This document shows, piece by piece, positions 1 through 64,000 of a stretch of 64,000 nt of DNA. The DNA is from Dietzia sp. JS16-p6b (GTDB lineage Bacteria > Actinomycetota > Actinomycetes > Mycobacteriales > Mycobacteriaceae), in assembly GCF_003052165.1 (NCBI RefSeq), contig NZ_CP024869.1:2204001-2268000 (forward strand), in the 5' to 3' direction. Position 1 is the stretch's first letter; every line of letters starts with the position of its first letter. Under the pieces are notes generated by a model. The model worked only from the letters and a program-made list of their open reading frames with translations. It had not been told where the DNA came from and did not search any database. Both the position numbers and the translations under genes were made by a program.

Positions 1-113
1 ATGCCCAGTCTATTGGTGAGGCCGACGTCGTGCCGATGCCGCTGCCGCCGGCCGTGCAGGACCTGCGCGAGTGCGCTCTACTCCGGCTCCGCGTCCCAGG
101 CGGTCTCTGGTGA
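1..113 (+). CDS. Possible 3' end of an unidentified gene
   Basis: The frame starting at base 3 is open from the window edge to a TGA at 111-113. It encodes 36 residues beginning AQSIGEADVVPMPLPP with mostly G/C third positions, as expected for coding DNA here. The start lies outside the window, so family and function cannot be judged. It would converge on the minus-strand fusion gene that ends at 128. The other frames give arginine/serine/cysteine-rich peptides that look like shadows. Confidence 0.3.
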   Translation, partial: AQSIGEADVVPMPLPPAVQDLRECALLRLRVPGGLW

Positions 114-127
114 GCCCCGGCGATTCC

Positions 128-1324
128 TCACACGCCTGAGGTCGTCCGCGGCCCCGGCGTGCGACGACGCCAGAAGCTCAGGTGGATGACCCCGCTGGGG
201 GAGGGTGTCGACTCGATGTGGAACCGCTCCTCGAGCCCCTCCACCCCGTCCCACAATCGTTCACCCCGACCCAGGATGACGGGCACCACGACGATGTGCA
301 TCTGGTCGATCAGGTCCGCCCGGAGGAACTGACGGATCGTGCTCGCTCCCCCGCCGATGCGGACGTCCAGGCCGCCTGCCAGTTCGCGCGCGGCGTCGAG
401 CGCCGTGGCGGGGTCGGCGTCCATGAAGTGGAACGTGGTGCCGCCGTCCAGCTCCAGCGTCGGCCTGGGGTGATGGGTCAGGACGATCACCGGCGTGTGG
501 AAGGGCGGGGTGTCTCCCCACCAGCCACGCCACGGGTCGTCCCCCCATGGACCCCGGGTGGGGGAGAACTTGTTACGGCCCATGATCTCCACGCCGACAC
601 CCGTGTTCCATCGGCTCGCGAACGTCTCGTCGACCCCGACCGAGGCCTCTCGGTCCCCGTGGAATCCCATGTCCTGAAAGGTTCGTGTCGGTAGCGCCCA
701 CTCCAACAACCGGTGCCCGGCGTGACCGAAGGGCGCCTCGAGGCACTGCCCCTCCCCCGTTCCGAACCCGTCCAGCGAGACGGAGAAGTTGTGGACCCGG
801 ACCAGTTGCCTCCGGACCCCCGGCTCCCCCTGTCCGGCGGCGAGCTCGGCGACGTGGGCCGCGAGGTTGGCCAGGGTCTGCTCGCCGCCCTCGACGGCGT
901 GGTACTCCTGCGCCGCGCGATCGCGGAGCTCCCTCGTGGGGAAGATCGTGCGGAACTCGACACGGGTCCCCCCGCCCTCGGACTCGAAGTCCAGGACGGA
1001 CTCGAACGCCTCCGGATCCTCCGCGGACTCGCCGTGACGCAGCGCGATCCGCTCCGACGGGACGATCTCGCGCCAGGTGATCCACTCCTGGTAGTCGGTT
1101 CCGTCCGGGCCGTGCATCACGAAGTCCCACACACCGTTCTCGCGGAACTCGAAGGACCGGGTGGTGGTGGTGAACCCCTCCGGTCCCCACCACCGGGCCA
1201 GGTGCTGCACCTCGGTGAACGCGCGGAACACCAACTCGCGCGGCGCGTCGATGTATCTCGTGATGACGATCTCGCGGTCCTCGGTCTCCCGCCCGGCCGG
1301 GTCGCCCCGCCTGTTCTCCCCCAT
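128..1324 (-). CDS. AHSA1/SRPBCC domain fused to RibD C-terminal (DHFR-like) domain
   Basis: A 398-residue protein with two recognisable parts. Residues about 18-160 form an AHSA1-type SRPBCC (START-like) domain, with the typical opening RYIDAPRELVFRAFT, the motif HLARWWGPEGF and the segment EWITWREIVPSERI. Residues about 172-385 resemble the RibD C-terminal/dihydrofolate-reductase-like fold: VHNFSVSLDGF at the start, GRNKFSPTRGPW, and the nucleotide-loop-like stretch DVRIGGGASTIRQFL. The two domains are normally separate proteins. The start ATG lies 3 bases after the stop of the ArsR gene, so the pair is almost certainly one operon; ArsR-SRPBCC pairs are common in actinobacteria. The reductase half might act on a pterin- or flavin-type substrate, but the ligand and reaction are unknown. 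No frameshift joins the halves: the reading frame runs straight through the linker. Confidence 0.85.
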   Translation of the reverse strand: MGENRRGDPAGRETEDREIVITRYIDAPRELVFRAFTEVQHLARWWGPEGFTTTTRSFEFRENGVWDFVMHGPDGTDYQEWITWREIVPSERIALRHGESAEDPEAFESVLDFESEGGGTRVEFRTIFPTRELRDRAAQEYHAVEGGEQTLANLAAHVAELAAGQGEPGVRRQLVRVHNFSVSLDGFGTGEGQCLEAPFGHAGHRLLEWALPTRTFQDMGFHGDREASVGVDETFASRWNTGVGVEIMGRNKFSPTRGPWGDDPWRGWWGDTPPFHTPVIVLTHHPRPTLELDGGTTFHFMDADPATALDAARELAGGLDVRIGGGASTIRQFLRADLIDQMHIVVVPVILGRGERLWDGVEGLEERFHIESTPSPSGVIHLSFWRRRTPGPRTTSGV

Positions 1325-1327
1325 GGT

Positions 1328-1666
1328 CTATTCCTCCTCGGCCCGCGCGATCTCGCGGACGTAGTCGTCCAGCCTGTCGAAGCTCTCGTTCCAGAACCGC
1401 TCGAACCCGCCGACCCACTCGTGGACGGGTCGGAGCCCGCCGGGATCGAGGTGGTAGATGCGCTGCTTGCCCTCGCGTCGGTCGCGCACCAGGCCGACCT
1501 CGCGGAGCACGCGCAGGTGCTTGGAGGCTCCGGGCTGGGTGATCCCCAGCTCCACAGCCACCTCGGTCGCCGGCCGCTCACCCTCCCGCAGGAGCACCAG
1601 GATCTCCCTGCGCTGTGGTTCGGCGATCGCGTTGAACACGTCCGAGGTGGTGGATGCGCGTGCCAT
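1328..1666 (-). CDS. ArsR-family winged-helix repressor
   Basis: A small transcription regulator of about 112 residues. The winged helix-turn-helix spans the whole protein: IAEPQRREILVLLREGERPATEVAVELGITQPGASKHLRVLREVGLV contains the recognition helix (ITQPGASKHLRVL), followed by the wing REGKQRIYHL. No cysteine metal-binding motif is present. It therefore belongs to the non-metal ArsR group that is usually paired with SRPBCC proteins, here the next gene downstream. An ATG at 1678 is also in frame; I prefer the ATG at 1666 because homologues start close to the MARAST sequence. A perfect palindrome just upstream (1680-1693) is the likely autoregulatory operator. The effector is unknown. Confidence 0.87.
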   Translation of the reverse strand: MARASTTSDVFNAIAEPQRREILVLLREGERPATEVAVELGITQPGASKHLRVLREVGLVRDRREGKQRIYHLDPGGLRPVHEWVGGFERFWNESFDRLDDYVREIARAEEE

Positions 1667-1679
1667 GACAGGGATCATA

Positions 1680-1693
1680 TTCCTATATAGGAA
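1680..1693. promoter_or_regulatory. Perfect 14-bp palindrome, probable ArsR operator
   Basis: TTCCTATATAGGAA is self-complementary over all 14 bases and lies 2 to 14 bases upstream of the candidate ArsR start codons. It is an AT-rich island in a GC-rich context and overlaps where a promoter -10 element or leader would be. ArsR-type repressors bind short palindromes next to their own start. Assignment to this regulator is inference. Confidence 0.5.
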
Positions 1694-1735
1694 ATTATCA
1701 AGACTCTCGTCGCCTCGACGTTGTGCGGCACCTGC

Positions 1736-3499
1736 TCAGCAGGTGGGCGTGGGGGCCACCCGGTTCCAGCGGTCGAGGGTCCAGGAGACGAGTTGCGGGG
1801 TCAGCGGGGAGTCCGCGGCGACCACTCCGTTGTGGTCCCGGCCGGGGAAGGTCCGATAGTCGAGCGGTTCACCGTCCGCGCATCTGGCGTCCACCCAGTC
1901 CTGCTGCATCGCCGGTTTGACCAGCGGGTCGGCCAGCCCCTGGGCGATCAGCACGGGCGCCGGCCACGGGCCGGTCGGCGAGTTCTCCCGCAGCTTCTCC
2001 CCCAGATCGCCGTCGAGCACCGAATCGGGGAACACCTGCTCCGGGATCTGGGTCCCCCGGACCAGCGCGGCGATCGCGTCCTGCTCGTTGAAGCACAACT
2101 CGCCGATCTTCTCCACGCCGTGCGCGGTGCCCGGGTTGAGCCGCCCGGCCAGATCCAGCTCGGGGAAGACCTCGTTCCACGAGTGGGCGATGTAGGCGGA
2201 GACCGTCTTACCGCCCACCTCGCCCTTGCTCATCTCGGCGAGGGTGTAGAGGTCGGTGGCGGGGGCCATACCGGCTATGCCGAGCACCGTGAGCTCGGGG
2301 GCGTAGTCCTCGGCGATCTGGCCGGTCCACAACGCACCGTGCCCGCCCTGGGAGTGCCCCCAGACCACGGTCTCGCTGCTGAGGTTCAGGCCGTCGAGCT
2401 GCTGCGCGGCGCGGGAGGCGTCGAGGACGTTGCGCGCCTCCACCTCTCCGACCAGGTACGGGTGCATTCCCGGCGTGCCCAGACCCGAGTAGTCCGAGAT
2501 CACCCCCGCCCAGCCGTGCTGGATCACCATCTGCGTGAGCGCCTCTCCCGCACCATCGGCGAACGGGGTGGGACTCAGCGACGGCGCGCATCGCGGGACG
2601 ATGCCGGTGGTCCCGTGCGCGACGCTGAGCAGCGGGAGGGGGTCCGCGGTGCGGTCACCCGGGGCGATGACGGTGCCGCTCACGGCCACGACGGAGTCGT
2701 CCGGCGCTGTACTGGTGTAGAGGATGCGCCAGGCGTCGGCCCCGGGGGGGACGCCGACGGTGAGGGTCTCGGCCTTGAGCAGCATTCCGGCTTCGGCGGG
2801 TAGTGGCTCCGAAGAGGTGTAGAAACCGTCGGGTGCCGGGCGGTCGTCCCCGCGCAGCAGCACGGCGCTGCCGATCGCGAGCGCGACCACCACCAGGAAG
2901 ACCGTCACCGCGAGGATCGTCCGTCCCCATCGGCGGAGGAGTCCCGACTCCGCCCTGTCGGTCGCTCGTGACCGTCGGCGGTGGAACCATGGATCCACAA
3001 GCCCGCGCAGCCCCACGAACACCAACCACGCGCCCACCGCGTACCTGATCAGCTCGATCGCGAGAACCGGCCAGACCAGGCACAACAGCCCCAACAGGAC
3101 GGCGGCGGTGCCGCTGAACAGTCCCGCCACCCGGCGGTCGGTCTCGCTCCGGACCGCCGCCACGATCGTGTGGACCCCGTGCACGATCAGCGCGGTGACC
3201 ATGACCCAGAGCAGGCTGCGAATACTCGCGGACTGCCACACCAGCACCACGATTCCCGCCACCACCATGGCAACACCGGTGAGCATCCGCGTCCACCGCC
3301 GGGAGTGTCCGGCGCCGTCGACGCCGATCACCGTCGCGAGTCCGACGACGACGAGACCGATCCCCGCAAGCCTGACGATCTCCGGGAGGTCGAGGTGGGC
3401 CAGGATCACCAGGGCTCCCAGGGCGATCGACGCGATCGCCAGGATGATCCCCGCGGCCCGCCTGTTCCTCCCGACCCGTTCGTCGACCTTCTCGCTCAT
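1736..3499 (-). CDS. DUF308-like membrane domain fused to secretory lipase-type alpha/beta hydrolase
   Basis: The protein is about 587 residues from the ATG at 3499, chosen because AGGGG lies 7 bases upstream; upstream in-frame starts lack a ribosome site. Residues about 15-165 contain roughly six hydrophobic helices resembling DUF308/HdeD-type membrane proteins. A further helix near 194-215 anchors the rest. From about residue 240 to the end it resembles the secretory lipase family (LIP, PF03583): HGTTGIVPRCAPS, the nucleophile elbow GHSQG (Ser near 383), GLADPLVKP carrying the probable acid, and GRDHNG carrying the probable histidine. The hydrolase would face the cell exterior, acting on acyl esters. 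It is monocistronic and divergent from arfB. Confidence 0.85.
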   Translation of the reverse strand: MSEKVDERVGRNRRAAGIILAIASIALGALVILAHLDLPEIVRLAGIGLVVVGLATVIGVDGAGHSRRWTRMLTGVAMVVAGIVVLVWQSASIRSLLWVMVTALIVHGVHTIVAAVRSETDRRVAGLFSGTAAVLLGLLCLVWPVLAIELIRYAVGAWLVFVGLRGLVDPWFHRRRSRATDRAESGLLRRWGRTILAVTVFLVVVALAIGSAVLLRGDDRPAPDGFYTSSEPLPAEAGMLLKAETLTVGVPPGADAWRILYTSTAPDDSVVAVSGTVIAPGDRTADPLPLLSVAHGTTGIVPRCAPSLSPTPFADGAGEALTQMVIQHGWAGVISDYSGLGTPGMHPYLVGEVEARNVLDASRAAQQLDGLNLSSETVVWGHSQGGHGALWTGQIAEDYAPELTVLGIAGMAPATDLYTLAEMSKGEVGGKTVSAYIAHSWNEVFPELDLAGRLNPGTAHGVEKIGELCFNEQDAIAALVRGTQIPEQVFPDSVLDGDLGEKLRENSPTGPWPAPVLIAQGLADPLVKPAMQQDWVDARCADGEPLDYRTFPGRDHNGVVAADSPLTPQLVSWTLDRWNRVAPTPTC

Positions 3500-3624
3500 C
3501 GTCATCCCCTCGCACCGGGCTCGGATCCTCATGCCGACGGCACGGAACGCCCAGATGTGAAGATATCCCTTACCAGCGTGCGTCATGGTCATGCCGGGGA
3601 TGTCGGCGGCGCACACTGGACGTC

Positions 3625-4068
3625 ATGGACGATCTGCGAGTGATGCCCGGCCCGGGCCTCTCCCACGGTCTCCGCGTGCCCGCAGGAGAGCTCGTCGAGC
3701 AGTTCTCGCGGTCCTCGGGACCCGGCGGTCAGGGTGTCAACACCACGGACTCCCGTGTGCAGTTGAGCCTGGACCTCGCCACGACCACGGCGCTGAACGA
3801 CGCCCAACGCGACCGCGCTCTCGACCGGCTCGCACCGTCGCTCGCGGGCAGCGTCCTCACCGTCGCCGCGTCGGAACACCGGTCCCAGCGGCAGAATCGG
3901 CGGGCCGCGCGGGACCGACTCGCGGCCCTGCTCCGGGAGGCGCTCGCCCCCGACGCGGTCCGGCGGCCGACACGGCCGACCTACGGATCGCGCCTACGTC
4001 GACTGGAGGCGAAGAGTCGACGCTCACAGGCCAAAGCGGCCCGGAGACGCCCGGGCGCATCGGACTGA
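3625..4068 (+). CDS. arfB: Peptidyl-tRNA hydrolase ArfB (YaeJ)
   Basis: A 147-residue ribosome-rescue factor. It carries the release-factor GGQ signature in SSGPGGQGVNTTDSRVQL near residues 30-47. The C-terminal tail is strongly basic (RRLEAKSRRSQAKAARRRPG), which in ArfB inserts into the empty mRNA channel of stalled ribosomes so that the GGQ loop can hydrolyse peptidyl-tRNA. The domain I/codon-recognition part of full release factors is absent, as expected for ArfB. The gene stands alone, divergent from the lipase gene and converging on the isocitrate lyase/PEP mutase family gene. The start MDDLRVMPG agrees with the length of family members. Confidence 0.92.
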   Translation: MDDLRVMPGPGLSHGLRVPAGELVEQFSRSSGPGGQGVNTTDSRVQLSLDLATTTALNDAQRDRALDRLAPSLAGSVLTVAASEHRSQRQNRRAARDRLAALLREALAPDAVRRPTRPTYGSRLRRLEAKSRRSQAKAARRRPGASD

Positions 4069-4093
4069 CGCCACCCCCTACGGTCTGAACCCG

Positions 4094-4870
4094 CTACTGG
4101 TCGGGGCCGGCCCAGTAGGAGAGCTGTTCGGTGGAGACCTTCGTGAGCCACATCTGCCACAGCGGGCCGAACGACACCCTTCGCACCCCAAGGTTCCTGA
4201 GGACGGCGAGGTCACCGGCGCCGTGGCCCTTCACGGGATGAGCGGTGACGTTGACCGGGATCGAGACCGCCCGCACGAGCCTGGTCACCTGATCCGCGGA
4301 GGTGAGGCCCACCGGGTAGACCGAGCGCGCACCCGCCTGTTCCATCAGCACGATGCGCTCGGCCGCCTCGGCGAGAGGGTCGGAGAAGACCTCGCCGCCC
4401 AACTTGACCGCGTCGGTGCGGCCGTTGATCACGAAGGGCACCCCGGCGTCGTCGGCCGCCCGGCGGGCGGCGGCGATGTAGTCGGCGTGCTCGTGCTTGT
4501 CGCGGACCCGGTCGCCCTCACCGTGGACCACGTCCTCGATGTTGGCGCCGACCGCGCCGGCCTCGAGCAGGCGGGCGATCAGCTCGTCCGGGGCGAGTCC
4601 GTAGCCGGATTCCACGTCCGCGCTCACCGGGAGGTCGACCGAACTGGCTATCCTGCCCACCACCTCGAGGTACTCGCCGAAATCCATCTGTTCGCCGTCG
4701 GCGCTCCCGATCGCGTCGGCGACCGGGTGGCTCCCCACGGTGAGTCCCTCGAACCCCACGGCCGCGGCGATCCGGGCACTCCAGGTGTCCCAGACGGTGG
4801 GGAGGACTATCAGGTCGCCCGACTCGTGCAGAGCTGCCAGTTCCCGTGCTCGTCGATCCACATCGGTCAT
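4094..4870 (-). CDS. Isocitrate lyase/phosphoenolpyruvate mutase family protein
   Basis: A 258-residue TIM-barrel protein of the PEP mutase/isocitrate lyase superfamily. Motifs include the N-terminal strand LIVLPTVWDTWSARIA, the metal-binding segment SADVESGYG, NIEDVVHGEGD, FVINGRTDA and the C-terminal NVTAHP. The protein lacks the KKCGH-type catalytic loop of true isocitrate or methylisocitrate lyases. It belongs to the large group that could act as an oxaloacetate hydrolase, a carboxy-PEP mutase-like enzyme or a C-C lyase on a 2-oxo or 2-hydroxy acid. The exact substrate cannot be told. It lies next to icd but on the opposite strand, with 293 bases between them and no recognisable site there beyond the icd leader. 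Confidence 0.88.
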   Translation of the reverse strand: MTDVDRRARELAALHESGDLIVLPTVWDTWSARIAAAVGFEGLTVGSHPVADAIGSADGEQMDFGEYLEVVGRIASSVDLPVSADVESGYGLAPDELIARLLEAGAVGANIEDVVHGEGDRVRDKHEHADYIAAARRAADDAGVPFVINGRTDAVKLGGEVFSDPLAEAAERIVLMEQAGARSVYPVGLTSADQVTRLVRAVSIPVNVTAHPVKGHGAGDLAVLRNLGVRRVSFGPLWQMWLTKVSTEQLSYWAGPDQ

Positions 4871-5163
4871 CGTCGACGCCTCCTCGGCTGTAGCTGTCCC
4901 ACGAGCCTAGGCCTGTTCGGCACGCCGCGTTCGGGACCGGAGGGCACGCCCCGGTCGGGGTCCCCAACTCCGGAAAACGCCGCGAAGGCGTGCGCTGTCG
5001 GTCACAGTGCAGGGTGACGCCGAGACGATCACCGAACGCGCATGTGCACCGATCGACCACACCGGGGGTTATGGCGACGCCGACCCGGCTCGGGTGATGA
5101 TGGTGCAGGCGTGCTGATGCCGTTCCACAAGAACACGATCAGCCTGAAACGAAGAGAGCCGAC

Positions 5164-7398
5164 ATGACCCAAGGCAGACAGAAGATCATCTACACCCTCA
5201 CCGATGAGGCACCACGACTGGCCACGGAGGCCTTCCTCCCGGTCGTCCGCACGTTCGCGGACGCCGCCGACATAGACGTCACGACGAGCGACATCTCGGT
5301 CGCCGCCCGCATCCTGGCCGCGTTCCCCGACCGGTTGACCGACGAGCAGAAGGTGCCCGACAACCTGGCCGAGCTGGGTGAGCTGACCCAGAAGCCCGGC
5401 ACCAACATCATCAAGCTCCCCAATATCAGCGCCTCGGTGCCCCAGCTGAACACCGCGATCGCGGAGCTCCAGGCCAAGGGTTACGACATCCCCAAGTACC
5501 CGTACGATCCCAAGACCCCGGAGGAGGTCGAGGCCGCCGAGCGGCTCTCGGCATGCCTGGGCAGTGCCGTGAACCCGGTGCTCCGCCAGGGCAACTCCGA
5601 CCGCCGCGCCCCGAAGGCTGTCAAGGAGTACGCCCGGGCAAACCCACACTCGATGGGCAAGTGGTCGATGGCGTCGCAGACCCACGTCGCGCACATGACG
5701 CACGGCGACTTCTACGCCGGCGAGAAGTCGATCATCCTCGACCGGGCCTGCGACGCACGAATGGAGGTCGTGACCCCGGACGGCGAGACCCACGTCCTCA
5801 AGACGGTCCCCCTCGAGAAGGGCGAGGTCGTCGACTCGATGTTCATGAGCAAGAAGGCGTTGCTCGAGTTCTACGAGGAGCAACTCAACGACGCCAAGGA
5901 GACGGGCGTCATGTTCTCGCTCCACGTCAAGGCCACCATGATGAAGGTCAGCCACCCCATCGTGTTCGGTCACGCCGTGAGGGTCTTCTACAAGGAGGCC
6001 TTCGCCAAGCACCACGATCTGTTCGAGGAGCTGGGCATCAATGTCAACAACGGCATGGTCGACCTCTACAACAAGATCGATTCGCTTCCCTCCTCCAAGA
6101 AGGAGGAGATCATCGAGGATCTGCACCGGTGCCACGAGTACCGGCCGGAGCTCGCGATGGTCGACTCGGCGCGCGGCATCACCAACTTCCACTCCCCCTC
6201 GGACATCATCGTCGACGCGTCCATGCCCGCGATGATCCGCATCGGCGGGAAGATGTACGGTGCCGACGGCCGTAAGAAGGACACCAAGGCGGTGATCCCT
6301 GAGTCCACGTTCGCACGGATCTACCAGGAGATCATCAACTTCTGCAAGACCAACGGGGCGTTCGACCCCACCACGATGGGCACCGTCCCGAACGTCGGCC
6401 TCATGGCCCAGAAGGCCGAGGAGTACGGCAGCCACGACAAGACCTTCGAGGTGCAGTACGACGGGGTCGCGAACATCGTCGACGCCGCCACCGGCGAGGT
6501 CTTGTTGTCCCAGAACGTCGAGGCCGGCGACATCTGGCGCATGTGCACCGTCAAGGACGCACCGATCCGCGACTGGGTCAAACTCGCCGTGGACCGCGCC
6601 CGCGCGTCCGAGATGCCCGCGGTCTTCTGGCTGGACCCGTACCGGCCGCACGAGAACAACCTCATCACGCTGGTCAAGAAGTACCTCGAGGACCACGACA
6701 CCGAGGGCCTGGACATCCAGATCATGTCGCAGGTGCGTGCCATGCGGTACACCCTCGAGCGCGCGTGGCGTGGCCTGGACACCATCTCGGTGACCGGCAA
6801 CATCCTGCGCGACTACCTCACCGACCTCTTCCCGATCCTCGAGCTGGGCACCAGCGCCAAGATGCTGTCGATCGTCCCACTCATGGCGGGCGGCGGGCTC
6901 TACGAGACCGGCGCGGGAGGGTCGGCGCCGAAGCACGTCCAGCAGCTGGTGGAAGAGAACCACCTGCGGTGGGATTCGCTCGGTGAGTTCCTCGCTCTCG
7001 GGGCGAGCCTGGACGACCTCGGCCGGAAGGACGACAACCCCAAGGCCACGATCCTGGCCAAGACGCTCGACACCGCCACCGGCAAGCTGTTGGAGAACCG
7101 GAAGTCGCCGTCCCGCGTCACCGGCGAGCTCGACAACCGGGGTAGCCAGTTCTGGCTCGCGCTGTACTGGGCCCAGGAGCTCGCCGAGCAGACCGACGAT
7201 TCGGACCTGGCCGCACACTTCGCCCCGTTGGCCGAGAAGCTCACGGCCGACAAGGATACGATCCTCGGCGAACTGCTCGAGGTCCAGGGCAAAGAGGTCG
7301 ACCTGGGAGGGTACTTCCAGCCCTCCGTCGACAAGCTGCGCGAGGTCATGCGGCCCAGCGCGACCTTCAACGCCGCCCTCGAGAGCCTCGGCGGATGA
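5164..7398 (+). CDS. icd: NADP-dependent isocitrate dehydrogenase, monomeric type
   Basis: A 744-residue enzyme of the TCA cycle that oxidatively decarboxylates isocitrate to 2-oxoglutarate with NADP. The size and sequence are typical of the monomeric class found in corynebacteria and relatives: the N-terminus [79 protein letters not shown] and [12 protein letters not shown], the last parts forming substrate- and NADP-binding regions. The start is an ATG preceded by a purine-rich GAAGAGAG. A strong hairpin follows the stop. A long open frame on the opposite strand is a codon-bias shadow. Confidence 0.97.
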
Positions 7399-7421
7399 CT
7401 CGACAGCTCGGCTGATCGACT

Positions 7422-7483
7422 GTACGACCTGATCGCCCCCGCCGGCCGCGCGCCGACGGGGGCGGTGTCGTACGGGGGCGATC
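7422..7483 (+). terminator. GC-rich hairpin after icd, with an alternative pairing
   Basis: Bases 7434-7446 pair with 7452-7464 (13-base stem, one mismatch, 5-base loop). The flanking GTACGAC (7422-7428) pairs with GTCGTAC (7467-7473), extending the stem. No T-run follows, as is common for actinobacterial terminators. GATCGCCCCC (7431-7440) can instead pair perfectly with GGGGGCGATC (7474-7483), so two mutually exclusive stems are possible before the dodecin gene. Confidence 0.6.
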
Positions 7484-7549
7484 GCATCCGACGCAGCGAG
7501 GTCGCGGATCGCGATAGGGTGAGCCCGGTCACACTATCCGGAGGGCACC

Positions 7550-7756
7550 ATGAACCATGTCTACAGCGTCACCGAGATCGTCGGATCCTCCCCCGAGGGA
7601 ACCGACGCCGCCGTCGCCAATGCCATCGCCGAGGCATCCAAGACTCTGCGCAACCTCGAGTGGTTCGAGGTGCAGTCCGTCCGCGGAAAGCTGGACGGCG
7701 ACCGGGTGGCCCACTGGCAGGTGACCATCAAGGTCGGGTTCCGACACGAATCCTGA
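7550..7756 (+). CDS. Dodecin (flavin-binding dodecameric protein)
   Basis: A 68-residue dodecin. The beta-alpha-beta-beta pattern is clear: VYSVTEIVGSSPEGTDAAV, a helix with AIAEASKTLRNLEWFEVQS (the tryptophan that stacks on flavin), then the strands RGKLDGDRVAHWQVTIKVGF. Family members assemble into hollow 12-mers that bind riboflavin, FMN or FAD pairs and buffer free flavin. An AGGAGG-like ribosome site (GGAGGG) lies just upstream of the ATG. It sits 150 bases after icd, behind that gene's hairpin, and 85 bases before the deaminase gene. Confidence 0.95.
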   Translation: MNHVYSVTEIVGSSPEGTDAAVANAIAEASKTLRNLEWFEVQSVRGKLDGDRVAHWQVTIKVGFRHES

Positions 7757-7840
7757 GCGTCGTCGGACCTGACTCCCCATATCACCTACTACCGTCGCGC
7801 CCGGCTGCCGTCGCGCGGAGCCACCCTGCAAGGAGACCCG

Positions 7841-8509
7841 GTGAACACCACGGTCGATTCCCGCCCTGTGGGAGCCGACGACCTCGTCCACCTGCGCAGC
7901 TGTGTCGACCTGGCGAGGCGGGCGCTGGAGGCGGGGGACAAGCCGTTCGGGTCGGTGTTGGTGGACGAGGCCGGGACGGTGCGCTTCGAGGACCGCAACC
8001 GCGAATCGAGCGGGGACGCCACCAGCCATCCGGAGTTCGCGATCGCGAAATGGGCGGCGGAGAACATGCAGCCGGAGGAACGCGCGGCCAGCGTCGTATA
8101 CACCTCCGGCGAACACTGCGCGATGTGCAGCGCCGCCCACGCCTTCGTGGGGCTTGGGCGCATCGTCTTCGCCTCCAGCGGTGCTCAGTATGCGGGCTGG
8201 AAAGCCGATCTCGGCATGGAGCCCGGGCCGCTCTCTCCGCTCGGCATCAGCGACGTGGCCCCGGGAATCCCCGTGTCAGGCCCGGTCCCCGCCCTGGCGG
8301 AGGAGATCCGGGTTCTGGTCGAGAAGTCCGTCCGCTCCGGTCGCGGAGAGAACGTCACCCGAGGGCCTACGGGTCGGTGGCGCGTCAGCCCGCGGCGGAG
8401 TGCCGACTCTCCTCGACCGCGTTCCAGACCTCCCGCCAGTGTTCGGCCAGGGAGTCGAGAGTCTCGTGCGCGTTCAACCCGCTGGGCTGCGGGAGCACCC
8501 ACAGCGTGA
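7841..8509 (+). CDS. Nucleoside/nucleobase deaminase (CDA superfamily)
   Basis: A 222-residue zinc deaminase of the cytidine/guanine deaminase superfamily. His63-Pro-Glu65 (HPEFAIAKWAAEN) supplies the zinc ligand and catalytic glutamate. Cys93 and Cys96 in GEHCAMC supply the remaining ligands. The more usual proline before the first cysteine is replaced by histidine. The conserved domain ends near residue 165. The last 40 or so residues are arginine/serine-rich and lie in the 125-base tail-to-tail overlap with mug, so this extension is probably not part of the fold. GTG start after AAGGAG. The substrate (guanine, cytosine or a modified base) cannot be decided. Confidence 0.85.
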   Translation: MNTTVDSRPVGADDLVHLRSCVDLARRALEAGDKPFGSVLVDEAGTVRFEDRNRESSGDATSHPEFAIAKWAAENMQPEERAASVVYTSGEHCAMCSAAHAFVGLGRIVFASSGAQYAGWKADLGMEPGPLSPLGISDVAPGIPVSGPVPALAEEIRVLVEKSVRSGRGENVTRGPTGRWRVSPRRSADSPRPRSRPPASVRPGSRESRARSTRWAAGAPTA

Positions 8510-9053
8510 CCTCGCCGGGCCACCCAGCGACCTCCGAGGTGTTCTGCTTCCCGTAACCAGCCTTCGGCAGTGCGAACGCGGTCCGGAAGGCCGTGATCCC
8601 CGCGACGGCCACGACTCGGGGCTTCAGTTCCCCGGCCAGCGTCGTCACGCGCTCCGCGCCCGCGCGCAGTTCCTCCCGGGTGAGTTCGTCCGCCCTCGCG
8701 GTCGCCCGGCCCACGAGATTCGTCATCCCGAGCCCCCGCGAGAGGAGCTGTTGCTCGTCCGGGGCCGACAGTCCCTCCGCGGCATCCACGACGTGATCGG
8801 TCAGCCCCGCCCGGTGCAGTGACGGCCAGAACCGGTTTCCCGGCCTCGCGAAGGGCGCGTTGACGGCCGCGGTCCACAAGCCCGGATTGACCCCGACGAT
8901 GAGAAGTCGCAGCTGCTCGGCGTCGGCGGGCAGGACGTCGTCGACCGCGTGTGGGTCCGCGGTGGCGAACCGGGCCAGCTCGTCGCGCTTCGGGCGGCGC
9001 CCGCCCATCGGTGAGGGGCGCCGTGGAATGCCGGTCACGACCAACTGAGCCAT
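8385..9053 (-). CDS. mug: G/U mismatch-specific DNA glycosylase (Mug-type)
   Basis: About 222 residues from the ATG at 9053 (MAQLVVTGIPRRP); longer in-frame starts upstream give an unlikely low-complexity N-terminus. Mug/TDG uracil-DNA glycosylase motifs are present: the catalytic-site segment GVNPGLWTAA and APFARPGNRFWPSLHRAGL, GMTNLVGRATA, and the C-terminal minor-groove wedge motif LPQPSGLNAH. Such enzymes remove uracil or ethenocytosine opposite guanine in base-excision repair. The 3' end overlaps the 3' end of the plus-strand deaminase gene by 125 bases. The gene is divergent from the YdeI-like gene. Confidence 0.87.
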   Translation of the reverse strand: MAQLVVTGIPRRPSPMGGRRPKRDELARFATADPHAVDDVLPADAEQLRLLIVGVNPGLWTAAVNAPFARPGNRFWPSLHRAGLTDHVVDAAEGLSAPDEQQLLSRGLGMTNLVGRATARADELTREELRAGAERVTTLAGELKPRVVAVAGITAFRTAFALPKAGYGKQNTSEVAGWPGEVTLWVLPQPSGLNAHETLDSLAEHWREVWNAVEESRHSAAG

Positions 9054-9160
9054 GCCTGCGAGGCTAGCGCGGCGCGACGCGTGCGCGCCGCACGGTCCAG
9101 TGAGCGCGCGATCCCGGAATGAGGACGCCATCTGACCTATCGGCCTGTCAGGCTCGAGCC

Positions 9161-9748
9161 ATGAGCACGACGGACAACCGCGCGACGCAAAGCCCCGACT
9201 CACCCCTGATCGTGGAGCACGTCGATCAGTGGCGGGAGTGGCTCACGACACACGACGACACCTGCGACGGGACCTGGCTGATGCTCGCGAAGAAGGGCGT
9301 CACTCGCCCCACCTCGCTCTCCTACCACGAGGCGCTCGAGGAAGCACTCTGTAGCGGATGGATCGACGGGCAACGAAGGACCTACGACGACACGACGTTC
9401 GTGCAACGGTTCACCCCCCGCCGCGCGCGCTCCATCTGGTCGCTGCGGAACGTCGAGATCGTCGCCCGCCTCGCCGCGGACCGGCGACTCCGTCCTCGGG
9501 GGATCGCCGAGATCGAGCGGGCGCAGTCCGACGGCCGGTGGGACCGCGCCTACGCCGGCGCCGCGACCGCGGAGCTGCCCGGGGCCCTCGCGGCCGCGCT
9601 CGAGGCGACTCCGGCGGCGAGAGCCGCCTTCGATCGGCTCAGCCGCGCCGAGCGCTACAGCGCGATCCACCCGCTGCTCGTGTCCCCGGACGGCGCCACG
9701 CTGGAGCGGCGGGTCGAACGGCTGATCGCGCGGCTCACGTCACCGTGA
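9161..9748 (+). CDS. YdeI/OmpD-associated family protein
   Basis: A soluble protein of about 195 residues from the ATG at 9161 (MSTTDNRATQS). It resembles the YdeI/OmpD-associated (OmdA) family: WREWLTTHDDTCDGTWLMLAKKG, SYHEALEEALCSGWIDGQRR and FVQRFTPRRARSIWSLRNV are the characteristic blocks, with the DUF1801/YdhG-like helical C-terminus. The function of the family is unknown; some members are linked to peptide resistance. An upstream in-frame ATG at 9119 adds 14 unconserved residues. No partner gene is obvious. Confidence 0.82.
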   Translation: MSTTDNRATQSPDSPLIVEHVDQWREWLTTHDDTCDGTWLMLAKKGVTRPTSLSYHEALEEALCSGWIDGQRRTYDDTTFVQRFTPRRARSIWSLRNVEIVARLAADRRLRPRGIAEIERAQSDGRWDRAYAGAATAELPGALAAALEATPAARAAFDRLSRAERYSAIHPLLVSPDGATLERRVERLIARLTSP

Positions 9749-9890
9749 TCAGGTCCCCCACGCGACATGATGTGACGACGACGAGGGCTGCCGTCGCCAC
9801 GGTGAAACGGCCTCGACGCCCTGCTGAGCGCAGGCGTGGCCGTCCTGGTCCTCAGCCACTCCGATGGTCACGCGCTGACTGGTCCGCACG

Positions 9891-10811
9891 CTAGAAGCGC
9901 ACCTGCGTGCCGGCGAGGTCGTGGAGTCCGGCCCAGAGCCGTTCTGCGATGCCCGGGTCCGGAGCGCTCGTGTGGAGTGAGGGGGACAGACGGAGTGGGG
10001 GCCCGGCAAGCTTCCTCGGGCCGTAGAACTCGCCACCGACGGCATCAGGGCTCGCCAGCGCGCGCGCACCCGACCACGCCGCCGCATCCTTTCCCTGCGC
10101 CCACGGCGTATACGGGTTCCGCCGGTAGGCAACGGTGGAGTCCCGGATCCCCGGACGCTGCGGCGTCTTGGCGTCAACACCCACGCCCGGTCGCGTGACG
10201 ATGGACGCGATCGGGAGGCCGGCGGCACGCACTCGCCGGTCCAGCTCATAGGCATACAGTTCGGTGAGCGTCTTCGCCAGGATGTAGGCGCCGATACCGG
10301 TGCGAGGCCTGGCGCGGACGTCCGTCACCTCCATGCGGAACCGCTGAACGAACCCGGTGGAGGCATGGACGATCCTGAGGGGATGATCGCGATTCTGAGA
10401 CGAGTACGCGTCGAGAAGCCTCGCGACCAGAGCGACATTGGACACCGTGTGGGCCCCGACCATGAGGGGCAGTCCATCCTGCGTCCTCGCCCGGGCGGAG
10501 AACTCCATGGGACCCCCGTTCAGGAAAATGCCGTCCAACCGTGGCAGAACCGCTAGCCGTTCAGCGCCCTCGCGAACAGAGTCCAGTGACGTGAGATCGA
10601 AGGGGACGGACCCGGTGATGGCGTCAGGCACCTGACCCCGGATCGCCGCCGCGGCCACCTCGATCTTCCGAGCTGACCGCGACGCGAGAATCACCTGCGC
10701 GCCAGCGGCGGCGAGCTGCTCAGCAGCGAAGTAACCGATACCCCCGGTCGCACCGGTCACGGCATAGACGCGCCCGGCGAGGTCTGGCAGGCGGGTGGGA
10801 TCCCAGGTCAT
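9891..10811 (-). CDS. Short-chain dehydrogenase/reductase (WW-oxidoreductase/retinol-type)
   Basis: A 306-residue NAD(P)-binding Rossmann protein. The cofactor loop is TGATGGIG (near residue 19), followed by ILASRS, typical of NADP-preferring members, and FLNGGP in place of the usual NNAG. The catalytic tyrosine-lysine pair is degenerate or shifted: GAYILAKTL gives Tyr-x-x-x-Lys. It resembles retinol-dehydrogenase-like SDRs of unknown substrate. It is transcribed divergently from a TetR gene, and a long inverted repeat (10820-10850) covers its ribosome-binding site, so repression by that TetR is likely. Confidence 0.86.
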   Translation of the reverse strand: MTWDPTRLPDLAGRVYAVTGATGGIGYFAAEQLAAAGAQVILASRSARKIEVAAAAIRGQVPDAITGSVPFDLTSLDSVREGAERLAVLPRLDGIFLNGGPMEFSARARTQDGLPLMVGAHTVSNVALVARLLDAYSSQNRDHPLRIVHASTGFVQRFRMEVTDVRARPRTGIGAYILAKTLTELYAYELDRRVRAAGLPIASIVTRPGVGVDAKTPQRPGIRDSTVAYRRNPYTPWAQGKDAAAWSGARALASPDAVGGEFYGPRKLAGPPLRLSPSLHTSAPDPGIAERLWAGLHDLAGTQVRF

Positions 10812-10819
10812 GATGAACT

Positions 10820-10850
10820 CCTCTAAGTGGATTGTCTATCCACTTAGAGG
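10820..10850. promoter_or_regulatory. 13-bp inverted repeat, probable TetR operator
   Basis: CCTCTAAGTGGAT (10820-10832) and ATCCACTTAGAGG (10838-10850) are perfect inverted copies around a 5-base spacer. The repeat lies between the divergent SDR and TetR genes. A further half site, TCCACTT, occurs at 10874-10880 just before the TetR start. The left arm includes the AGGAG ribosome site of the SDR gene. Control by the adjacent TetR protein is inferred from position. Confidence 0.65.
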
Positions 10851-10889
10851 ATAGCGTCGAAACGGATAGGAAGTCCACTTTGGTAGGGT

Positions 10890-11432
10890 GTGCCTGTGCC
10901 CACTCTCAGATCAGACGCCGCGCGGTCCCGCGCCAAGATCCTCGAGGCCGCGCGCAGGCAGCCGATCTCCGAGCTCCGCCTCAACGACCTCGCCCGTCAG
11001 GCGGACGTGGGCGTGGCCACCGTCTACCGCCACTTCCCGACGGTGACCGCACTGGTCGAGGCACTCACCCTGGAGGCCTTGCAACAACTCGTCGACAAGG
11101 CCCGGGCCGCCGCCGAGGAGCCCGACCCAACCCGTGCCTTCACGCAGCTCGTGCGGGAGACGGCCACCGGACAACTCCAGCACGAGGGACTACAACTCAT
11201 GCTGCTCTCGGACGACACTTCCACCGCGGTGCGCGATCTCCGCGACGAACTCTTCGAACTCGCGCAGACGACACTCACCAACGCGATTGCCGCGGGAGCT
11301 GTGCGGCCGGACATCTCGCTCGACCAGGTTCAGCGCCTCGTCTGCGGAGTCGAACACGCTGTGCGGCTCGGGGACGGCAGCGACCGGGATCAGTTACTCG
11401 AGGTGGTTCTGGCGGGGTTGAGCCCGACCTGA
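10890..11432 (+). CDS. TetR-family repressor beside SDR gene
   Basis: About 180 residues. The N-terminal helix-turn-helix is clear: RAKILEAARRQPISELRLNDLARQADVGVATVYRHFPTVTALVEAL, with recognition helix VGVATVYRHF. The C-terminal ligand domain (about residues 75-180) has no recognisable signature. The start is one of two close GTG codons (10890 or 10896); neither has a strong ribosome site. It is divergent from an SDR oxidoreductase, the usual arrangement for a TetR protein that represses its neighbour until a small molecule binds. Inverted repeats lie in the shared intergenic region. Confidence 0.87.
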   Translation: MPVPTLRSDAARSRAKILEAARRQPISELRLNDLARQADVGVATVYRHFPTVTALVEALTLEALQQLVDKARAAAEEPDPTRAFTQLVRETATGQLQHEGLQLMLLSDDTSTAVRDLRDELFELAQTTLTNAIAAGAVRPDISLDQVQRLVCGVEHAVRLGDGSDRDQLLEVVLAGLSPT

Positions 11433-11490
11433 GTCGCCAGACGGGCACGGAACAGCGACAAGGTCGTCCGACTCCGTCATGGATGGCCGT

Positions 11491-12570
<1,080 letters not shown>

Positions 12571-12669
12571 GAGGCCTGAGTCTACGGCCCGGGCCCCGCG
12601 TCCCCGCTGCCCGCCACCCCTGGCGGTCACAGGGAGCGCGTCGGCGAGACCTCTGACAGGATGTGTGCC

Positions 12670-14181
12670 ATGAGCGACGAGCCGAAACCGCCTCCCCCGG
12701 TCGGGACAGACGAGGAGTACGTCGACCGGTCCGTCCTCATCGGCCTGGGCGGGCGCTGGGTCACCGACTGGGCGCTGCGCCTGGCCATCCTCCTCATCGC
12801 GGGATGGCTGCTCAGCCAGATCGGTGGCGCGCTGTGGGTGGGCATCCTACCGATCCTGCTCGCGCTCATCGTGGCGACGGTCCTCTGGCCCCCGACGGGG
12901 TGGATGACCCGCCACGGCGTCCCCAAAGCGCTTGCCGCGCTCATCTCCCTCCTCGGCTCACTCGGGGCCGTCGCGGGCATCCTCGCCCTGATCGCCCCGT
13001 CGATCATCGATCAGAGCGTCCAGTTGGCGGACCAGGCCTCCGAGGCGATCGGCGAGGTCCAGGACTGGCTCCGGGGCCCGCCCCTGAACATCCGGGACGA
13101 GCAGCTCGACAGCGTGCTGGGCCAGCTCAGCTCGACGCTGCAGGACCGGGGCGACCAGATCGCCAACGGTGTGTTCACCGGCGTCACCGCGGTGGGCTCG
13201 CTCCTCATCACCTTCGTGCTGGTCCTGGTGCTCACGTTCTTCTTCATCAAGGACGGCCCCCGGTTCCTGCCGTTCGTGCGCCGGATCGCCGGCCGCAACG
13301 CCGGTCGCCACCTCACCGAGGTCCTCACCCGCAGCTGGAACACCCTCGGCGGGTACATCCGCGCGCAGGCGATCGTCTCGTTCGTCGACGCCTTCTTCAT
13401 CGGCCTGGCACTGGTCATCCTGGGCGTACCGCTGGCGTGGGCGCTGGCGGTCATCACCTTCCTGGCCGGATTCATCCCGATCGTCGGTGCCTTCACGGCC
13501 GGCGCGCTGGCTGTGCTCATCGCGCTGGTGGCCAACGGCCTGACCACCGCGATCATCGTGCTGGTCGTGATCATCGCGGTGCAGCAGCTCGAGAGCAACA
13601 TCCTCCAGCCGATCCTCCAGTCGCGGGCGATGAACCTGCACCCCGTCGTGATCCTGCTCGGCGTGGCCGCCGGTGGCACCCTCTTCGGCATCATCGGGGC
13701 GTTCCTCGCGGTGCCGATACTGGCGGTGGCCGCCGTGATGCTCCGGTACCTCGGTGAGCAGATCGACTTGCGGACCGGGGACGTGACGGCATCCGACCTC
13801 GCGTCCGCCACCGACGAGGGGCGTCTGACGGCCTGGCTCGGCGAGATGTCCAGTTCGAGGTTCGCGCCACTGCGCAAGAGCAGCAGCGCCATCATGGCGG
13901 GGATCAAGGACACCCGGCCGGGACATCCCCACGGGGCACCCGACAGCGGGTCGGTCGAGGCGACCGGTGAGAGTGGGTCGGTGGTGGGGACCCTGCCGAT
14001 CGACGACGAGGTGGTCCCGCCCGACCCGAACGCCGAGGACCCGTCGACCGACCACGCGAATCCTCCCACGGGTCCGGTCGATCCCCACGCCGTGTACGGC
14101 AACCGACCCTCGCCTTCGGAGAGCAAGCCCAACGTGCTGCGGCGCTTCGGCAGATTCCTCGCTCGCCGACTCGACGGTTAG
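12670..14181 (+). CDS. AI-2E family (PerM-type) membrane transporter
   Basis: About 503 residues from the ATG at 12670. It has roughly eight membrane segments in the PerM/AI-2E exporter pattern: two at residues about 35-75, one near 90-110, then a soluble amphipathic stretch (SIIDQSVQLADQASEAIGEV), followed by the clustered C-terminal helices LLITFVLVLVLTFFFIKDGP, GLALVILGVPLAWALAVIT and HPVVILLGVAAGG. The family signature VQQLESNILQPIL is present. The last 120 residues are hydrophilic, acidic and proline-rich, probably cytoplasmic. The transported substrate is unknown; the AI-2E name is historical. DUF6542 follows after 11 bases. Confidence 0.9.
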   Translation: MSDEPKPPPPVGTDEEYVDRSVLIGLGGRWVTDWALRLAILLIAGWLLSQIGGALWVGILPILLALIVATVLWPPTGWMTRHGVPKALAALISLLGSLGAVAGILALIAPSIIDQSVQLADQASEAIGEVQDWLRGPPLNIRDEQLDSVLGQLSSTLQDRGDQIANGVFTGVTAVGSLLITFVLVLVLTFFFIKDGPRFLPFVRRIAGRNAGRHLTEVLTRSWNTLGGYIRAQAIVSFVDAFFIGLALVILGVPLAWALAVITFLAGFIPIVGAFTAGALAVLIALVANGLTTAIIVLVVIIAVQQLESNILQPILQSRAMNLHPVVILLGVAAGGTLFGIIGAFLAVPILAVAAVMLRYLGEQIDLRTGDVTASDLASATDEGRLTAWLGEMSSSRFAPLRKSSSAIMAGIKDTRPGHPHGAPDSGSVEATGESGSVVGTLPIDDEVVPPDPNAEDPSTDHANPPTGPVDPHAVYGNRPSPSESKPNVLRRFGRFLARRLDG

Positions 14182-14192
14182 AGTCTCATCCC

Positions 14193-14684
14193 GTGAACAC
14201 ACGCAGGAGCGGACGGGTCCCCGCGGACGAGAGGTCCGTCGTCTCGACCGTACGTGGGCTCCCCGCCTGGTCGGCGGTCCTGCTCGCGGTCGCCGTCACG
14301 CTCACCGGGGTGGCGATCGATTCGCTCTCCGGGGCCCTGGGGACCGGCTTCACCGTGGGGTACTTCCTCGGCTGCCTGGTCGCGGTGCTGGTGGTCTCGC
14401 GTCGCGCACTGTTCGTCGCCGCAATTCAGCCGCCGATCATCATGTCCGTACTGGTCCCGCTGGCCTCGGTGATCGCGGGGGCGGGCCTGAGCGCGGCGGC
14501 CTTCTCGCGGTCGCAGATGATCTCGATGGTCCTGCCGCTGGCGACCAGGTTCCCGCTGATGCTCACCACCACACTCGTGGTGGTCGCGATCGCGCTGATC
14601 CGGGCGTTCGTCCTGGAACCCCGGCGCACCCGCCCGGCACCGGCCCATCGGCGGCGGGCGGCTCCGGCGCACGCGCGCCGGTGA
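14193..14684 (+). CDS. DUF6542 membrane protein
   Basis: 163 residues with four predicted membrane helices: SAVLLAVAVTLTGVAIDSL, VGYFLGCLVAVLVVSR, PIIMSVLVPLASVIAGAG and LTTTLVVVAIALIRAFV. They are followed by a basic tail rich in Arg, Pro and Ala. It matches the small membrane protein found between the AI-2E transporter/ychF and ispH genes in mycobacteria (Rv1111c position), which is how I assign it. Function is unknown. GTG start 11 bases after the transporter gene, so probably co-transcribed with it. It converges on ispH with 13 bases between stops. Confidence 0.78.
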   Translation: MNTRRSGRVPADERSVVSTVRGLPAWSAVLLAVAVTLTGVAIDSLSGALGTGFTVGYFLGCLVAVLVVSRRALFVAAIQPPIIMSVLVPLASVIAGAGLSAAAFSRSQMISMVLPLATRFPLMLTTTLVVVAIALIRAFVLEPRRTRPAPAHRRRAAPAHARR

Positions 14685-14697
14685 CTCCCCTGCCGCT

Positions 14698-15678
14698 CTA
14701 GACCTTCTTGGGGACCCGGAGCTCGCGGGGCAGGGAGAACGTGATGGTCTCCTGCGCGGTCCGCACCGAGGACACATCGTTGTAGCCGTGGTCGGCCAGC
14801 AGGTCCACCACCCCGCGCACCAGCAGTTCGGGCACGGAGGCGCCAGAGGTCACCCCGACCGTGGTGACGCCCTCGAGCCAGGAGGTGTCGATCTCCTTGG
14901 CGTAGTCCACCAGGTGGGCGTCGCGCGCACCGGCCTGCAGGGCAACCTCGACGAGCCGGACCGAGTTGGACGAGTTCCTCGACCCCACCACGATCACCAG
15001 GTCGCACTGCGGTGCCATGGTCTTGACCGCGACCTGCCGGTTCTGCGTCGCGTAGCAGATGTCGTCCGACGGCGGATCGATCAGCGTCGGGTACTTCTCC
15101 TTGAGACGGCGGACCGTCTCCATGGTCTCGTCGACGCTGAGGGTGGTCTGCGAGAGCCAGATCAACTTCTCGGTGTCGACGGGGATGTCCAGGGCGTCGA
15201 CGGACTCGGGGCCGTCGACGAGGGTCACCACGTCGGGCGCTTCGCCCGCGGTTCCCTCGACCTCCTCGTGGCCCTCGTGGCCGACCAGCAGGATCAGGTA
15301 CCCCTCCCGGGCGAAGCGCTTGACCTCGGTGTGGACCTTGGTGACGAGCGGGCAGGTCGCGTCGAACGTGTTCAACTCCAGTTGCAGGGCGCTCTCGCGG
15401 ACGGCCGGGGAGACCCCGTGGGCCGAGAACACCAGGTTCGAGCCGTGCGGGACCTCGTCCGTCTCGTCGACGAAGATCACGCCCTGGTCGGTGAACGACT
15501 CCACCACGTGCTTGTTGTGCACGATCTCCTTGCGCACGTACAGCGGTGCACCGTGCTTGGCCAGGGCCTTCTCGACCGTTTCGACGGCCCGGTCGACGCC
15601 GGCGCAATAGCCACGCGGTTCCGCGAGAAGCACTCGCTTGGTTGCCGGTTCGGCGATCATGTCGGTCTGCTCGGTCAT
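14698..15678 (-). CDS. ispH: 4-hydroxy-3-methylbut-2-enyl diphosphate reductase IspH
   Basis: 326 residues from the ATG at 15678. Last enzyme of the MEP isoprenoid pathway, reducing HMBPP to IPP and DMAPP with an iron-sulfur cluster. The three cluster cysteines are visible in [22 protein letters not shown] and [10 protein letters not shown], with the substrate histidines and glutamate in [18 protein letters not shown] and [12 protein letters not shown]. The longer reading frame upstream lacks similarity and crosses the oppositely oriented lipid-droplet-type gene, so the [11 protein letters not shown] start is preferred. It is divergent from the next gene. Confidence 0.97.
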
Positions 15679-15750
15679 GGCACCAGGGTACGGTTCATAC
15701 TGGATTCCGACCATCACGCCTCCCGGACGCCCCCCGGCAGAGAGGTTCCC

Positions 15751-16134
15751 ATGCTCCGACCCTTCTTCCTCACCCGCGTCTCCATCGGTGTCGCCGCCTC
15801 CGCGGTCGAGTACGCCGCGGAGCTCCCGGGGCGTGCGGTCCAGGCGGCGGTCTCCCTCCCGACGGTCCCGGTGAAGGTCGCCGGCAGCCTGGTGCAGACG
15901 TATCTCCACGCCGGCCAGACCGTCGCGGGGCTCGCGGTCAAGGGAGACCGGGTGCTCGCGACGGTGTTCCCCGCCCGGTCGGACCACCCGGAATGGGCGA
16001 CGTTCGACGAGGATCTCGACACGCCCGGGGACGGCGCCCGGTACGGCACCGCGGCGGGCCCGGACGGGGACGCGGGGGCCGACGGCGACGACCCCGATGT
16101 CCCGACCGGCCGCGTCACCCCACGCGCCACGTGA
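15751..16134 (+). CDS. Small lipid-droplet-associated-type protein (Rv1109c-like)
   Basis: 127 residues. The N-terminal half is an amphipathic/hydrophobic stretch ([29 protein letters not shown], then [32 protein letters not shown]). The C-terminal third is acidic and disordered (many Asp and Gly). Position between ispH and xseA, size and the opening MLRPFFLTR fit the conserved mycolata protein sometimes described as lipid-droplet associated in Rhodococcus. The assignment rests mainly on gene order. AGAGG lies 6 bases before the ATG. The stop overlaps the xseA start (GTGA), so translation is probably coupled. Confidence 0.72.
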
Positions 16135-17447
16135 CCGCCGGATCGTCGAGGTCCCCCAGCACCCCCGAACAGCCGTGGCCGGTCCGGGTGGTCTCGGACC
16201 AGATCGCCGCCTGGATCCACCGGCTCGGTGCCGTCTGGGTCGAGGGCCAGATCACCCAGTTGAGCCTGCGCCCCGGCACCCGGACGGCGTTCCTCACCCT
16301 GCGCGACCCCTCGGTGGACAATTCCCTCACCCTGACCTGCCCGCCCCGGCTCATCTCCGAGGCCCCGGTGCCGGTGACCGAGGGCAGCCGGGTCGTGATC
16401 CGCGGAACCCCCCGCTTCTACACCGGTCGTGGCTCGTTCTCGCTCCAGGTCTCCGAGATCCGTCCGGTGGGCATAGGCGAGCTCCTCGCCCGCATCGAGA
16501 GGCTCAAGCAGGCCCTCGCGGCCGAGGGTCTGTTCGATCCGCGGCTCAAGCGCCCGCTGCCGTTCCTCCCCACCTGTGTGGGACTGGTCACCGGCCGCGC
16601 GAGCGCGGCCGAGCGGGACGTGGTCGAAGTGTCCCTCGGACGGTGGGCCGACGTGAGGTTCGCCGTCCGCAACACCGCGGTCCAGGGGCCGTCGGCCGTC
16701 CCCCAGATCCTGGAGGCGCTGGCCGAGCTCGACGCCGACCCCGTCGTCGACGTGATCATCCTCGCCCGCGGCGGCGGTTCGGTCGAGGACCTGCTCCCGT
16801 TCTCGGACGAGGCCCTGGTCCGGGCGATCTCGCGATGTCGCACGCCCGTGGTCAGCGCGATCGGTCACGAACCGGACTCACCCCTGTCCGATCTGGTCGC
16901 CGACCTGCGCGCGGCCACCCCCACCGACGCCGCCAAACGGGTGGTCCCGGACGTCACCGAGGAACGTCGCAGGATCGCCGACGCCCGTGCCAGGACCGCG
17001 CGCGCACTGCGGGGATGGGTGGAGCGCGAGCGCGGTCAGCTCGCCGCGGTCCGCTCCCGCCCCGTCATGGCGAACCCGTACGGGATCGTGGAGTCCCGGG
17101 CCGAGGTGGTGGCGGAGGCACTCCGGGCGGCCCGCCGGGACATCACCCGGATCGTCCAGACCGAGTCCACGTCGCTCGGCCACCTCGCGGCGCGGCTCAC
17201 CACGCTCGGACCCGCAGCCACCCTGGCCCGCGGGTACGCGGTGGTCCAGTCCGTCGCCGGGGACCACGACGGCCGCGTGGTCTCCTCGATCGCCCACGCG
17301 CCGCCCGGGTCACAGCTGCGTATCCGGGTCTCGGACGGGGCCCTGTCCGCCGCCGTTCTGGGCTCCACCCCCGCCGCGGGACACTCCGCCGCCGCGACAC
17401 CCGAACCCGCCACACCCGAACCCGCCACACCCGAGGAGCAGTCCTGA
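16131..17447 (+). CDS. xseA: Exodeoxyribonuclease VII large subunit
   Basis: 438 residues from the GTG at 16131, which overlaps the upstream stop. The N-terminal OB-fold ([33 protein letters not shown]) is followed by the catalytic domain with [73 protein letters not shown] and the C-terminal LARGYAVVQ. With XseB it forms a nuclease that degrades single-stranded DNA from both ends. The extreme C-terminus is a Pro/Glu/Thr tail made by a 15-base tandem repeat. The aspartate in [10 protein letters not shown] is the conserved catalytic region. xseB follows with a TGATG overlap. Confidence 0.96.
17397..17435 (+). repeat. 15-bp tandem repeat at the 3' end of xseA
   Basis: ACACCCGAACCCGCC occurs twice in tandem (17397-17411 and 17412-17426), then a partial third copy. 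It encodes a repeating TPEPA motif in the XseA tail. A likely slippage-prone minisatellite outside the catalytic domain. Confidence 0.8.
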
Positions 17448-17674
17448 TGCCCGACGAGCAGACCCCCGTCTCCCAGCTCGGCTACGAGGAGGCCCGCGAC
17501 GAGCTGATCGAGGTGGTCCGCATCCTCGAGGCCGGAGGGCAGGACCTGGACGCCTCCCTGGCGCTCTGGGAGCGCGGCGAGGAGCTCGCCGCGCGGTGCA
17601 CCGAACACCTCGACGGGGCACGCGACCGGATCGACGCCGTTCTGGGCGACGACGACTCTGGCGACCGCACCTAG
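17447..17674 (+). CDS. xseB: Exodeoxyribonuclease VII small subunit
   Basis: 75 residues forming the helical hairpin of Xse[41 protein letters not shown] is the family signature, ending with a short acidic tail. Several copies bind one XseA chain. The ATG overlaps the xseA stop in TGATG, so expression is translationally coupled. The gene converges on the DUF4245 gene with 60 bases between them. Confidence 0.96.
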
Positions 17675-17734
17675 GAGGCCGCGGCGCGCGCGGTGGGTCG
17701 GCGTGCACCTGCCCGGGGTCGTCCGGCCGGCGGA

Positions 17735-18298
17735 CTATCGACCGCTGGGCAGCGGTTCGGCGTCCTGGACCGCCGCGGCCAGCGCCTCGAAGTCCGAGGA
17801 GGTGGCCGATCCGGTCACCGCCACCCGGACGTCGCCCAGGTCCAGGACCCACACCGGGCGGACGTCGTCACCGGTGAACACGGTCCATTCCCGCCCGGTC
17901 ACCGGCACGATCGTCCGGTTCGGCCTCGGCCCGCCGTTCAGTGATCGGAAGGCCTCCTCCGGGGCATCGGACTGGACCAGTTCGACGAAACTGCGCTCCC
18001 CCGTCACCCACCCCACGTGGCTCGAGGTGGTGTCGGCGAAGCTCTCGACGCGCCCGGAGTTGGAGGTCCACCCCTCCGGGACATCCGGGGAACGGACCGG
18101 GAAGTCCAGACTCCGCGCGTCCTGACGCAGGGAGGCGTCGGCGTCGAACTCCGGGATCGCTCCCTGCTGAGGTCCCGACGGGCTGAACGTGCACTGCCCG
18201 GACACACCGGCGAAAAGTCCGACGATCACCATGAGAACCACCACCGACCAGAACATGTCGCGGTTACCCTGCAGGATTCTCGGTTTCGGCTCGGCCAC
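17735..18298 (-). CDS. DUF4245 membrane-anchored protein
   Basis: About 187 residues. Near the start, [30 protein letters not shown] gives one N-terminal membrane helix. The rest ([72 protein letters not shown]) is the extracytoplasmic DUF4245 domain. Function is unknown. It occupies the same place as in mycobacteria, opposite glpX and convergent with xseB. I use the GTG at 18298 because family members begin close to the KPRIL segment; an ATG at 18328 would add 10 residues, and neither has a good ribosome site. Confidence 0.82.
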
Positions 18299-18446
18299 GG
18301 CGTCGAGTATCCCACCCGGCCGGGGCATGTCGGGCGCCTGGCCCCCGGCGAGGGCCGACAGGTGCAACAATGAGCGCCGACACCCCATCACGCGGCGAGC
18401 CGCCACTGCCCGTCCGCCTGCAGCTATCCGAGGAGCCCGACGCCAC

Positions 18447-19457
18447 ATGTCAGACGCCCTACGTCCCGACCGCAACCTCGCCATGGAGCTCGTCCGAGTC
18501 ACCGAGGCCGCCGCGCTCGCGGCCGGCCGGTGGGTGGGCCGGGGAGACAAGCTCGGGGGTGACGGCGCGGCCGTGGACGCCATGCGCGAGCTCATCGGCA
18601 CCGTGGACATGGACGGCGTCGTGGTGATCGGCGAGGGCGAGAAGGACGAGGCGCCGATGCTGTTCAACGGCGAGAGGGTCGGCACCGGGCACGGACCCGC
18701 CGTCGACGTGGCGGTGGATCCGATCGACGGGACGCGCCTCATGGCCGAAGGCCGCCCCAACTCCATCGCCGTCATCGCCGTCGCGGAGCGGGGCGCGATG
18801 TTCGATCCCTCCGCGGTGTTCTACATGCGCAAGATCGCCGTGGGACCGGATGCGGTCGGCCACATCGACCTGTCCAAGTCCACCGAGTGGAACATCATCT
18901 CCGTGGCCAGGGCCAAGAACATCGATGTCGGGGACCTGACGGTGTGCGTCCTCGACCGCCCCCGGCACGCGGAACTCATCGCGGAGATCCGGTCGGCCGG
19001 CGCCAAGGTCCGGTTGATCATGGACGGGGACGTGGCCGGTGGCGTGGCGGCCGCCTCCGACGACAGCTCGGTGGACATGCTCATGGGGATCGGCGGCACC
19101 CCGGAGGGGATCATCACCGCCTGCGCCATGAAGTGCATGGGCGGGGAGATCCAGGGGCAGCTCTGGCCCCAGGACGAGGCCGAGCGCCAGAAAGCGGTCG
19201 ACGCCGGACTCGACGTCGACGCGTTCCTCGGCACCGACGACCTGGTCAAGGGCGACAACTGCTTCTTCGCGGCGACCGGCATCACCAACGGCGACATGGT
19301 CCGCGGCGTGAGCTACCGCTCCAACGGCGCCGTCACCAGGTCCCTCGTCATGCGGTCCAAGTCGGGGACCGTCCGGCACGTCGAGGCCCGCCACCGCATG
19401 GAGAAGCTCCGCGAGTTCTCGGCGGTCGACTACGGCCAGGGGACCCGCGACGACTGA
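18447..19457 (+). CDS. glpX: Class II fructose-1,6-bisphosphatase
   Basis: 336 residues from the ATG at 18447 ([20 protein letters not shown]), with an AGGAG upstream. Essential gluconeogenic phosphatase in actinobacteria, converting fructose-1,6-bisphosphate to fructose-6-phosphate. The lithium-sensitive phosphatase metal motif is [13 protein letters not shown]; also [26 protein letters not shown] and [24 protein letters not shown]. Size is normal. fum follows on the same strand after 93 bases. Gluconeogenesis fits the fatty- and organic-acid catabolism encoded further along the window. Confidence 0.96.
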
Positions 19458-19550
19458 CCCTCCCCGGCCCGGGGCCGCCCCGAGCGGTCGCACGAGGCCG
19501 GGCCCGCGGAGCGGCTGCACGGGGCGGCGGCCACGCCTACTCTGGCCCGT

Positions 19551-20954
19551 ATGGCTGACCAGAGTGGATTCCGTATCGAGCACGACACCATGGGCGAGGT
19601 CCGGGTACCGGTCGACGCGCTGTGGCGGGCCCAGACGCAGCGGGCGGTGGAGAACTTCCCGGTCTCGGGCAGCGGTCTCGAGCGCGCACAGATCCGCGCG
19701 CTCGGCCTGCTCAAGTCCGCGTGCGCGACGGTCAACGGTCGTCTCGGGCTCCTCGAGCAGACCAAGGTCGACGCGATCGTGTCCGCGGCCGGCCGGATCG
19801 CCGACGGGGAGGTCGACGAGCACTTCCCCGTGGACGTGTTCCAGACCGGCTCCGGCACCAGTTCCAACATGAACGCCAACGAGGTCATCGCGTCGCTGTG
19901 CGCGGCAGAGGGTGTCACCGTGCACCCGAACGACGATGTCAACATGTCGCAGTCCTCCAACGACACCTTCCCCACCGCGACCCACGTCGCCGCGACGGAG
20001 GTGGCGCTGACCGAACTCGTCCCCGCACTGAGCGGGCTGGCCGAGTCGCTCGAGCGGAAGTCCGTCGAGTGGCGGGACGTGGTCAAGTCCGGCCGCACCC
20101 ATCTCATGGACGCGGTCCCCGTGACCCTGGGCCAGGAGTTCGGGGGGTACGCGCGCCAGCTCCGGGCCGGGGCCGAGCGTGTCTGCGCCACCCTGCCCCG
20201 GGTGGGCGAACTCCCGATCGGCGGCACGGCCGCGGGCACCGGCCTCAACGCACCGGACGGCTTCGGCTCCGCGGTGGTGGAGGAACTGCGCGCCCTCACC
20301 GGGCTCGAGGAGCTGCGCCTGGCCGCGGACCCGTTCGAGGCGCAGTCCGCTCGCGACGGTCTGGTGGAGCTCTCCGGGGCGATGCGCACGATCGCAGTCT
20401 CGCTGACGAAGATCGCCAACGACGTCCGCTGGATGGGGTCCGGTCCCATGACGGGCTTGTCCGAGGTCCACCTGCCGGACCTGCAGCCCGGGTCGTCGAT
20501 CATGCCCGGCAAGGTCAATCCGGTACTGTGCGAGACCATCTCCCAGGTCGCCGCCCAGGTGGTGGGCAACGACGCGGCCGTGGCCTGGGCCGGCGCGACC
20601 GGGGCCTTCGAGCTCAACACCGCGATCCCGGTGATGGCCCGCAACGTCCTGGAATCGGCTCGGATCCTCACCACGTCCACCACCCTGTTCGCCGAGCGCT
20701 GCATCGACGGGATCGAACCCGACGTCGACAGGATGCGCCGCTACGCCGAGTCCTCGCCCTCGATCGTCACCCCGCTGAACTCGGCCATCGGCTACGAGGA
20801 GGCCGCCCGGGTGGCCAAGCACGCGTTGGCGGAGGGGATGACGATCCGCGAGGCCGTGATCGCCCTGGGCTTCGTCCCCGATCCGCTGAGCGAGGACGAG
20901 CTGGACCGCCGCCTCGACGTGCTGGGGATGACGGGGCTCGACCGCGAGCGCTGA
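19551..20954 (+). CDS. fum: Class II fumarate hydratase
   Basis: 467 residues. Interconverts fumarate and malate in the TCA cycle. The fumarase/aspartase superfamily signature [12 protein letters not shown] is present near residue 318, with [49 protein letters not shown] and [12 protein letters not shown] contributing the active site formed by three subunits. It is the iron-independent, heat-stable class. The stop is only 6 bases from the stop of phoH2, which converges on it, so transcription must end within or between these genes. Confidence 0.97.
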
Positions 20955-20960
20955 CGCCGG

Positions 20961-22316
20961 TCAGGCGGCGTGGATCCGGCGCAACTCCCCGGGCAGGGCG
21001 TCCGGGTGGAACTCCTCGAGCATCGTGGTGACCAACTCGGCGATCGCCGACCGCTCCGAGCGGTTGAGGGTCACGTGCGCGAACAACGGATGTCCCTTGA
21101 GCTTCTCCACCACCGCCTGGATGCCGTCGTGACGACCGACGCGCAGGTTGTCACGCTGGGCCACATCGTGGGTGAGCACGACCCGCGACCCGGTGCCCAG
21201 CCTGGAGAGCACGGTGAGCAGCACGTTGCGCTCGAGTGACTGCGCCTCGTCGACGATCACGAACGAGTCGTGCAGGCTCCGGCCGCGGATGTGGGTGAGC
21301 GGGAGCACCTCCAGGATGTCCCGGTCCATCACCTCGTCGATCACGTTCTCGCTGACCAGGCCCTCGAGGGTGTCGAAGACCGCCTGCGACCACGGCGACA
21401 TCTTCTCGGTCTCGCTGCCCGGGAGGTAGCCGAGTTCCTGGCCACCCACGGCGTAGAGGGGCCGGAACACGACGATCTTGCGGTGGCGGCGCCGCTCGAG
21501 GACGGACTCGAGCCCGGCGCACAGGGCGAGCGCGGACTTGCCCGTTCCCGCCCGGCCCCCGAGCGAGACGATCCCGATCGACTCGTCGAGCAGGCAGTCG
21601 ATGGCGATGCGCTGCTCGGCCGAGCGGCCCCGCAGGCCGAACACCTCGACATCCCCGCGCACCAGCTTCAACCCGCCGCCGTCGGTGACGCGGGCCAGTG
21701 CCGACGACGACTCGGTCTGGACCCGGATACCGCAGTGGACCGGGGTCTGCACGTCCAACCCGGCCGCGCGGGCCGCGAGCGGCGACGCCCCACCGTCGGA
21801 GAACAGGGTGTCCACGAGATCCTGGGTGGCGGGCAGGTCGGCCACCCCGCTGTACCCGGTCAGCACCACGTCCTGGGCGTGGTACTCGTCTGCGGGCAGC
21901 CCCACCGATCCGGCCTTGACGCGCAGCGGCACGTCCTTGGAGACGAGGACGGTGTCCTGGCCCTCCGCGCGGAGGTTGAGCGCGCACGCGAGGATCCGAG
22001 AATCCTCGCCGGTGTTGCGAAAGCCGGTCGGCAGGATCGTCTGGTCGGTGTGGTTGAGTTCCACCCGCAGGGTGCCGCCCTCGTCGGTGATGGGCAGGTC
22101 GCCGTCGAGCCGTCCGTGGCGCAGGCGCAGGTCCTCGAGGAGTCGGAGGGCCTCTCGGGCGAAGTAGCCGAGCTCGGGGTGGTGTCGCTTGCCCTCCAGC
22201 TCCCCGATCACCGCGATGGGCAACACCACGTGGTGCTCGGCGAAGCGGGTGACGGCCCACGGGTCAGAGAGCAGAACCGAGGTGTCGAGGACGTAGGTGC
22301 GTACGGTGTCGGTCAC
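20961..22316 (-). CDS. phoH2: PhoH2-type protein: PIN ribonuclease domain plus PhoH ATPase/helicase
   Basis: 451 residues. Residues about 1-140 are a PIN domain ([11 protein letters not shown] with the first acidic residue, [40 protein letters not shown]). Residues about 230-440 are a PhoH P-loop ATPase with Walker [31 protein letters not shown], the Walker B-like [13 protein letters not shown] and [10 protein letters not shown]. PhoH2 proteins unwind and cleave RNA. GTG start with AGGAG 6 bases upstream. In mycobacteria a small antitoxin-like gene, phoAT, precedes it; here the frame that would overlap the start is open for under 20 codons, so no PhoAT is apparent. Confidence 0.94.
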
Positions 22317-22503
22317 GGCGGACTCCTGGCCCGCGGCACCGCGGGCGAGCTGGGGGTGGACCGGTCGGCTCAGGTCACCTGGTGGTGACGGGGCCGGGTG
22401 CCGGCCCCCTCCCGATCGAGTGCGTCGATCATCGGCTGGGACCTCCCGACGGTCGGCTTCCCCACCGACCGTTGAGAGTCACGCTACGCCCGAATCACAC
22501 ACC

Positions 22504-22520
22504 TGTGAGTTAACTCATCG
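22504..22520. promoter_or_regulatory. Possible Crp/GlxR-type site upstream of phoH2
   Basis: TGTGAGTTAACTCATC matches the Crp/GlxR pattern TGTGA-N6-TCACA in 8 of 10 fixed positions and contains the perfect palindrome TGAGTTAACTCA (22506-22517). It lies in the 276-base region between phoH2 and the MaoC gene, about 190 bases before the phoH2 start. cAMP-dependent control is inference only. Confidence 0.35.
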
Positions 22521-22592
22521 TGAATTCGTCAGACTCGTCGACACCTGCGGCCGGGGACCCGGCTCTCCCGCCCCGGAACCCTCGGCCCCGCC

Positions 22593-23045
22593 TCACTCGA
22601 CCATCATCCGCACGGTCTCGGCCACGACCGCCGGACGGTCGGAGCCCTCGACCTCGACGGTCACCAGGCTGTTGAGCTGGACTCCGGCGGACTTGCGTTG
22701 GAGCGAGGTGAGCTCGACGCCCGCGCGGATCCGCGAGCCCACCGGGACCGGGGCCGGGAACCGGACCTTGTCGACGCCGTAGTTGATCATCATCCGGAAT
22801 CCACGGATGTCCAGAACCTCCGCCCCCAGCACCGGCAGCAGGGACAGTGTGAGGTATCCGTGGGCGATGGTGGCGCCGTACGGCCCCTGCGCCGCGCGGA
22901 CGGGATCCACGTGGATCCACTGGTGATCCCCGGTGGCCTCGGCGAACGCGTCGATCCGGTCCTGCGTGATCTCCATCCAGTCGCTGTACCCCACGTGTCG
23001 GCCGAGTTCGGCCTCGAGCTGCTCCAGCCCCTCGAACACCCTCAT
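22593..23045 (-). CDS. MaoC-family (R)-specific enoyl-CoA hydratase
   Basis: 150 residues, a single hotdog domain. The hydratase-2 motif is present: ITQDRIDAFAEATGDHQWIHVDPVRAA supplies the catalytic Asp and His, followed by GATIAHGYLTLSLLP and NYGVDKVRFPAPVPVGSRIRA. Such enzymes add water to trans-2-enoyl-CoA giving (R)-3-hydroxyacyl-CoA. The ATG overlaps the stop of the acyl-CoA dehydrogenase gene (ATGA), and dehydrogenation followed by hydration is a natural pathway order. It closely resembles the MaoC gene at 41237, suggesting duplication. Confidence 0.9.
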   Translation of the reverse strand: MRVFEGLEQLEAELGRHVGYSDWMEITQDRIDAFAEATGDHQWIHVDPVRAAQGPYGATIAHGYLTLSLLPVLGAEVLDIRGFRMMINYGVDKVRFPAPVPVGSRIRAGVELTSLQRKSAGVQLNSLVTVEVEGSDRPAVVAETVRMMVE

Positions 23046-24196
23046 GACAGTCCTCCTCGCTGCACCAGTTGCGATGCGATGACGTTGCGTTGGATCTCGT
23101 TGGTCCCCTCGCCCACGATCATGAGCGGGGCGTCCCGGAAGTAGCGCTCGACGTCGTACTCCGTGGAGTACCCGTAGCCGCCGTGGATCCGGACCGCGTC
23201 GAGCGCGATCTCCATGGCGGCCTCGGAGGCGAAGAGCTTGGCCATCCCCGCCTCCATGTCGCAGCGCTCGCCGGCATCGGCGCGCTCCGCCGCGTGGAGC
23301 GTGAGCTGGCGCGCGGCGGAGAGCCTGGTGGCCATGTCGGCCAGTCGATGGCCGATCGCCTGGTGCTCCCAGATCGGTCGGCCGAACGACTCCCGCTGCT
23401 GCGCGTAGGCGAGCGAGTCCTCCAGGGCGGCCGCCGCCACCCCGAGGGCGCGGCCCGCGACCTGGATCCGTCCGGTCTCCAGGCCCGTCATCATCTGGCC
23501 GAACCCCCGCCCCGGCTCCCCGCCGAGGATCTGCGTGACGGGCGTGCGATAGCCGTCGAACGCCAACTCGCACGTCTCGACGCCCTTGTATCCCAGCTTG
23601 GACAGGTCGCGCGAGACGGTCAGGCCGGGCCCGTGCTCGACCAGCACGATCGAGATCCCCCTGTGCGCGGGAGTGGCCGCGGGATCCGTCTTGCAGAGCA
23701 GCGCGATGAGGCCGGAACGGCGCGCGTTGGAGATCCACGTCTTGGTGCCGGTGATCACGAGGTCGTCGCCGTCGGGACGCGCGGTGGTCCCCATGGCCTG
23801 GAGGTCCGACCCCCCTCCCGGCTCGGTGAGCGCCATGGTCGCCCGCACCTCACCCGTCGCCAGCCGCGGGAGGTAGGCGGCCTTCTGCTCCTCGGTGCCG
23901 AACCTGGTGAGCAGCGTGGCCACCACGGTGTGCCCGCCCATAGCGCCGGCGAGCGACATCCACCCGCGGGCGAGCTCCTCGGTCACGTGCACGAAGCAGG
24001 GCATCGAGACCGGCATCCCGCCGTACTCCTCGGGCACGGCCAGACCGTAGATCCCGATCTGCTTCATCTGCTCGATCCAGCGTTCGGGGTAGGAGTCCGC
24101 GTGCTCCGTCTCGCGGACGGACGGCCTGACCTCACGGTCGATGAAGCGGCGCACGGTCGCCACCAGATAGGCCTCGTCCTCGTTCAGGTCCGGCAC
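23042..24196 (-). CDS. Acyl-CoA dehydrogenase
   Basis: About 384 residues from a GTG at 24196 with AGGTGC upstream (start VPDLNEDEAYLVATVRRF); an ATG near 24299 would add a low-complexity leader. FAD-dependent oxidation of acyl-CoA to enoyl-CoA. Motifs: YGLAVPEEYGG, MALTEPGGGSDLQAM (flavin site), TGTKTWISNA, DLSKLGYKGVETCELAFD, GRIQVAGRALG, and the C-terminal IHGGYGYSTEYDVERYFRD and GEGTNEIQRNVIA, which keeps the catalytic glutamate in the position used by short/medium-chain enzymes. It is translationally coupled to the MaoC gene and divergent from the tandem-hotdog hydratase gene. Confidence 0.92.
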   Translation of the reverse strand: MPDLNEDEAYLVATVRRFIDREVRPSVRETEHADSYPERWIEQMKQIGIYGLAVPEEYGGMPVSMPCFVHVTEELARGWMSLAGAMGGHTVVATLLTRFGTEEQKAAYLPRLATGEVRATMALTEPGGGSDLQAMGTTARPDGDDLVITGTKTWISNARRSGLIALLCKTDPAATPAHRGISIVLVEHGPGLTVSRDLSKLGYKGVETCELAFDGYRTPVTQILGGEPGRGFGQMMTGLETGRIQVAGRALGVAAAALEDSLAYAQQRESFGRPIWEHQAIGHRLADMATRLSAARQLTLHAAERADAGERCDMEAGMAKLFASEAAMEIALDAVRIHGGYGYSTEYDVERYFRDAPLMIVGEGTNEIQRNVIASQLVQRGGLS

Positions 24197-24316
24197 CGCG
24201 CAGCACCTCGTCGTCGTCGTCGCTCGGTCGTCCGCCCGGGTGGACGTCGGCTCATCGTCCCAACCCGCCGCACATCCGTCAATAATCATGCTCATGGATT
24301 GCCTAGGATGACGGCC

Positions 24317-25318
24317 ATGGACAGTCGCGGCCACCTCCCCGTCGGCGGACCCCACTTCGATCAGTTGGCGGTGGGGCAGGTCGTCGTCGACGCCCCGGCG
24401 GTGACCCTCACGGACGGGCTCGCCGCGACCCACCAGGCCATCCTCGGCGACCGCCTGCGGCTCCCCCTGGACCGCCATCTCGCCCGCACGGTCACCGGTG
24501 GAACGGTGGCCCACCCCGGGCTCGTCATCGACGTGGCGATCGGTCAGTCCACCGTCCTCACCCAGCGCGTCAGGGCCAACCTCTTCTACCGCGGTCTGCG
24601 TCTGCACACCGCGCCCGCGATCGGGGACACCCTGTCCACCAGGACCGAGGTCGTCGGGTTGAGGACCACCAGTCCCTCACCGGGTCGCGCCCCCACCGGA
24701 CTGGCAGCCCTGAGGGTGACCACCACCGACCAGGACGGGCGGACCGTCCTGGACTTCCACCGGTGCGCCATGCTGCCGCTCACGCCGGGGGTCGACCCGG
24801 CGTCGTGCGCGCACGCCGACGACCTGTCGACGATCGGGGCCGCCCCCGCCCGGCCGTGGGCCGCGCCCGAGGGCTGGGACGTGGCCGCGTACCGCGCCGT
24901 GGTCCCCGGAGCCGGCGACCCCCTCCCGTCCGAGGGCACCGTGATGCGCGCGGGCGCCGACGTGGTCTCCGGCGCCCCGGAGCTGGCCCGGCTCACCACC
25001 AACATCGCCCGGGCGCACCACGACGCCCGTGTCTCGGACTCCGGCCGGTTGGTCTACGGCGGCCACACCATCGGGCTCGCACTGGCCCAGGCCACCCGCG
25101 CACTGCCGACGATGCTCACCGTGCTCGGCTGGCACTCGTGCGACCACCTGGGCCCGGTCCGCGAGGGTGACACCCTAAGCAGCGACCTCGTGGTGGGGGC
25201 CGCTGACGACCTCCCCGGCGGCGGGACGGCGCTCGACCTCCGGTCACTCGTCACCGCCCACCGCGACGACGGCGACGCTCCCGTCCTGGACTGGTCGTTC
25301 ACCGTTCTCATGCCCTGA
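24317..25318 (+). CDS. Tandem-hotdog (MaoC-like) hydratase resembling mesaconyl-CoA hydratase
   Basis: About 333 residues from the ATG at 24317 (MDSRGHLPVGG), with AGGA 8 bases upstream. Two hotdog halves are seen. The N-terminal half begins HFDQLAVGQVVVDAPAVTLTDGL and includes ANLFYRGLRLHTAPAIGDTLSTRTEVVGL. The C-terminal half has GRLVYGGHTIGLALAQATRAL and HSCDHLGPVREGDTLSSDLVV. This order, and the phrases F-AVGQ and YGGH-I-LA, are those of Mch-type mesaconyl-CoA hydratases (methylmalyl-CoA dehydratases), although the HxxP-type active site here is not exact. It is divergent from an acyl-CoA dehydrogenase and followed by a GntR regulator 17 bases on. Another branched dicarboxylyl-CoA could be the substrate. 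Confidence 0.78.
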   Translation: MDSRGHLPVGGPHFDQLAVGQVVVDAPAVTLTDGLAATHQAILGDRLRLPLDRHLARTVTGGTVAHPGLVIDVAIGQSTVLTQRVRANLFYRGLRLHTAPAIGDTLSTRTEVVGLRTTSPSPGRAPTGLAALRVTTTDQDGRTVLDFHRCAMLPLTPGVDPASCAHADDLSTIGAAPARPWAAPEGWDVAAYRAVVPGAGDPLPSEGTVMRAGADVVSGAPELARLTTNIARAHHDARVSDSGRLVYGGHTIGLALAQATRALPTMLTVLGWHSCDHLGPVREGDTLSSDLVVGAADDLPGGGTALDLRSLVTAHRDDGDAPVLDWSFTVLMP

Positions 25319-25331
25319 CGATCGAATCGGG

Positions 25332-25341
25332 GATAATGGTT
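25332..25341 (-). promoter_or_regulatory. AACCATTATC decamer at the GntR gene start
   Basis: The minus strand reads AACCATTATC directly over the GntR start codon region. The same decamer occurs at 29362-29371 between the divergent ACAD and CaiB genes, and a related AT-rich stretch (AATAATCATGCTCATGG) lies at 24281-24297 before the other ACAD. It may be part of the regulator's operator. Confidence 0.35.
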
Positions 25342-26103
25342 GTCATGAGTTCAGGAGGCGGCGCTCGTCCGGGGATGGGTCGTCCCAAGAAGACCGCCCT
25401 CCTGGTGGCCCAGCAGATCGTCGAGGACATCTCCCGCCGCGGCAACACCGTCGGCGACCGGTTGCCGCCGGAACACCTCATGCTCGAGCACTACGGGGTC
25501 GGCCGCGGGACTCTGCGGGAGTCGCTGCGCTACCTGGAGTTGCAGGGCGTCCTCATGCTCAAGCCGGGCCCGGGTGGCGGGCCGATCGTGCAGCAACCGG
25601 ACGGGGGGACGCTCGCCGCCACCCTGAGCCTGCTCCTGCAGTTCGAGAACGCCCCGTTCTCCACGATCATGGAGGCCCGCGCGGCGCTGGAGCCCACGAT
25701 CGCCCGTCTGGCCACCGCGAGGATCGACGATGCCGGCCTGGCCCGACTCGCCGAGAACCTCCGCCTGACCCGGGAGGAGCTGACCGATCAGGCCGCCTTC
25801 TCCGCGCATTCCGAGCGCTTCCACGAACTCGTGGCCTGGAGCTCCGGGAACGCGCTCTTCGGCTATCTCTTCGACGCCCTGAGCGGGTTGATCGCCGGCG
25901 CCTCGATGGGCATCACCTACCCGAGGCGACAGCGCGAGTTGACCTGCGACATCCACGAGGAGATCTACGCCGCCATCTCGGACGGCGACGGGGACACGGC
26001 GTCCCACCTGATGTCGGCCCACATCAACGAGCACACCACCTACCTGGAGAAGCGGTTCCACAAGGCGCTCGCACGGCCGATACGGTGGGACCTCGACGGC
26101 TGA
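25336..26103 (+). CDS. GntR/FadR-type transcriptional regulator (FCD domain)
   Basis: About 255 residues. The N-terminal winged helix (LVAQQIVEDISRRGNTVGDRLPPEHLMLEHYGVGRGTLRESLRYLELQGVLMLKPG) carries the GntR signature. Residues about 105-240 form an FCD ligand-binding domain with metal-ligand-type histidines in HSERFHELV, IHEEIYAAI and MSAHINEHT. Such regulators usually sense acyl-CoAs or organic acids. Three in-frame ATGs (25336, 25345, 25375) are possible. The position between the hydratase and a minus-strand SDR/CaiB/ACAD operon suggests it controls both sides. A shared decamer, AACCATTATC, is a candidate operator component. Confidence 0.88.
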   Translation: MVVMSSGGGARPGMGRPKKTALLVAQQIVEDISRRGNTVGDRLPPEHLMLEHYGVGRGTLRESLRYLELQGVLMLKPGPGGGPIVQQPDGGTLAATLSLLLQFENAPFSTIMEARAALEPTIARLATARIDDAGLARLAENLRLTREELTDQAAFSAHSERFHELVAWSSGNALFGYLFDALSGLIAGASMGITYPRRQRELTCDIHEEIYAAISDGDGDTASHLMSAHINEHTTYLEKRFHKALARPIRWDLDG

Positions 26104-26117
26104 CCCGGCCGCGCGGC

Positions 26118-26858
26118 TCAGATATGGCGGCCGCCGGTGATCTCGAGAACCGTTCCGGTCATGTAGCTCGACATGTCGCTGGCCAGGAAGAGCACCACCT
26201 CCGCCACCTCTGAGGGCTCGCCGGCCCGGCCCATCGGGATCTCGGCCATCTTCTCGTCCCACACGTGTTGCGGCATCGCCAGCGTCATCGCGGTCCGGAT
26301 GAGACCGGGCTGGATCGCGTTGATCCGCACGTTCTTGAAGGCGACCTCCTTGGCGGCGGCCTTGGTCAACCCGACGATCCCTGCCTTGGCGGCGGAGTAG
26401 TTGGTCTGGCCCTTGAGACCGACCTTCCCGGAGATCGAGGAGACGTTGACGATCGATCCTCCCCCGTGCTCCCGCATCCGTCCGGCGGCGGCGCGGGTGC
26501 CGTTCCACGTGCCCTTGAGGTGGATCGCGATGATGTCGTCGAACTGCTGCTCGGTCATCGTGCGCATGGTGGCGTCGCGGGTGACCCCGGCGTTGTTGAC
26601 GAACACCCCGAGCGGCCCGAACGCATCCTCGGCCACGTCGATCAGGTGCTCGACCGCCGCGCCGTCGCGGACGTCGCAGTTGACGTAGCGCGCCCTGCCC
26701 TGACCGCCCAGCTCGTCGACCGCGGCCGCACCCGCCTCGTCGTCGATGTCCCCCACCACGACGCGCGCGCCGTTGTCGACGAAGGTCCGGGCGATCTCCA
26801 GCCCGATCCCGCGCGCGGCGCCGGTGACGACCGCCGTCCTACCCTCGAGCAGTGCCAT
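26118..26858 (-). CDS. SDR oxidoreductase (FabG/3-hydroxyacyl-CoA dehydrogenase-like)
   Basis: 246 residues of the classical SDR type: TGAARGIG cofactor loop, [22 protein letters not shown] with the catalytic serine, [18 protein letters not shown] with the Tyr-x-x-x-Lys pair, and the C-terminal EITGGRHI. An aspartate after the second strand (VVVGDIDDE) suggests NAD(H). Likely oxidises a 3-hydroxyacyl-CoA to the 3-oxo compound in the adjacent beta-oxidation-like pathway, but FabG-type reductases are hard to tell apart. Its start lies inside the last 20 bases of the CaiB gene, so the two are coupled in one operon with the upstream ACAD gene. Confidence 0.9.
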
Positions 26859-28077
26859 GGGTGTCCTCTCCTCGTGTGACCTGATGCGTGGTGTCCTGAT
26901 GTGTGATGTCCGGGTGCGTGGCGTCCGGGTGTGCGGCCAGTTCGGCCAGGATCGCGTCCGTGTGTTGCCCGAGCGCGGGCACCGACCCCATCGGCAGCTC
27001 TACGTCTGCATAGTCGACGGGCGGCAGCAGTCCGCGTACGGGTCCTGCGGGGGTGTCGACCTGTCTCCACCGGTCCCGCGCGTCGAGCTGCGGGTGGTCG
27101 ACCAGCCCCCCGACATCGTTGAGCCTGGCCGCCGGGACGCCGGCAGCATCGAGCCGGTCGGCCAGCTCCTGGGACCCGTACTCCGCGGTCAGGGCGCTGA
27201 TCAGCGCATCCACCTCCCCGCGTCGGGAGACCCGGGCGATGTTGGTGGCATATCGCTCGTCGTCGACGAGGTCCGGTCGTCCGAGAACCTCGCGCACCAA
27301 CGCCGCCCAACCACGGTCGTTCTGTACGCCGATGAGCACCTGGCCGTCCGTGGTCGGAAAGGCGTCGTACGGACAGATCGAGGCGTGCGAGAGACCCATA
27401 CGACCGAGCTGCCGGCCCTCGTACATCCGGACGTACATCGGGTGGCCCATCCACTCGGCCGTCGCCTCGAACATGGACACCTCGATAGTGGCTCCCCGCC
27501 CGGTCCGTTCCCGCCGGAACAACGCCGACTGGACGGCCGACAGTGCGTACATCCCGGTCGCGATGTCGGAGACCGGGACGCCCGACTTGGAGGCGCTCTC
27601 GGGGGTGCCGGTGATCGAGCACAGACCCGACTCGGCCTGGATGAGCATGTCGTAGGCCTTGCGACCGGAGTACGGCCCCCCGTCGCCGTAGCCGGACAGG
27701 GTGACGACGACGAGCTCGTCCTTACGCTCCCGGAGGACGGCGGCTCCGAGGCCCAGCCGCTCCATCGCCCCGGGGGCCAGGTTGCTCAGGACCACGTCCG
27801 CGCGATCGGCCAGGTCGAGCGCGACCCGGCGACCGTGGTCGGAGGCCAGGTCGAGCGCGATGGATTCCTTTCCCCTGTTGAGCCAGACGAAGTGGGAGGC
27901 CTGGCCGTGGACGGCGTCGTCGTAGGACCGCGCGAAGTCGCCCTCACCAGGACGCTCGACCTTGATGACACGAGCGCCGAGGTCGGCGAGATGCCGGGTG
28001 GCCAGCGGGCCGGCGACGGCCTGTTCGACCGCCAGGACCGTGATCCCCTCGAGAGGGAGCGGTCCGTCGCCGCTCAT
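26839..28077 (-). CDS. CaiB/BaiF (class III) CoA-transferase
   Basis: 412 residues. Typical family III blocks: [95 protein letters not shown] (containing the conserved catalytic Asp, SDIATG) and [10 protein letters not shown]. It transfers CoA between acids without ATP. The C-terminus is a histidine/threonine/aspartate repeat encoded by a 15-base tandem repeat that is not part of the fold. The gene overlaps the ACAD gene upstream by 4 bases and the SDR downstream by 20, giving a tight ACAD-CaiB-SDR operon. Confidence 0.91.
26881..26940 (-). repeat. 15-bp tandem repeat at the 3' end of the CaiB gene
   Basis: Four degenerate 15-base units (26881-26895, 26896-26910, 26911-26925, 26926-26940) share the core tGxGTGxxxGTC. 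They encode the C-terminal [20 protein letters not shown] run. The length is probably variable between strains. Confidence 0.7.
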
Positions 28078-29306
28078 CGCCCGTCGGCCTCGCGGGTCGC
28101 ACCACGCATGAGCCCGCCACCGATGATGAGCTTCTGGATCTCACTCGTCCCCTCGTAGAGGCGCAGCAGGCGGATGTCCCGGTAGATCCGCTCGACCGCG
28201 ACACCGCGCATGTACCCGGTGCCACCGTGGATCTGCACGGCCAGGTCCGCGACCTTCCCGGCCATCTCGGTGCAGTACAGCTTGGCGACGGACGGGGCGA
28301 TCCGTCGGTCCTCTCCCGAGACGTACTTGGCCGCCACCTCTCGCACGAGGGCCCGACCGGACATCACCCCCACCTGCTGGTCGGCGATCATCGCCTGCAC
28401 CAACTGGAAGTCCCCGACGAGGGTGCCCCCCTGCGTGGTGGTGGACGCGTAGGACAGCGACTCGTCGAGCGCCCGCTGCGCCGACCCCACGGCGACGGCG
28501 GCGATGTGCACGCGGCCGCGGGCCAGGGACGTCATCGCCGCGCGGTACCCGGCGTCCTCGTCTCCACCCACGAGCGCCGAGGCCGGGACCCGCACGCCGC
28601 TGAAGACCACCTCGGACGTCGAGGACCCCTCCTGCCCCATCTTCCGGTCCTTCGGCCCCACCGTGACCCCGGGCGCGTCGGCGGGGACGAGGAACACGGC
28701 GATGCCCGGCCCCCGCTCGTCGGCGGGCCGCGTCCGGGCGAACAGCACGAAAAGGTCCGCCACCGGGGCGTTGGTGATGAACCGCTTGGTGCCGTCGATC
28801 ACCCAGTCCCCGCCGTCCCGGACGGCCCTGGTCGTCAGTCCCGCCGGGTTGGACCCCGCGCCGTCCTCGGTCAGGGCGAAGGACGAGATGACCTCGCCGG
28901 AGGCGATCCGCTCCAGCCACTCGGCCTTCTGCTCGTCGGTACCGAAGCCCACGAGGACCTGCCCGGCGATTCCGTTGTTGGTGCCGAACAGGGACCGCAT
29001 CGCCAGGCTGGTGTACCCGAACTCCATCGCCAGCTCGACGTCCTGGGACAGGTTCACCCCGAGGCCGCCCCATTCCTGAGGGATCGCGTATCCGAACATC
29101 CCCATCTCGGCCAGTCCGGTCCGGATGTCGTCCGGGACCGCGTCGGCGTCGGCGATCTCCCGCTCACGCGGGACCACCACCGTCCGGATGTAGTCGCGGG
29201 TCGCGGCGAGGATCGCGGCGAAGTCCTCCGCGTCGACCCCGGACCCCACCGCGGCGTGCGACCCCGCTCCCGGATCAGACCCCGCCGCGTCCGCCTGCAC
29301 GCTCAT
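28074..29306 (-). CDS. Acyl-CoA dehydrogenase
   Basis: 410 residues including an Ala/Gly-rich leader of about 25. Motifs: FGYAIPQEWGGLGVNLSQDVELAMEFG, FALTEDGAGSNPAGL, GTKRFITNAPVADLFVLFA, DRKMGQEGSSTSEVVFSG, ARGRVHIAAVAVGSAQRAL, and IHGGTGYMRGVAVERIYRD followed by YEGTSEIQKLIIG with the catalytic glutamate in the standard MCAD/SCAD position. The protein should form FAD-containing tetramers. It is first in the ACAD-CaiB-SDR operon and divergent from the Mct-like CoA-isomerase gene. It is only distantly similar to the ACAD at 23042, so the two probably act on different substrates. Confidence 0.93.
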   Translation of the reverse strand: MSVQADAAGSDPGAGSHAAVGSGVDAEDFAAILAATRDYIRTVVVPREREIADADAVPDDIRTGLAEMGMFGYAIPQEWGGLGVNLSQDVELAMEFGYTSLAMRSLFGTNNGIAGQVLVGFGTDEQKAEWLERIASGEVISSFALTEDGAGSNPAGLTTRAVRDGGDWVIDGTKRFITNAPVADLFVLFARTRPADERGPGIAVFLVPADAPGVTVGPKDRKMGQEGSSTSEVVFSGVRVPASALVGGDEDAGYRAAMTSLARGRVHIAAVAVGSAQRALDESLSYASTTTQGGTLVGDFQLVQAMIADQQVGVMSGRALVREVAAKYVSGEDRRIAPSVAKLYCTEMAGKVADLAVQIHGGTGYMRGVAVERIYRDIRLLRLYEGTSEIQKLIIGGGLMRGATREADGR

Positions 29307-29361
29307 GTTGCGCCCTTCGTCGTGAACCTCGCGGGACCGGGATCCGGTGCAGCGATGCCTA

Positions 29362-29371
29362 AACCATTATC
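29362..29371 (+). promoter_or_regulatory. AACCATTATC decamer in the ACAD/CaiB divergent promoter
   Basis: AACCATTATC, followed by ATCAATTGG, lies in the 116-base AT-richer gap between the divergent ACAD (28074) and CaiB (29423) genes. It is identical to the decamer at the start of the GntR gene. A candidate GntR operator half; the full palindrome cannot be defined by eye. Confidence 0.35.
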
Positions 29372-29422
29372 ATCAATTGGAAGGCGGGGCAACAGCCACC
29401 ACCGGAGCGACGGGAGCCACCG

Positions 29423-30607
29423 ATGACCGACCTCGGCGAGCCGCGACCCCTCAGCGGGATGCGCGTGATCGAACTGTCCAGCTTCGTCGCCTCTCCCCTG
29501 TGCGGGCTCACGCTCTCCCAGCTCGGCGCCGAGGTCATCCGGGTCGACCCGGTGGGTGGAGCGGCCGACGTGCACCGCTGGCCGGTCGCCCCGGACGGGA
29601 CCTCGATCTACTGGACCGGGCTCAACCGGGGGAAGTCCTCGGTGACCCTCGACCTGCGGTCTGACCGGGGTCGGCAGGCGCTACGAGACCTCGTCACCGC
29701 TCCCGGGGAGGGCGGCGGCATCCTCGTGACCAACTCCGGCGGCCGCGACTGGATGAGCCATGATCGCCTGGCGGCGGCCCGGCCCGACGTCATCACCCTC
29801 GAACTGCTCGGGCGCCGCGACGGCCGCCCCGCAGTGGACTACACCGTCAACGCCGGCCTCGGGTTCCCCGCGATCACCGGGCCGACCGGCGGGCAGGGTG
29901 GTGAGCAGAACGGCGGCCCGGTGGTCAACCACGTCCTGCCCGCCTGGGACGTCGCGGCGGGCCTGCATGCCGCCCTGGCCGTGGTGGCCGCCGTCCGTGA
30001 CCGCGAGCGGACCGGCCGGGGGCGTCGGATCGTCCTGCCCCTCGACGACGTCGCCCTGGCCACCGCCGGCACGCTGGGCTACCTCACCGAACCACAGATC
30101 GACGGTTCCTCGCGGCCTGCGGTGGGCAACTACGTGTACGGCACCTTCGGCAGGGATTTTCCCACCGCCGACGGCGGCCGGGTGATGGTCGTCGCCCTGA
30201 CCACCAGACATTTCCACGACCTGGCGCGGGTGACCGGCACCCGGGATGCCGTCGACGCCCTGGAGTCGGCGACCGGCGCCGATTTCGACACCGAGGCCGA
30301 CAGGTACTCCTACCGCGAGGTCCTGTCCGCCCTCTTCGCCCGGTGGTTCGCCGCACACACCACCGACGAGGTCACCCGGGCACTGGCGGCCTCGTCGGTG
30401 CTGCACGAGCGGTACCGCACCTTCGACCAGGTGGTCGCGGAGGGGGATCTCGAGGCCAACCCGCTCTTCGCTCCCCTCGAGCAACCCGGGCTGGGGTCCT
30501 ACCTCGCGGCCGCGCACCCCGCGACCTTCGACGGCCGGCACATGACCGCAGGCCCCGCACCGACTCTGGGGGCGGACACCGATCGCCTCACCGCAGAAGG
30601 GCACTGA
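29423..30607 (+). CDS. CaiB/BaiF family protein resembling 2-methylfumaryl-CoA (mesaconyl-CoA) isomerase
   Basis: 394 residues. It follows the pattern of Mct-type mesaconyl-CoA C1-C4 isomerases rather than ordinary CoA-transferases: LSGMRVIELSSFVASPLCGLTLSQLGAEVIRVDPVGGAADVHRWP, TSIYWTGLNRGKSSVTLDL and PAWDVAAGLHAALAVVAAVRDRERTGRG, where the Asp is the usual CoA-anhydride-forming residue. Family members move CoA within one C5 dicarboxylic acid. With the Mch-like hydratase 4 kb away, this suggests mesaconyl-CoA-like chemistry. A zinc alcohol dehydrogenase follows 30 bases on. A plain CoA-transferase cannot be excluded. Confidence 0.82.
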   Translation: MTDLGEPRPLSGMRVIELSSFVASPLCGLTLSQLGAEVIRVDPVGGAADVHRWPVAPDGTSIYWTGLNRGKSSVTLDLRSDRGRQALRDLVTAPGEGGGILVTNSGGRDWMSHDRLAAARPDVITLELLGRRDGRPAVDYTVNAGLGFPAITGPTGGQGGEQNGGPVVNHVLPAWDVAAGLHAALAVVAAVRDRERTGRGRRIVLPLDDVALATAGTLGYLTEPQIDGSSRPAVGNYVYGTFGRDFPTADGGRVMVVALTTRHFHDLARVTGTRDAVDALESATGADFDTEADRYSYREVLSALFARWFAAHTTDEVTRALAASSVLHERYRTFDQVVAEGDLEANPLFAPLEQPGLGSYLAAAHPATFDGRHMTAGPAPTLGADTDRLTAEGH

Positions 30608-30637
30608 GGCACCCGTCCACTGCGTACAGTCGCCACC

Positions 30638-31741
30638 ATGAAGGCTGCGGTGTGTGTCGACACGGAATCCCCCCTGGTGATCGAGGAGATCCCGATCCCC
30701 CAACCGGCGGAGGGCGAGGTCCTGATCCGCAACACCGCCTGCGGGGTGTGCCACACCGACCTGCACGTGATGAAGGGCGAGGTGCGGTTTCCCCTGCCCG
30801 GGGTCCTGGGGCACGAGGTCTCCGGGGTCGTCGCCGAGGTCGGCCGCGGCGTGACGGCGGTCCGCCCGGGCGACCGCGTGGTGGGCTCGTTCATCATGCC
30901 GTGCGGGTGGTGCGAGAACTGTGCCCGCGGAATGGAGGACCTGTGCTCGACGTTCTTCGAGTACAACCGCCTGCGCGGGACCCTGTACGACGGCGAGACC
31001 AGGCTCCACCGCGCGAACGGTGAGCCGCTCTCCATGTATTCCATGGGCGGCCTCGCCGAGTACAGCGTCACGCCCGCCACCGCGGTGTTCGCCCTCCCGG
31101 AGGAACTGGACCTCGCGGACTCGGCGATCCTGGGGTGCTCGCTGTTCACCGCCTACGGTGCCGTGCGGAACGTCGGGGACGTCCGGACCGGTGAGTCGGT
31201 CGCGGTCGTGGCGGTGGGCGGGGTCGGGCAGAACATCGTCCAGCTGGCGGCGGTGAGCGGCGCCGAATCCGTCATCGCCATCGACGTGGACGACGAGAAA
31301 CTCGCCCTCGCACGCCGCATGGGCGCCACCCACACGATCAACTCGCGGCAGGTCGATGCGACCGAGGCGGTCATGGAGATCACCGGCGGCAGGGGCGTCG
31401 ACACCGCCTTCGAGGCCCTCGGATCAGCGGCCACCACCCGCCAGGCCACCGAGATCGCGCGCGAGGGCGGCAGGGTCGTGGTGGTGGGCATCCCGCCGGC
31501 CGGAACGGTGCTCGATGTCGACCTCGCGCGGGTCGTGAGACGCAAGATCCAGATCAAGGGTTCCTACGGCGCCCGCGCACGGCAGGACCTGCCCGCGCTC
31601 ATCCGGCTGCTCGCCGCAGGGAGACTCGATCTGAGCAGTGTGATCTCGCGGCGCGTGGGGCTCGAGGAGGCGCCCGGGACCTACCAGGCGCTCGACCGCG
31701 GGGAGGTTCTCGGCCGCGCCGTCGTGCTCACCGGCGCCTGA
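30638..31741 (+). CDS. Zinc-dependent alcohol dehydrogenase (MDR family)
   Basis: 367 residues. Catalytic-zinc ligands are visible in CGVCHTDLHV and GHEVSGVVAEVG. The structural-zinc lobe has four cysteines in CGWCENCARGMEDLC. The coenzyme domain begins near residue 185 with VAVGGVGQNIVQLAA, and VIAIDVDDEKLALA has an acidic residue indicating NAD. The insert between the structural lobe and the coenzyme domain (EYNRLRGTLYDGETRL) is typical of the class that includes aryl- and long-chain alcohol dehydrogenases. Likely oxidises a primary alcohol to the aldehyde. It lies downstream of the Mct-like gene in the same direction and ends before a repeat-rich gap. Confidence 0.91.
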   Translation: MKAAVCVDTESPLVIEEIPIPQPAEGEVLIRNTACGVCHTDLHVMKGEVRFPLPGVLGHEVSGVVAEVGRGVTAVRPGDRVVGSFIMPCGWCENCARGMEDLCSTFFEYNRLRGTLYDGETRLHRANGEPLSMYSMGGLAEYSVTPATAVFALPEELDLADSAILGCSLFTAYGAVRNVGDVRTGESVAVVAVGGVGQNIVQLAAVSGAESVIAIDVDDEKLALARRMGATHTINSRQVDATEAVMEITGGRGVDTAFEALGSAATTRQATEIAREGGRVVVVGIPPAGTVLDVDLARVVRRKIQIKGSYGARARQDLPALIRLLAAGRLDLSSVISRRVGLEEAPGTYQALDRGEVLGRAVVLTGA

Positions 31742-31742
31742 G

Positions 31743-31829
31743 CCGGGGCCGAGGACTGACTCGCCGGGGCCGAGGACTGACCCGCCGGGGCCTGAGCCGG
31801 GGACTGACCCGCCGGGGACGGACCCTCAC
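31743..31829 (+). repeat. Degenerate CCGGGG-led tandem repeat
   Basis: After the alcohol dehydrogenase stop, a unit of CCGGGGCCGAGGACTGACTCG repeats: full copies at 31743-31763 and 31764-31784 (one difference), then shortened copies at 31785-31796, 31797-31811 and 31812-31829. No coding or regulatory role is evident. Confidence 0.75.
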
Positions 31830-31960
31830 TCAACACAGGCCCCGCCGCGACGCCCCCTCGCCGGGCATCCGCACGCGCGAGAGTACGCCCACAGCGCAGC
31901 CGCCCCCGACGATGGCGTCTGGCGTGCGCAGATGCGCAGGCTGGAGTTCATCGCGGGGGG

Positions 31961-32088
31961 CGGCTGCGAGTCCCCGGGCAGCCGCTCGCGCGGATGCACG
32001 CCGACGGCGGCTGCGAGTCCCCGGTCAGCCGCTCGCGCGGATGCTCGCCGACCGCGGATGCACGCCGACCGCGGATGCACGCCGACTC
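31961..32088 (+). repeat. Tandem 47-bp direct repeat followed by 17-bp repeats
   Basis: A 47-base unit beginning CGGCTGCGAGTCCCCGG occurs at 31961-32007 and 32008-32054 with only a few differences. Its last 17 bases (CGGATGCACGCCGACCG) then repeat at 32055-32071 and 32072-32088. The copies abut, with no spacers, so it is not a CRISPR. The array lies just downstream of the thiolase stop. Confidence 0.8.
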
Positions 32089-32141
32089 GTGATGCGAGAG
32101 CCTACTGGGGACGCTTGGGCCGGCTGGTGATGCGAGGACCG

Positions 32142-33284
32142 TCAGAGTAGCTCGATGATCGTGGCGTTGGCCTGTCCACCGCCCTCGCACATCGTCTGCA
32201 GGCCGTACTTGATGCCCTCGTTCTTCATGTGATGGACGAGGTCGGCGAAGATCCGGGCCCCGGAGCCGCCGAGCGGGTGGCCGAGGGCGATCGCGCCACC
32301 GTTGGGGTTGAGCCTGGCCGGGTCGGCGCCGGTCTCGGCGAGCCACGCCATCGGGACCGAGGCGAAGGCCTCGTTGACCTCGAACACCCCGATGTCGTCG
32401 ACGGTCAGGCCGGAACGCTCGAGAGCCTTGGCGGTGGCCGGGATCGGTGCCGTGAGCATGATGACCGGATCGTCCCCCGCCAGGGTGGCTGTGTGGACCC
32501 GGGCGATCGGGGTGCAGCCGTACCTGGCGGCGGCCTCCTCGCTCATGACGAGGATCGCTGCGGAGCCGTCCGAGATCTGCGAGGCGTTGCCGGCGTGGAT
32601 CACACCGTCGGACTTGAACGGGGTCTTGAGCCCCGCCAGCCCCTCGACCGTGCTCCCCCGGCGGATTCCCTGGTCGGCGTCGAAGACCCCGTCCGGGGTG
32701 GTCACCGGGACGATGTGTCCGGCGAAGAACCCGGCGTCCTGGGCGGCCGCGGCCTTCTCGTGCGAGGCCACGGCGAACTCGTCGAGCTGCGTGCGGGACA
32801 GGCCCCATCGCTCGGCGATCATCTCGGCGCCGACACCCTGGTTGGGCATGGTGCCGTCATAGCGATCGAGGAAGTCCTGCCCGTACGGGATCCCCTCGCC
32901 GGTGATGGAGCTGCCCATCGGCTGACGGGTCATGGATTCGACACCGCCGGCCACCACCACGTCGTGGTAGCCGGACTCGACGACCGCGACGGCGAAGCTC
33001 AGCGCCTGTTGAGACGACCCGCACTGGCGGTCGACGGTCACACCCGTGACGGTCTCGGGCCAGCCGGCCGAGAGAACCGCGGTGCGTGCGATGTCCCCGG
33101 TCTGCTCACCGGCCTGGGTCACGCACCCCCAGATCACGTCCTCCACGACCCCGGGGTCGATTCCGGCGCGCTCGACCAGAGCGTTCAGGACCGTGCCCGA
33201 CAGATCGGCCGGATGCACGCCGGCCAGACCACCGTTGCGTTTGCCGACCGCGCTGCGCACGGCCTCGACGATTACTGCTCCCAT
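32142..33284 (-). CDS. Thiolase (acetyl-CoA C-acyltransferase)
   Basis: 380 residues from the ATG at 33284, which has GGAGGA 9 bases upstream. A complete degradative/biosynthetic thiolase: nucleophile cysteine in DRQCGSSQQALSFA, GGVESMTRQPMG, SDGSAAILVMSEEAA, EVNEAFASVPMAWL and NPNGGAIALGHPLGGSGARI, plus the second catalytic cysteine in TMCEGGGQAN. It cleaves 3-oxoacyl-CoA with CoA to release acetyl-CoA or propionyl-CoA. It follows the ACAD11-like operon genes on the same strand only in map order: it starts 52 bases downstream of the ACAD11-like stop, so it is probably the last gene of that operon. Confidence 0.94.
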   Translation of the reverse strand: MGAVIVEAVRSAVGKRNGGLAGVHPADLSGTVLNALVERAGIDPGVVEDVIWGCVTQAGEQTGDIARTAVLSAGWPETVTGVTVDRQCGSSQQALSFAVAVVESGYHDVVVAGGVESMTRQPMGSSITGEGIPYGQDFLDRYDGTMPNQGVGAEMIAERWGLSRTQLDEFAVASHEKAAAAQDAGFFAGHIVPVTTPDGVFDADQGIRRGSTVEGLAGLKTPFKSDGVIHAGNASQISDGSAAILVMSEEAAARYGCTPIARVHTATLAGDDPVIMLTAPIPATAKALERSGLTVDDIGVFEVNEAFASVPMAWLAETGADPARLNPNGGAIALGHPLGGSGARIFADLVHHMKNEGIKYGLQTMCEGGGQANATIIELL

Positions 33285-33336
33285 ATCCCGCATTCCTCCA
33301 ACTCGGTCCACCTGGAACTGGTGGAAACTCCTAGTG

Positions 33337-34542
33337 TTACCCGATGAACGGCGGCGTACGCCGGAGTTCGCCGCGCGCGATGGTGCGGCGGTGCACGGCG
33401 TCCGGCCCGTCCACGATCCTCAGGGCCCGCGCCCAGGCGTAGAAGTACGCCAGTGGCGTGTCGTCGGACACCCCCGCCCCGCCGAAGATCTCGATCGCCC
33501 GGTCGATCACGGTGCAGGCGACCTGTGGCGCGATCACCTTGATGGCGGAGATCTCGAACCGGGCCTCCTTGGCCCCGACGGTGTCGATCATCCAGGCACA
33601 GTGCTGGACCTGGAGGCGGGCCTGGTCGATCTCGATGCGGGAGTTGGCGATGTGCTCCTGCACCACGCCCTGTTCCGACAGGTACCCGCCGAAGGCGTGG
33701 CGGGACTTGGCGCGGTCGACCATGAGGGCCAACGCCCGCTCTGCCATCCCGATGGCACGCATGGCGTGGTGGATCCTGCCCGGGCCGAGGCGCGCCTGGG
33801 CGATCGCGAACCCGGCCCCCTCCTCGCCGAGCAGGTTCGACGTCGGCACGCGGACGTCCGAGAAGACCAGCTCGCAGTGGCCGTGCTGGTCCTGGTAGCC
33901 GAACAGCGGCAGGTTTCGCTCGATGGTCAGCCCCGGGGTACCCCGCGGCACCAGCACCATGGACTGCTGACGGTGCGTCTCGGCGGAGGAGTCCGTCTTG
34001 CCCATGACGATGAAGATCTCGCATCGCTCGTCCGCCACTCCCGTGATCCACCACTTGCGGCCGTTGATCACGTACTCGTCACCCTCGCGGCGGATGACGG
34101 TCTGGACGTTCGTCGCGTCCGAGGAGGCGACGTCCGGCTCGGTCATGGCGTAGGCCGAGCGGATCGTGCCCTCCTTGAGCGGCTCGAGGTAGGCCGCCTT
34201 CTGCTCGTCGGTCCCGAACAGGTGGAAGGTCTCCATGTTCCCCGTGTCGGGGGCCTGCGAGTTGATGGCCTCCGGGGCGATCACCGGCGACCAGCCCGAG
34301 ATCTCCGATACCGCGGCGAACTCGAGATTGGAGATACCGGACCACTCGGGCAGGAAGAGGTTCCACAGCCCCCGCCGGCGCGCCTCCGCCTTGAGGTCCT
34401 CCATGACGGGCGGGTGCTCGTGGTCACCGTGGGTGCGGAGGTACTCGGCCCATACCGGTTCGGCGGGGAAGACATGCTCGCGCATGAACTCCCACATGTT
34501 CTCCTGCAGCTCGACGCTGCGCTGACTGGGGGCGAATTCCAT
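33337..34542 (-). CDS. ACAD10/11-type acyl-CoA dehydrogenase
   Basis: 401 residues. It resembles the ACAD10/11 group: MWEFMREHVFPAEPVWAEYL, GLWNLFLPEWSGISNLEFA, NSQAPDTGNMETFHLFGTDEQK, MTEPDVASSDATNVQ, INGRKWWITGVAD, RQQSMVLVPRGTPGL and GPGRIHHAMRAIGMAERAL. The C-terminus reads VDGPDAVHRRTIAR, so the usual YEGT catalytic glutamate is replaced by aspartate in a DGPD motif, as in ACAD11. Related bacterial enzymes (LvaC) work with a kinase to convert 4-hydroxyacyl-CoA to 3-hydroxyacyl-CoA. A matching kinase gene lies two genes upstream. It shares the overall pattern of the protein encoded at 48891. Confidence 0.92.
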   Translation of the reverse strand: MEFAPSQRSVELQENMWEFMREHVFPAEPVWAEYLRTHGDHEHPPVMEDLKAEARRRGLWNLFLPEWSGISNLEFAAVSEISGWSPVIAPEAINSQAPDTGNMETFHLFGTDEQKAAYLEPLKEGTIRSAYAMTEPDVASSDATNVQTVIRREGDEYVINGRKWWITGVADERCEIFIVMGKTDSSAETHRQQSMVLVPRGTPGLTIERNLPLFGYQDQHGHCELVFSDVRVPTSNLLGEEGAGFAIAQARLGPGRIHHAMRAIGMAERALALMVDRAKSRHAFGGYLSEQGVVQEHIANSRIEIDQARLQVQHCAWMIDTVGAKEARFEISAIKVIAPQVACTVIDRAIEIFGGAGVSDDTPLAYFYAWARALRIVDGPDAVHRRTIARGELRRTPPFIG

Positions 34543-34605
34543 GGTGCTCTCTCCTGGATCTGGGGTGTGTTGTGGGGCATGCCGCCTGGTGAAAGGGCAC
34601 GCCTC

Positions 34606-35490
34606 CTAGTGAAGGGTCATGCCGCCGTCGACGGTGAGAGTCGACCCGGTGACGAACGACGAGGCGTCGGAGGCGAGGAACAGAAGGGCGGAGTCGAGCT
34701 CCGGTTGCAGGCCCAACCGTCCGAAGATCGTGCGCCCCGTGATGTCGGCGAGCATCGACTCCGGGATCTCGTCGGTCATCTCCGAGGCGAAGTACCCGGG
34801 GGCGAGCGCGTTGACGCGGATCCCCCGCCGGCTCCCCCACTGCGCCGCGAGGTCCCGGGTCAGCCCCAGGACGGCGGCCTTCGAGGCGGAGTAGGCGGCC
34901 TGCGGGGCGAATCCCGCGGTCAGTCCGAGGACGCTGGCCACGTTGACGATGCTCGACCCCGGCTCCATGACGGCCGCGCACTCCTTGGCCGCCCAGTAGG
35001 CGCCGTGGAGGTTCACGTCCACCACACCCCGGAACTGCTCGGGTGTCTCCTTGAGCGCGGGCACCGCGGTACCGACTCCGGCGTTGTTGACCAGGATGTC
35101 GATCCGCCCGTGGGATTCCACGGCAGACCGGACCATCGCGGCGCACGACTCGGGGTCCGCGACGTCACACGCCACCGTCGACGCCGCACCACCGGCCGCG
35201 CGGAGCTCCTCTGCGAGAGCCTCCAGTCGCTCGCGCCGGCGGGCGGCCAGGACGACGGTGGCGCCGGCCGACGACAGGGCGCGCGCGAATCCCGCCCCGA
35301 GGCCGGACGACGCGCCGGTGACCACGGCTACACGCCCGTCCAGGCGGAAGCGGTCGAGCACGGGCTGCGCCGCGGTCGGGCCCGTGCGGGGGTCGACCGG
35401 CCCGCGCACGGCCCGGGCGGAGGCATCGGATGCGGTGTCGTCGGACGCGCTGGCGCCGGGTGCGGGTGAGGTGGACGCGGGATCAGCCAT
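34606..35490 (-). CDS. SDR oxidoreductase
   Basis: 294 residues. The first 45 residues are an Ala/Ser/Asp-rich leader without similarity. The SDR core then starts at FRLDGRVAVVTGASSGLGAGFARALSSAGATVVLAARRRERL (NADP-type arginines), with LVNNAGVGTAVPALKE, the catalytic serine in VASVLGLTAG, YSASKAAVLGLTRDLAAQWG and PGYFASEMTD, ending LTVDGGMTLH. It lies between the ACAD11-like and kinase genes, with its start touching the kinase stop. By analogy with LvaD it may oxidise or reduce the 3- or 4-hydroxyacyl intermediate. Confidence 0.89.
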   Translation of the reverse strand: MADPASTSPAPGASASDDTASDASARAVRGPVDPRTGPTAAQPVLDRFRLDGRVAVVTGASSGLGAGFARALSSAGATVVLAARRRERLEALAEELRAAGGAASTVACDVADPESCAAMVRSAVESHGRIDILVNNAGVGTAVPALKETPEQFRGVVDVNLHGAYWAAKECAAVMEPGSSIVNVASVLGLTAGFAPQAAYSASKAAVLGLTRDLAAQWGSRRGIRVNALAPGYFASEMTDEIPESMLADITGRTIFGRLGLQPELDSALLFLASDASSFVTGSTLTVDGGMTLH

Positions 35491-36563
35491 CAGCGGGTGC
35501 CTTTCCGGGAGTCGAGGATCGAGTGGCCGTACTCCACCAGTTCGCGGATCTGCGGGCCGATGTCGCCGAAGTCCTGTCCGGCCATGTCACCGGCCTCCGA
35601 ACGGGTGGCCACTCCCTGGGCGATCGCCGCGAACTTGAACGTCGCGAACGCCAGATACCAGGGCATGTGGGCGGGGTCCGTGCCGGTCGCGGAGCAGTAC
35701 CGGTCCAGCAACCGCTGTGGGCCCGGCCATCCGGGACCTGTGGTCAGGCTCGGGATGAGCGGGACCTCGGGGCCATCGGGATCGCCCCAGTACAGAACGG
35801 TCTGGGCGAGGTCGGCCACCGGATCGCCGAGGGTCGACAGTTCCCAGTCGAGGATCGCCTTGATCCGCCCCGGATCATCGGCGTCGACCACACAGTTGTC
35901 CATGCGATAGTCACCGTGGATGATCCGCGACGACGGCGAGGTGGGCAGGTCCTGTCCGAGTCGCGCGGCCAACTCGGGCAGGCGGTCCGCGCGGACGCGT
36001 TCGCTCGCCTTCTCGGACTGTCCCAGCCACCGGCGTAGCTGACGTTCCAGGTAACCCTCCGGCCGCCCCAGATCCCCCAGACCGACGGCATCCTGGTCCA
36101 CCGCGTGGAGAGCGACCATCGCGTCGATCTGCGCGTCCGCCATGGCCGCCTTGTCGTCGTCGGTCTCGGCGTAACCCGGCGGCAGTGCGTCACGGATCAC
36201 GTGACCGACCACCTTCTCCATCACGTAGTACGGGACACCAAGGTCCTCACCGGTGGTCTCGTTGAGCACGATCCCGGCCACCGGGACGTCCGTCGACGCC
36301 AGCCCCAGCTGGATGCGCGCCTCGCGACCCATGTCGTGGGCGCTCGGGAGGAGCTCACCCGTGGGCGGCCGACGCAGGATGAGCTCGCCGGCGTCCGAGC
36401 GGAGCGTGAACGTCAGGTTGGACTTGCCCCCCGCGATCAGCTCGGCGGAGAAGTCCGTCCAGGCCGCCTCGCCCGTGGCCTCGGCGATCCTGGGCCCCAC
36501 GACGTCGGGGCGGAGGAGTCGGTCGACCGCCAGGCCGGCGGACGATGCTGGTGGAGTGGTCAT
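35490..36563 (-). CDS. Aminoglycoside-phosphotransferase-like acyl-CoA kinase (ACAD10/11 N-domain, LvaA-like)
   Basis: 357 residues from the ATG at 36563, with AGGA 7 bases upstream. Kinase-fold signatures of the APH family: GGKSNLTFTLRS, LILRRPP with the ATP lysine region, the catalytic loop IIHGDYRMDNCVV, AILDWELSTLGDPVADLA with the metal-binding Asp, and AFATFKFAAIAQGVATR. This subgroup is fused to ACAD in mammalian ACAD10/11 and separate in the Pseudomonas levulinate pathway, where it phosphorylates the 4-hydroxyl of 4-hydroxyacyl-CoA. The kinase-SDR-ACAD11 order here supports that role. True antibiotic resistance is unlikely. Confidence 0.89.
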   Translation of the reverse strand: MTTPPASSAGLAVDRLLRPDVVGPRIAEATGEAAWTDFSAELIAGGKSNLTFTLRSDAGELILRRPPTGELLPSAHDMGREARIQLGLASTDVPVAGIVLNETTGEDLGVPYYVMEKVVGHVIRDALPPGYAETDDDKAAMADAQIDAMVALHAVDQDAVGLGDLGRPEGYLERQLRRWLGQSEKASERVRADRLPELAARLGQDLPTSPSSRIIHGDYRMDNCVVDADDPGRIKAILDWELSTLGDPVADLAQTVLYWGDPDGPEVPLIPSLTTGPGWPGPQRLLDRYCSATGTDPAHMPWYLAFATFKFAAIAQGVATRSEAGDMAGQDFGDIGPQIRELVEYGHSILDSRKGTR

Positions 36564-36614
36564 GGGGTGATCCTCGCGGTTGATGGGCGGTCGGATGGCC
36601 GGAACGGGCACGGA

Positions 36615-37958
36615 CTAGTCGTGGCCGACCGTGTGCAGGTCGTTGCCGCGGGTCTCCTTCATGATCGCCGTGGCGATGAGGGTGCAGACGCAGAGCACGA
36701 TGATGTAGGCACTGATCATCCAGTACACGTCCCACTCGATGAACTGCGCGTTGAGGTACGGTGCGCTGCCGCCGAAGACCGCGACGGACAGGGAGTAGGC
36801 GAAGCCGATGCCCGCCGTGCGCATCTTGGTGGGGAACGCTTCGGACATGAACGACGAGAGGATGGATCCGGCGGCGGCGACCAGCGTCATGGCGATGAGC
36901 GAGGTGAGGAACAGGGTCCACGGCCGGTCGTCGATCATGCCCATCAGGAAGGGGGTGGTGACGATGGTGCCGACCGCGAAGATGAAGATCACCGGACGAC
37001 GGCCGATCTTGTCCGACAGCAGGCCCCACAACGGAAGGGTGCACAGGGCGACCAGCTGGCTGCCGAAGATCATCCAGAAGGCGGCGCCCGCATCCATGTC
37101 GCGCTGCGTGATGGCGAACGTGGAGGCGTAGGAGCTCCAGGTGTAGTGGGCGACGGTGACGCCGGAGACCATGGTCACGACCAGCGCGATCGCCCGGGCG
37201 AGACGGCCCTTGGAAAAGGTGACGACCGGGGAGGTCGGGTCGGCCGCGGCCGCCTCGGCGGCCTTGTCGAAGACGTCGGACTCCTCCATGCCGGCCCGCA
37301 GGTACAACACGAACAGGGCGAACACGGCGCCGAGCAGGAACGGGATGCGCCAGCCCCACTCGCCGACGGCGGACTCGGACAGCACGGCGGTGATGGTGCC
37401 GCCGACTCCGTAGGCGACGACGGTGCCGCCCATGATGGCGACGAAGACCAGGCTCCCCCACATGCCGCGGCGATGCGGCGGTGCGATCTCTGCGACGTAG
37501 CTGTACGCGGTCGCGGACTCACCACCGTGGGCAAAGCCCTGGACGATCCGGCAGAGCAGGAGCAGCACCGACGCGAAGACGCCCAGGGTCTCGTAGCTCG
37601 GCAGCAGGCCGATCAGCAGGCTCGCGCCCGCCATCATGAGCATGGTGGTGATGAGGACCCACTTGCGGCCCTTGATGTCGGCGATCCGGCCGAAGACGAT
37701 CCCGCCGAGCGGCCGGACCAGGAAGCCCACCGCGAAGACGGCGAACGTCGCCAGCAGGGCCGAGACCGGGTTCTCGTTGTTGAACATCGCCGCCGCGATG
37801 AACGGGGCGAACACCGCGTAAGCGGTCCACTCGTACCACTCGAACAGCTGCCCGGTGGTGCTGGCGGCGAGCGACCTCTTGGCGTTCTTGTTGCCCTCGG
37901 CGGACTGGGTCGGGGTGACCTCCGAGGGGAGGTCGGGGCGGATGCTGGCCTCGGCCAT
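36615..37958 (-). CDS. MFS transporter, metabolite:H+ symporter (MHS) family
   Basis: 447 residues, 12 predicted membrane helices. MHS-type signatures: TTGQLFEWYEWTAYAVFAPFIAAAMF at helix 1, VRPLGGIVFGRIADIKGRKWVL between helices 2 and 3, RIVQGFAHGGESATAYSYVAEIAPPHRRG near helix 4, and GLLSDKIGRRPVI in the second half. Relatives import organic acids such as citrate, 2-oxoglutarate, shikimate or aromatic acids with protons. Position between the kinase and acyl-CoA ligase genes in one operon indicates uptake of the acid that the ligase then activates. Confidence 0.92.
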   Translation of the reverse strand: MAEASIRPDLPSEVTPTQSAEGNKNAKRSLAASTTGQLFEWYEWTAYAVFAPFIAAAMFNNENPVSALLATFAVFAVGFLVRPLGGIVFGRIADIKGRKWVLITTMLMMAGASLLIGLLPSYETLGVFASVLLLLCRIVQGFAHGGESATAYSYVAEIAPPHRRGMWGSLVFVAIMGGTVVAYGVGGTITAVLSESAVGEWGWRIPFLLGAVFALFVLYLRAGMEESDVFDKAAEAAAADPTSPVVTFSKGRLARAIALVVTMVSGVTVAHYTWSSYASTFAITQRDMDAGAAFWMIFGSQLVALCTLPLWGLLSDKIGRRPVIFIFAVGTIVTTPFLMGMIDDRPWTLFLTSLIAMTLVAAAGSILSSFMSEAFPTKMRTAGIGFAYSLSVAVFGGSAPYLNAQFIEWDVYWMISAYIIVLCVCTLIATAIMKETRGNDLHTVGHD

Positions 37959-37994
37959 GTCATCTCCTTCGGGTCGGGTGAGGGGTCTGGGGGA

Positions 37995-39623
37995 TCAGGA
38001 GGGGGTGTGCTCGTCGCGGAGTTCGCGGCGACGGATCTTGCCGGTCTGGGTCTTGGGGAGTTCGCCCACCACGTGGACCTCGGAGGGCCGCTTGTACGCG
38101 GCCAGGCGCGATGTGGCGAACGAGATCAACTCCGCCTCGGAGGCGGTGCGTCCCGCCTTGAGGGAGACGAACGCGACCACCTTCTCGCCGCGGTACTCGT
38201 CAGGAAGGCCGACGACGGCGGCCTCGAAGACCGCGTCGTGCTCGTACAGGACGTCCTCGACTTCTCGGGGCCAGACCTTGTACCCGGAGGCGTTGATCTG
38301 GTCCTTGAGTCTGTCGACGAGGTAGACCCAGCCGGCGGAGTCCATGACGGCCACATCACCGGTGTGCAGTCGGCCCCCGGGCATCGCCCCGGCGGTGGCC
38401 GCGTCGTTGCGCCAGTAGCCGGAGACGACCTGCGGTCCGCTGAGGACGAGCTCGCCCTGCTGGCCGGGCGCGACGGGCCGGTCGTCGACCCCCACCACGC
38501 TCGCGTCGACGCCGGGGAGCGGGACCCCGACGGAGAGGGTGCCGCTGGACTCGTCGACCGGGGCGCGGAGCCCGGGCGGGACGGCGATGACCCCCGAGGT
38601 CGTCTCTGTCATGCCGTAGGCATTGTGGATGTAGTGCCCGAACCGCTCTCTGAATCGCTCGACCGTCGACGGCGGGATCGGCGCTCCCCCGCTGTAGAGG
38701 GTCTTGACGGAGGCGAAATGCTCCGGGCCGGCCCCGTCCAGTCGCATGAGGGCGTTGAACGCCGTGATGGACCCGATCGTGTAGGTGACGCGGTGTTCAC
38801 GGAAGGCGTCCAGGACGACCTCGGGCCGGAAGCGCCCGGCGAAGACCAGCGCAGTATCCCCCAGCAGACCGAGGGTCGCGTTGATGACCGCGCCGGTGAT
38901 GTGGAACAGCGGGGCGATCGCCAGGACCACGTCCCCCGGCACGACACCCACGAAGTCGGCGAAACTCCGGGCCACGGACACCACGTTCGCGTGCGAGTTC
39001 ATCGCGCCCTTGGGTGGGCCGGTGGTCCCCGACGTGTAGGTCAACAGCGCGAGGTCGTCCGGGGACACCGCGACGGGCGCCGGGGTCCGACCCGAGAAGT
39101 CGGAGATGAGCTGCACCAGATCGCCGTCCTCCGACGGCACTCCCGAATCCGTGCCTCCGAACACCCGGGGATCGTTCCGGGTCTGCAGGTCCTGCTCACT
39201 GGTACTGAGGATCCACCCGACGTCGGTGCCCTCCACGCTCTCGCGGATCGCGGCGACGTCCCGGTCGGTCGCGATGATCCCCACCGCGCCGGAGTCCTCG
39301 ACGGGCAGCCGGAGCTCGCGGCCGAAGTACATGGGGTTCAGGACCACGGCGGCGGCGCCGATCTTCCACAGGGCGAGCAGGGAGATGGCGTACTGCGGGA
39401 TGTTCTGCAGGTGGATCCCGACGCGGTCGCCGCCCTGCACGCCTCGATCCTGCAGCGCCGCGCCGAGGGCGTCGGACAAGCGGTCGACCTCGCGAGCCGA
39501 CAGCACGGTGTCGAAGTACGCGACCGCGGTCCGGTCCGGACTCGTCGCGACTCGGTCGCGCCAGGCGGCGACCAGCGTTGATCGCTGCTCGGCGAGGCCC
39601 TCGTCGACGCCCGGGCGGTACAC
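37995..39623 (-). CDS. AMP-dependent acyl-CoA synthetase (LvaE/FadD-type)
   Basis: 542 residues, GTG start. ANL-superfamily motifs: the P-loop LLTYTSGTTGPPKGAM, NAYGMTETTSG (A5), LHTGDVAVMDSAGWVYLVDRLKDQI (A7-A8) and the C-terminal lysine region ELPKTQTGKIRRRELR. It activates a carboxylic acid to its CoA thioester through an acyl-adenylate. It is the first gene of the minus-strand operon ligase-MFS-kinase-SDR-ACAD11-thiolase and is divergent from a TetR gene. The TGTCAAGTGA and TCACGTG elements near 39674-39689 could be part of that regulator's site. Confidence 0.93.
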   Translation of the reverse strand: MYRPGVDEGLAEQRSTLVAAWRDRVATSPDRTAVAYFDTVLSAREVDRLSDALGAALQDRGVQGGDRVGIHLQNIPQYAISLLALWKIGAAAVVLNPMYFGRELRLPVEDSGAVGIIATDRDVAAIRESVEGTDVGWILSTSEQDLQTRNDPRVFGGTDSGVPSEDGDLVQLISDFSGRTPAPVAVSPDDLALLTYTSGTTGPPKGAMNSHANVVSVARSFADFVGVVPGDVVLAIAPLFHITGAVINATLGLLGDTALVFAGRFRPEVVLDAFREHRVTYTIGSITAFNALMRLDGAGPEHFASVKTLYSGGAPIPPSTVERFRERFGHYIHNAYGMTETTSGVIAVPPGLRAPVDESSGTLSVGVPLPGVDASVVGVDDRPVAPGQQGELVLSGPQVVSGYWRNDAATAGAMPGGRLHTGDVAVMDSAGWVYLVDRLKDQINASGYKVWPREVEDVLYEHDAVFEAAVVGLPDEYRGEKVVAFVSLKAGRTASEAELISFATSRLAAYKRPSEVHVVGELPKTQTGKIRRRELRDEHTPS

Positions 39624-39708
39624 GTCCCGCCACGGGCGCGCGCTCGGTCCGATGTAGTGTTACCCACACCACATCACGTGTCAAGTGACCGACAGCTAGG
39701 GTTTTTCG

Positions 39709-40341
39709 ATGACCGAGGAGAGTCCACCGATGAGCGACTGGCGAGAATTCGGGCCCGACACCCTGTCGCCCCCGTTGCGGGCCGCGCTGGCCGTCTTCGC
39801 GCGACACGGGTATCACGGCGCCTCGATCAGGATGATCGCCGAGGAGGCGGGCCTGTCGGTTCCGGGCCTCTACCACCACTATCGCTCGAAGCAGGCGATC
39901 CTCGCGGCCGTGGTGGACGCCGCGATGGCCGAGATGTTCCAGCACACCAGAGCGGCCGTGGAGGACGCCGGCAGCGACCCGGTCGCGCGGTTCGAGAATC
40001 TCGTCGAGTCCCTGGCCCGGTTCCACATGGCCAGGAGGGACCAGGCGTTCGTGGCCTCCACGGAGATACGGAGCATGGACCCGGACGTCCGTGACCACCA
40101 CATCGCCCAGCGCGACTCGCAGCAGACGATGCTCGAAGACAGCATCCGGGCCGGCGTCGAGTCGGGCCATTTCGCCTGCGAGCACCCCGAGGACGCGGCC
40201 CGCGCGAGCTCGTCGCTGTGCGTGTCGATCTCATCCTGGTACCGCCCCGACGGCCCCCTGACCGCCGACGACGTGGTGGCGCGCCAACTGCACTTCGCCC
40301 GCGGGATGGTCGGCGCGGGTGCGAGACGCAGGGGTCGCTGA
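39709..40341 (+). CDS. TetR-family regulator of the ligase/kinase operon
   Basis: 210 residues (203 if the ATG at 39730 is used, which has GGAG 10 bases upstream). HTH: LRAALAVFARHGYHGASIRMIAEEAGLSVPGLYHHYRSKQAILAAVV. The C-terminal domain (EMFQHTRAAVEDAG, ARFHMARRDQAFVASTEIRSMD, SLCVSISSWYRPDGPLTADDVV) is like that of KstR2/FadR-type TetR proteins that bind acyl-CoA thioesters. It is divergent from the acyl-CoA ligase operon, which it probably represses. The imperfect inverted repeat TCACGTGTCAAGTGA at 39675-39689 is a candidate site. The gene converges with the LysR-like pseudogene. Confidence 0.87.
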   Translation: MTEESPPMSDWREFGPDTLSPPLRAALAVFARHGYHGASIRMIAEEAGLSVPGLYHHYRSKQAILAAVVDAAMAEMFQHTRAAVEDAGSDPVARFENLVESLARFHMARRDQAFVASTEIRSMDPDVRDHHIAQRDSQQTMLEDSIRAGVESGHFACEHPEDAARASSSLCVSISSWYRPDGPLTADDVVARQLHFARGMVGAGARRRGR

Positions 40342-40366
40342 CGCGCTCGTGGAGTCCGGTATCCCG

Positions 40367-41115
40367 TCACCGCCCCCGCGCCGACCGGCCTTTCCCCCGC
40401 GACGCGGGCTGCCGGCCCCGGCGCTGCTCGTCCCGTACCCGCTCTCCCCGGGCCCGCGCCTTCGCCGCCGCCTTCTGCCGGGCGTTCAGCTTCTCCTTCG
40501 GTGCGTCCCCGGCGTTGCGGGACGTGGCGGCGGTCCGCCCGCGGACGATGCCGACGAACTCGTCGATCATCACGTCGCCCTCGCGGTCCGACGACCAGGC
40601 GACGCCCATGCGGGTGGCGGGAACGCCCTCCAACGGGCGCTCGATGACGTCCCGACGACTCAGCGCGCGGGCGTACGGCTGCGGTAGCACCAGTAGTCCG
40701 ACTCCGGCCGCGACCAGGTCCACCGCGGCAGAGACCTCGTCGGGTGACGCGGTGATCGCGTCGACGGGGTCGAGCCACGGCTCCCCTCCAGGTCGGCCCG
40801 GGACAGGGACTCGTAGACGCCGATCTCGTGGCCCCGCGCTGCGAGCACGGCCATGGTCTCGGTGTACAGCGGAATACGCAACAGTCCGGCCGGGGCGGAG
40901 CGGGGGGCGTGGTCGGCCTCACGGAGGAACACCACGTCGACACCTCCCGAACCCGGCGTCGACGCCAGCTCCGCCCGGGGGTCACCCACCCGCCGCGCCG
41001 TGATCGGCACGTCGGGGTTGCGCTCGCGCCACCGGGTGAGCCACTTGTCGGGTCGCACACCGGGGACATAGCCGACTGCCAGGCTCCGCCGGTCCGGGCC
41101 GCTATCCTCGTTCAC
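40367..41115 (-). pseudogene. LysR substrate-binding-domain protein without HTH, frameshifted
   Basis: From the GTG at 41115 the product starts directly in a LysR substrate-binding fold (SLAVGYVPGVRPDKWLTRW, VFLREADHAPRSAPAGLLRIPLYTETMAVLAARG, YESLSRADLEG), with no DNA-binding helix-turn-helix. At the CCCC run 40783-40786 (GGGG on the coding strand) the frame is lost. The next frame continues the same protein (DEVSAAVDLVAAGVGLLVLPQPYARAL, GVAWSSDREGDVMIDEFVGIVRG) and ends in a very basic tail (KLNARQKAAAKARARGERVRDEQRR). Inserting one G would restore about 248 codons. Either a real lesion or a homopolymer error. The intact family is likely a headless LysR-like sensor. Confidence 0.72.
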
Positions 41116-41139
41116 CCCCAACGGTAGCCGCTGTTCTAC

Positions 41140-41152
41140 TGAACCTAGTTCG
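41140..41152. promoter_or_regulatory. Weak match to the island's 13-bp motif
   Basis: TGAACCTAGTTCG contains the inverted repeat GAAC-CTA-GTTC and matches TGAAYTNRSTTCA at most but not all positions. It lies between the divergent LysR-like and MaoC genes. Listed as a weak candidate only. Confidence 0.25.
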
Positions 41153-41236
41153 AGAAGCGGGTGCCGCGCCCCGCTCGTACCCGATACCGTGCGAGACGCC
41201 GGCCCCTCCGCCCGCCCACTCGATTGAGGAGAATCC

Positions 41237-41704
41237 ATGACCCACGTATTCCACGGTGTCGACGAGTTCCGAGCGTCCGCCGGCCTCGACCTCGGGGCCG
41301 GTGACTGGTTCACGGTCTCCCAGGACCGCATCAACGCCTTCGCCGATGTCACCGAGGACTGGCAGTGGATCCACGTCGACCGGGAACGGGCGGCGGCGTC
41401 GAACATCGGGTCGACCGTCGCCCACGGGTATCTCACGCTGTCACTCCTCCCCCGCCTCAGCTCCGAACTGTTCACGTTCGAGGGCATCGGACGCGCGATC
41501 AACTACGGGCTCGACAAGGTGCGGTTCCCCTCCTTCGTCCGACCCGGCGACAGGATCCGGGCTGCCGGCCGGGTGGCGTGGACCCGGGAGGCGCAGGCCA
41601 GCGGCGTCCTGGCCTGCGTTCACTACGCGATAGAGGTGGAGGGCAGCGAGAAGCCGGCATGCATCGCCGAGGCACTCATGGTGGTGTTCCCCGCCGAGGG
41701 CTGA
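41237..41704 (+). CDS. MaoC-family (R)-specific enoyl-CoA hydratase
   Basis: 155 residues, one hotdog domain: VSQDRINAFADVTEDWQWIHVDRERAAA with the catalytic Asp/His, STVAHGYLTLSLLPRLSSELF, INYGLDKVRFPSFVRPGDRIRA. It is clearly paralogous to the MaoC protein encoded at 22593. GAGGAG lies 6 bases before the ATG. The SDR at 41806 follows on the same strand but has its own upstream operator-like site. Together with the large minus-strand operon this would supply a hydration step. Confidence 0.9.
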   Translation: MTHVFHGVDEFRASAGLDLGAGDWFTVSQDRINAFADVTEDWQWIHVDRERAAASNIGSTVAHGYLTLSLLPRLSSELFTFEGIGRAINYGLDKVRFPSFVRPGDRIRAAGRVAWTREAQASGVLACVHYAIEVEGSEKPACIAEALMVVFPAEG

Positions 41705-41741
41705 GCGGCACCCGATCCGGGAGGCCACCCGAGGCGTATAC

Positions 41742-41754
41742 TGAATTCAGTTCA
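41742..41754. promoter_or_regulatory. Island motif copy 1: TGAATTCAGTTCA
   Basis: Imperfect palindrome 52 bases before the SDR start at 41806, partly overlapped by a further TTCACTTCA. Fits the shared 13-bp pattern TGAAYTNRSTTCA found in front of seven genes or operons of the island. A possible -10 element (GTATACT, 41736-41742) sits directly against it, so binding would block transcription. Confidence 0.6.
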
Positions 41755-41805
41755 CTTCATCTATCGTCGAGCGGTACACCCCCCGGCACCGGAAAGGCCG
41801 AACAC

Positions 41806-42555
41806 ATGGAGCGTTTTCAGGATCACGTCGTGCTCGTCACGGGTGCGACCGGTGGAATCGGCACGGAGATCTGCGGCCGGCTCGCGGCCGAGGGCGCCGT
41901 CGTCGTCGCCGCCGATCTGCCCGGTACCCCCCTCGACGAGGTGGCCTCCTCCCTCCCGGTCGGACCCCACCTCCGGGTGGAGCTCGACGTGGCGTCCGAG
42001 GAGCAGTGGAGCGCCGCGGTGAACCGCGTCATGGAAGCCCACGGCCGGCTGGACGTGCTGGTCAACAACGCGGGGATCGGCAGCCTCAAGACGGTGGAGG
42101 ACGAGTCCCCCGAGCACTGGCAGCGCGTCATCGACGTCGACCAGACCGGCGTGTGGCTGGGCATGAAGCACGCCGGCGCCGCCATCGAACGCACCGGCGG
42201 CGGGGCGATCGTCAACGTCTGTTCGATCCTCGGCAGCGTGGGCGGCTTCGGCAACAGCTTCGCCTACCATGCCGCCAAGGGCGCGGTACGGACGATGTCC
42301 AAGAACGCCGCGATGCACTGGGCCACCAGGGGCGTCAGGGTGAACTCCCTCCATCCCGGGTTCATCGAGACCCCCCAGCTCCTGGAGCGCTTCGAGGGCA
42401 GCGAGCGCCATCGCGGGATGCTCGCCGGTACCCCGATGGGACGGCTCGGCACCCCCGCGGAGATCGCCGGCTGCGTGGCCTTCCTGGCCAGCGACGACGC
42501 CGGGTTCATGACCGGCGCCGAGCTCTACGCGGACGGCGGCTGGACCGCGCGCTGA
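41806..42555 (+). CDS. SDR oxidoreductase
   Basis: 249 residues from the ATG at 41806 with GGAAAGG upstream. Classical SDR: TGATGGIGTEICGRLAAEG, VVVAADLPG (Asp, suggesting NAD), LVNNAGIGSLKTVED, catalytic serine in NVCSILGSVGG, YHAAKGAVRTMSKNAAMHWATRGVRVN and PGFIETPQLLERF, ending ELYADGGWTAR. The end resembles 3-alpha/20-beta-hydroxysteroid dehydrogenases and related cyclic-alcohol dehydrogenases. The substrate is unproven. The upstream palindrome suggests TetR control together with the catabolic operon. It converges with the metallo-hydrolase gene 17 bases on. Confidence 0.9.
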   Translation: MERFQDHVVLVTGATGGIGTEICGRLAAEGAVVVAADLPGTPLDEVASSLPVGPHLRVELDVASEEQWSAAVNRVMEAHGRLDVLVNNAGIGSLKTVEDESPEHWQRVIDVDQTGVWLGMKHAGAAIERTGGGAIVNVCSILGSVGGFGNSFAYHAAKGAVRTMSKNAAMHWATRGVRVNSLHPGFIETPQLLERFEGSERHRGMLAGTPMGRLGTPAEIAGCVAFLASDDAGFMTGAELYADGGWTAR

Positions 42556-42572
42556 GCCCGCACCGCCCCGCC

Positions 42573-43604
42573 TCAGGCGGTGACGAAGCGCTGTACGCCG
42601 GCGGGCGAGACCTCGTCGACGACGAGGTCTCCCCACGCCACCAACACGTCGAGATGCGCCATGGTCTCGCACGTCGCGATCATCTTGTTGAACACATCGA
42701 GCGAGGAGAACGCGCGCTCGCGGCGGGTCCAGGGGAGTCCCGCGGCCACCTCGAGCCCGGTCGCCCCCTGCCGGGCGGCCACCTGCGCCCGCGTGGCGTC
42801 CAGCCTCGAATCGTGATGGGAGAGCAGCTCGCGGACCCGCCCGTGGACGCTGCCTCCGACCGGCCCGTGCGCCGGCAGCATGAGCGTGTCCGGACGGTCC
42901 AGCATCGCCTCAAGTGAGGCGAGGTAATCACCCAGTGGGTTGTCCCACCCACCGAGTTCGAAGCCGATGGACGGGGAGATCCTGGGAAGCACGTGGTCGC
43001 CTGTGAACGTCACGCCGAGGGCGGCATCGTCGAACACGAGGTGCCCCTTGGTGTGGCCGGCGGTCCGCCGCGCCTGCATCGGCCGTCCCGCCACCGACAC
43101 CGGGCCGTCCTCGGTCCACGTGTCCGGCAACTCCCAGTCCTCGGCCACCCAGGGCTCGGCGAGCGCCTCGACACGGGACGCCTCGGCGATCTCCGCGGCT
43201 CCCGCCCGTCGGAGCTGATCGAGCGAGTCCGTGGGGACGCTGGTGCGCAGTTCGAGGAGCTCGGTCAGTCCGGGGCGCTCACCACCCCCCAGGTGGATGC
43301 GGCTCCCGACGCGCCTGCGGAGCTCCGGCCCCATCGTGTAGTGGTCGCGGTGAATGTGCGTCACGTGGACGTCGGTCACCTCGTCGAGCCCGATGTCGAC
43401 CGAGTTCAGACCGCCGCGCAGGATCTCGAGGTTGCCCGAAACGTTCCACCCGGCGTCGATCAGCGAGACCCCGTGCGGGCCCTCGACCACGTAGACGTTG
43501 ATCGCACGCAGGCCGTCCTGCGGCATCGGGAGCGGGATCCGGTGGACACCTTCGGCCACCGGATGGCACCCGAGTTCGGCCCAGTCCGCTCCCGAGGCGG
43601 TCAC
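42573..43604 (-). CDS. Metallo-beta-lactamase-fold hydrolase
   Basis: 343 residues from the GTG at 43604, which overlaps the stop of the EthD-like gene (GTGA). MBL motifs: INVYVVEGPHGVSLIDAGWN, metal-ligand motif THIHRDHYTMG (HxHxDH), AGHTKGHLVFDDAALGVTFTGDHVLP and LPAHGPVGGSVHGRVRELL. The C-terminal winged-helix-like segment (VAARQGATGLEVAAGLPWTRRERAFSSLDVFNKM) is that of LACTB2/GLX2-like hydrolases. Likely hydrolyses a thioester or lactone in the pathway, but the substrate is not evident. It forms a two-gene operon with the EthD-like gene under the palindrome at 43942. Confidence 0.89.
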   Translation of the reverse strand: MTASGADWAELGCHPVAEGVHRIPLPMPQDGLRAINVYVVEGPHGVSLIDAGWNVSGNLEILRGGLNSVDIGLDEVTDVHVTHIHRDHYTMGPELRRRVGSRIHLGGGERPGLTELLELRTSVPTDSLDQLRRAGAAEIAEASRVEALAEPWVAEDWELPDTWTEDGPVSVAGRPMQARRTAGHTKGHLVFDDAALGVTFTGDHVLPRISPSIGFELGGWDNPLGDYLASLEAMLDRPDTLMLPAHGPVGGSVHGRVRELLSHHDSRLDATRAQVAARQGATGLEVAAGLPWTRRERAFSSLDVFNKMIATCETMAHLDVLVAWGDLVVDEVSPAGVQRFVTA

Positions 43605-43927
43605 GAGTCGCCGACCATGACCTGCTCCTCGCCCATCACCATGATGGCGCGACCTCCCATGGAGCCGACGTGCTCCGCGGCCTTCGCCCATTCCGGGCTC
43701 TCGAGCATGGCGTCGTAGGCCTCCTTCGAGTCGAAGCTGAGAACCGACACACCGTCCCATCCCAGGGAGTGCCTGTTGGGACCGGTCTCCTTGACCGCGG
43801 TGTGCGACCACCGGCGCAGACCGGGCAGCGGATAGGTCACCTCGGCGTGCTCCCCGCGCCACCAGGTGATGAACTCCTCGTGAGTCCAGTCGCTGGGCTT
43901 CGACGCCATGACGATGAGGTTGTACAC
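43601..43927 (-). CDS. EthD-like dimeric alpha/beta-barrel protein
   Basis: 108 residues, GTG start. The sequence YNLIVMASKPSDWTHEEFITWWRGEHAEVTYPLPGLRRWSHTAV is typical of the EthD/ferredoxin-like stress-responsive barrel fold, and the C-terminal half (GWDGVSVLSFDSKEAYDAMLESPEWAKAA) completes the second alpha-beta unit. Members assist catabolic oxidations or isomerise intermediates; the role here is unknown. GGAGG lies 7 bases before the start, and the island's 13-bp palindrome lies 15 bases upstream. It is coupled to the MBL gene by a 4-base overlap. Confidence 0.82.
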   Translation of the reverse strand: MYNLIVMASKPSDWTHEEFITWWRGEHAEVTYPLPGLRRWSHTAVKETGPNRHSLGWDGVSVLSFDSKEAYDAMLESPEWAKAAEHVGSMGGRAIMVMGEEQVMVGDS

Positions 43928-43941
43928 GATACCTCCATAGT

Positions 43942-43954
43942 TGAATTCACTTCA
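43942..43954. promoter_or_regulatory. Island motif copy 2: TGAATTCACTTCA
   Basis: Exact match to TGAAYTNRSTTCA just upstream of the EthD-like gene, immediately 5' of its GGAGG ribosome site. It differs from copy 1 at a single base. Close enough to the start codon to act as a repressor site. Confidence 0.6.
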
Positions 43955-44028
43955 GAAATTGGTGTCACAGTACCACCACGGGATGCCGAAAACCCCTATT
44001 GCGCGGCCCCCGCGCGGACCGGAGCGCC

Positions 44029-44640
44029 TCAGTGCACCAGCCGGAAACACGCCCCCATGACCGAGTCCGAGACCTCGGGGAGGGTTCGACTGCCGCCGGG
44101 GCGGTACCAGTTCCACACGGAGTTGATCAGGCCCAGGACGAACCTCCCGAGTTCGACCGGGTCGCGCCGGGGGAACTCCCCCGAGTCCATCCCGCGCTCG
44201 AGGAGGCCGGTCCAGTCGCGCTCGACCACCCGGACGAGTTCACGTGCCCTGACCCGCTCCTCCTCCTCCCGCTCGGAGGAGCGAGGGGTGGCGAGCATGT
44301 CGATGTGGTGGAGAAGGATCCGCGCCTGGAGCGCCTCGGTCTCGGTGATGTCGTAGGCACTGGAGATCGCCGCCCGCAGCGCGGTCTCGGCGTCGCCCAC
44401 TCCCTCGACCGCCACCGTGAAGCGCTCGTGATACCTGGTGAGTTCGGCGCTCATGATGGTGAGCAGGCAGTGCGCCTTGGACTCGAAGTAGTGGTAAAGC
44501 GCGGTCTGCCCGATCCCCACCTCGCCGGCGATGGTCGCCCACTTCGTGTGCTCGTAACCGACGCTGCCGAAGTTCGCCACGGCCGCCTCGAGGATGACGT
44601 TCCTTTTGGATCTCGGGCCCTCGGTCTTTGTTGGCGCCAT
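44029..44640 (-). CDS. TetR-family regulator, probable controller of the catabolic island
   Basis: 203 residues from the ATG at 44640 (MAPTKTEGPRSKRN), preferred because GGGGGTAAAGG precedes it; an ATG at 44655 lacks a ribosome site. HTH: RNVILEAAVANFGSVGYEHTKWATIAGEVGIGQTALYHYFESKAHCLLTI. The C-terminal ligand domain includes LLHHIDMLATPRSSEREEEERVRARELVRVVERDW and LGLINSVWNWYRPGGSRTLP, similar to KstR2/FadR-type members. A variant of the 13-bp palindrome lies in its own upstream region (44683), and better copies lie before the other operons. It is therefore the best candidate regulator of all of them. The ligand is probably a CoA thioester. Confidence 0.88.
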   Translation of the reverse strand: MAPTKTEGPRSKRNVILEAAVANFGSVGYEHTKWATIAGEVGIGQTALYHYFESKAHCLLTIMSAELTRYHERFTVAVEGVGDAETALRAAISSAYDITETEALQARILLHHIDMLATPRSSEREEEERVRARELVRVVERDWTGLLERGMDSGEFPRRDPVELGRFVLGLINSVWNWYRPGGSRTLPEVSDSVMGACFRLVH

Positions 44641-44682
44641 CGCCTTTACCCCCATGTGAGTGATGATCCGTCCAGGTTAAGC

Positions 44683-44695
44683 GAAAGTGAGTTCA
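44683..44695. promoter_or_regulatory. Island motif copy 3 (variant) before the TetR gene
   Basis: The minus strand reads TGAACTCACTTTC, matching TGAAYTNRSTTCA in all but the last two bases. It lies 42 bases upstream of the TetR start codon, consistent with weak autoregulation. Confidence 0.5.
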
Positions 44696-44750
44696 GGTCA
44701 CAGTGGTATCGATCCACACCACAGGTGACCTCGCCGTCCCGCCGAACCGA

Positions 44751-46244
44751 TCAGTCCGCGAACATCTCCGCCGCGAGGGTCGCCGCTCCCTTGCGGTCCA
44801 ACTTGCCCACCCTGGACTGCGGGAGCACGGAGACCGACCGTACGAACTCGGGCCACTTGAACTTCGGGAAGTCCGCCGCCTCCAGGTGCCCACGGATCTG
44901 CTCGAGTCCGAGCGGTTCACCTTCCGACACGACGAGTGCCGCCGTCCGCTCTCCGAGTACCGGGTCGGGCACCGGGACCACGCACACCTGGTGGATCCCC
45001 GGGATGGCGGCGAGCGCGCTCTCCACCTCGTTGATGTCGATGTTGCGTCCACCGCGGATGATGAGGTCCTTCTCGCGCCCTCGGATGCTCACGCTGCCGT
45101 CGTCGTGGATCACCGCCCTGTCGCCGGTGGACAGGAAGCCGTCGGCATTGACGTCGGGCGCGACCGGGGCGCCCTCGCGGGCGTACCCCACGAACAGCGA
45201 GGGCCCGCGTACCTGCAGGGACCCGAGCTCACCCGGTTCGAGCACGGCACCGGCGGCGTCCACCACCCGCACCTCGGTCCCGGGGAACGGGCGTCCATCC
45301 CGTCCCAGGCGCACCTCCACCTCGTCCGAGGGGGACGGGGTGGTGTGACCCAGGCATTCGGACATCCCGAACACCCGGAGCAGGGTCGTACCCAGGGTGA
45401 CCTCGGCGTCGTGCAGCGCCTTCTGGTTCATCGGGCCGCCGCCGACGGTCATGGCCCGCATCGCCGACAGCGCACCCTCGGCACCGTCGACCAACGTGAG
45501 TTGCAGAGCCATGGTGGGGACCAGCATCGTCCAGGCCACGCGGTGCTCGCGCAGGAGCGCGACCGCCGTCTCCGGCTTCCACCTGTCCAAGGCCACCATC
45601 GCGCCGCCGAGCATGGTCGGCAGGTACATCCCGAAGCAGATCGCGGCCGCGGAGGACAGCGGCACCAGCGCACCCACCGGGTCACCGGGCCGAAGGCCCA
45701 CGGCCTCGATCGTCGAGCGGCATGCGTAGCGCAGGGCGTCCTCGGTCTGGATCACACACTTCGGGCGGCCGGTCGACCCGGAGGTCATGGCCGCCACCGC
45801 TCCCCCGTTCCAGCGGTCGACCCCGTTCGAACGACCGTCCGCCGGCCCCGCGACGACCCAGCCGTCCAGTGCCCGGCCGACCTCGACGAACCCGTGCTCG
45901 GCCAGCCCCCACACCTCGGCGGTGTCGGTGGCGGCCACCACGACGTCCGGCCGCAGATCCTCTGCGGCGAGATCGAACTCCGAGCGCGTCGCGTGTCCGC
46001 TCATCACCGCGAGCATTCCGCCGGCCAGTCCCACGGCCACTGCGGCCGACACCGTCCGCCACGAGTTGTCCGCACGGATGAGGACGGTCGGCGGGCCGTC
46101 CACCGCGGCCTCGATCACCCCGGCGAGCGCCCGCGCCCCGGCGAGGATCTCCCCGAGGTCGTGGGCACCGTCCCCGTCCACCACGGCGACGTCACCGGGC
46201 GTGCGGGCCGCGCGGTCGATGACGTCCTGGGCGAGCTGCTTCAT
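44751..46244 (-). CDS. AMP-dependent acyl-CoA synthetase
   Basis: 497 residues. ANL-superfamily motifs: AAMTSGSTGRPKCVIQ (P-loop), LRVFGMSECLGHTTPSP (A5), LSTGDRAVIHDDGSVSIRGREKDLIIRGGRNI (A7-A8, with the hinge Arg/Asp), and the A10 lysine in LPQSRVGKLDRKGA. It is shorter than FadD-type ligases and resembles those acting on cyclic or aryl carboxylates. AGGAG-type site (GGAGAAG) before the ATG. It is last in the long minus-strand operon, 37 bases after the alcohol dehydrogenase gene. It would activate the imported acid to its CoA ester. Confidence 0.91.
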   Translation of the reverse strand: MKQLAQDVIDRAARTPGDVAVVDGDGAHDLGEILAGARALAGVIEAAVDGPPTVLIRADNSWRTVSAAVAVGLAGGMLAVMSGHATRSEFDLAAEDLRPDVVVAATDTAEVWGLAEHGFVEVGRALDGWVVAGPADGRSNGVDRWNGGAVAAMTSGSTGRPKCVIQTEDALRYACRSTIEAVGLRPGDPVGALVPLSSAAAICFGMYLPTMLGGAMVALDRWKPETAVALLREHRVAWTMLVPTMALQLTLVDGAEGALSAMRAMTVGGGPMNQKALHDAEVTLGTTLLRVFGMSECLGHTTPSPSDEVEVRLGRDGRPFPGTEVRVVDAAGAVLEPGELGSLQVRGPSLFVGYAREGAPVAPDVNADGFLSTGDRAVIHDDGSVSIRGREKDLIIRGGRNIDINEVESALAAIPGIHQVCVVPVPDPVLGERTAALVVSEGEPLGLEQIRGHLEAADFPKFKWPEFVRSVSVLPQSRVGKLDRKGAATLAAEMFAD

Positions 46245-46281
46245 TGGGCTTCTCCTAAGCGATCAGTGGTCCGACGGCATG

Positions 46282-47369
46282 TCACGCCGCGGACGGGTCG
46301 GTTCCGGGGACGACGACGAGGCGACCGGATGCCCGACCGTGTCGCAGATCCTCGTAGGCCGCGGGCACCTCGTCCATCGTGCGCTCCTCGACGACCGAGA
46401 CGATCTCCCCTCGGCCGCGAGGGCGAGGACGGCGGCGAGGTCGGCGTGCGGGCCCCAGAAGGGTGCGGATACCCGCCACCCGCGAGGGACCGCGCCCTGC
46501 TTGTCCACCGTCAGGGCCCCGCCCGCGGAACCGACCACGGTGAGTCCTCCTCCGGTGCCCAGCATGCGGGCGCCCTGCGCCACCGTCTCCTGCGCGCCGA
46601 CGAAATCGAAGACCAGGTCGGCGCCCGTGCCCGCGGCCAGCCGGTCGACCACCTCGGCGGCCTCGCCGACCGAGGCGACAGCGTGGTCGGCACCGAGCTC
46701 GGTGGCCAGCGCCCGGGCGCTCTCGCGGGGGTCGACCGCCACCACCACCTCGGGCGAGCGGGACCTCAACACCTGCAGTGCGAGGTGGCCGAGCCCGCCG
46801 ATCCCGATCACCACGACCACCGATCCCCTCACGGTGGCGGGCTGCGACTGGACCGCGTGGTAGGCGGTGAGTCCGGCGTCGGTCAACGGGGCGAGGGCCG
46901 ATCCCGTGGTGGGGTCGACGGAGACGAGGTGTCGCGCCGCGGGGACGAGCATGTAGTCGGCCAGTCCCCCGTCGCGCCCGATCCCGCCGCCGATCGCGCC
47001 CTCGAGGCGGACGCAGTAGTTGTCCCGCCCGCTCCGGCACTTCCGGCACTCACCGCACGACCACACTCCGTGCACGGCGTAGGTCAACCCGACCCGGTTC
47101 TCGTCGGCGCGGTCGCCGACGGCGACCACCGTGCCCACGACCTCGTGGCCGAGGGTGAACGGGAGCGTGTACGGCAATCGCCCCTCGGGCGAGTCCATGA
47201 TGTGCAGATCGGAGTGGCACAACCCGGCGGCGTCCACCTTGAGGAGCAGTTCACCGGGCCCGGGGCGTGGCACGGGGATGCGGTCGAGCCTGGGGCCCGA
47301 CCCCCACTCGTGCAGACGCCACGCCCGCATGGTCGCGGGCAGCGCGACTCCCGACGTCGGAGGTGTCAT
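46282..47369 (-). CDS. Zinc-dependent alcohol dehydrogenase with C-terminal frameshift
   Basis: MDR-family enzyme starting at the ATG at 47369, which overlaps the SDR stop (ATGA). The catalytic-zinc region AAGLCHSDLHIMD and GHEVVGTVVAVG, structural-zinc cysteines in CGECRKCRSGRDNYC, and coenzyme loop VIGIGGLGHLALQVL are intact. At the CCCC run 46407-46410 (coding strand GAGGGGAGATC) the frame is lost: the current frame gives an Arg/Ser-rich tail to 46263, while the next frame gives the expected ending EIVSVVEERTMDEVPAAYEDLRHGRASGRLVVV with a stop at 46282. One inserted G restores it. Either an inactivating mutation or a sequencing error; the lost part includes the last strands of the fold. 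Confidence 0.82.
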
Positions 47370-48130
47370 CGCGCCGTCCACCCGCCGTCGACGGTGAGGA
47401 CGTGTCCGGTGACGTAGCTCGCGGCGTCGGAGGCGAGGAACAGCACCGCGCCGTCGACCTCACCCGCGCGGCCACCGCGGTTGAGCATGGTGTTGCGGCG
47501 CACCCAGGTCGCGGATTTCTCGTTGGCGAACAGCCCGTCGGTCATCTCGGTGTCGAACCACCCGGGCACCACCGCGTTGACCCGCACGCCGCGTCGGCCC
47601 CACTGGCCGGCGAGCTCGCGGGTGACGCCGATGACCGCGGACTTGGACGCCGCGTAGCCCGCGCCCCCGATCGGCGCCGTGGAGACCAGTCCGATCACCG
47701 ACGAGATGTTGATGATCGAACACCCCCTCCCCTCGGGCAGGGCGTTGACGGCCGCGGCGGACAGGTGGAATCCCGAGGTGAGGTTGACGCGCAGGATGTC
47801 GTCGAACTCCTCCGCGCTCTCGGAGAGGGCGTCGGGCGGGCCGGGCCGACCGGCGTTGTTGACCAGGATGTCGACCCCGCCGCCCACCTCCGACGCCGTG
47901 GCCACGAGCCGGGCGCGGTCCTGCGGATCCGTGATGTCACACTCGACCGGCACCAACCCGGGCACCTCGGCGGCCAGGCCGGCCAGTCGCTCGGCGCGGC
48001 GGGCGGCGGCGACCACCGTCGCGCCCGCGGCGGCCAGGGTGCGCGCGAAGCCCTCCCCGAGTCCCGAGGACGCGCCCGTCACCACGGCGACCCGCCCCGT
48101 GAGATCGAAGAGCTCGGTCGGAGTGGACAT
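47366..48130 (-). CDS. SDR oxidoreductase
   Basis: 254 residues: FDLTGRVAVVTGASSGLGEGFARTLAAAGATVVAAARRAERL (NADP-type), LVNNAGRPGPPDALSE, catalytic serine in NISSVIGLVSTAP, YAASKSAVIGVTRELAGQWGRRGVRVN and PGWFDTEMTD, ending LTVDGGWTAR. It is close in style to the SDR encoded at 34606, which sits beside the other ACAD11/kinase pair. The start overlaps the stop of the preceding SDR gene by one base and its stop overlaps the alcohol dehydrogenase start, so it is deep inside one coupled operon. Confidence 0.9.
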   Translation of the reverse strand: MSTPTELFDLTGRVAVVTGASSGLGEGFARTLAAAGATVVAAARRAERLAGLAAEVPGLVPVECDITDPQDRARLVATASEVGGGVDILVNNAGRPGPPDALSESAEEFDDILRVNLTSGFHLSAAAVNALPEGRGCSIINISSVIGLVSTAPIGGAGYAASKSAVIGVTRELAGQWGRRGVRVNAVVPGWFDTEMTDGLFANEKSATWVRRNTMLNRGGRAGEVDGAVLFLASDAASYVTGHVLTVDGGWTAR

Positions 48131-48890
48131 CAGTAGACCGCCGTCCGGCCGCCGTCCACGGGGATCAGCGCTCCCGTGGTGTATCCGGCCTGGTCAGAAG
48201 CCAGGTGGACGACCAGACCCGCGAGCTCCGCGGGCTCACCCAGCCGGCCGGCCGGGAGCCGGTTGACCACCAGGCCGAGGAACTCGTCGTCCCAGTCCGC
48301 CGCCATGTCGGAGGCGAAGGCTCCGGGCATGATGCAGTTGACGCGCACGGTCGGCGCGTATTCCTGGGCGAAGGCACGAGTCAGGGCGTTGAGACCGTTC
48401 TTCGAGGCCGCGTACGTGGCCTCGGGCGGGCTGGGGCGCTCGGCCCCGATGCTGGAGATGTTGATGATCGACCCGCCGCCGGCCGCGACCATCCGGTCCC
48501 CCGCCACCGCCATCAGACGGAACGGGCCCTTGAGGTTGACGTCGATGGTCTTGGTGAACAGCGCCTCGGAGACCTCCAGGGCCGACGGCGCGAGCGGTGC
48601 GATGCCGGCGTTGTTGACCACCACGTCGATCGACCCGTGGTCGCGGACGATCTGGTCCACGGCCGGTTCGATGGCGTCCCAGTCGCCGACGTGCAGCGCC
48701 AACGGGTGCGCCGCATTGCCGGTCGCGGCGGAGATCTCGGCGGCCACCGCCTCGCACTGGTCGGCCTTGCGGCTCGAGACGATCACGGTGGCGCCGGCCT
48801 CGGACAGGGCGAGCGCCATGGCCTTGCCGAGGCCCCGGGTCGCGCCGGTGACGAGCGCGACCTTGCCGGCCAGGAGGGTGGACGTGGCGC

Positions 48891-48894
<4 letters not shown>
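48130..48894 (-). CDS. SDR oxidoreductase
   Basis: 254 residues from the ATG at 48894, overlapping the ACAD stop (ATGA). GKVALVTGATRGLGKAMALALSEAGATVIVSSRKADQ (NADP-type arginine/lysine), VVNNAGIAPLAPSALEV, catalytic serine in NISSIGAERPSPPE, YAASKNGLNALTRAFAQEYAPTVRVNC and PGAFASDMAADW, ending IPVDGGRTAVY. A second SDR in tandem suggests two successive alcohol/ketone conversions or two stereoisomers. The ends of its neighbours overlap, so expression follows the operon. Confidence 0.9.
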
Positions 48895-50117
<1,223 letters not shown>

Positions 50118-50148
50118 CGTGCTCTCTCGTTTCTCGGGTGGTGCCGCG

Positions 50149-51156
50149 TCAGGCCAGCCGGTCGATACCGGTGACGATGAGCCGGCGGATGGTCTCGGGT
50201 AGCAGCTCCTGCGCCGGGTCGTGGTGCCGACCCTCGCGGTGCCGCCGCAGGTTGTGCCCCATGATGGCCGCCATCTTGAACCTGCCGAGCGCATCGAACC
50301 AGGAGAAGTCCGACAGCGCGCCGGCGGCGGCGCAGTAGAGGTCGATCAGCTCGCCGGGTTCGGGCAGACCGGCGACTTCCCGGCCCACGCCGGGGAAGTT
50401 GGTGCCGTCGGCGAAGACGAGGAACCACCCGAGTTCGACCCGCGGGTCGCCCGGGCTCCAGATCTCCCAGTCGATCAGCGCCGCGGGCTCGGCCCCGTCG
50501 GAGAGGATGTTGCCCAGTCGGTAGTCGCCGTGGACCAGCACCGGGGCCACCGGCTCCGGGATCGATGCGGTGAGCAGTGCCTCGAACCGGTCGGCATCGG
50601 GGACGAGCTCGGGCGGGACCGCACCCATCGTGCGGACCCAGCGGGCGAGTTCGTCCGCCGGGGTGAGCACCTGCCCGTCGATGGGAAGTGAGTCCAGCGG
50701 CACCGCGTGCAGCGCGGGAAGGATCTGCGCGGCCCGCCGCATCCGGGCGGCCGCGAGCGCCGGTTCGACTGCCGGGTCGTCGAGGACCGGCTCGAGGGAC
50801 TCCCCGCGCACCAGGTCCATGGCAAACCAGGCCGGGGACCGGTCATCGGTGGCCCGGATGCCGGGGACCGGCACGGCGGTGTCGGCGAGCGCGGACATGA
50901 TGCGCGCCTGGCGGAGCATGTCGTGCCGCCCGACGGCCTTCTGTCCCGGGGGCACCGACTTGATCACGAACTCCTCGGTGGCGCCCGCGATCCGGTACGT
51001 CAACCCGGAATGTCCTCCCAGCATGGGATCGAGCGGCCCGAACGGGCCCCGGACCCCCTTCTCGACGAGCCCGGCGATCACCCGGTCACGCAGCAGCGAC
51101 TCGGTCGTGCTCGCGTCGTTCGTGGTCGCGCCGTCGGCGGTGTCGGAGGTCGTCAT
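50149..51156 (-). CDS. Aminoglycoside-phosphotransferase-like acyl-CoA kinase, second copy
   Basis: 335 residues from the ATG at 51156 (overlapping the upstream ACAD stop). APH fold: MLGGHSGLTYRIAG, EFVIKSVPPGQKAVGRHDMLRQARIM, catalytic loop VLVHGDYRLGNILSDG, ALIDWEIWSPGDPRVELGWFLVFAD with the metal-binding Asp, and FDALGRFKMAAIMGHNLRRH. It is the ACAD10/11-kinase type. Its order directly before an ACAD11-like gene repeats the arrangement at 33-36 kb. It resembles that kinase only moderately, so the two systems probably handle different 4-hydroxyacyl-CoAs. Confidence 0.88.
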   Translation of the reverse strand: MTTSDTADGATTNDASTTESLLRDRVIAGLVEKGVRGPFGPLDPMLGGHSGLTYRIAGATEEFVIKSVPPGQKAVGRHDMLRQARIMSALADTAVPVPGIRATDDRSPAWFAMDLVRGESLEPVLDDPAVEPALAAARMRRAAQILPALHAVPLDSLPIDGQVLTPADELARWVRTMGAVPPELVPDADRFEALLTASIPEPVAPVLVHGDYRLGNILSDGAEPAALIDWEIWSPGDPRVELGWFLVFADGTNFPGVGREVAGLPEPGELIDLYCAAAGALSDFSWFDALGRFKMAAIMGHNLRRHREGRHHDPAQELLPETIRRLIVTGIDRLA

Positions 51157-52382
51157 GGCCGTGGCTCCCGGGGAAGACCGAGCACGCGCTCGGCGAGGAT
51201 GTTGTGTTGGATCTCGTCGGTGCCACCGGCGATGCGGTAGCCGGGAGCGCCGAGGACGTGCTCGGTCCACGCCCAGGTCCCCCACTTCTCGCTGCGGAGG
51301 CTCAGCTCCTGGCCGAGGAGCATCCGGACGGTCTCGGACGTACGGGCCATCGTGTCGGTGGCGAGCAGCTTGCCCACCGACGCCTCGGGGCCGGGCTCGC
51401 GACCGGCGCCCACCGCGGCGGCGACCCGCATCCCCACCAGTCGCTGGACGAAGCTGCGGGTGACCAGGTCGGCGACGGCGTCCCGCTCCAGGGCGTCCAG
51501 TTCACGACCGGCGTTGCGGGCCAGCTCGACCGCCTGATCGGCGTTGTCGAGCCCGAGGTTGCCCGAGTCGAGCCGTTCGGCCGCCAGGACGGTGAGGGCG
51601 ACCTTCCAGCCCTGGCCGACCGGGCCCAGCCGGTAGCGGTCGTCCACCTCGACGTCGTCGATCAGCACCTCGTTGAAGGAGGTCCCACCGGTCATCTGGC
51701 GGATGGGTCGGACGGTGATACCGGGGGCGTCCATGGGGACGATGAACATCGTGAGGCCCCGGTGCTTGGGCGCGTCCGGGTCCGTGCGGCACACCGCGAC
51801 CCCGTAGTCCGCCACCCTCGCGCCGGAGGTCCACACCTTGGAACCGTTGAGCACCCACCGTCCGTCCTTCTCCACGGCGCGGGTACGCACGGCGGCCAGG
51901 TCGGAACCGGCCTCCGTCTCGGAGAAGAGCTGACAGGCGATGAGGTCGGTCCGGAGCATCGCGCGGACGTATTCCGCGCGCTGGTCCTGGGTCCCCCACT
52001 GCGCGACTGTCGGGGCGATGAGCTGCTGGGTCACCGGGAACATCTCGGTGCGCTGGGGGAGGTCGAAGTCCGCCTCCAGCCGGCGGAACGCCAGATCGTA
52101 GGCGATCGGCAGATCCCGGCCGCCGTACTCGGGCCCCCAGGTGACGGCCCCGTATCCGGCGTCGAACTTCGCCTGCTCGTATCCGCGGCGTCGGTCGGTC
52201 TCCTCGCGTTCCTGCTCGGCGGACCAGTTCTCGAACACCACGACGGAGTCCGGGCCCTCGCCCCAGGGTCGCGCTTGCCGGGGGCTCGCGATCGACTCCA
52301 GCCATCGACGGGCGGAGTCGAGGAATCCCCGGAGTCCATCGTCCTGGTCGGTGCCGTGCTGCTCGGTGGTGGTGCCGCTCAT
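51153..52382 (-). CDS. Acyl-CoA dehydrogenase, FadE26/34-like
   Basis: 409 residues from the ATG at 52382. Features: VVVFENWSAEQEREETDRRRGYEQAKFDAGYGAVTWGPEYGG, MFPVTQQLIAPTVAQWGTQDQR, FSETEAGSDLAAVRTRA, NGSKVWTSGARVADYG, IRQMTGGTSFNEVLIDDVEVDD and GQGWKVALTVLAAERL. The C-terminal motif APGYRIAGGTDEIQHNILAERVLGLPR has glycine where MCAD has its glutamate, as in actinobacterial ACADs for steroid side chains and cyclic substrates. Those often work as alpha2beta2 pairs; the partner here could be the neighbouring ACAD. It is coupled to genes on both sides by 4-base overlaps. Confidence 0.91.
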   Translation of the reverse strand: MSGTTTEQHGTDQDDGLRGFLDSARRWLESIASPRQARPWGEGPDSVVVFENWSAEQEREETDRRRGYEQAKFDAGYGAVTWGPEYGGRDLPIAYDLAFRRLEADFDLPQRTEMFPVTQQLIAPTVAQWGTQDQRAEYVRAMLRTDLIACQLFSETEAGSDLAAVRTRAVEKDGRWVLNGSKVWTSGARVADYGVAVCRTDPDAPKHRGLTMFIVPMDAPGITVRPIRQMTGGTSFNEVLIDDVEVDDRYRLGPVGQGWKVALTVLAAERLDSGNLGLDNADQAVELARNAGRELDALERDAVADLVTRSFVQRLVGMRVAAAVGAGREPGPEASVGKLLATDTMARTSETVRMLLGQELSLRSEKWGTWAWTEHVLGAPGYRIAGGTDEIQHNILAERVLGLPREPRP

Positions 52383-53536
52383 CGCCGGCCTCCTTCCAGA
52401 ACGGTGCACGCGCTGATTCCCGGTGCGCCGTACACGTGGGTGAAGCCGAGCCTCGGGGCGCCCGGGACCTGCCGCTCGCCGGCCTCCCCCCGGAGCTGGG
52501 TGACGACCTCGTGAACCTGGCGCAGTCCGGACGCGCCGATCGGCTCACCGTTGGCCAGACACCCGCCGTCGGTGTTGACGGGGAGCGAGCCGCCGATTTC
52601 GGTCTCGCCGCGCTCGAGCATCCCTTCCTGCTCGCCGTCCTCGCAGAAGCCGCACTCGGCGAGATGCATGATCTCGGCGCCCGACTCCGTGTCCTGGAGT
52701 TGGGCCACGTCGATGTCGGACGGGGACACTCCTGCGGTCTCGAACGCGCGCCGCGCCACGACGGTGCTCACGCTGCTGGGTTCGCCCTCGCCCTGGACGG
52801 ACGGGGCGAACACCTCGAAGGACCCGAACGGCCGGGTGCCGGTGGAGACCGCGCGGACGGCCACCGCGCGGCCACCCATCCTGGCCGCGACCGACTCCGA
52901 CGCCAGGAGGATCGCGGCGCCACCCTCCCCCGGGTTGCAGAACATGAACTGGGTGAGCGGGTCGTTGACCATCGGCGAGGCGGCGATCTCCTCCAGGGTC
53001 TTCGGATCGCGGCGCCAGGCGTTCGGGTTGATACTGCCGTTGCGGTAGGCCTTCTCCGCCACCCGGGCGAGCGTGGTCTCCGAGATCCCGTGCCGGGCCA
53101 TGTACCGCGTGATCTTCATGGCGAAGAACTGTGTGGTGACCATGAGGCCGTGGGTGCCGTACCCCTCGGTCAGGCCCCACTCCTCCGGCTTGGGGTCGAA
53201 TGCACCCCGGGGGTGTTTGTCGAACCCGACGGCCAGCGCCACCTCGGCCGCTCCGGAGCGGATGGCGTTGATCGCGGAGACGAGGGCGCTGCCCCCGGTC
53301 GCGCACCCGTTCTTGACGTTGGTGAAGGGGATCCCGGTCAGGCCCAGGTCGGTGACGAGCGTGTCCGCGAGGCCGGACCCGTCGCTGCCACCGAACGCGA
53401 TCTGGACGTCGGACCACTGCAGCCCGGCGTCGGCCAGGGCGGCCCGGATGGCGGTGACGGCCATCTGACGTCCGCTGACCCCGTCCTGGCGTCCGAACTT
53501 CGACAGACCGGCGCCGACGATGTGCACGTCGGACAT
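52379..53536 (-). CDS. Thiolase-like/lipid-transfer (SCP2-type) protein
   Basis: 385 residues. SCP2-thiolase layout: VHIVGAGLSKFGRQDGVSGRQMAV, nucleophile cysteine in VKNGCATGGSALVSAINAIRSG, KITRYMARHGISETTLARVAEKAYRNGSINP, FCNPGEGGAAILLAS and NTDGGCLANGEPIGASGLRQVHEVVTQLRG. The usual GHP histidine is replaced by glutamate (GEP), typical of the subgroup that works with a DUF35 protein. It may cleave a 3-oxoacyl-CoA or perform a retro-aldol reaction. The ATG overlaps the DUF35 gene stop (TGATG), so the two subunits are made together. Confidence 0.91.
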   Translation of the reverse strand: MSDVHIVGAGLSKFGRQDGVSGRQMAVTAIRAALADAGLQWSDVQIAFGGSDGSGLADTLVTDLGLTGIPFTNVKNGCATGGSALVSAINAIRSGAAEVALAVGFDKHPRGAFDPKPEEWGLTEGYGTHGLMVTTQFFAMKITRYMARHGISETTLARVAEKAYRNGSINPNAWRRDPKTLEEIAASPMVNDPLTQFMFCNPGEGGAAILLASESVAARMGGRAVAVRAVSTGTRPFGSFEVFAPSVQGEGEPSSVSTVVARRAFETAGVSPSDIDVAQLQDTESGAEIMHLAECGFCEDGEQEGMLERGETEIGGSLPVNTDGGCLANGEPIGASGLRQVHEVVTQLRGEAGERQVPGAPRLGFTHVYGAPGISACTVLEGGRR

Positions 53537-53961
53537 CAGACCTCCTTCTTACTGGTGGATTCGGCGGGGGGCGCGGCATCCGCGTTGACGGCGGGGGCGG
53601 TGGCGAGGGCGAGGGCGAACCTCGGTACCGGATCGGCCCCCACCAGAACGACCTCGCGGCCGATCAGATCGATCGGCGACGTGCCCTCGAGCAGCGCCTC
53701 GACCTTGACGCCCTCGGGCAGTTCGACGTAACCGACGGCGTAGGGGCGGAAGCCCCCGGGCGGCGCCACGTACGGCGGCGACTTCGGGGCGAACCGCTGG
53801 ATGGTCGCGGTCCATACCGTGCCGGTGGTGGACAGGTCCGTCTCGGCGGTCTCGGACCCACCGCAGCGCTGACAGCTCACGGAGGCGGGAAACGCCACGG
53901 TCGTGCAGTGCGCGCACCGGCTCCCCCGCAACAGCGGTGGGAGGGTCTGGTTCTCGTTCAT
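53536..53961 (-). CDS. DUF35 OB-fold/zinc-ribbon protein, thiolase partner
   Basis: 141 residues from the ATG at 53961, with AGGAG 8 bases upstream. The N-terminal zinc ribbon has two CxxC pairs: SRCAHCTTVAFPASVSCQRCGG. It is followed by the OB-fold (GTVWTATIQRFAPKSPPYVAPPGGFRPYAVGYVELPEGVKVEALLEG). DUF35 proteins form complexes with SCP2-type thiolases and hydratases and bind the acyl-CoA. It has an unstructured Ala/Pro-rich C-terminus. It is the second gene of the operon, coupled to the thiolase-like gene. Confidence 0.9.
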   Translation of the reverse strand: MNENQTLPPLLRGSRCAHCTTVAFPASVSCQRCGGSETAETDLSTTGTVWTATIQRFAPKSPPYVAPPGGFRPYAVGYVELPEGVKVEALLEGTSPIDLIGREVVLVGADPVPRFALALATAPAVNADAAPPAESTSKKEV

Positions 53962-54011
53962 CGTGTGCACTCCTGGTTCCGTAGACGTTTCCCGCTCCGT
54001 GATCGGTCAGA

Positions 54012-54800
54012 TCAGCGGCCGACCCACTTGGGCTCACGCTTCTCGAGGAATGCCTGGATGCCCTCCTTGCCGTCCTCCGACTGGAGCGAGTTACCCACCG
54101 CGAAGTGCTCCATGATCATGAGCGACTTGATGTCGGCGTCCAGGCCCTGGTTCACGGCCATCTTGGTGAGCTTCATCATGAACGGGCTCTTGTCGGTCAG
54201 GGTCCCGATGAACTCCTCGACGCACTGGTCGAGCTTGTCGGCGGGGGCCGAGTCGTTGATGAGGTCGAAGTCCTTGGCCTCCTGGCCCGAGAGCAGCTTG
54301 CCCGTGAGCATGAGCTCCTTGGTCTTGCGCAGGCCGATCATCCGCGGGAGGCGGTAGATGGGGCCGGCGCCACCGAAGAGGGCGCGACGGATGTGGAAGT
54401 CGCCGATCTTGGCGTCGTCCGCAGCGATCGCGAAGTCACACGAGATCATGAGCTCGAAGCCACCGGCGGTGACGTAGCCCTCGAGCACGGCCACCGACGG
54501 CGTGTTCATCGAGTAGAGGCGGTCGCACACCTGGGCCGAGAGGACGCCGACGTCCATGGCGTTGGTGGTGCCGACGAAGTCACCCAGCAGCTCGTCGAGG
54601 TCGAAGCCCGAGCAGAACTGGTTCTGCACGCCACGGAGCACGAGCACCTTGAGGTCGGGATCCGCGTCGACCTCCTTGATGATCTCGTCGAGGCGGTGGA
54701 GCAGCTCCACGGTGACGGCGTTCTTCTTGTGGGGGCGGTTGAGCCACACGCGGGCGACGTCGCCGTCCTTCTCCAACAGAACGTGGTCGGTCTGAACCAT
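54012..54800 (-). CDS. Crotonase-superfamily protein (enoyl-CoA hydratase/isomerase-like)
   Basis: 262 residues. Crotonase fold: VWLNRPHKKNAVTVELLHRLDEII, oxyanion-hole segments NQFCSGFDLDELLGDF and VLEGYVTAGGFELMISCDFAIAAD, then IGDFHIRRALFGGAGPIYRLPRMIG. Around the two glutamates of enoyl-CoA hydratase the sequence differs: the segments GYVTAGGFEL and HIRRALFGGAGPIYRL offer no obvious pair, so isomerase, hydrolase or lyase chemistry is possible. It is the first gene of the ten-gene minus-strand operon, with the strong palindrome at 54825 just upstream and a AGGAAAGACC-type ribosome site. Confidence 0.9.
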   Translation of the reverse strand: MVQTDHVLLEKDGDVARVWLNRPHKKNAVTVELLHRLDEIIKEVDADPDLKVLVLRGVQNQFCSGFDLDELLGDFVGTTNAMDVGVLSAQVCDRLYSMNTPSVAVLEGYVTAGGFELMISCDFAIAADDAKIGDFHIRRALFGGAGPIYRLPRMIGLRKTKELMLTGKLLSGQEAKDFDLINDSAPADKLDQCVEEFIGTLTDKSPFMMKLTKMAVNQGLDADIKSLMIMEHFAVGNSLQSEDGKEGIQAFLEKREPKWVGR

Positions 54801-54824
54801 GGTCTTTCCTTTCGTAAGTCATTC

Positions 54825-54842
54825 TGAACTGGATTCAGTTCA
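54825..54842. promoter_or_regulatory. Island motif copy 4: double palindrome before the catabolic operon
   Basis: TGAACTG-gatt-CAGTTCA is a perfect 7-base inverted repeat. It contains two overlapping matches to the 13-bp island pattern (54825-54837 TGAACTGGATTCA, and a second at 54830-54842). It lies 25 bases before the crotonase start and is the most symmetric copy, fitting the longest operon. Confidence 0.65.
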
Positions 54843-54934
54843 TGTCTACACTGTGATGCAGGCCTCGTCAACCTCTGTCGTCGTGAGGTTTTCCTCGGCC
54901 CGGCCGGACCCGCCGAGAGGCGGATCCGGCCTGG

Positions 54935-56035
54935 TCAGAGCTCTGGAGAGAGCGGGTAGATCTTGAGGCTCTCCGAGCGGAAACTGATGACGACGGGCTC
55001 GCCCCTCTTCGCTCGCCGCAGCCAGTCGCCATGGACCGCGGCGGAGGCCCGGAGTCGGTACTCCTCCGGCCCCGCACCCACCTGGACGTCGTAGTAGCGA
55101 CCACCGAACTCGGCGGACAGCAGAGTCGCCTCGAGGGTGATCTCCCGGTGCGAGACGTCCTCCTCCGGCCGGTGCAGCGTGATGTCGTCAGGCCACAGAC
55201 GGGCGGACACGGCACGACTGTCGCCCGTCTCGCAGCGCAGCGGTAGTTCGGTGCCCGCCGCCGTGGTCCATTCCAATCCGGTGCGGTGCAACTCGAGCCG
55301 GTTGGACATGCCGATGAAGTCGGCCACGTATTCGCTCACGGGGTGATCGAACACGTCCTGCGGGGTCGCGAGCTGCTCGATCTTCCCCTGCTTCATGATC
55401 GCGAGACGATCCCCGAGCGCGAACGCCTCGGAGTGGTCGTGGGTGACGAAGACCGCGCCGAACCCCAGCTCGTCGTGCAGCCGGCGGATCTCCGTGCGCA
55501 CCTGGTCGCGCAGGAGCGCGTCCAGGTTGCTGAGCGGTTCGTCGAAGAGGACGAGATCGGGCCTCGACGCCATCCCCCGGGCGACGGCGATCCGCTGCTG
55601 CTGACCGCCGCTCAACTGCGAGGGATAGCGGTCGAGCAGGTGGCCGCAGTCGACCATCTCCGCGGCCTCTTCGACCCTCCCGGAGTTGAGCGCGTCCTTG
55701 AGCTTGCGCGCCTTCAACGGGTACGCGATGTTCTTCCGCACCGTCATGTTGGGCCACAGGGCATAGGACTGGAACACCATCCCGATGCTCCGCTTGTTGG
55801 GAGGCACGTTCACGCGGTTGGCCGCGTCGAACATCGGTGCGCCGTCGAAGGCGATCGACCCCGCCTCGGGGGTCTCGAGGCCGGCGAGACACCGCAGCGT
55901 GGTGGTCTTGCCGCACCCGCTCGGACCGAGGAGGACGAGGAACTCGCCCGCTCCGATCTCCAGATCGAGCTCGTCGACGACGACGTTGCTTCCGTATTGC
56001 TTGGTGAGACCGGAGATCTCGATTTTCGCGGTCAT
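54935..56035 (-). CDS. ABC transporter ATP-binding protein
   Basis: 366 residues. Walker A GPSGCGKTTTLRCLAG (residues about 37-45 for the loop), Q-loop FQSYALWPNMTVRKNIAYPL, signature LSGGQQQRIAVARGMA, Walker B LVLFDEPLSNLDALLR and H-loop VFVTHDHSEAF. Residues about 245-366 form a TOBE-type regulatory domain. It is the class used by iron(III), putrescine, sulfate and phosphonate importers. The gene is third in the importer operon after binding protein 1 and the permease. It drives uptake of the same unknown substrate and is regulated with them through the palindrome at 58988. Confidence 0.94.
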   Translation of the reverse strand: MTAKIEISGLTKQYGSNVVVDELDLEIGAGEFLVLLGPSGCGKTTTLRCLAGLETPEAGSIAFDGAPMFDAANRVNVPPNKRSIGMVFQSYALWPNMTVRKNIAYPLKARKLKDALNSGRVEEAAEMVDCGHLLDRYPSQLSGGQQQRIAVARGMASRPDLVLFDEPLSNLDALLRDQVRTEIRRLHDELGFGAVFVTHDHSEAFALGDRLAIMKQGKIEQLATPQDVFDHPVSEYVADFIGMSNRLELHRTGLEWTTAAGTELPLRCETGDSRAVSARLWPDDITLHRPEEDVSHREITLEATLLSAEFGGRYYDVQVGAGPEEYRLRASAAVHGDWLRRAKRGEPVVISFRSESLKIYPLSPEL

Positions 56036-56117
56036 TGGTCTTCCTCACATTCACGCCGGCGGAAAGGCTCGGCTCGGTCACCTGGTAACAGGGCGGGCGC
56101 GCACCCGCGGGACGACA

Positions 56118-57791
56118 TCACAGCTTCTCCAGGACGTTGCGTCCGCCGATCAGCATCGCGACCGCGACACCGGCACCCGTGACCGCGGACATGAGAATCG
56201 CCATCGCGGCGACGAGGGTGTACGAACCGTTGCTCCAGTGGTCGTAGAGCAGGGTGCCCATCACCTGCGTCGTCGCGGAGCGGACCATCAGCGAGGCCGC
56301 GAACTCGTGGGTCAGGAGGATGAACATCAGCGCGATCGAGCTGAGGATGGTCGGCCGGAGCATCGGCAGCGTGATCCTCGCCATCGTCGCCACCGGGCCG
56401 GCTCCCGAGACCGCCGAGGCCTCCTCGTACTTGTCACCCATCGAGATGAGCGCCGTCAGCTGCATACGGGTCGCGAACGGGATCATGAGGACCACGTAGA
56501 CCAGGATGATGACGGCCTTGGTGCCGTAGAGGATGAGCGGCGGTTCGGTGTAGGTGAGCAGGAACCCGACGCCGAAGATGACGGCCGGGATACCCATCGG
56601 CAGCGCCGTGATGAGGTCGGCGACGGTACGCAGGATGCGCAGGTCCTGCCTCCGGACCATGAGGTTCGCGACACCGAACCCGATGGGCACACAGATCAGC
56701 ACGGCGACGATCGACGTCACGACACTCGTGACGACCGAGTCCACTATGCCCGGGGTGGTGACCAGCGCCCGGTAGTTGCTCAGGGTGAACAGGTCCCAGG
56801 ACAGGGTCCCCGACCAGAACGGGGTCAGGGACACGATGATCACCCCTGCCAGCGGGAGGATGAGCGCGACCAGACCGTAGACGGCGACGATCGCCGTGGC
56901 CCAGTGCGAGGACCCTCCGACCGGGGAGAAGGACTTGCCCCCATGGGTGACGAACCGGGTCTGGTTGCCCAGGAGCGCCCGCTGGCCGAACACCACGAGG
57001 ATGCCCATGATGACCAGGGGGGATCCCGCGGCCGCGGCGGCGGCGAAGTTGATGGGTGACTCCGAGGCCCGGAGGTACATCTCGGTGGCCAGGACCTTGA
57101 CGCCCTCGTTCTGACCCAACAGCAGGGGCGCGGTGAACTGGCCGAGGCCCAGCAGCAGGGCCACACCGGCGCCGTAGACGAGCGACGGGCGCAGCAGTGG
57201 GAGGACCACCTTGAAGAACGTCCCGATGGTCGTGGAACCGGCGATCTGGGCGGCCTCGAGGTGCTCGCCGCTGATGTTCTGCATCCCGGCGCTGACGAAG
57301 AGGTACACGAACGAGGTGAGGCTGAACCCGGTGATGATGATGATCCAGGTCGGGCTGTACACGTTGACCGGGCCGGAGTTCAGATCACTCCACCAGGGCA
57401 GCATCCGGAGCAGGATGTTGATGTAGCCGGGGCCCGGGGAGAGCAGGAACGCGAATCCCACGACGTTCGCGACCGACGGGATGACGATCGGCAGGATCGG
57501 GACCAGACGCAGGAAACCCATGCGGCGCGGCAACCGGGTGGTCGCGAAGGCGAGGACGGTTCCGCACACCATGGCGATCACCAGCGAGAAGAACGCGAGC
57601 GCGGCCGTGGTCTGCAGGGTGGTGACGATGTCTGCGCGTCCGTACTGCGAGCGGTAGCCGGCCGCACCGTTCTCGAACGCCAGCGACTGGAGTTTGAACA
57701 GCGGCCAGACCACCAGGTACGCGAGCACGAGTATCAGTGCCGCGTACATCAACCGATGTCGCCATATCGACAGCGGACCTGAACTTTTCAC
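56118..57791 (-). CDS. ABC transporter permease, fused double (FbpB-type)
   Basis: 557 residues, GTG start, about 12 membrane helices. Two binding-protein-dependent permease domains are fused, each with its own EAA loop: LEAAQIAGSTTIGTFFKVVLPLLRPSL near residue 195 and YEEASAVSGAGPVATMARITLPMLRPTI near residue 465. This makes a single-chain channel like FbpB-type iron or 2-aminoethylphosphonate permeases. It lies between the first binding protein and the ATPase. A strong hairpin separates it from the binding-protein gene. Confidence 0.94.
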   Translation of the reverse strand: MKSSGPLSIWRHRLMYAALILVLAYLVVWPLFKLQSLAFENGAAGYRSQYGRADIVTTLQTTAALAFFSLVIAMVCGTVLAFATTRLPRRMGFLRLVPILPIVIPSVANVVGFAFLLSPGPGYINILLRMLPWWSDLNSGPVNVYSPTWIIIITGFSLTSFVYLFVSAGMQNISGEHLEAAQIAGSTTIGTFFKVVLPLLRPSLVYGAGVALLLGLGQFTAPLLLGQNEGVKVLATEMYLRASESPINFAAAAAAGSPLVIMGILVVFGQRALLGNQTRFVTHGGKSFSPVGGSSHWATAIVAVYGLVALILPLAGVIIVSLTPFWSGTLSWDLFTLSNYRALVTTPGIVDSVVTSVVTSIVAVLICVPIGFGVANLMVRRQDLRILRTVADLITALPMGIPAVIFGVGFLLTYTEPPLILYGTKAVIILVYVVLMIPFATRMQLTALISMGDKYEEASAVSGAGPVATMARITLPMLRPTILSSIALMFILLTHEFAASLMVRSATTQVMGTLLYDHWSNGSYTLVAAMAILMSAVTGAGVAVAMLIGGRNVLEKL

Positions 57792-57847
57792 TTCGATCTG
57801 TCCTCAGCTCGGGGTAGTGCGGTGCGGGATCGGCGGCGTGCGGGGAT

Positions 57848-57884
57848 CCGGCCCGCGGTGGGCGAACACCTCACCGCGGGCCGG
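57848..57884 (-). terminator. 13-bp perfect stem between binding protein 1 and permease genes
   Basis: CCGGCCCGCGGTG (57848-57860) and CACCGCGGGCCGG (57872-57884) form a perfect stem with an 11-base loop, starting 8 bases after the binding-protein stop. No T-run follows. It probably acts as a partial terminator or as a 3' stabiliser of the binding-protein message, giving more binding protein than permease. Confidence 0.6.
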
Positions 57885-57892
57885 GTCGGGGC

Positions 57893-58945
57893 TCAGCCCA
57901 GGAAGAGCTGTTCCCACTGAGCCTGGTACTCCTGGACCGTCTCGGGATCCAGGGTGTCCGGATCACCCAGCTCGACGTCCTGAGCCGTGACCGTCGAGCC
58001 CGGCACGCCCGTGCCCGGGACGTCCGGGAGCACCGAGAGGTAGTCGGCCGAGATGGCTTCCTGACCCTTGTCCGTGATGAGGAAGTCCGCGAGCAGCTGC
58101 GCCGCGTTCGGATTGGGCGCCGAGGCGAGGACGTGGGAGTACCAGGGCACGCCCCACGGGTTCTCGGGGAGCGCGAAGTCGACCGGAGCGCCCTTGTCCT
58201 TCTCGGTCAGGACGTTGCTCGCCGCCATCGGCGCCACCCACACCTCACCGGAGGCCAGGGCCTGGGTGATCGCGACCGCGCTCGAGTAGATCCGCGGGTT
58301 CGTCTCGGCGAGCCGTTCGAGGTAGTTCTCGCCGTAGTCCACGTCGATCTTGCGGTACATGTCGACGTAGGTCGGGATGCCGTTCGGGTTCTGGATGCCG
58401 ACCTTGCCGTCGAACCGGGGGTCGAGTGCGTCGTCCGGCGTCGCCAACCCCTCGGGGACCTGCGCGGTGTTCCACCCGAGGCCGAACACCGTCGCACTGG
58501 TGAGGAAGAACTTGTCCTCGAGCACGCTCTCCGCGCGGTCGTAGTCGGGGTTGTCCAGCGAGGGCGCCACGACCTCGGCCGAGTAGTCGGTGTCGAAGCT
58601 GCGGTTGATCCACCCGGCGTCCGTGGTCATGTGGACGTCCGCGACGCCGGACCCGGTGGAGTTCTCCACCTCGATCTTCGGCAGGATGTCCGCGTCCGTC
58701 CCGCGGACGTAGGTGAGGGTGATGCCGGGATACTCCGCCTCGAACGCCTGCTTGAGGGCCTCGAGGTTGTCCGGGGAGTGGGTGGAGTAGATCGTCACGC
58801 TGCCCTCCTCCTGGGCGGCGGCGACGATCTCGTCCCATGATCCCGCGAGCTCCGAACCCGATCCGGAGTCCGACCCGCACCCCGCGAGCACCAACGCGAG
58901 CGCTGCCCCGCTGGCGACAGCGGCCTTGAATCTGGAAAAGCGCAT
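57893..58945 (-). CDS. ABC substrate-binding lipoprotein 1
   Basis: 350 residues from the ATG at 58945 with GGAAGGGAA upstream. Lipoprotein signal: RFKAAVASGAALALVLAGCGS with lipobox LAGC, then SELAGSWDEIVAAAQEEGSVTIYS. It is an iron(III)/phosphonate-type family 1 binding protein (NLEALKQAFEAEYPGITLTYVRGTDADILPK, VADVHMTTDAGWINRS, SATVFGLGWNTAQVP, GLATPDDALDPRFDGKVGIQNP, WGVPWYSHVLASAPNPNAAQLLADFL). The adjacent tyrosine pair that binds iron in FbpA proteins is not visible, so an organic ligand is more likely. It leads the importer operon. Its paralogues at 59078 and 60369 share most blocks. Confidence 0.92.
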   Translation of the reverse strand: MRFSRFKAAVASGAALALVLAGCGSDSGSGSELAGSWDEIVAAAQEEGSVTIYSTHSPDNLEALKQAFEAEYPGITLTYVRGTDADILPKIEVENSTGSGVADVHMTTDAGWINRSFDTDYSAEVVAPSLDNPDYDRAESVLEDKFFLTSATVFGLGWNTAQVPEGLATPDDALDPRFDGKVGIQNPNGIPTYVDMYRKIDVDYGENYLERLAETNPRIYSSAVAITQALASGEVWVAPMAASNVLTEKDKGAPVDFALPENPWGVPWYSHVLASAPNPNAAQLLADFLITDKGQEAISADYLSVLPDVPGTGVPGSTVTAQDVELGDPDTLDPETVQEYQAQWEQLFLG

Positions 58946-58987
58946 TGCTTCCCTTCCTGTGACGGCCACCGGGAGCCGGAGCCGAAT

Positions 58988-59000
58988 TGAACTAACTTCA
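58988..59000. promoter_or_regulatory. Island motif copy 5: TGAACTAACTTCA
   Basis: Exact match to TGAAYTNRSTTCA, 43 bases before binding protein 1, the first gene of the importer operon. It is followed directly by GTGAACTG, which could extend it to a second half site. Confidence 0.62.
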
Positions 59001-59077
59001 GTGAACTGTATGACCCAGGTCACGTGAGCGCAAGGGGAAGCGCCCGTTAACTTCGCCGGGATCCTGATCTCGGGCCG

Positions 59078-60130
59078 TCAGCCGAGGAACCTGCGCTCCC
59101 AGGCGGCGACGTACTCCTCCACCGCCGCCGCCTCGAGCGTCTCCGGATCCGCGAGATCGATGTCCTGCGCGACGACGTCCGAGCCCTCGACCCCCGTGCC
59201 CGGGACATCCGGCAGTGCGGCGATGTAGTTCTCCGAGAGCGCGGCCTGCCCGGCCGGGGTGAGCATGAAGTCCGCGAGCACCTGTCCCGCGTTCGGGTGG
59301 GGCGCGGCCGCCAGGACGTGCGAGTAGAACGGGATACCGATGGGGTTCGCGGGCAGGGCGAAATCGACGGGCGCGCCCTTGTCCCGTTCCGCCAGGACGT
59401 CCATGGACGCCCCGGGGGCAGCCCAGATCTCACCCGACGCGAGCGCCTGGGTGATCGCGGGCGCACTGCCGTAGATGCGGGGATTGACGCCGGCGAGCCT
59501 GTCGACGAACCCCTCCCCGTAGTCGATGTCCATCCGGCGGTAGATGTGCACGACGGCAGGGAAGCCGGCGGGATTGACGACGCCGACCTTGCCGTCGAAC
59601 CGCGGGTCGAGCAGGTCCTCGGGGGACGCGAGCCCAGCGGGCACGTTCTCCGTGTTCCACGCCAGGCCGATCGAGGTCGCACTGGTGACGAAGAAGGTGT
59701 CGTCCAGCACCCCGTCCTCCGCGCGGTACGCGGGGTCGTCGATCGCCGGCGCGACCACTTCCACCGAGTAGCCACCCGAATCGAGGCTGCGCTGGATCCA
59801 CCCGGCGTCGGTGGTCATGTGGACATCGGCGACCCCGCTGCCCGTCTGGTTCTCGACCTCGACCCGGGGGATCAGATCGGAATCCGTCCCGCGGACGTAG
59901 TTCAACGAGATCCCGGGATACTCCGACTCGAATGCGGTCTTGAGCGACTCCAGGTTGGCCGGGGCGTGGTTGGAGTAGATGGTCACGCTCCCCTCGTCGG
60001 TGGCGGCGGCGACGATCTCGCCCCACGAGCCGGCCAGTTCCGAACCGGTGTCGTCCGATCCGCATGCCGAGGCGACGGCGGCGGTCGTGACGAGCACCGC
60101 GATCGCGGCCACGGTGCCTGTGAACCTCAT
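59078..60130 (-). CDS. ABC substrate-binding lipoprotein 2
   Basis: 350 residues. Signal peptide with lipobox: AVLVTTAAVASACGSDD. The body repeats the plan of protein 1: SELAGSWGEIVAAATDEGSVTIYSNHAPANLESLKTAFESEYPGISLNYVRGTDSDLIPR, VADVHMTTDAGWIQRS, LDPRFDGKVGVVNPAGFP and GIPFYSHVLAAAPHPNAGQVLADFM, ending YVAAWERRFLG. It is the most divergent of the three. It has its own palindrome at 60168 and no permease gene directly behind it, so it probably shares the one permease. Different ligand preference or affinity is likely. Confidence 0.92.
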   Translation of the reverse strand: MRFTGTVAAIAVLVTTAAVASACGSDDTGSELAGSWGEIVAAATDEGSVTIYSNHAPANLESLKTAFESEYPGISLNYVRGTDSDLIPRVEVENQTGSGVADVHMTTDAGWIQRSLDSGGYSVEVVAPAIDDPAYRAEDGVLDDTFFVTSATSIGLAWNTENVPAGLASPEDLLDPRFDGKVGVVNPAGFPAVVHIYRRMDIDYGEGFVDRLAGVNPRIYGSAPAITQALASGEIWAAPGASMDVLAERDKGAPVDFALPANPIGIPFYSHVLAAAPHPNAGQVLADFMLTPAGQAALSENYIAALPDVPGTGVEGSDVVAQDIDLADPETLEAAAVEEYVAAWERRFLG

Positions 60131-60167
60131 ATGCTTCCCCTTTCCGGAGACGAGGAGCTCATTGAGT

Positions 60168-60180
60168 TGAACTCACTTCA
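60168..60180. promoter_or_regulatory. Island motif copy 6: TGAACTCACTTCA
   Basis: Exact match to TGAAYTNRSTTCA, 38 bases before binding protein 2. GAGGAG (60151-60156, plus strand) on the other strand is not related. It shows that the second binding-protein gene has its own regulated promoter. Confidence 0.62.
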
Positions 60181-60290
60181 TTGCAGAATAGGGTCGAGAT
60201 CACACCGCGTCAGCCGTTCGGGACGACCGGCGTCCATCCCTGCGACGGCGGCCCCGAGTGCGGATCCGGCAGCAGGGGGACGGGCACAGC

Positions 60291-60333
60291 GATCGGCCCG
60301 CCGGCCCGGGATACCGGGCGCGACGGGCCGATC
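60291..60333 (-). terminator. Long bipartite hairpin after binding protein 3
   Basis: GATCGGCCCG (60291-60300) pairs with CGGGCCGATC (60324-60333), and inside it CCCGG (60305-60309) pairs with CCGGG (60314-60318). It begins 36 bases beyond the binding-protein-3 stop on that strand. No T-run. A likely terminator that isolates the next palindrome-controlled gene. Confidence 0.55.
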
Positions 60334-60368
60334 CATTTCCGGCCCCGACTGGAGACGGCAGCGGCGAC

Positions 60369-61421
60369 TCAGCCGACGAACTTGCGCTCCCATTCGGCCT
60401 GGTAGGCGGTGACAGTCTCGGGATCGAGGTCCTCGTGGTCCGCGAGACCGATATCCTGGGCGATCACCGATGATCCCTCGATACCCGTCCCGGGGATGTC
60501 CGGAAGCGCGGCGACGAAGTCGGCGGAGATGGCCTCCTGCCCCTCGGGCGAGATGAGGAAGTCGGCCAGTACCTGTGCGGCGTTGGGGCTGGGCGCGGAG
60601 GCCAGGACGTGGGAGTACCAGGGCACGCCGAACGGGTTCTCCGGCAGGACGAAGTCGACCGGCGCCCCCTTCTTCTTCTCCGTGAGGACGGTGCTGCCCG
60701 CCATCGGGGCAGCCCAGACCTCACCGGAGGCCAACGCCTGGGTGACGGCCACGTTGCTGGCGTAGATCTGCGGGTTGACCGTCGCGAGCCGGTCGACGAA
60801 ACCGTCCCCGTAGTCGACGTCGATCTTCTGGTACATGTCCACATAGGTGGGCATACCGTTCGGATTCTGGATACCGACCTTGCCGTCGAGCCGCGGATCC
60901 AGGACATCGTCCGGCTCCGACAGCCCTTCGGGGACGTTGTCCGTGTTCCAGCCGAGCCCGAAGACAGTCGCGCTCGTGACGAAGAACTTGTCCTCGATCA
61001 CGCTGTTCTCGGACTGGTACCCGGGCTGCTCCAGATTGGGGGCCACGACCTCGGTCGAGTAGTCCGTGTCGAGGCTGCGGTGGATCCACCCGGCGTCCGT
61101 GGTCATGTGGACGTCCGCGACTCCCGTCCCGGTCTGATTCTCGACCTCGATCTTGGGAAGGATGTCCGCATCGGTCCCGCGAACGTACACCAGCGTGATG
61201 TCGGGATACTGCGCCTCGAACGCCACCTTGAGCGCTTCGAGGTTCGTCGGCGAGTGGCTCGAGTAGAGGGTGACTTCCCCCTCCTGATTGGCGGCCTCGA
61301 CGATCTCATCCCACGATCCGGCGAGTTCGGAGCCCGAGCCCCCTCCCGTGCCGCACCCCGCGAGCACGAGGGCGAGCGCCATCCCACCTGCCACGATTGA
61401 CCTGATCCTTGCTGTTCTCAT
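60369..61421 (-). CDS. ABC substrate-binding lipoprotein 3
   Basis: 350 residues from the ATG at 61421 with AGGAG upstream. Lipobox LAGC in GGMALALVLAGCGTGG. The body is very close to protein 1: SELAGSWDEIVEAANQEGEVTLYSSHSPTNLEALKVAF, RGTDADILPKIEVENQTGTG, VADVHMTTDAGWIHRS, TSATVFGLGWNTDNVPEGL, NGMPTYVDMYQKIDVDYGDGF and FGVPWYSHVLASAPSPNAAQVLADFL, ending YQAEWERKFVG. It has its own upstream palindrome (61465). Three regulated copies of one receptor type with one permease suggest a family of related ligands. Confidence 0.92.
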   Translation of the reverse strand: MRTARIRSIVAGGMALALVLAGCGTGGGSGSELAGSWDEIVEAANQEGEVTLYSSHSPTNLEALKVAFEAQYPDITLVYVRGTDADILPKIEVENQTGTGVADVHMTTDAGWIHRSLDTDYSTEVVAPNLEQPGYQSENSVIEDKFFVTSATVFGLGWNTDNVPEGLSEPDDVLDPRLDGKVGIQNPNGMPTYVDMYQKIDVDYGDGFVDRLATVNPQIYASNVAVTQALASGEVWAAPMAGSTVLTEKKKGAPVDFVLPENPFGVPWYSHVLASAPSPNAAQVLADFLISPEGQEAISADFVAALPDIPGTGIEGSSVIAQDIGLADHEDLDPETVTAYQAEWERKFVG

Positions 61422-61464
61422 CTGCGATCTCCTGGGGGTCAGGCTCCGGGGTATACTCCCGAAG

Positions 61465-61477
61465 TGAACTAGCTTCA
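61465..61477. promoter_or_regulatory. Island motif copy 7: TGAACTAGCTTCA
   Basis: Matches TGAAYTNRSTTCA 44 bases before binding protein 3, inside the wider inverted repeat GAAGTGAACTAGCTTCAC. GTATACT (61451-61457) lies close by and may be a plus-strand element. Confidence 0.6.
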
Positions 61478-61496
61478 CCTCACTCTATGGCATGGG

Positions 61497-62867
61497 TCAC
61501 GTTGCAAGCCCGGCTTTCGTCTGATTCGGATCCGGTTTCTCTGCGCCGCCGTCATGAACGCCGTCGCGCACGAGGGCCGGGGGGCTCCATTTCCCGCTCA
61601 GACAGCCGGGGCTCGGGCCGTACAGCCGCAACATCAGCCTGAACCCACCCTCCGGGGCGGGGAGCCAGTTGTCCTCGCCCTCCACGGGCCGTTCGTGCGA
61701 GACGACCAGCTCGAGGGACCCGTCGGGCTCGTAGCGCAGGTGCGGACTCCTGTCCCCCACCGAGTAGCGCGACAGGGGGTTGGCAACCAGGAGACCTTCC
61801 GCGTGATACATGGTCAACGACCAGAAGTACGTCACGGGTGGCAGCTGGCCCGGGGTGAACCGCAGTCGATAACGGTGGTCGCCCACCAGCCCGCGGCCGG
61901 CACTGTCCACCTCGAGCACCGGGTAGAGGGCCTCTTCCGCGGGATTGATGTAGATCTGCGCCATCGCGACCGAAGCGCGGAGGAGCCAGTCTCGGCCGAA
62001 CTCGACTCCCGCGTAATTGATCATCCACCCGTTGCGGACCTGCCCCGCATCGGCGACGCCTCGTCTCACCATCGCGAACCCGCGCGCCACCGCGTCGTCA
62101 AGTGCGAACCGGGGCATCTCGGCCCCGAGGCGTTCGCCAGGCCGCCAGCCCACCTCGGCGAGGAGGTCTCTCACGTCGGGGTCCACCGCCTCGACGCTCA
62201 GATCGTCCATGACCCGCGACAGCTGCTCGAAGAAGTGCCGTCCCGGGCCTGACTCGCTCGCGACGGGGGACTGGGACGCATCGGGCTCGGCGTCCGGTAC
62301 CCGAGCGTGCGTCCCCGGTGAGCTCAGGCGGATCTCCTCCTGGAGCGCATGCACCTCGTGGAGATCCCGCGGGTTCGATGAGTCGACCATGATCCGCCCG
62401 GCGATCATGAGGAACCTGCAGGTGCAGTCGAGTTCCATCCCGAGCTGGCCGGAGGTCAGGGCCGGTTCCGCGAGCGATGGCGCCCAACGGATCGTCACGG
62501 GCCCGAGGACGCCGCCGTGCGTTCGCTTTCCGACGGTGTGGCAGGTGGTGTCGGCGTAACCGAACTGGAACGCGTAGTACCGTTCGCCGAAATCGGGCAG
62601 GTCCAGCCGGAGGTCTCCCTCGAGCAGGTCAACCCAGGCCACGCTGTAGAGGGTGTCCACGTTGGGAGCCACACCTACCCGGTAGCCGGGGTCGGACAGA
62701 AGCTTCTGGTGCCCGAACTCGCCGAGGGGCGCGGCTGCCGACCGGCCGGAGTCCCGCTCGCGGCCCGGTTCCGACCGCGTCATCGTCTCCCTCAACTGGA
62801 GCGACCGCACGAGCGGATATCCCCACACATACAGCTGCTCGTACCTGTCGATCGAGTCGGAACTCAA
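61497..62867 (-). CDS. DUF1254/DUF1214-domain protein
   Basis: About 456 residues from a TTG at 62867, which overlaps the upstream stop (TTGA) and has AGGAG 8 bases before it. The N-terminal DUF1254-like part includes YVWGYPLVRSLQLRETMTR, VAPNVDTLYSVAWVDLLEGDLRLDLPDFGERYYAFQFGYADTTCHTVG. The C-terminal DUF1214-like part includes RNGWMINYAGVEFGRDWLLRASVAMAQIYINPAEEALYPVLEVD and PPVTYFWSLTMYHAEGLLVANPLSRYSVGDRSP. No enzymatic activity is established for the family. No signal peptide is evident. It is adjacent to, and may be co-expressed with, the importer island. Confidence 0.85.
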   Translation of the reverse strand: MSSDSIDRYEQLYVWGYPLVRSLQLRETMTRSEPGRERDSGRSAAAPLGEFGHQKLLSDPGYRVGVAPNVDTLYSVAWVDLLEGDLRLDLPDFGERYYAFQFGYADTTCHTVGKRTHGGVLGPVTIRWAPSLAEPALTSGQLGMELDCTCRFLMIAGRIMVDSSNPRDLHEVHALQEEIRLSSPGTHARVPDAEPDASQSPVASESGPGRHFFEQLSRVMDDLSVEAVDPDVRDLLAEVGWRPGERLGAEMPRFALDDAVARGFAMVRRGVADAGQVRNGWMINYAGVEFGRDWLLRASVAMAQIYINPAEEALYPVLEVDSAGRGLVGDHRYRLRFTPGQLPPVTYFWSLTMYHAEGLLVANPLSRYSVGDRSPHLRYEPDGSLELVVSHERPVEGEDNWLPAPEGGFRLMLRLYGPSPGCLSGKWSPPALVRDGVHDGGAEKPDPNQTKAGLAT

Positions 62868-64000
62868 CGGCCTGTCTCCTCGCAGTGTTCGAGGGTGTCC
62901 ACCGGCCCCGGGGACCATCGACCCTCCAGCAGCTCCTCCGTCGGCCCGTAGGTACGCAGGACGAGGAAGAACGGGGACCGGGGTGCCGGCAACACACCGG
63001 GGTTAGGGTCACGCTCGGCGGCCCCCGGGTCGATCCTGATCCGCACCCGACCGGAGCCGTCCGGCGTCAGGCCCGAGGCGCTGCCCACGGAGTAGCGATC
63101 CCACGGGTTGCCGTACACGCGACCGCTGTCAGCCAGGTACAAGGTGACCGACCAGAAGTAGTCGACCGGCGGGGCCGTGTCCATGACCAGGCAGTACGCA
63201 CCGTTGCTGCCGTCCAGTGGGACTCCGTTCGACGACACGTAGGTGTTGAACGAGGTGTTCTCCTCGACCACGTTGGCGCCCAGGCCGACGTTGTTCATCA
63301 CGGCCCTGGCGAGGAAGTTGGTCCCGTGCCGACCTTTGTCCCGCACCCGGGTCCAGCCGCTGCCCAGCGGTTCCCCGAGCTGGGACCGGCTTGCGCGGAT
63401 CATGTCCATTGCGGAGTCGAACCCTCGCTGCGCGACATCGGGCACCCAGTCGCACCCCGACGGGGACACCTCCCCCGGGCCGGCACCGATCCCGATCGCC
63501 CGGTAGCGCGCGACCATCACTTCTTCGCGGGCCGGGACACCACACAACCCGATGACCGCTGTGAGGGCCGTGGCGAACTCCGTCCACCTGCTCTCCACCA
63601 GAGAACTGTCCACCTCGGTGTACCGCTGGAGACTGGCCTGCGGATGCGGGGTGCGGATTCGGAACCGTTTTCTCATCGCGTCGGCCTCGCCGGTGCCACC
63701 GGTCGCGGTCACCTGCACCCGCAGCAGCGCCCAGACGACAGGCGTGGCCACCACCATCACGTCCTTGCCGGTCCCCCTCGCCTCCGCGGCCTGTTCGGAC
63801 GTGCACAGGACCATCGTCACCGGGCCGCCCCCGTGGGTCCGGTTGCTGATGTTCGACGCGTTCCCGTGAGCGTCGAACAGGTTCACGGTGTAGTAGCTGT
63901 CGCCGACCGCCGGGACCTCCAGCTCCACCGGTCCCTGCTCCACCGAGATCCACCCGTTCGAGTACAGGGTGTCCACATTGGGGACGCGGAATTCCGCGAA
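62864..64000 (-). CDS. DUF1254/DUF1214-domain protein, start beyond window
   Basis: The frame is open to the window edge, so the N-terminus is missing; about 379 residues are seen, beginning within the FRVPNVDTLYSNGW block. It resembles its downstream neighbour: VNLFDAHGNASNISNRTHGGGPVTMVL, GTNFLARAVMNNVGLGANVVEENTSFNTYVS, VDYFWSVTLYLADSGRVYGNPWDRYSVGSASGL and FFLVLRTYGPTEELLEGRWSP. Its stop overlaps the TTG start of the next gene, making a coupled tandem pair that probably arose by duplication. Function is unknown. Confidence 0.85.
   Translation of the reverse strand, partial: FAEFRVPNVDTLYSNGWISVEQGPVELEVPAVGDSYYTVNLFDAHGNASNISNRTHGGGPVTMVLCTSEQAAEARGTGKDVMVVATPVVWALLRVQVTATGGTGEADAMRKRFRIRTPHPQASLQRYTEVDSSLVESRWTEFATALTAVIGLCGVPAREEVMVARYRAIGIGAGPGEVSPSGCDWVPDVAQRGFDSAMDMIRASRSQLGEPLGSGWTRVRDKGRHGTNFLARAVMNNVGLGANVVEENTSFNTYVSSNGVPLDGSNGAYCLVMDTAPPVDYFWSVTLYLADSGRVYGNPWDRYSVGSASGLTPDGSGRVRIRIDPGAAERDPNPGVLPAPRSPFFLVLRTYGPTEELLEGRWSPGPVDTLEHCEETGR

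Follow-up and report, generated by a model that had tools for sequence, protein, structure and literature searches.

An 18-bp dyad and its probable TetR-family reader in an acyl-CoA catabolic island of Dietzia

The window analysed here (the whole stretch of 64,000 nucleotides from contig NZ_CP024869.1 of Dietzia sp. JS16-p6b) carries a local regulon, in which copies of one operator precede genes for an ABC importer and for CoA-dependent catabolic enzymes. The operator is an even 18-bp dyad, TGAAnTGAA|TTCAnTTCA, extending up to 24 bp, of which the 13-bp palindrome noticed originally is a fragment. Based on comparative genomics, the TetR-family regulator encoded at 44029 is very probably the reader of this dyad, and we hold with considerable confidence that it acts through the dyad as the local repressor of the island. 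The joining of importer and catabolic genes in one regulon, as put forward in the original prediction, is supported by both the sites and the comparison of genomes. The features of the island within the window are as follows.

41140..41152, no strand, weak operator before the MaoC gene (motif scan; similar sites at the same place in genomes G088, with 3 mismatches, and G034)
41237..41704, plus strand, MaoC dehydratase (Pfam)
41737..41759, no strand, operator before SDR_a, two overlapping 18-mers with 2 mismatches each (motif scans)
41806..42555, plus strand, SDR_a dehydrogenase (domain search)
42573..43862, minus strand, metallo-beta-lactamase-fold hydrolase (MBL), ORF as listed (Pfam)
43601..43927, minus strand, EthD-domain protein (Pfam)
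43937..43954, no strand, operator before EthD-MBL, 3 mismatches (motif scans)
44029..44655, minus strand, TetR-family regulator with TetR_N and TetR_C_24 domains, proposed repressor (Pfam, orthologs)
44683..44700, no strand, weak operator before the TetR gene, 4 mismatches (motif scans)
44751..46244, minus strand, AMP-forming acyl-CoA ligase (Pfam)
46263..48894, minus strand, Zn alcohol dehydrogenase and two SDRs (domain search)
48891..50117, minus strand, ACAD1, ACAD11/LvaC-type dehydrogenase with Tyr at the His634 position (structure-chain matches, alignment)
50149..51285, minus strand, APH kinase similar to the ACAD11 kinase domain, longest ORF (sequence matches)
51153..52409, minus strand, ACAD2, longest ORF (sequence matches)
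52379..53970, minus strand, SCP2-type thiolase and ChsH2-type OB (DUF35) partner (sequence matches)
54012..54800, minus strand, ECH, enoyl-CoA hydratase (crotonase) (Pfam)
54825..54842, no strand, best operator, 1 mismatch, before the ECH-led catabolic operon (motif scans, ECH-upstream comparison)
54935..57791, minus strand, ABC importer ATPase and fused permease (domain search)
57893..61478, minus strand, three solute-binding proteins, SBP1-3 (Pfam)
58983..59000, no strand, operator before SBP1, 3 mismatches (motif scans)
60163..60180, no strand, operator before SBP2, 2 mismatches (motif scans)
61460..61477, no strand, operator before SBP3 (exact 13-mer at 61465; its 18-mer is absent from the matches with up to 3 mismatches)
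61497..64000, minus strand, DUF1254/DUF1214 pair (Pfam); the second gene continues past the window end

The 5' part of the MBL ORF overlaps the EthD gene, and the true MBL start therefore lies further in. Membership of the DUF1254/DUF1214 pair in the regulon is uncertain; within the window, no separate site precedes it. Neither a tRNA nor an Rfam family at gathering score was found in the window.

The copies of the 13-mer claimed originally are where they were said to be, with exact matches at 41742, 43942, 58988, 60168 and 61465, one mismatch at 54825 and 54830, two mismatches at 44683/44688 and, depending on the strand, one or two at 41140. The copy at 43942 precedes the small EthD gene (43601-43927), which itself lies before the MBL gene. 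Allowing up to two mismatches, the window holds 25 matches; 100 shuffles averaged 4.91 (sd 2.56) and never reached that number. Across the whole genome (3.72 Mb, single contig), the exact 13-mer occurs at six places, all within 28 kb (2245742-2273613) and one of them beyond the window end, while with up to one mismatch there are 30 strand-matches versus 4 for the reversed pattern. The genome-wide count that had been called for thus shows a non-random and local motif. The good copies had also been placed within about 50 bases of start codons, and the 18-mers indeed end 9-51 bp from them (79 bp for the weak copy at 41140), measured to start codons of our own choice, of which the one at 69586 is uncertain.

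When the copies were lined up, they pointed to TGAA-N-TGAA|TTCA-N-TTCA. For a palindromic EM search, upstream stretches of five genes were drawn from many genera and thinned to 198. This search found the same 18-bp dyad, its axis 2.5 bp away from that of the 13-bp palindrome that had been taken as the unit. The alternative, in which the 13-bp palindrome is the operator itself and the longer dyad an accident of overlapping 13-bp sites, draws on several copies that overlap by 5 bp and on the 39/77 distinct exact 13-mers that match at most two of the four extension bases on either side. Against it, 38/77 have a flank fitting at least three of the four bases, compared to 6/77 with displaced flanks, in a test that does not presuppose the 18-bp extension and agrees with the dyad in part. 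The penalised EM scores, which are not to be read as probabilities because the upstream stretches share ancestry, were higher for even widths (1726 at 14 bp, 2162 at 18 bp, 2484 at 24 bp) than for odd ones (1504 at 13 bp, 1549 at 15 bp). In view of this clear preference for the even 18-bp dyad, we reject the idea that 13 bp make up the complete operator and consider that reading improbable. With the 18-bp dyad as the unit, the copy at 54825 described as double is therefore a single operator.

The position of the dyad relative to the promoter is best seen before the ECH gene, where an operator was found in 61/61 distinct upstreams (143-nt stretches with identical ones collapsed) with one mismatch in 30, two in 27, three in 3 and four in 1. 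These derive from a total of 65 ECH upstreams, four of them without TTGAC; the four that were dropped are probably those whose gene start falls outside the locus. The TTGAC of the -35 element starts 28-30 bp before the operator in 59/61 upstreams (exactly 29 bp in 44) and 34 bp before it in the other two. A distance of 29 bp corresponds to the -35 hexamer, a 17-bp spacer and the -10 hexamer, so that the operator begins at the end of the -10 element and blocking of RNA polymerase by an operator-bound repressor would be the likely mechanism. A sigma-70 scan of positions 44000-62000 gave one promoter-like site with 0.9 expected.

The regulator itself shows both TetR-family domains above cut-off (PF00440, 40.5 bits; PF17932, 59.5 bits), and palindromic sites lie at neighbouring promoters and at its own, as is typical of the family, the own-gene site being weak here. 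Orthologs with at least 54% identity occur in 26/201 family genomes; of the 28 genomes matched at 1e-15, two (G176, G194) reach 31% only and stand outside the site scan. In a phylum-wide sample the regulator is rare (2/296 genomes at 1e-45, source genome included), and its closest named relative, with 96% identity, is from Dietzia. We scanned 42 genomes with the 18-mer on one strand, allowing up to three mismatches. Matches numbered 219 in the 26 genomes that have the TetR (reversed control: 14) and 30 in the 16 that lack it (reversed control: 10). Four of the TetR-less genomes were checked, in which the top TetR-like match is 27-37% identical per genome; 18 of their 19 matches have three mismatches, and all are scattered, never closer than tens of kilobases on a contig. 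In another TetR-less genome, G200, two of three sites lie on a 7.5-kb contig together with island ACAD3, SnoaL, flavoprotein and OYE genes.

For the analysis of named relatives, the best 80 of 143 loci were used. These hold 160 sites in 1.58 Mb, compared to 0-3 for seven control patterns; at least one site is present in 74/80 and at least two in 51/80, and in six no site lies within the fetched flanks. Among the same best 80 of 143, 28 have a site in the 260 nt that precede the TetR match (0-2 for controls), and in 52 no site with up to four mismatches was found just upstream. Maps of 14 genomes show the island whole or in part in 11, with sites before the corresponding genes and a varying gene order, and G278, a genome of another family, has the TetR (59% identity), the island and the sites altogether. 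These results back the link between motif and regulator, which had been offered as an inference, and the same repressor-operator switch seems to control the island in relatives, Rhodococcus and Streptomyces among them.

As regards gene content, the ligase, APH, ACAD1, SDR_b, SDR_c, MBL, ECH, thiolase, ACAD2, OB and SDR_a genes are each found near the TetR in 61-70 of the 80 loci (best 80 of 143); SDR_c matches have a median identity of only 33%, and part of them are therefore other SDRs. The APH kinase and ACAD1 belong to the conserved core of the regulon. The ABC permease and ATPase were found within the fetched flanks of 23/80 (best 80 of 143). In the source genome, the regulon extends about 9 kb past the window, over SDR_d, Zn-ADH and a fused OYE to a KstD-like flavoprotein whose gene is preceded by an exact 13-mer. 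Further on come an MFS protein and the divergently oriented ACAD3 and SnoaL genes, which have two sites; extended coordinates put the sites past the window at 69596, at 73104 and, for a weak copy, at 73178. Calling the window genes a complete route was therefore an overstatement, which also omitted the APH kinase next to the ACAD11-type dehydrogenase. The islands of relatives also hold an alpha/beta hydrolase and, in our reading, would include thiolase and trifunctional-type proteins and an enone-reductase-like enzyme. Several substrate guesses arose from genes of this genome and of its relatives (KstD-like, OYE, MBL, hydrolase and enone-reductase-like). None of these (steroid-like, phytohormone-like or lactone-derived) was supported, and nothing useful on a phytohormone link was found in the open-licence literature. 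QsdR of Rhodococcus is, in the cited extract, another lactone-linked TetR (PMC6262395).

It might be argued that the TetR at 44029 merely travels with the island and that the sites are read by another regulator, be it the TetR at 39709 or the product of a gene elsewhere. The weak site of the 44029 gene here would fit, as would three genomes (G102, G139, G174) that keep this gene without the island and without sites around it, with only 1, 1 and 3 sites in total. In G102 and G139 the TetR gene adjoins an SHMT gene that elsewhere flanks the far end of the island, and the island therefore looks deleted there. The TetR at 39709 is present in these same two island-less Dietzia genomes, nearly without sites; its matches in the 80 loci (best 80 of 143) have a median identity of 31%, and no clear ortholog was seen in the non-Dietzia maps. 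We therefore rejected it as the reader. Since no other regulator was seen among the annotated genes of the relatives' maps either, a different reader seems unlikely. It is even harder to credit that the TetR at 44029 binds the sites and acts as an activator. Some TetR-family proteins do activate, FasR being so described in the excerpt available, but the operator lies in a polymerase-blocking place in most of the ECH upstreams.

Our preferred explanation, repression by the TetR at 44029, would work as follows. The computations show that the operator exists and is conserved, that it co-occurs with the TetR and how it is placed in the promoters; binding, repression and the inducer are inferred. 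The TetR (44029-44655) would repress the island and probably its own gene, with a dimer or a pair of dimers bound to the 18-bp dyad directly after the -10 element and blocking RNA polymerase. An intermediate of the pathway, for which an acyl-CoA thioester from the ligase reaction is the most likely candidate, would bind the C-terminal domain and cause the repressor to leave, whereupon importer, ligase and the enzymes of oxidation and cleavage would be made together. Judging by the enzymes, an organic acid would be imported, activated with CoA and handled as hydroxyacyl-CoA by the APH kinase and ACAD1, followed by hydration, oxidation and cleavage by the thiolase/OB pair.

Solved relatives of the TetR include KstR2 chains (41.5-42 bits) and, with weak sequence kinship, Bacillus subtilis FadR (34.5 bits), which makes an acyl-CoA a plausible inducer. 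The FadR operator is also 18 bp long and of the TGAAT...ATTCA type, with spacer letters unlike those of the island dyad, and FadR, whose effector is long-chain acyl-CoA, governs a broad fatty-acid regulon, whereas the TetR here belongs to one island. In the cited part of the KstR2 work, a TetR repressor and a conserved palindrome at nearby acyl-CoA catabolic genes are likewise described for mycobacteria and Rhodococcus, with another gene set and another, 14-bp operator, AnCAAGnnCTTGnT (PMC3068626); since the learned dyad differs from this published site, we rejected KstR2 membership. BkaR of mycobacteria is, as far as the cited text goes, a local and autoregulated repressor of an acyl-CoA operon, and its operator differs, with the 16-bp core GTTA(N)T(N4)A(N)TAAC (PMC3920632). 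A matching regulon was not found in the open-licence literature, where the exact site strings gave unrelated work only. The regulon is ordinary in kind and apparently undescribed in detail.

The kinase and dehydrogenase of the island resemble LvaA/LvaC of Pseudomonas putida and mammalian ACAD10/11, which, in the cited passages, likewise combine an APH-type kinase with an ACAD11-type dehydrogenase; ACAD11 phosphorylates 4-hydroxyacyl-CoA and turns it into 2-enoyl-CoA (PMC12440821). The best matches of ACAD1, at 405-419 bits, are ACAD11 chains together with one putative acyl-CoA dehydrogenase, all others staying at or below 145 bits; the APH protein scores 65-69 bits against the ACAD11 kinase domain. 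The residues reported for those systems in the same passages are largely kept: the kinase motif HGD[FY]RLGN is present in 82/84 rows (HGDFRLAN in one, none found in one), and the catalytic Asp and Arg626/631/637 of ACAD1 in 84/84, with positions taken from the alignment and offset by one from the chain numbering. His634, a phosphate contact, is replaced by Tyr in 84/84 island rows, or 76/76 distinct ones, as some genomes are repeated in two sets. An order-level search (200 genomes, 90 matched, 30 loci retrieved) gave His-His in 26 loci and Tyr in the 4 of island type. With the Asp and Arg kept and His634 changed, the island pair may work like LvaAC in outline, membership failing at this one tested residue; unlike the systems of the cited passages, it is part of a larger island that also has an importer, SDRs and a thiolase. 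We tentatively suggest, as a possibility rather than an expectation, that the island encodes an actinobacterial pathway, so far undescribed, for a hydroxy acid that is activated with CoA and probably cyclic. The stand-alone kinase would phosphorylate this acid, and a His-to-Tyr subfamily of ACAD11-type enzymes, with altered chemistry or substrate, would act on the product, import and degradation being switched together by one TetR and its 18-bp operator from Dietzia to Streptomyces.

With an operator and a regulator for the island that span genera, its substrate can be looked for by screening compounds for derepression. Furthermore, the pairing of a kinase with an ACAD11-type dehydrogenase, only recently explained in mammals, is tied here to a coherent bacterial regulon, and the invariant active-site change in ACAD1 is open to assay.

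In the subfamily of the ACAD11-type dehydrogenase encoded at 48891-50117, the alignment showed IHHCMR to be invariantly replaced by MHYAMR. The importer is adjoined by:

61497-64000, two DUF1254/DUF1214 genes, the second reaching extended coordinate 64249

Each of these was matched in just one of 80 loci (the best 80 of 143 named relatives). The island of one relative (G195:C5:5238795-5244370) contains a further branched-chain-type (Liv-like) permease and binding protein, and 18-mer sites of the predicted operator lie close to these genes.

Outside the island, the scan with this 18-mer returned a match with three mismatches, TGGGATGAATGCAGTTCA (G000:C1:1206327-1206344), which was found again, identical in every letter (either strand), in genomes G102 and G009 and is perhaps a conserved coding stretch.

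Genome maps of two relatives (G102:C66:33490-35550 and G139:C1:2327704-2329727) revealed that SHMT immediately adjoins the retained TetR gene, with the entire intervening island absent. This junction is probably a deletion scar in both genomes, which would have left the regulator orphan.
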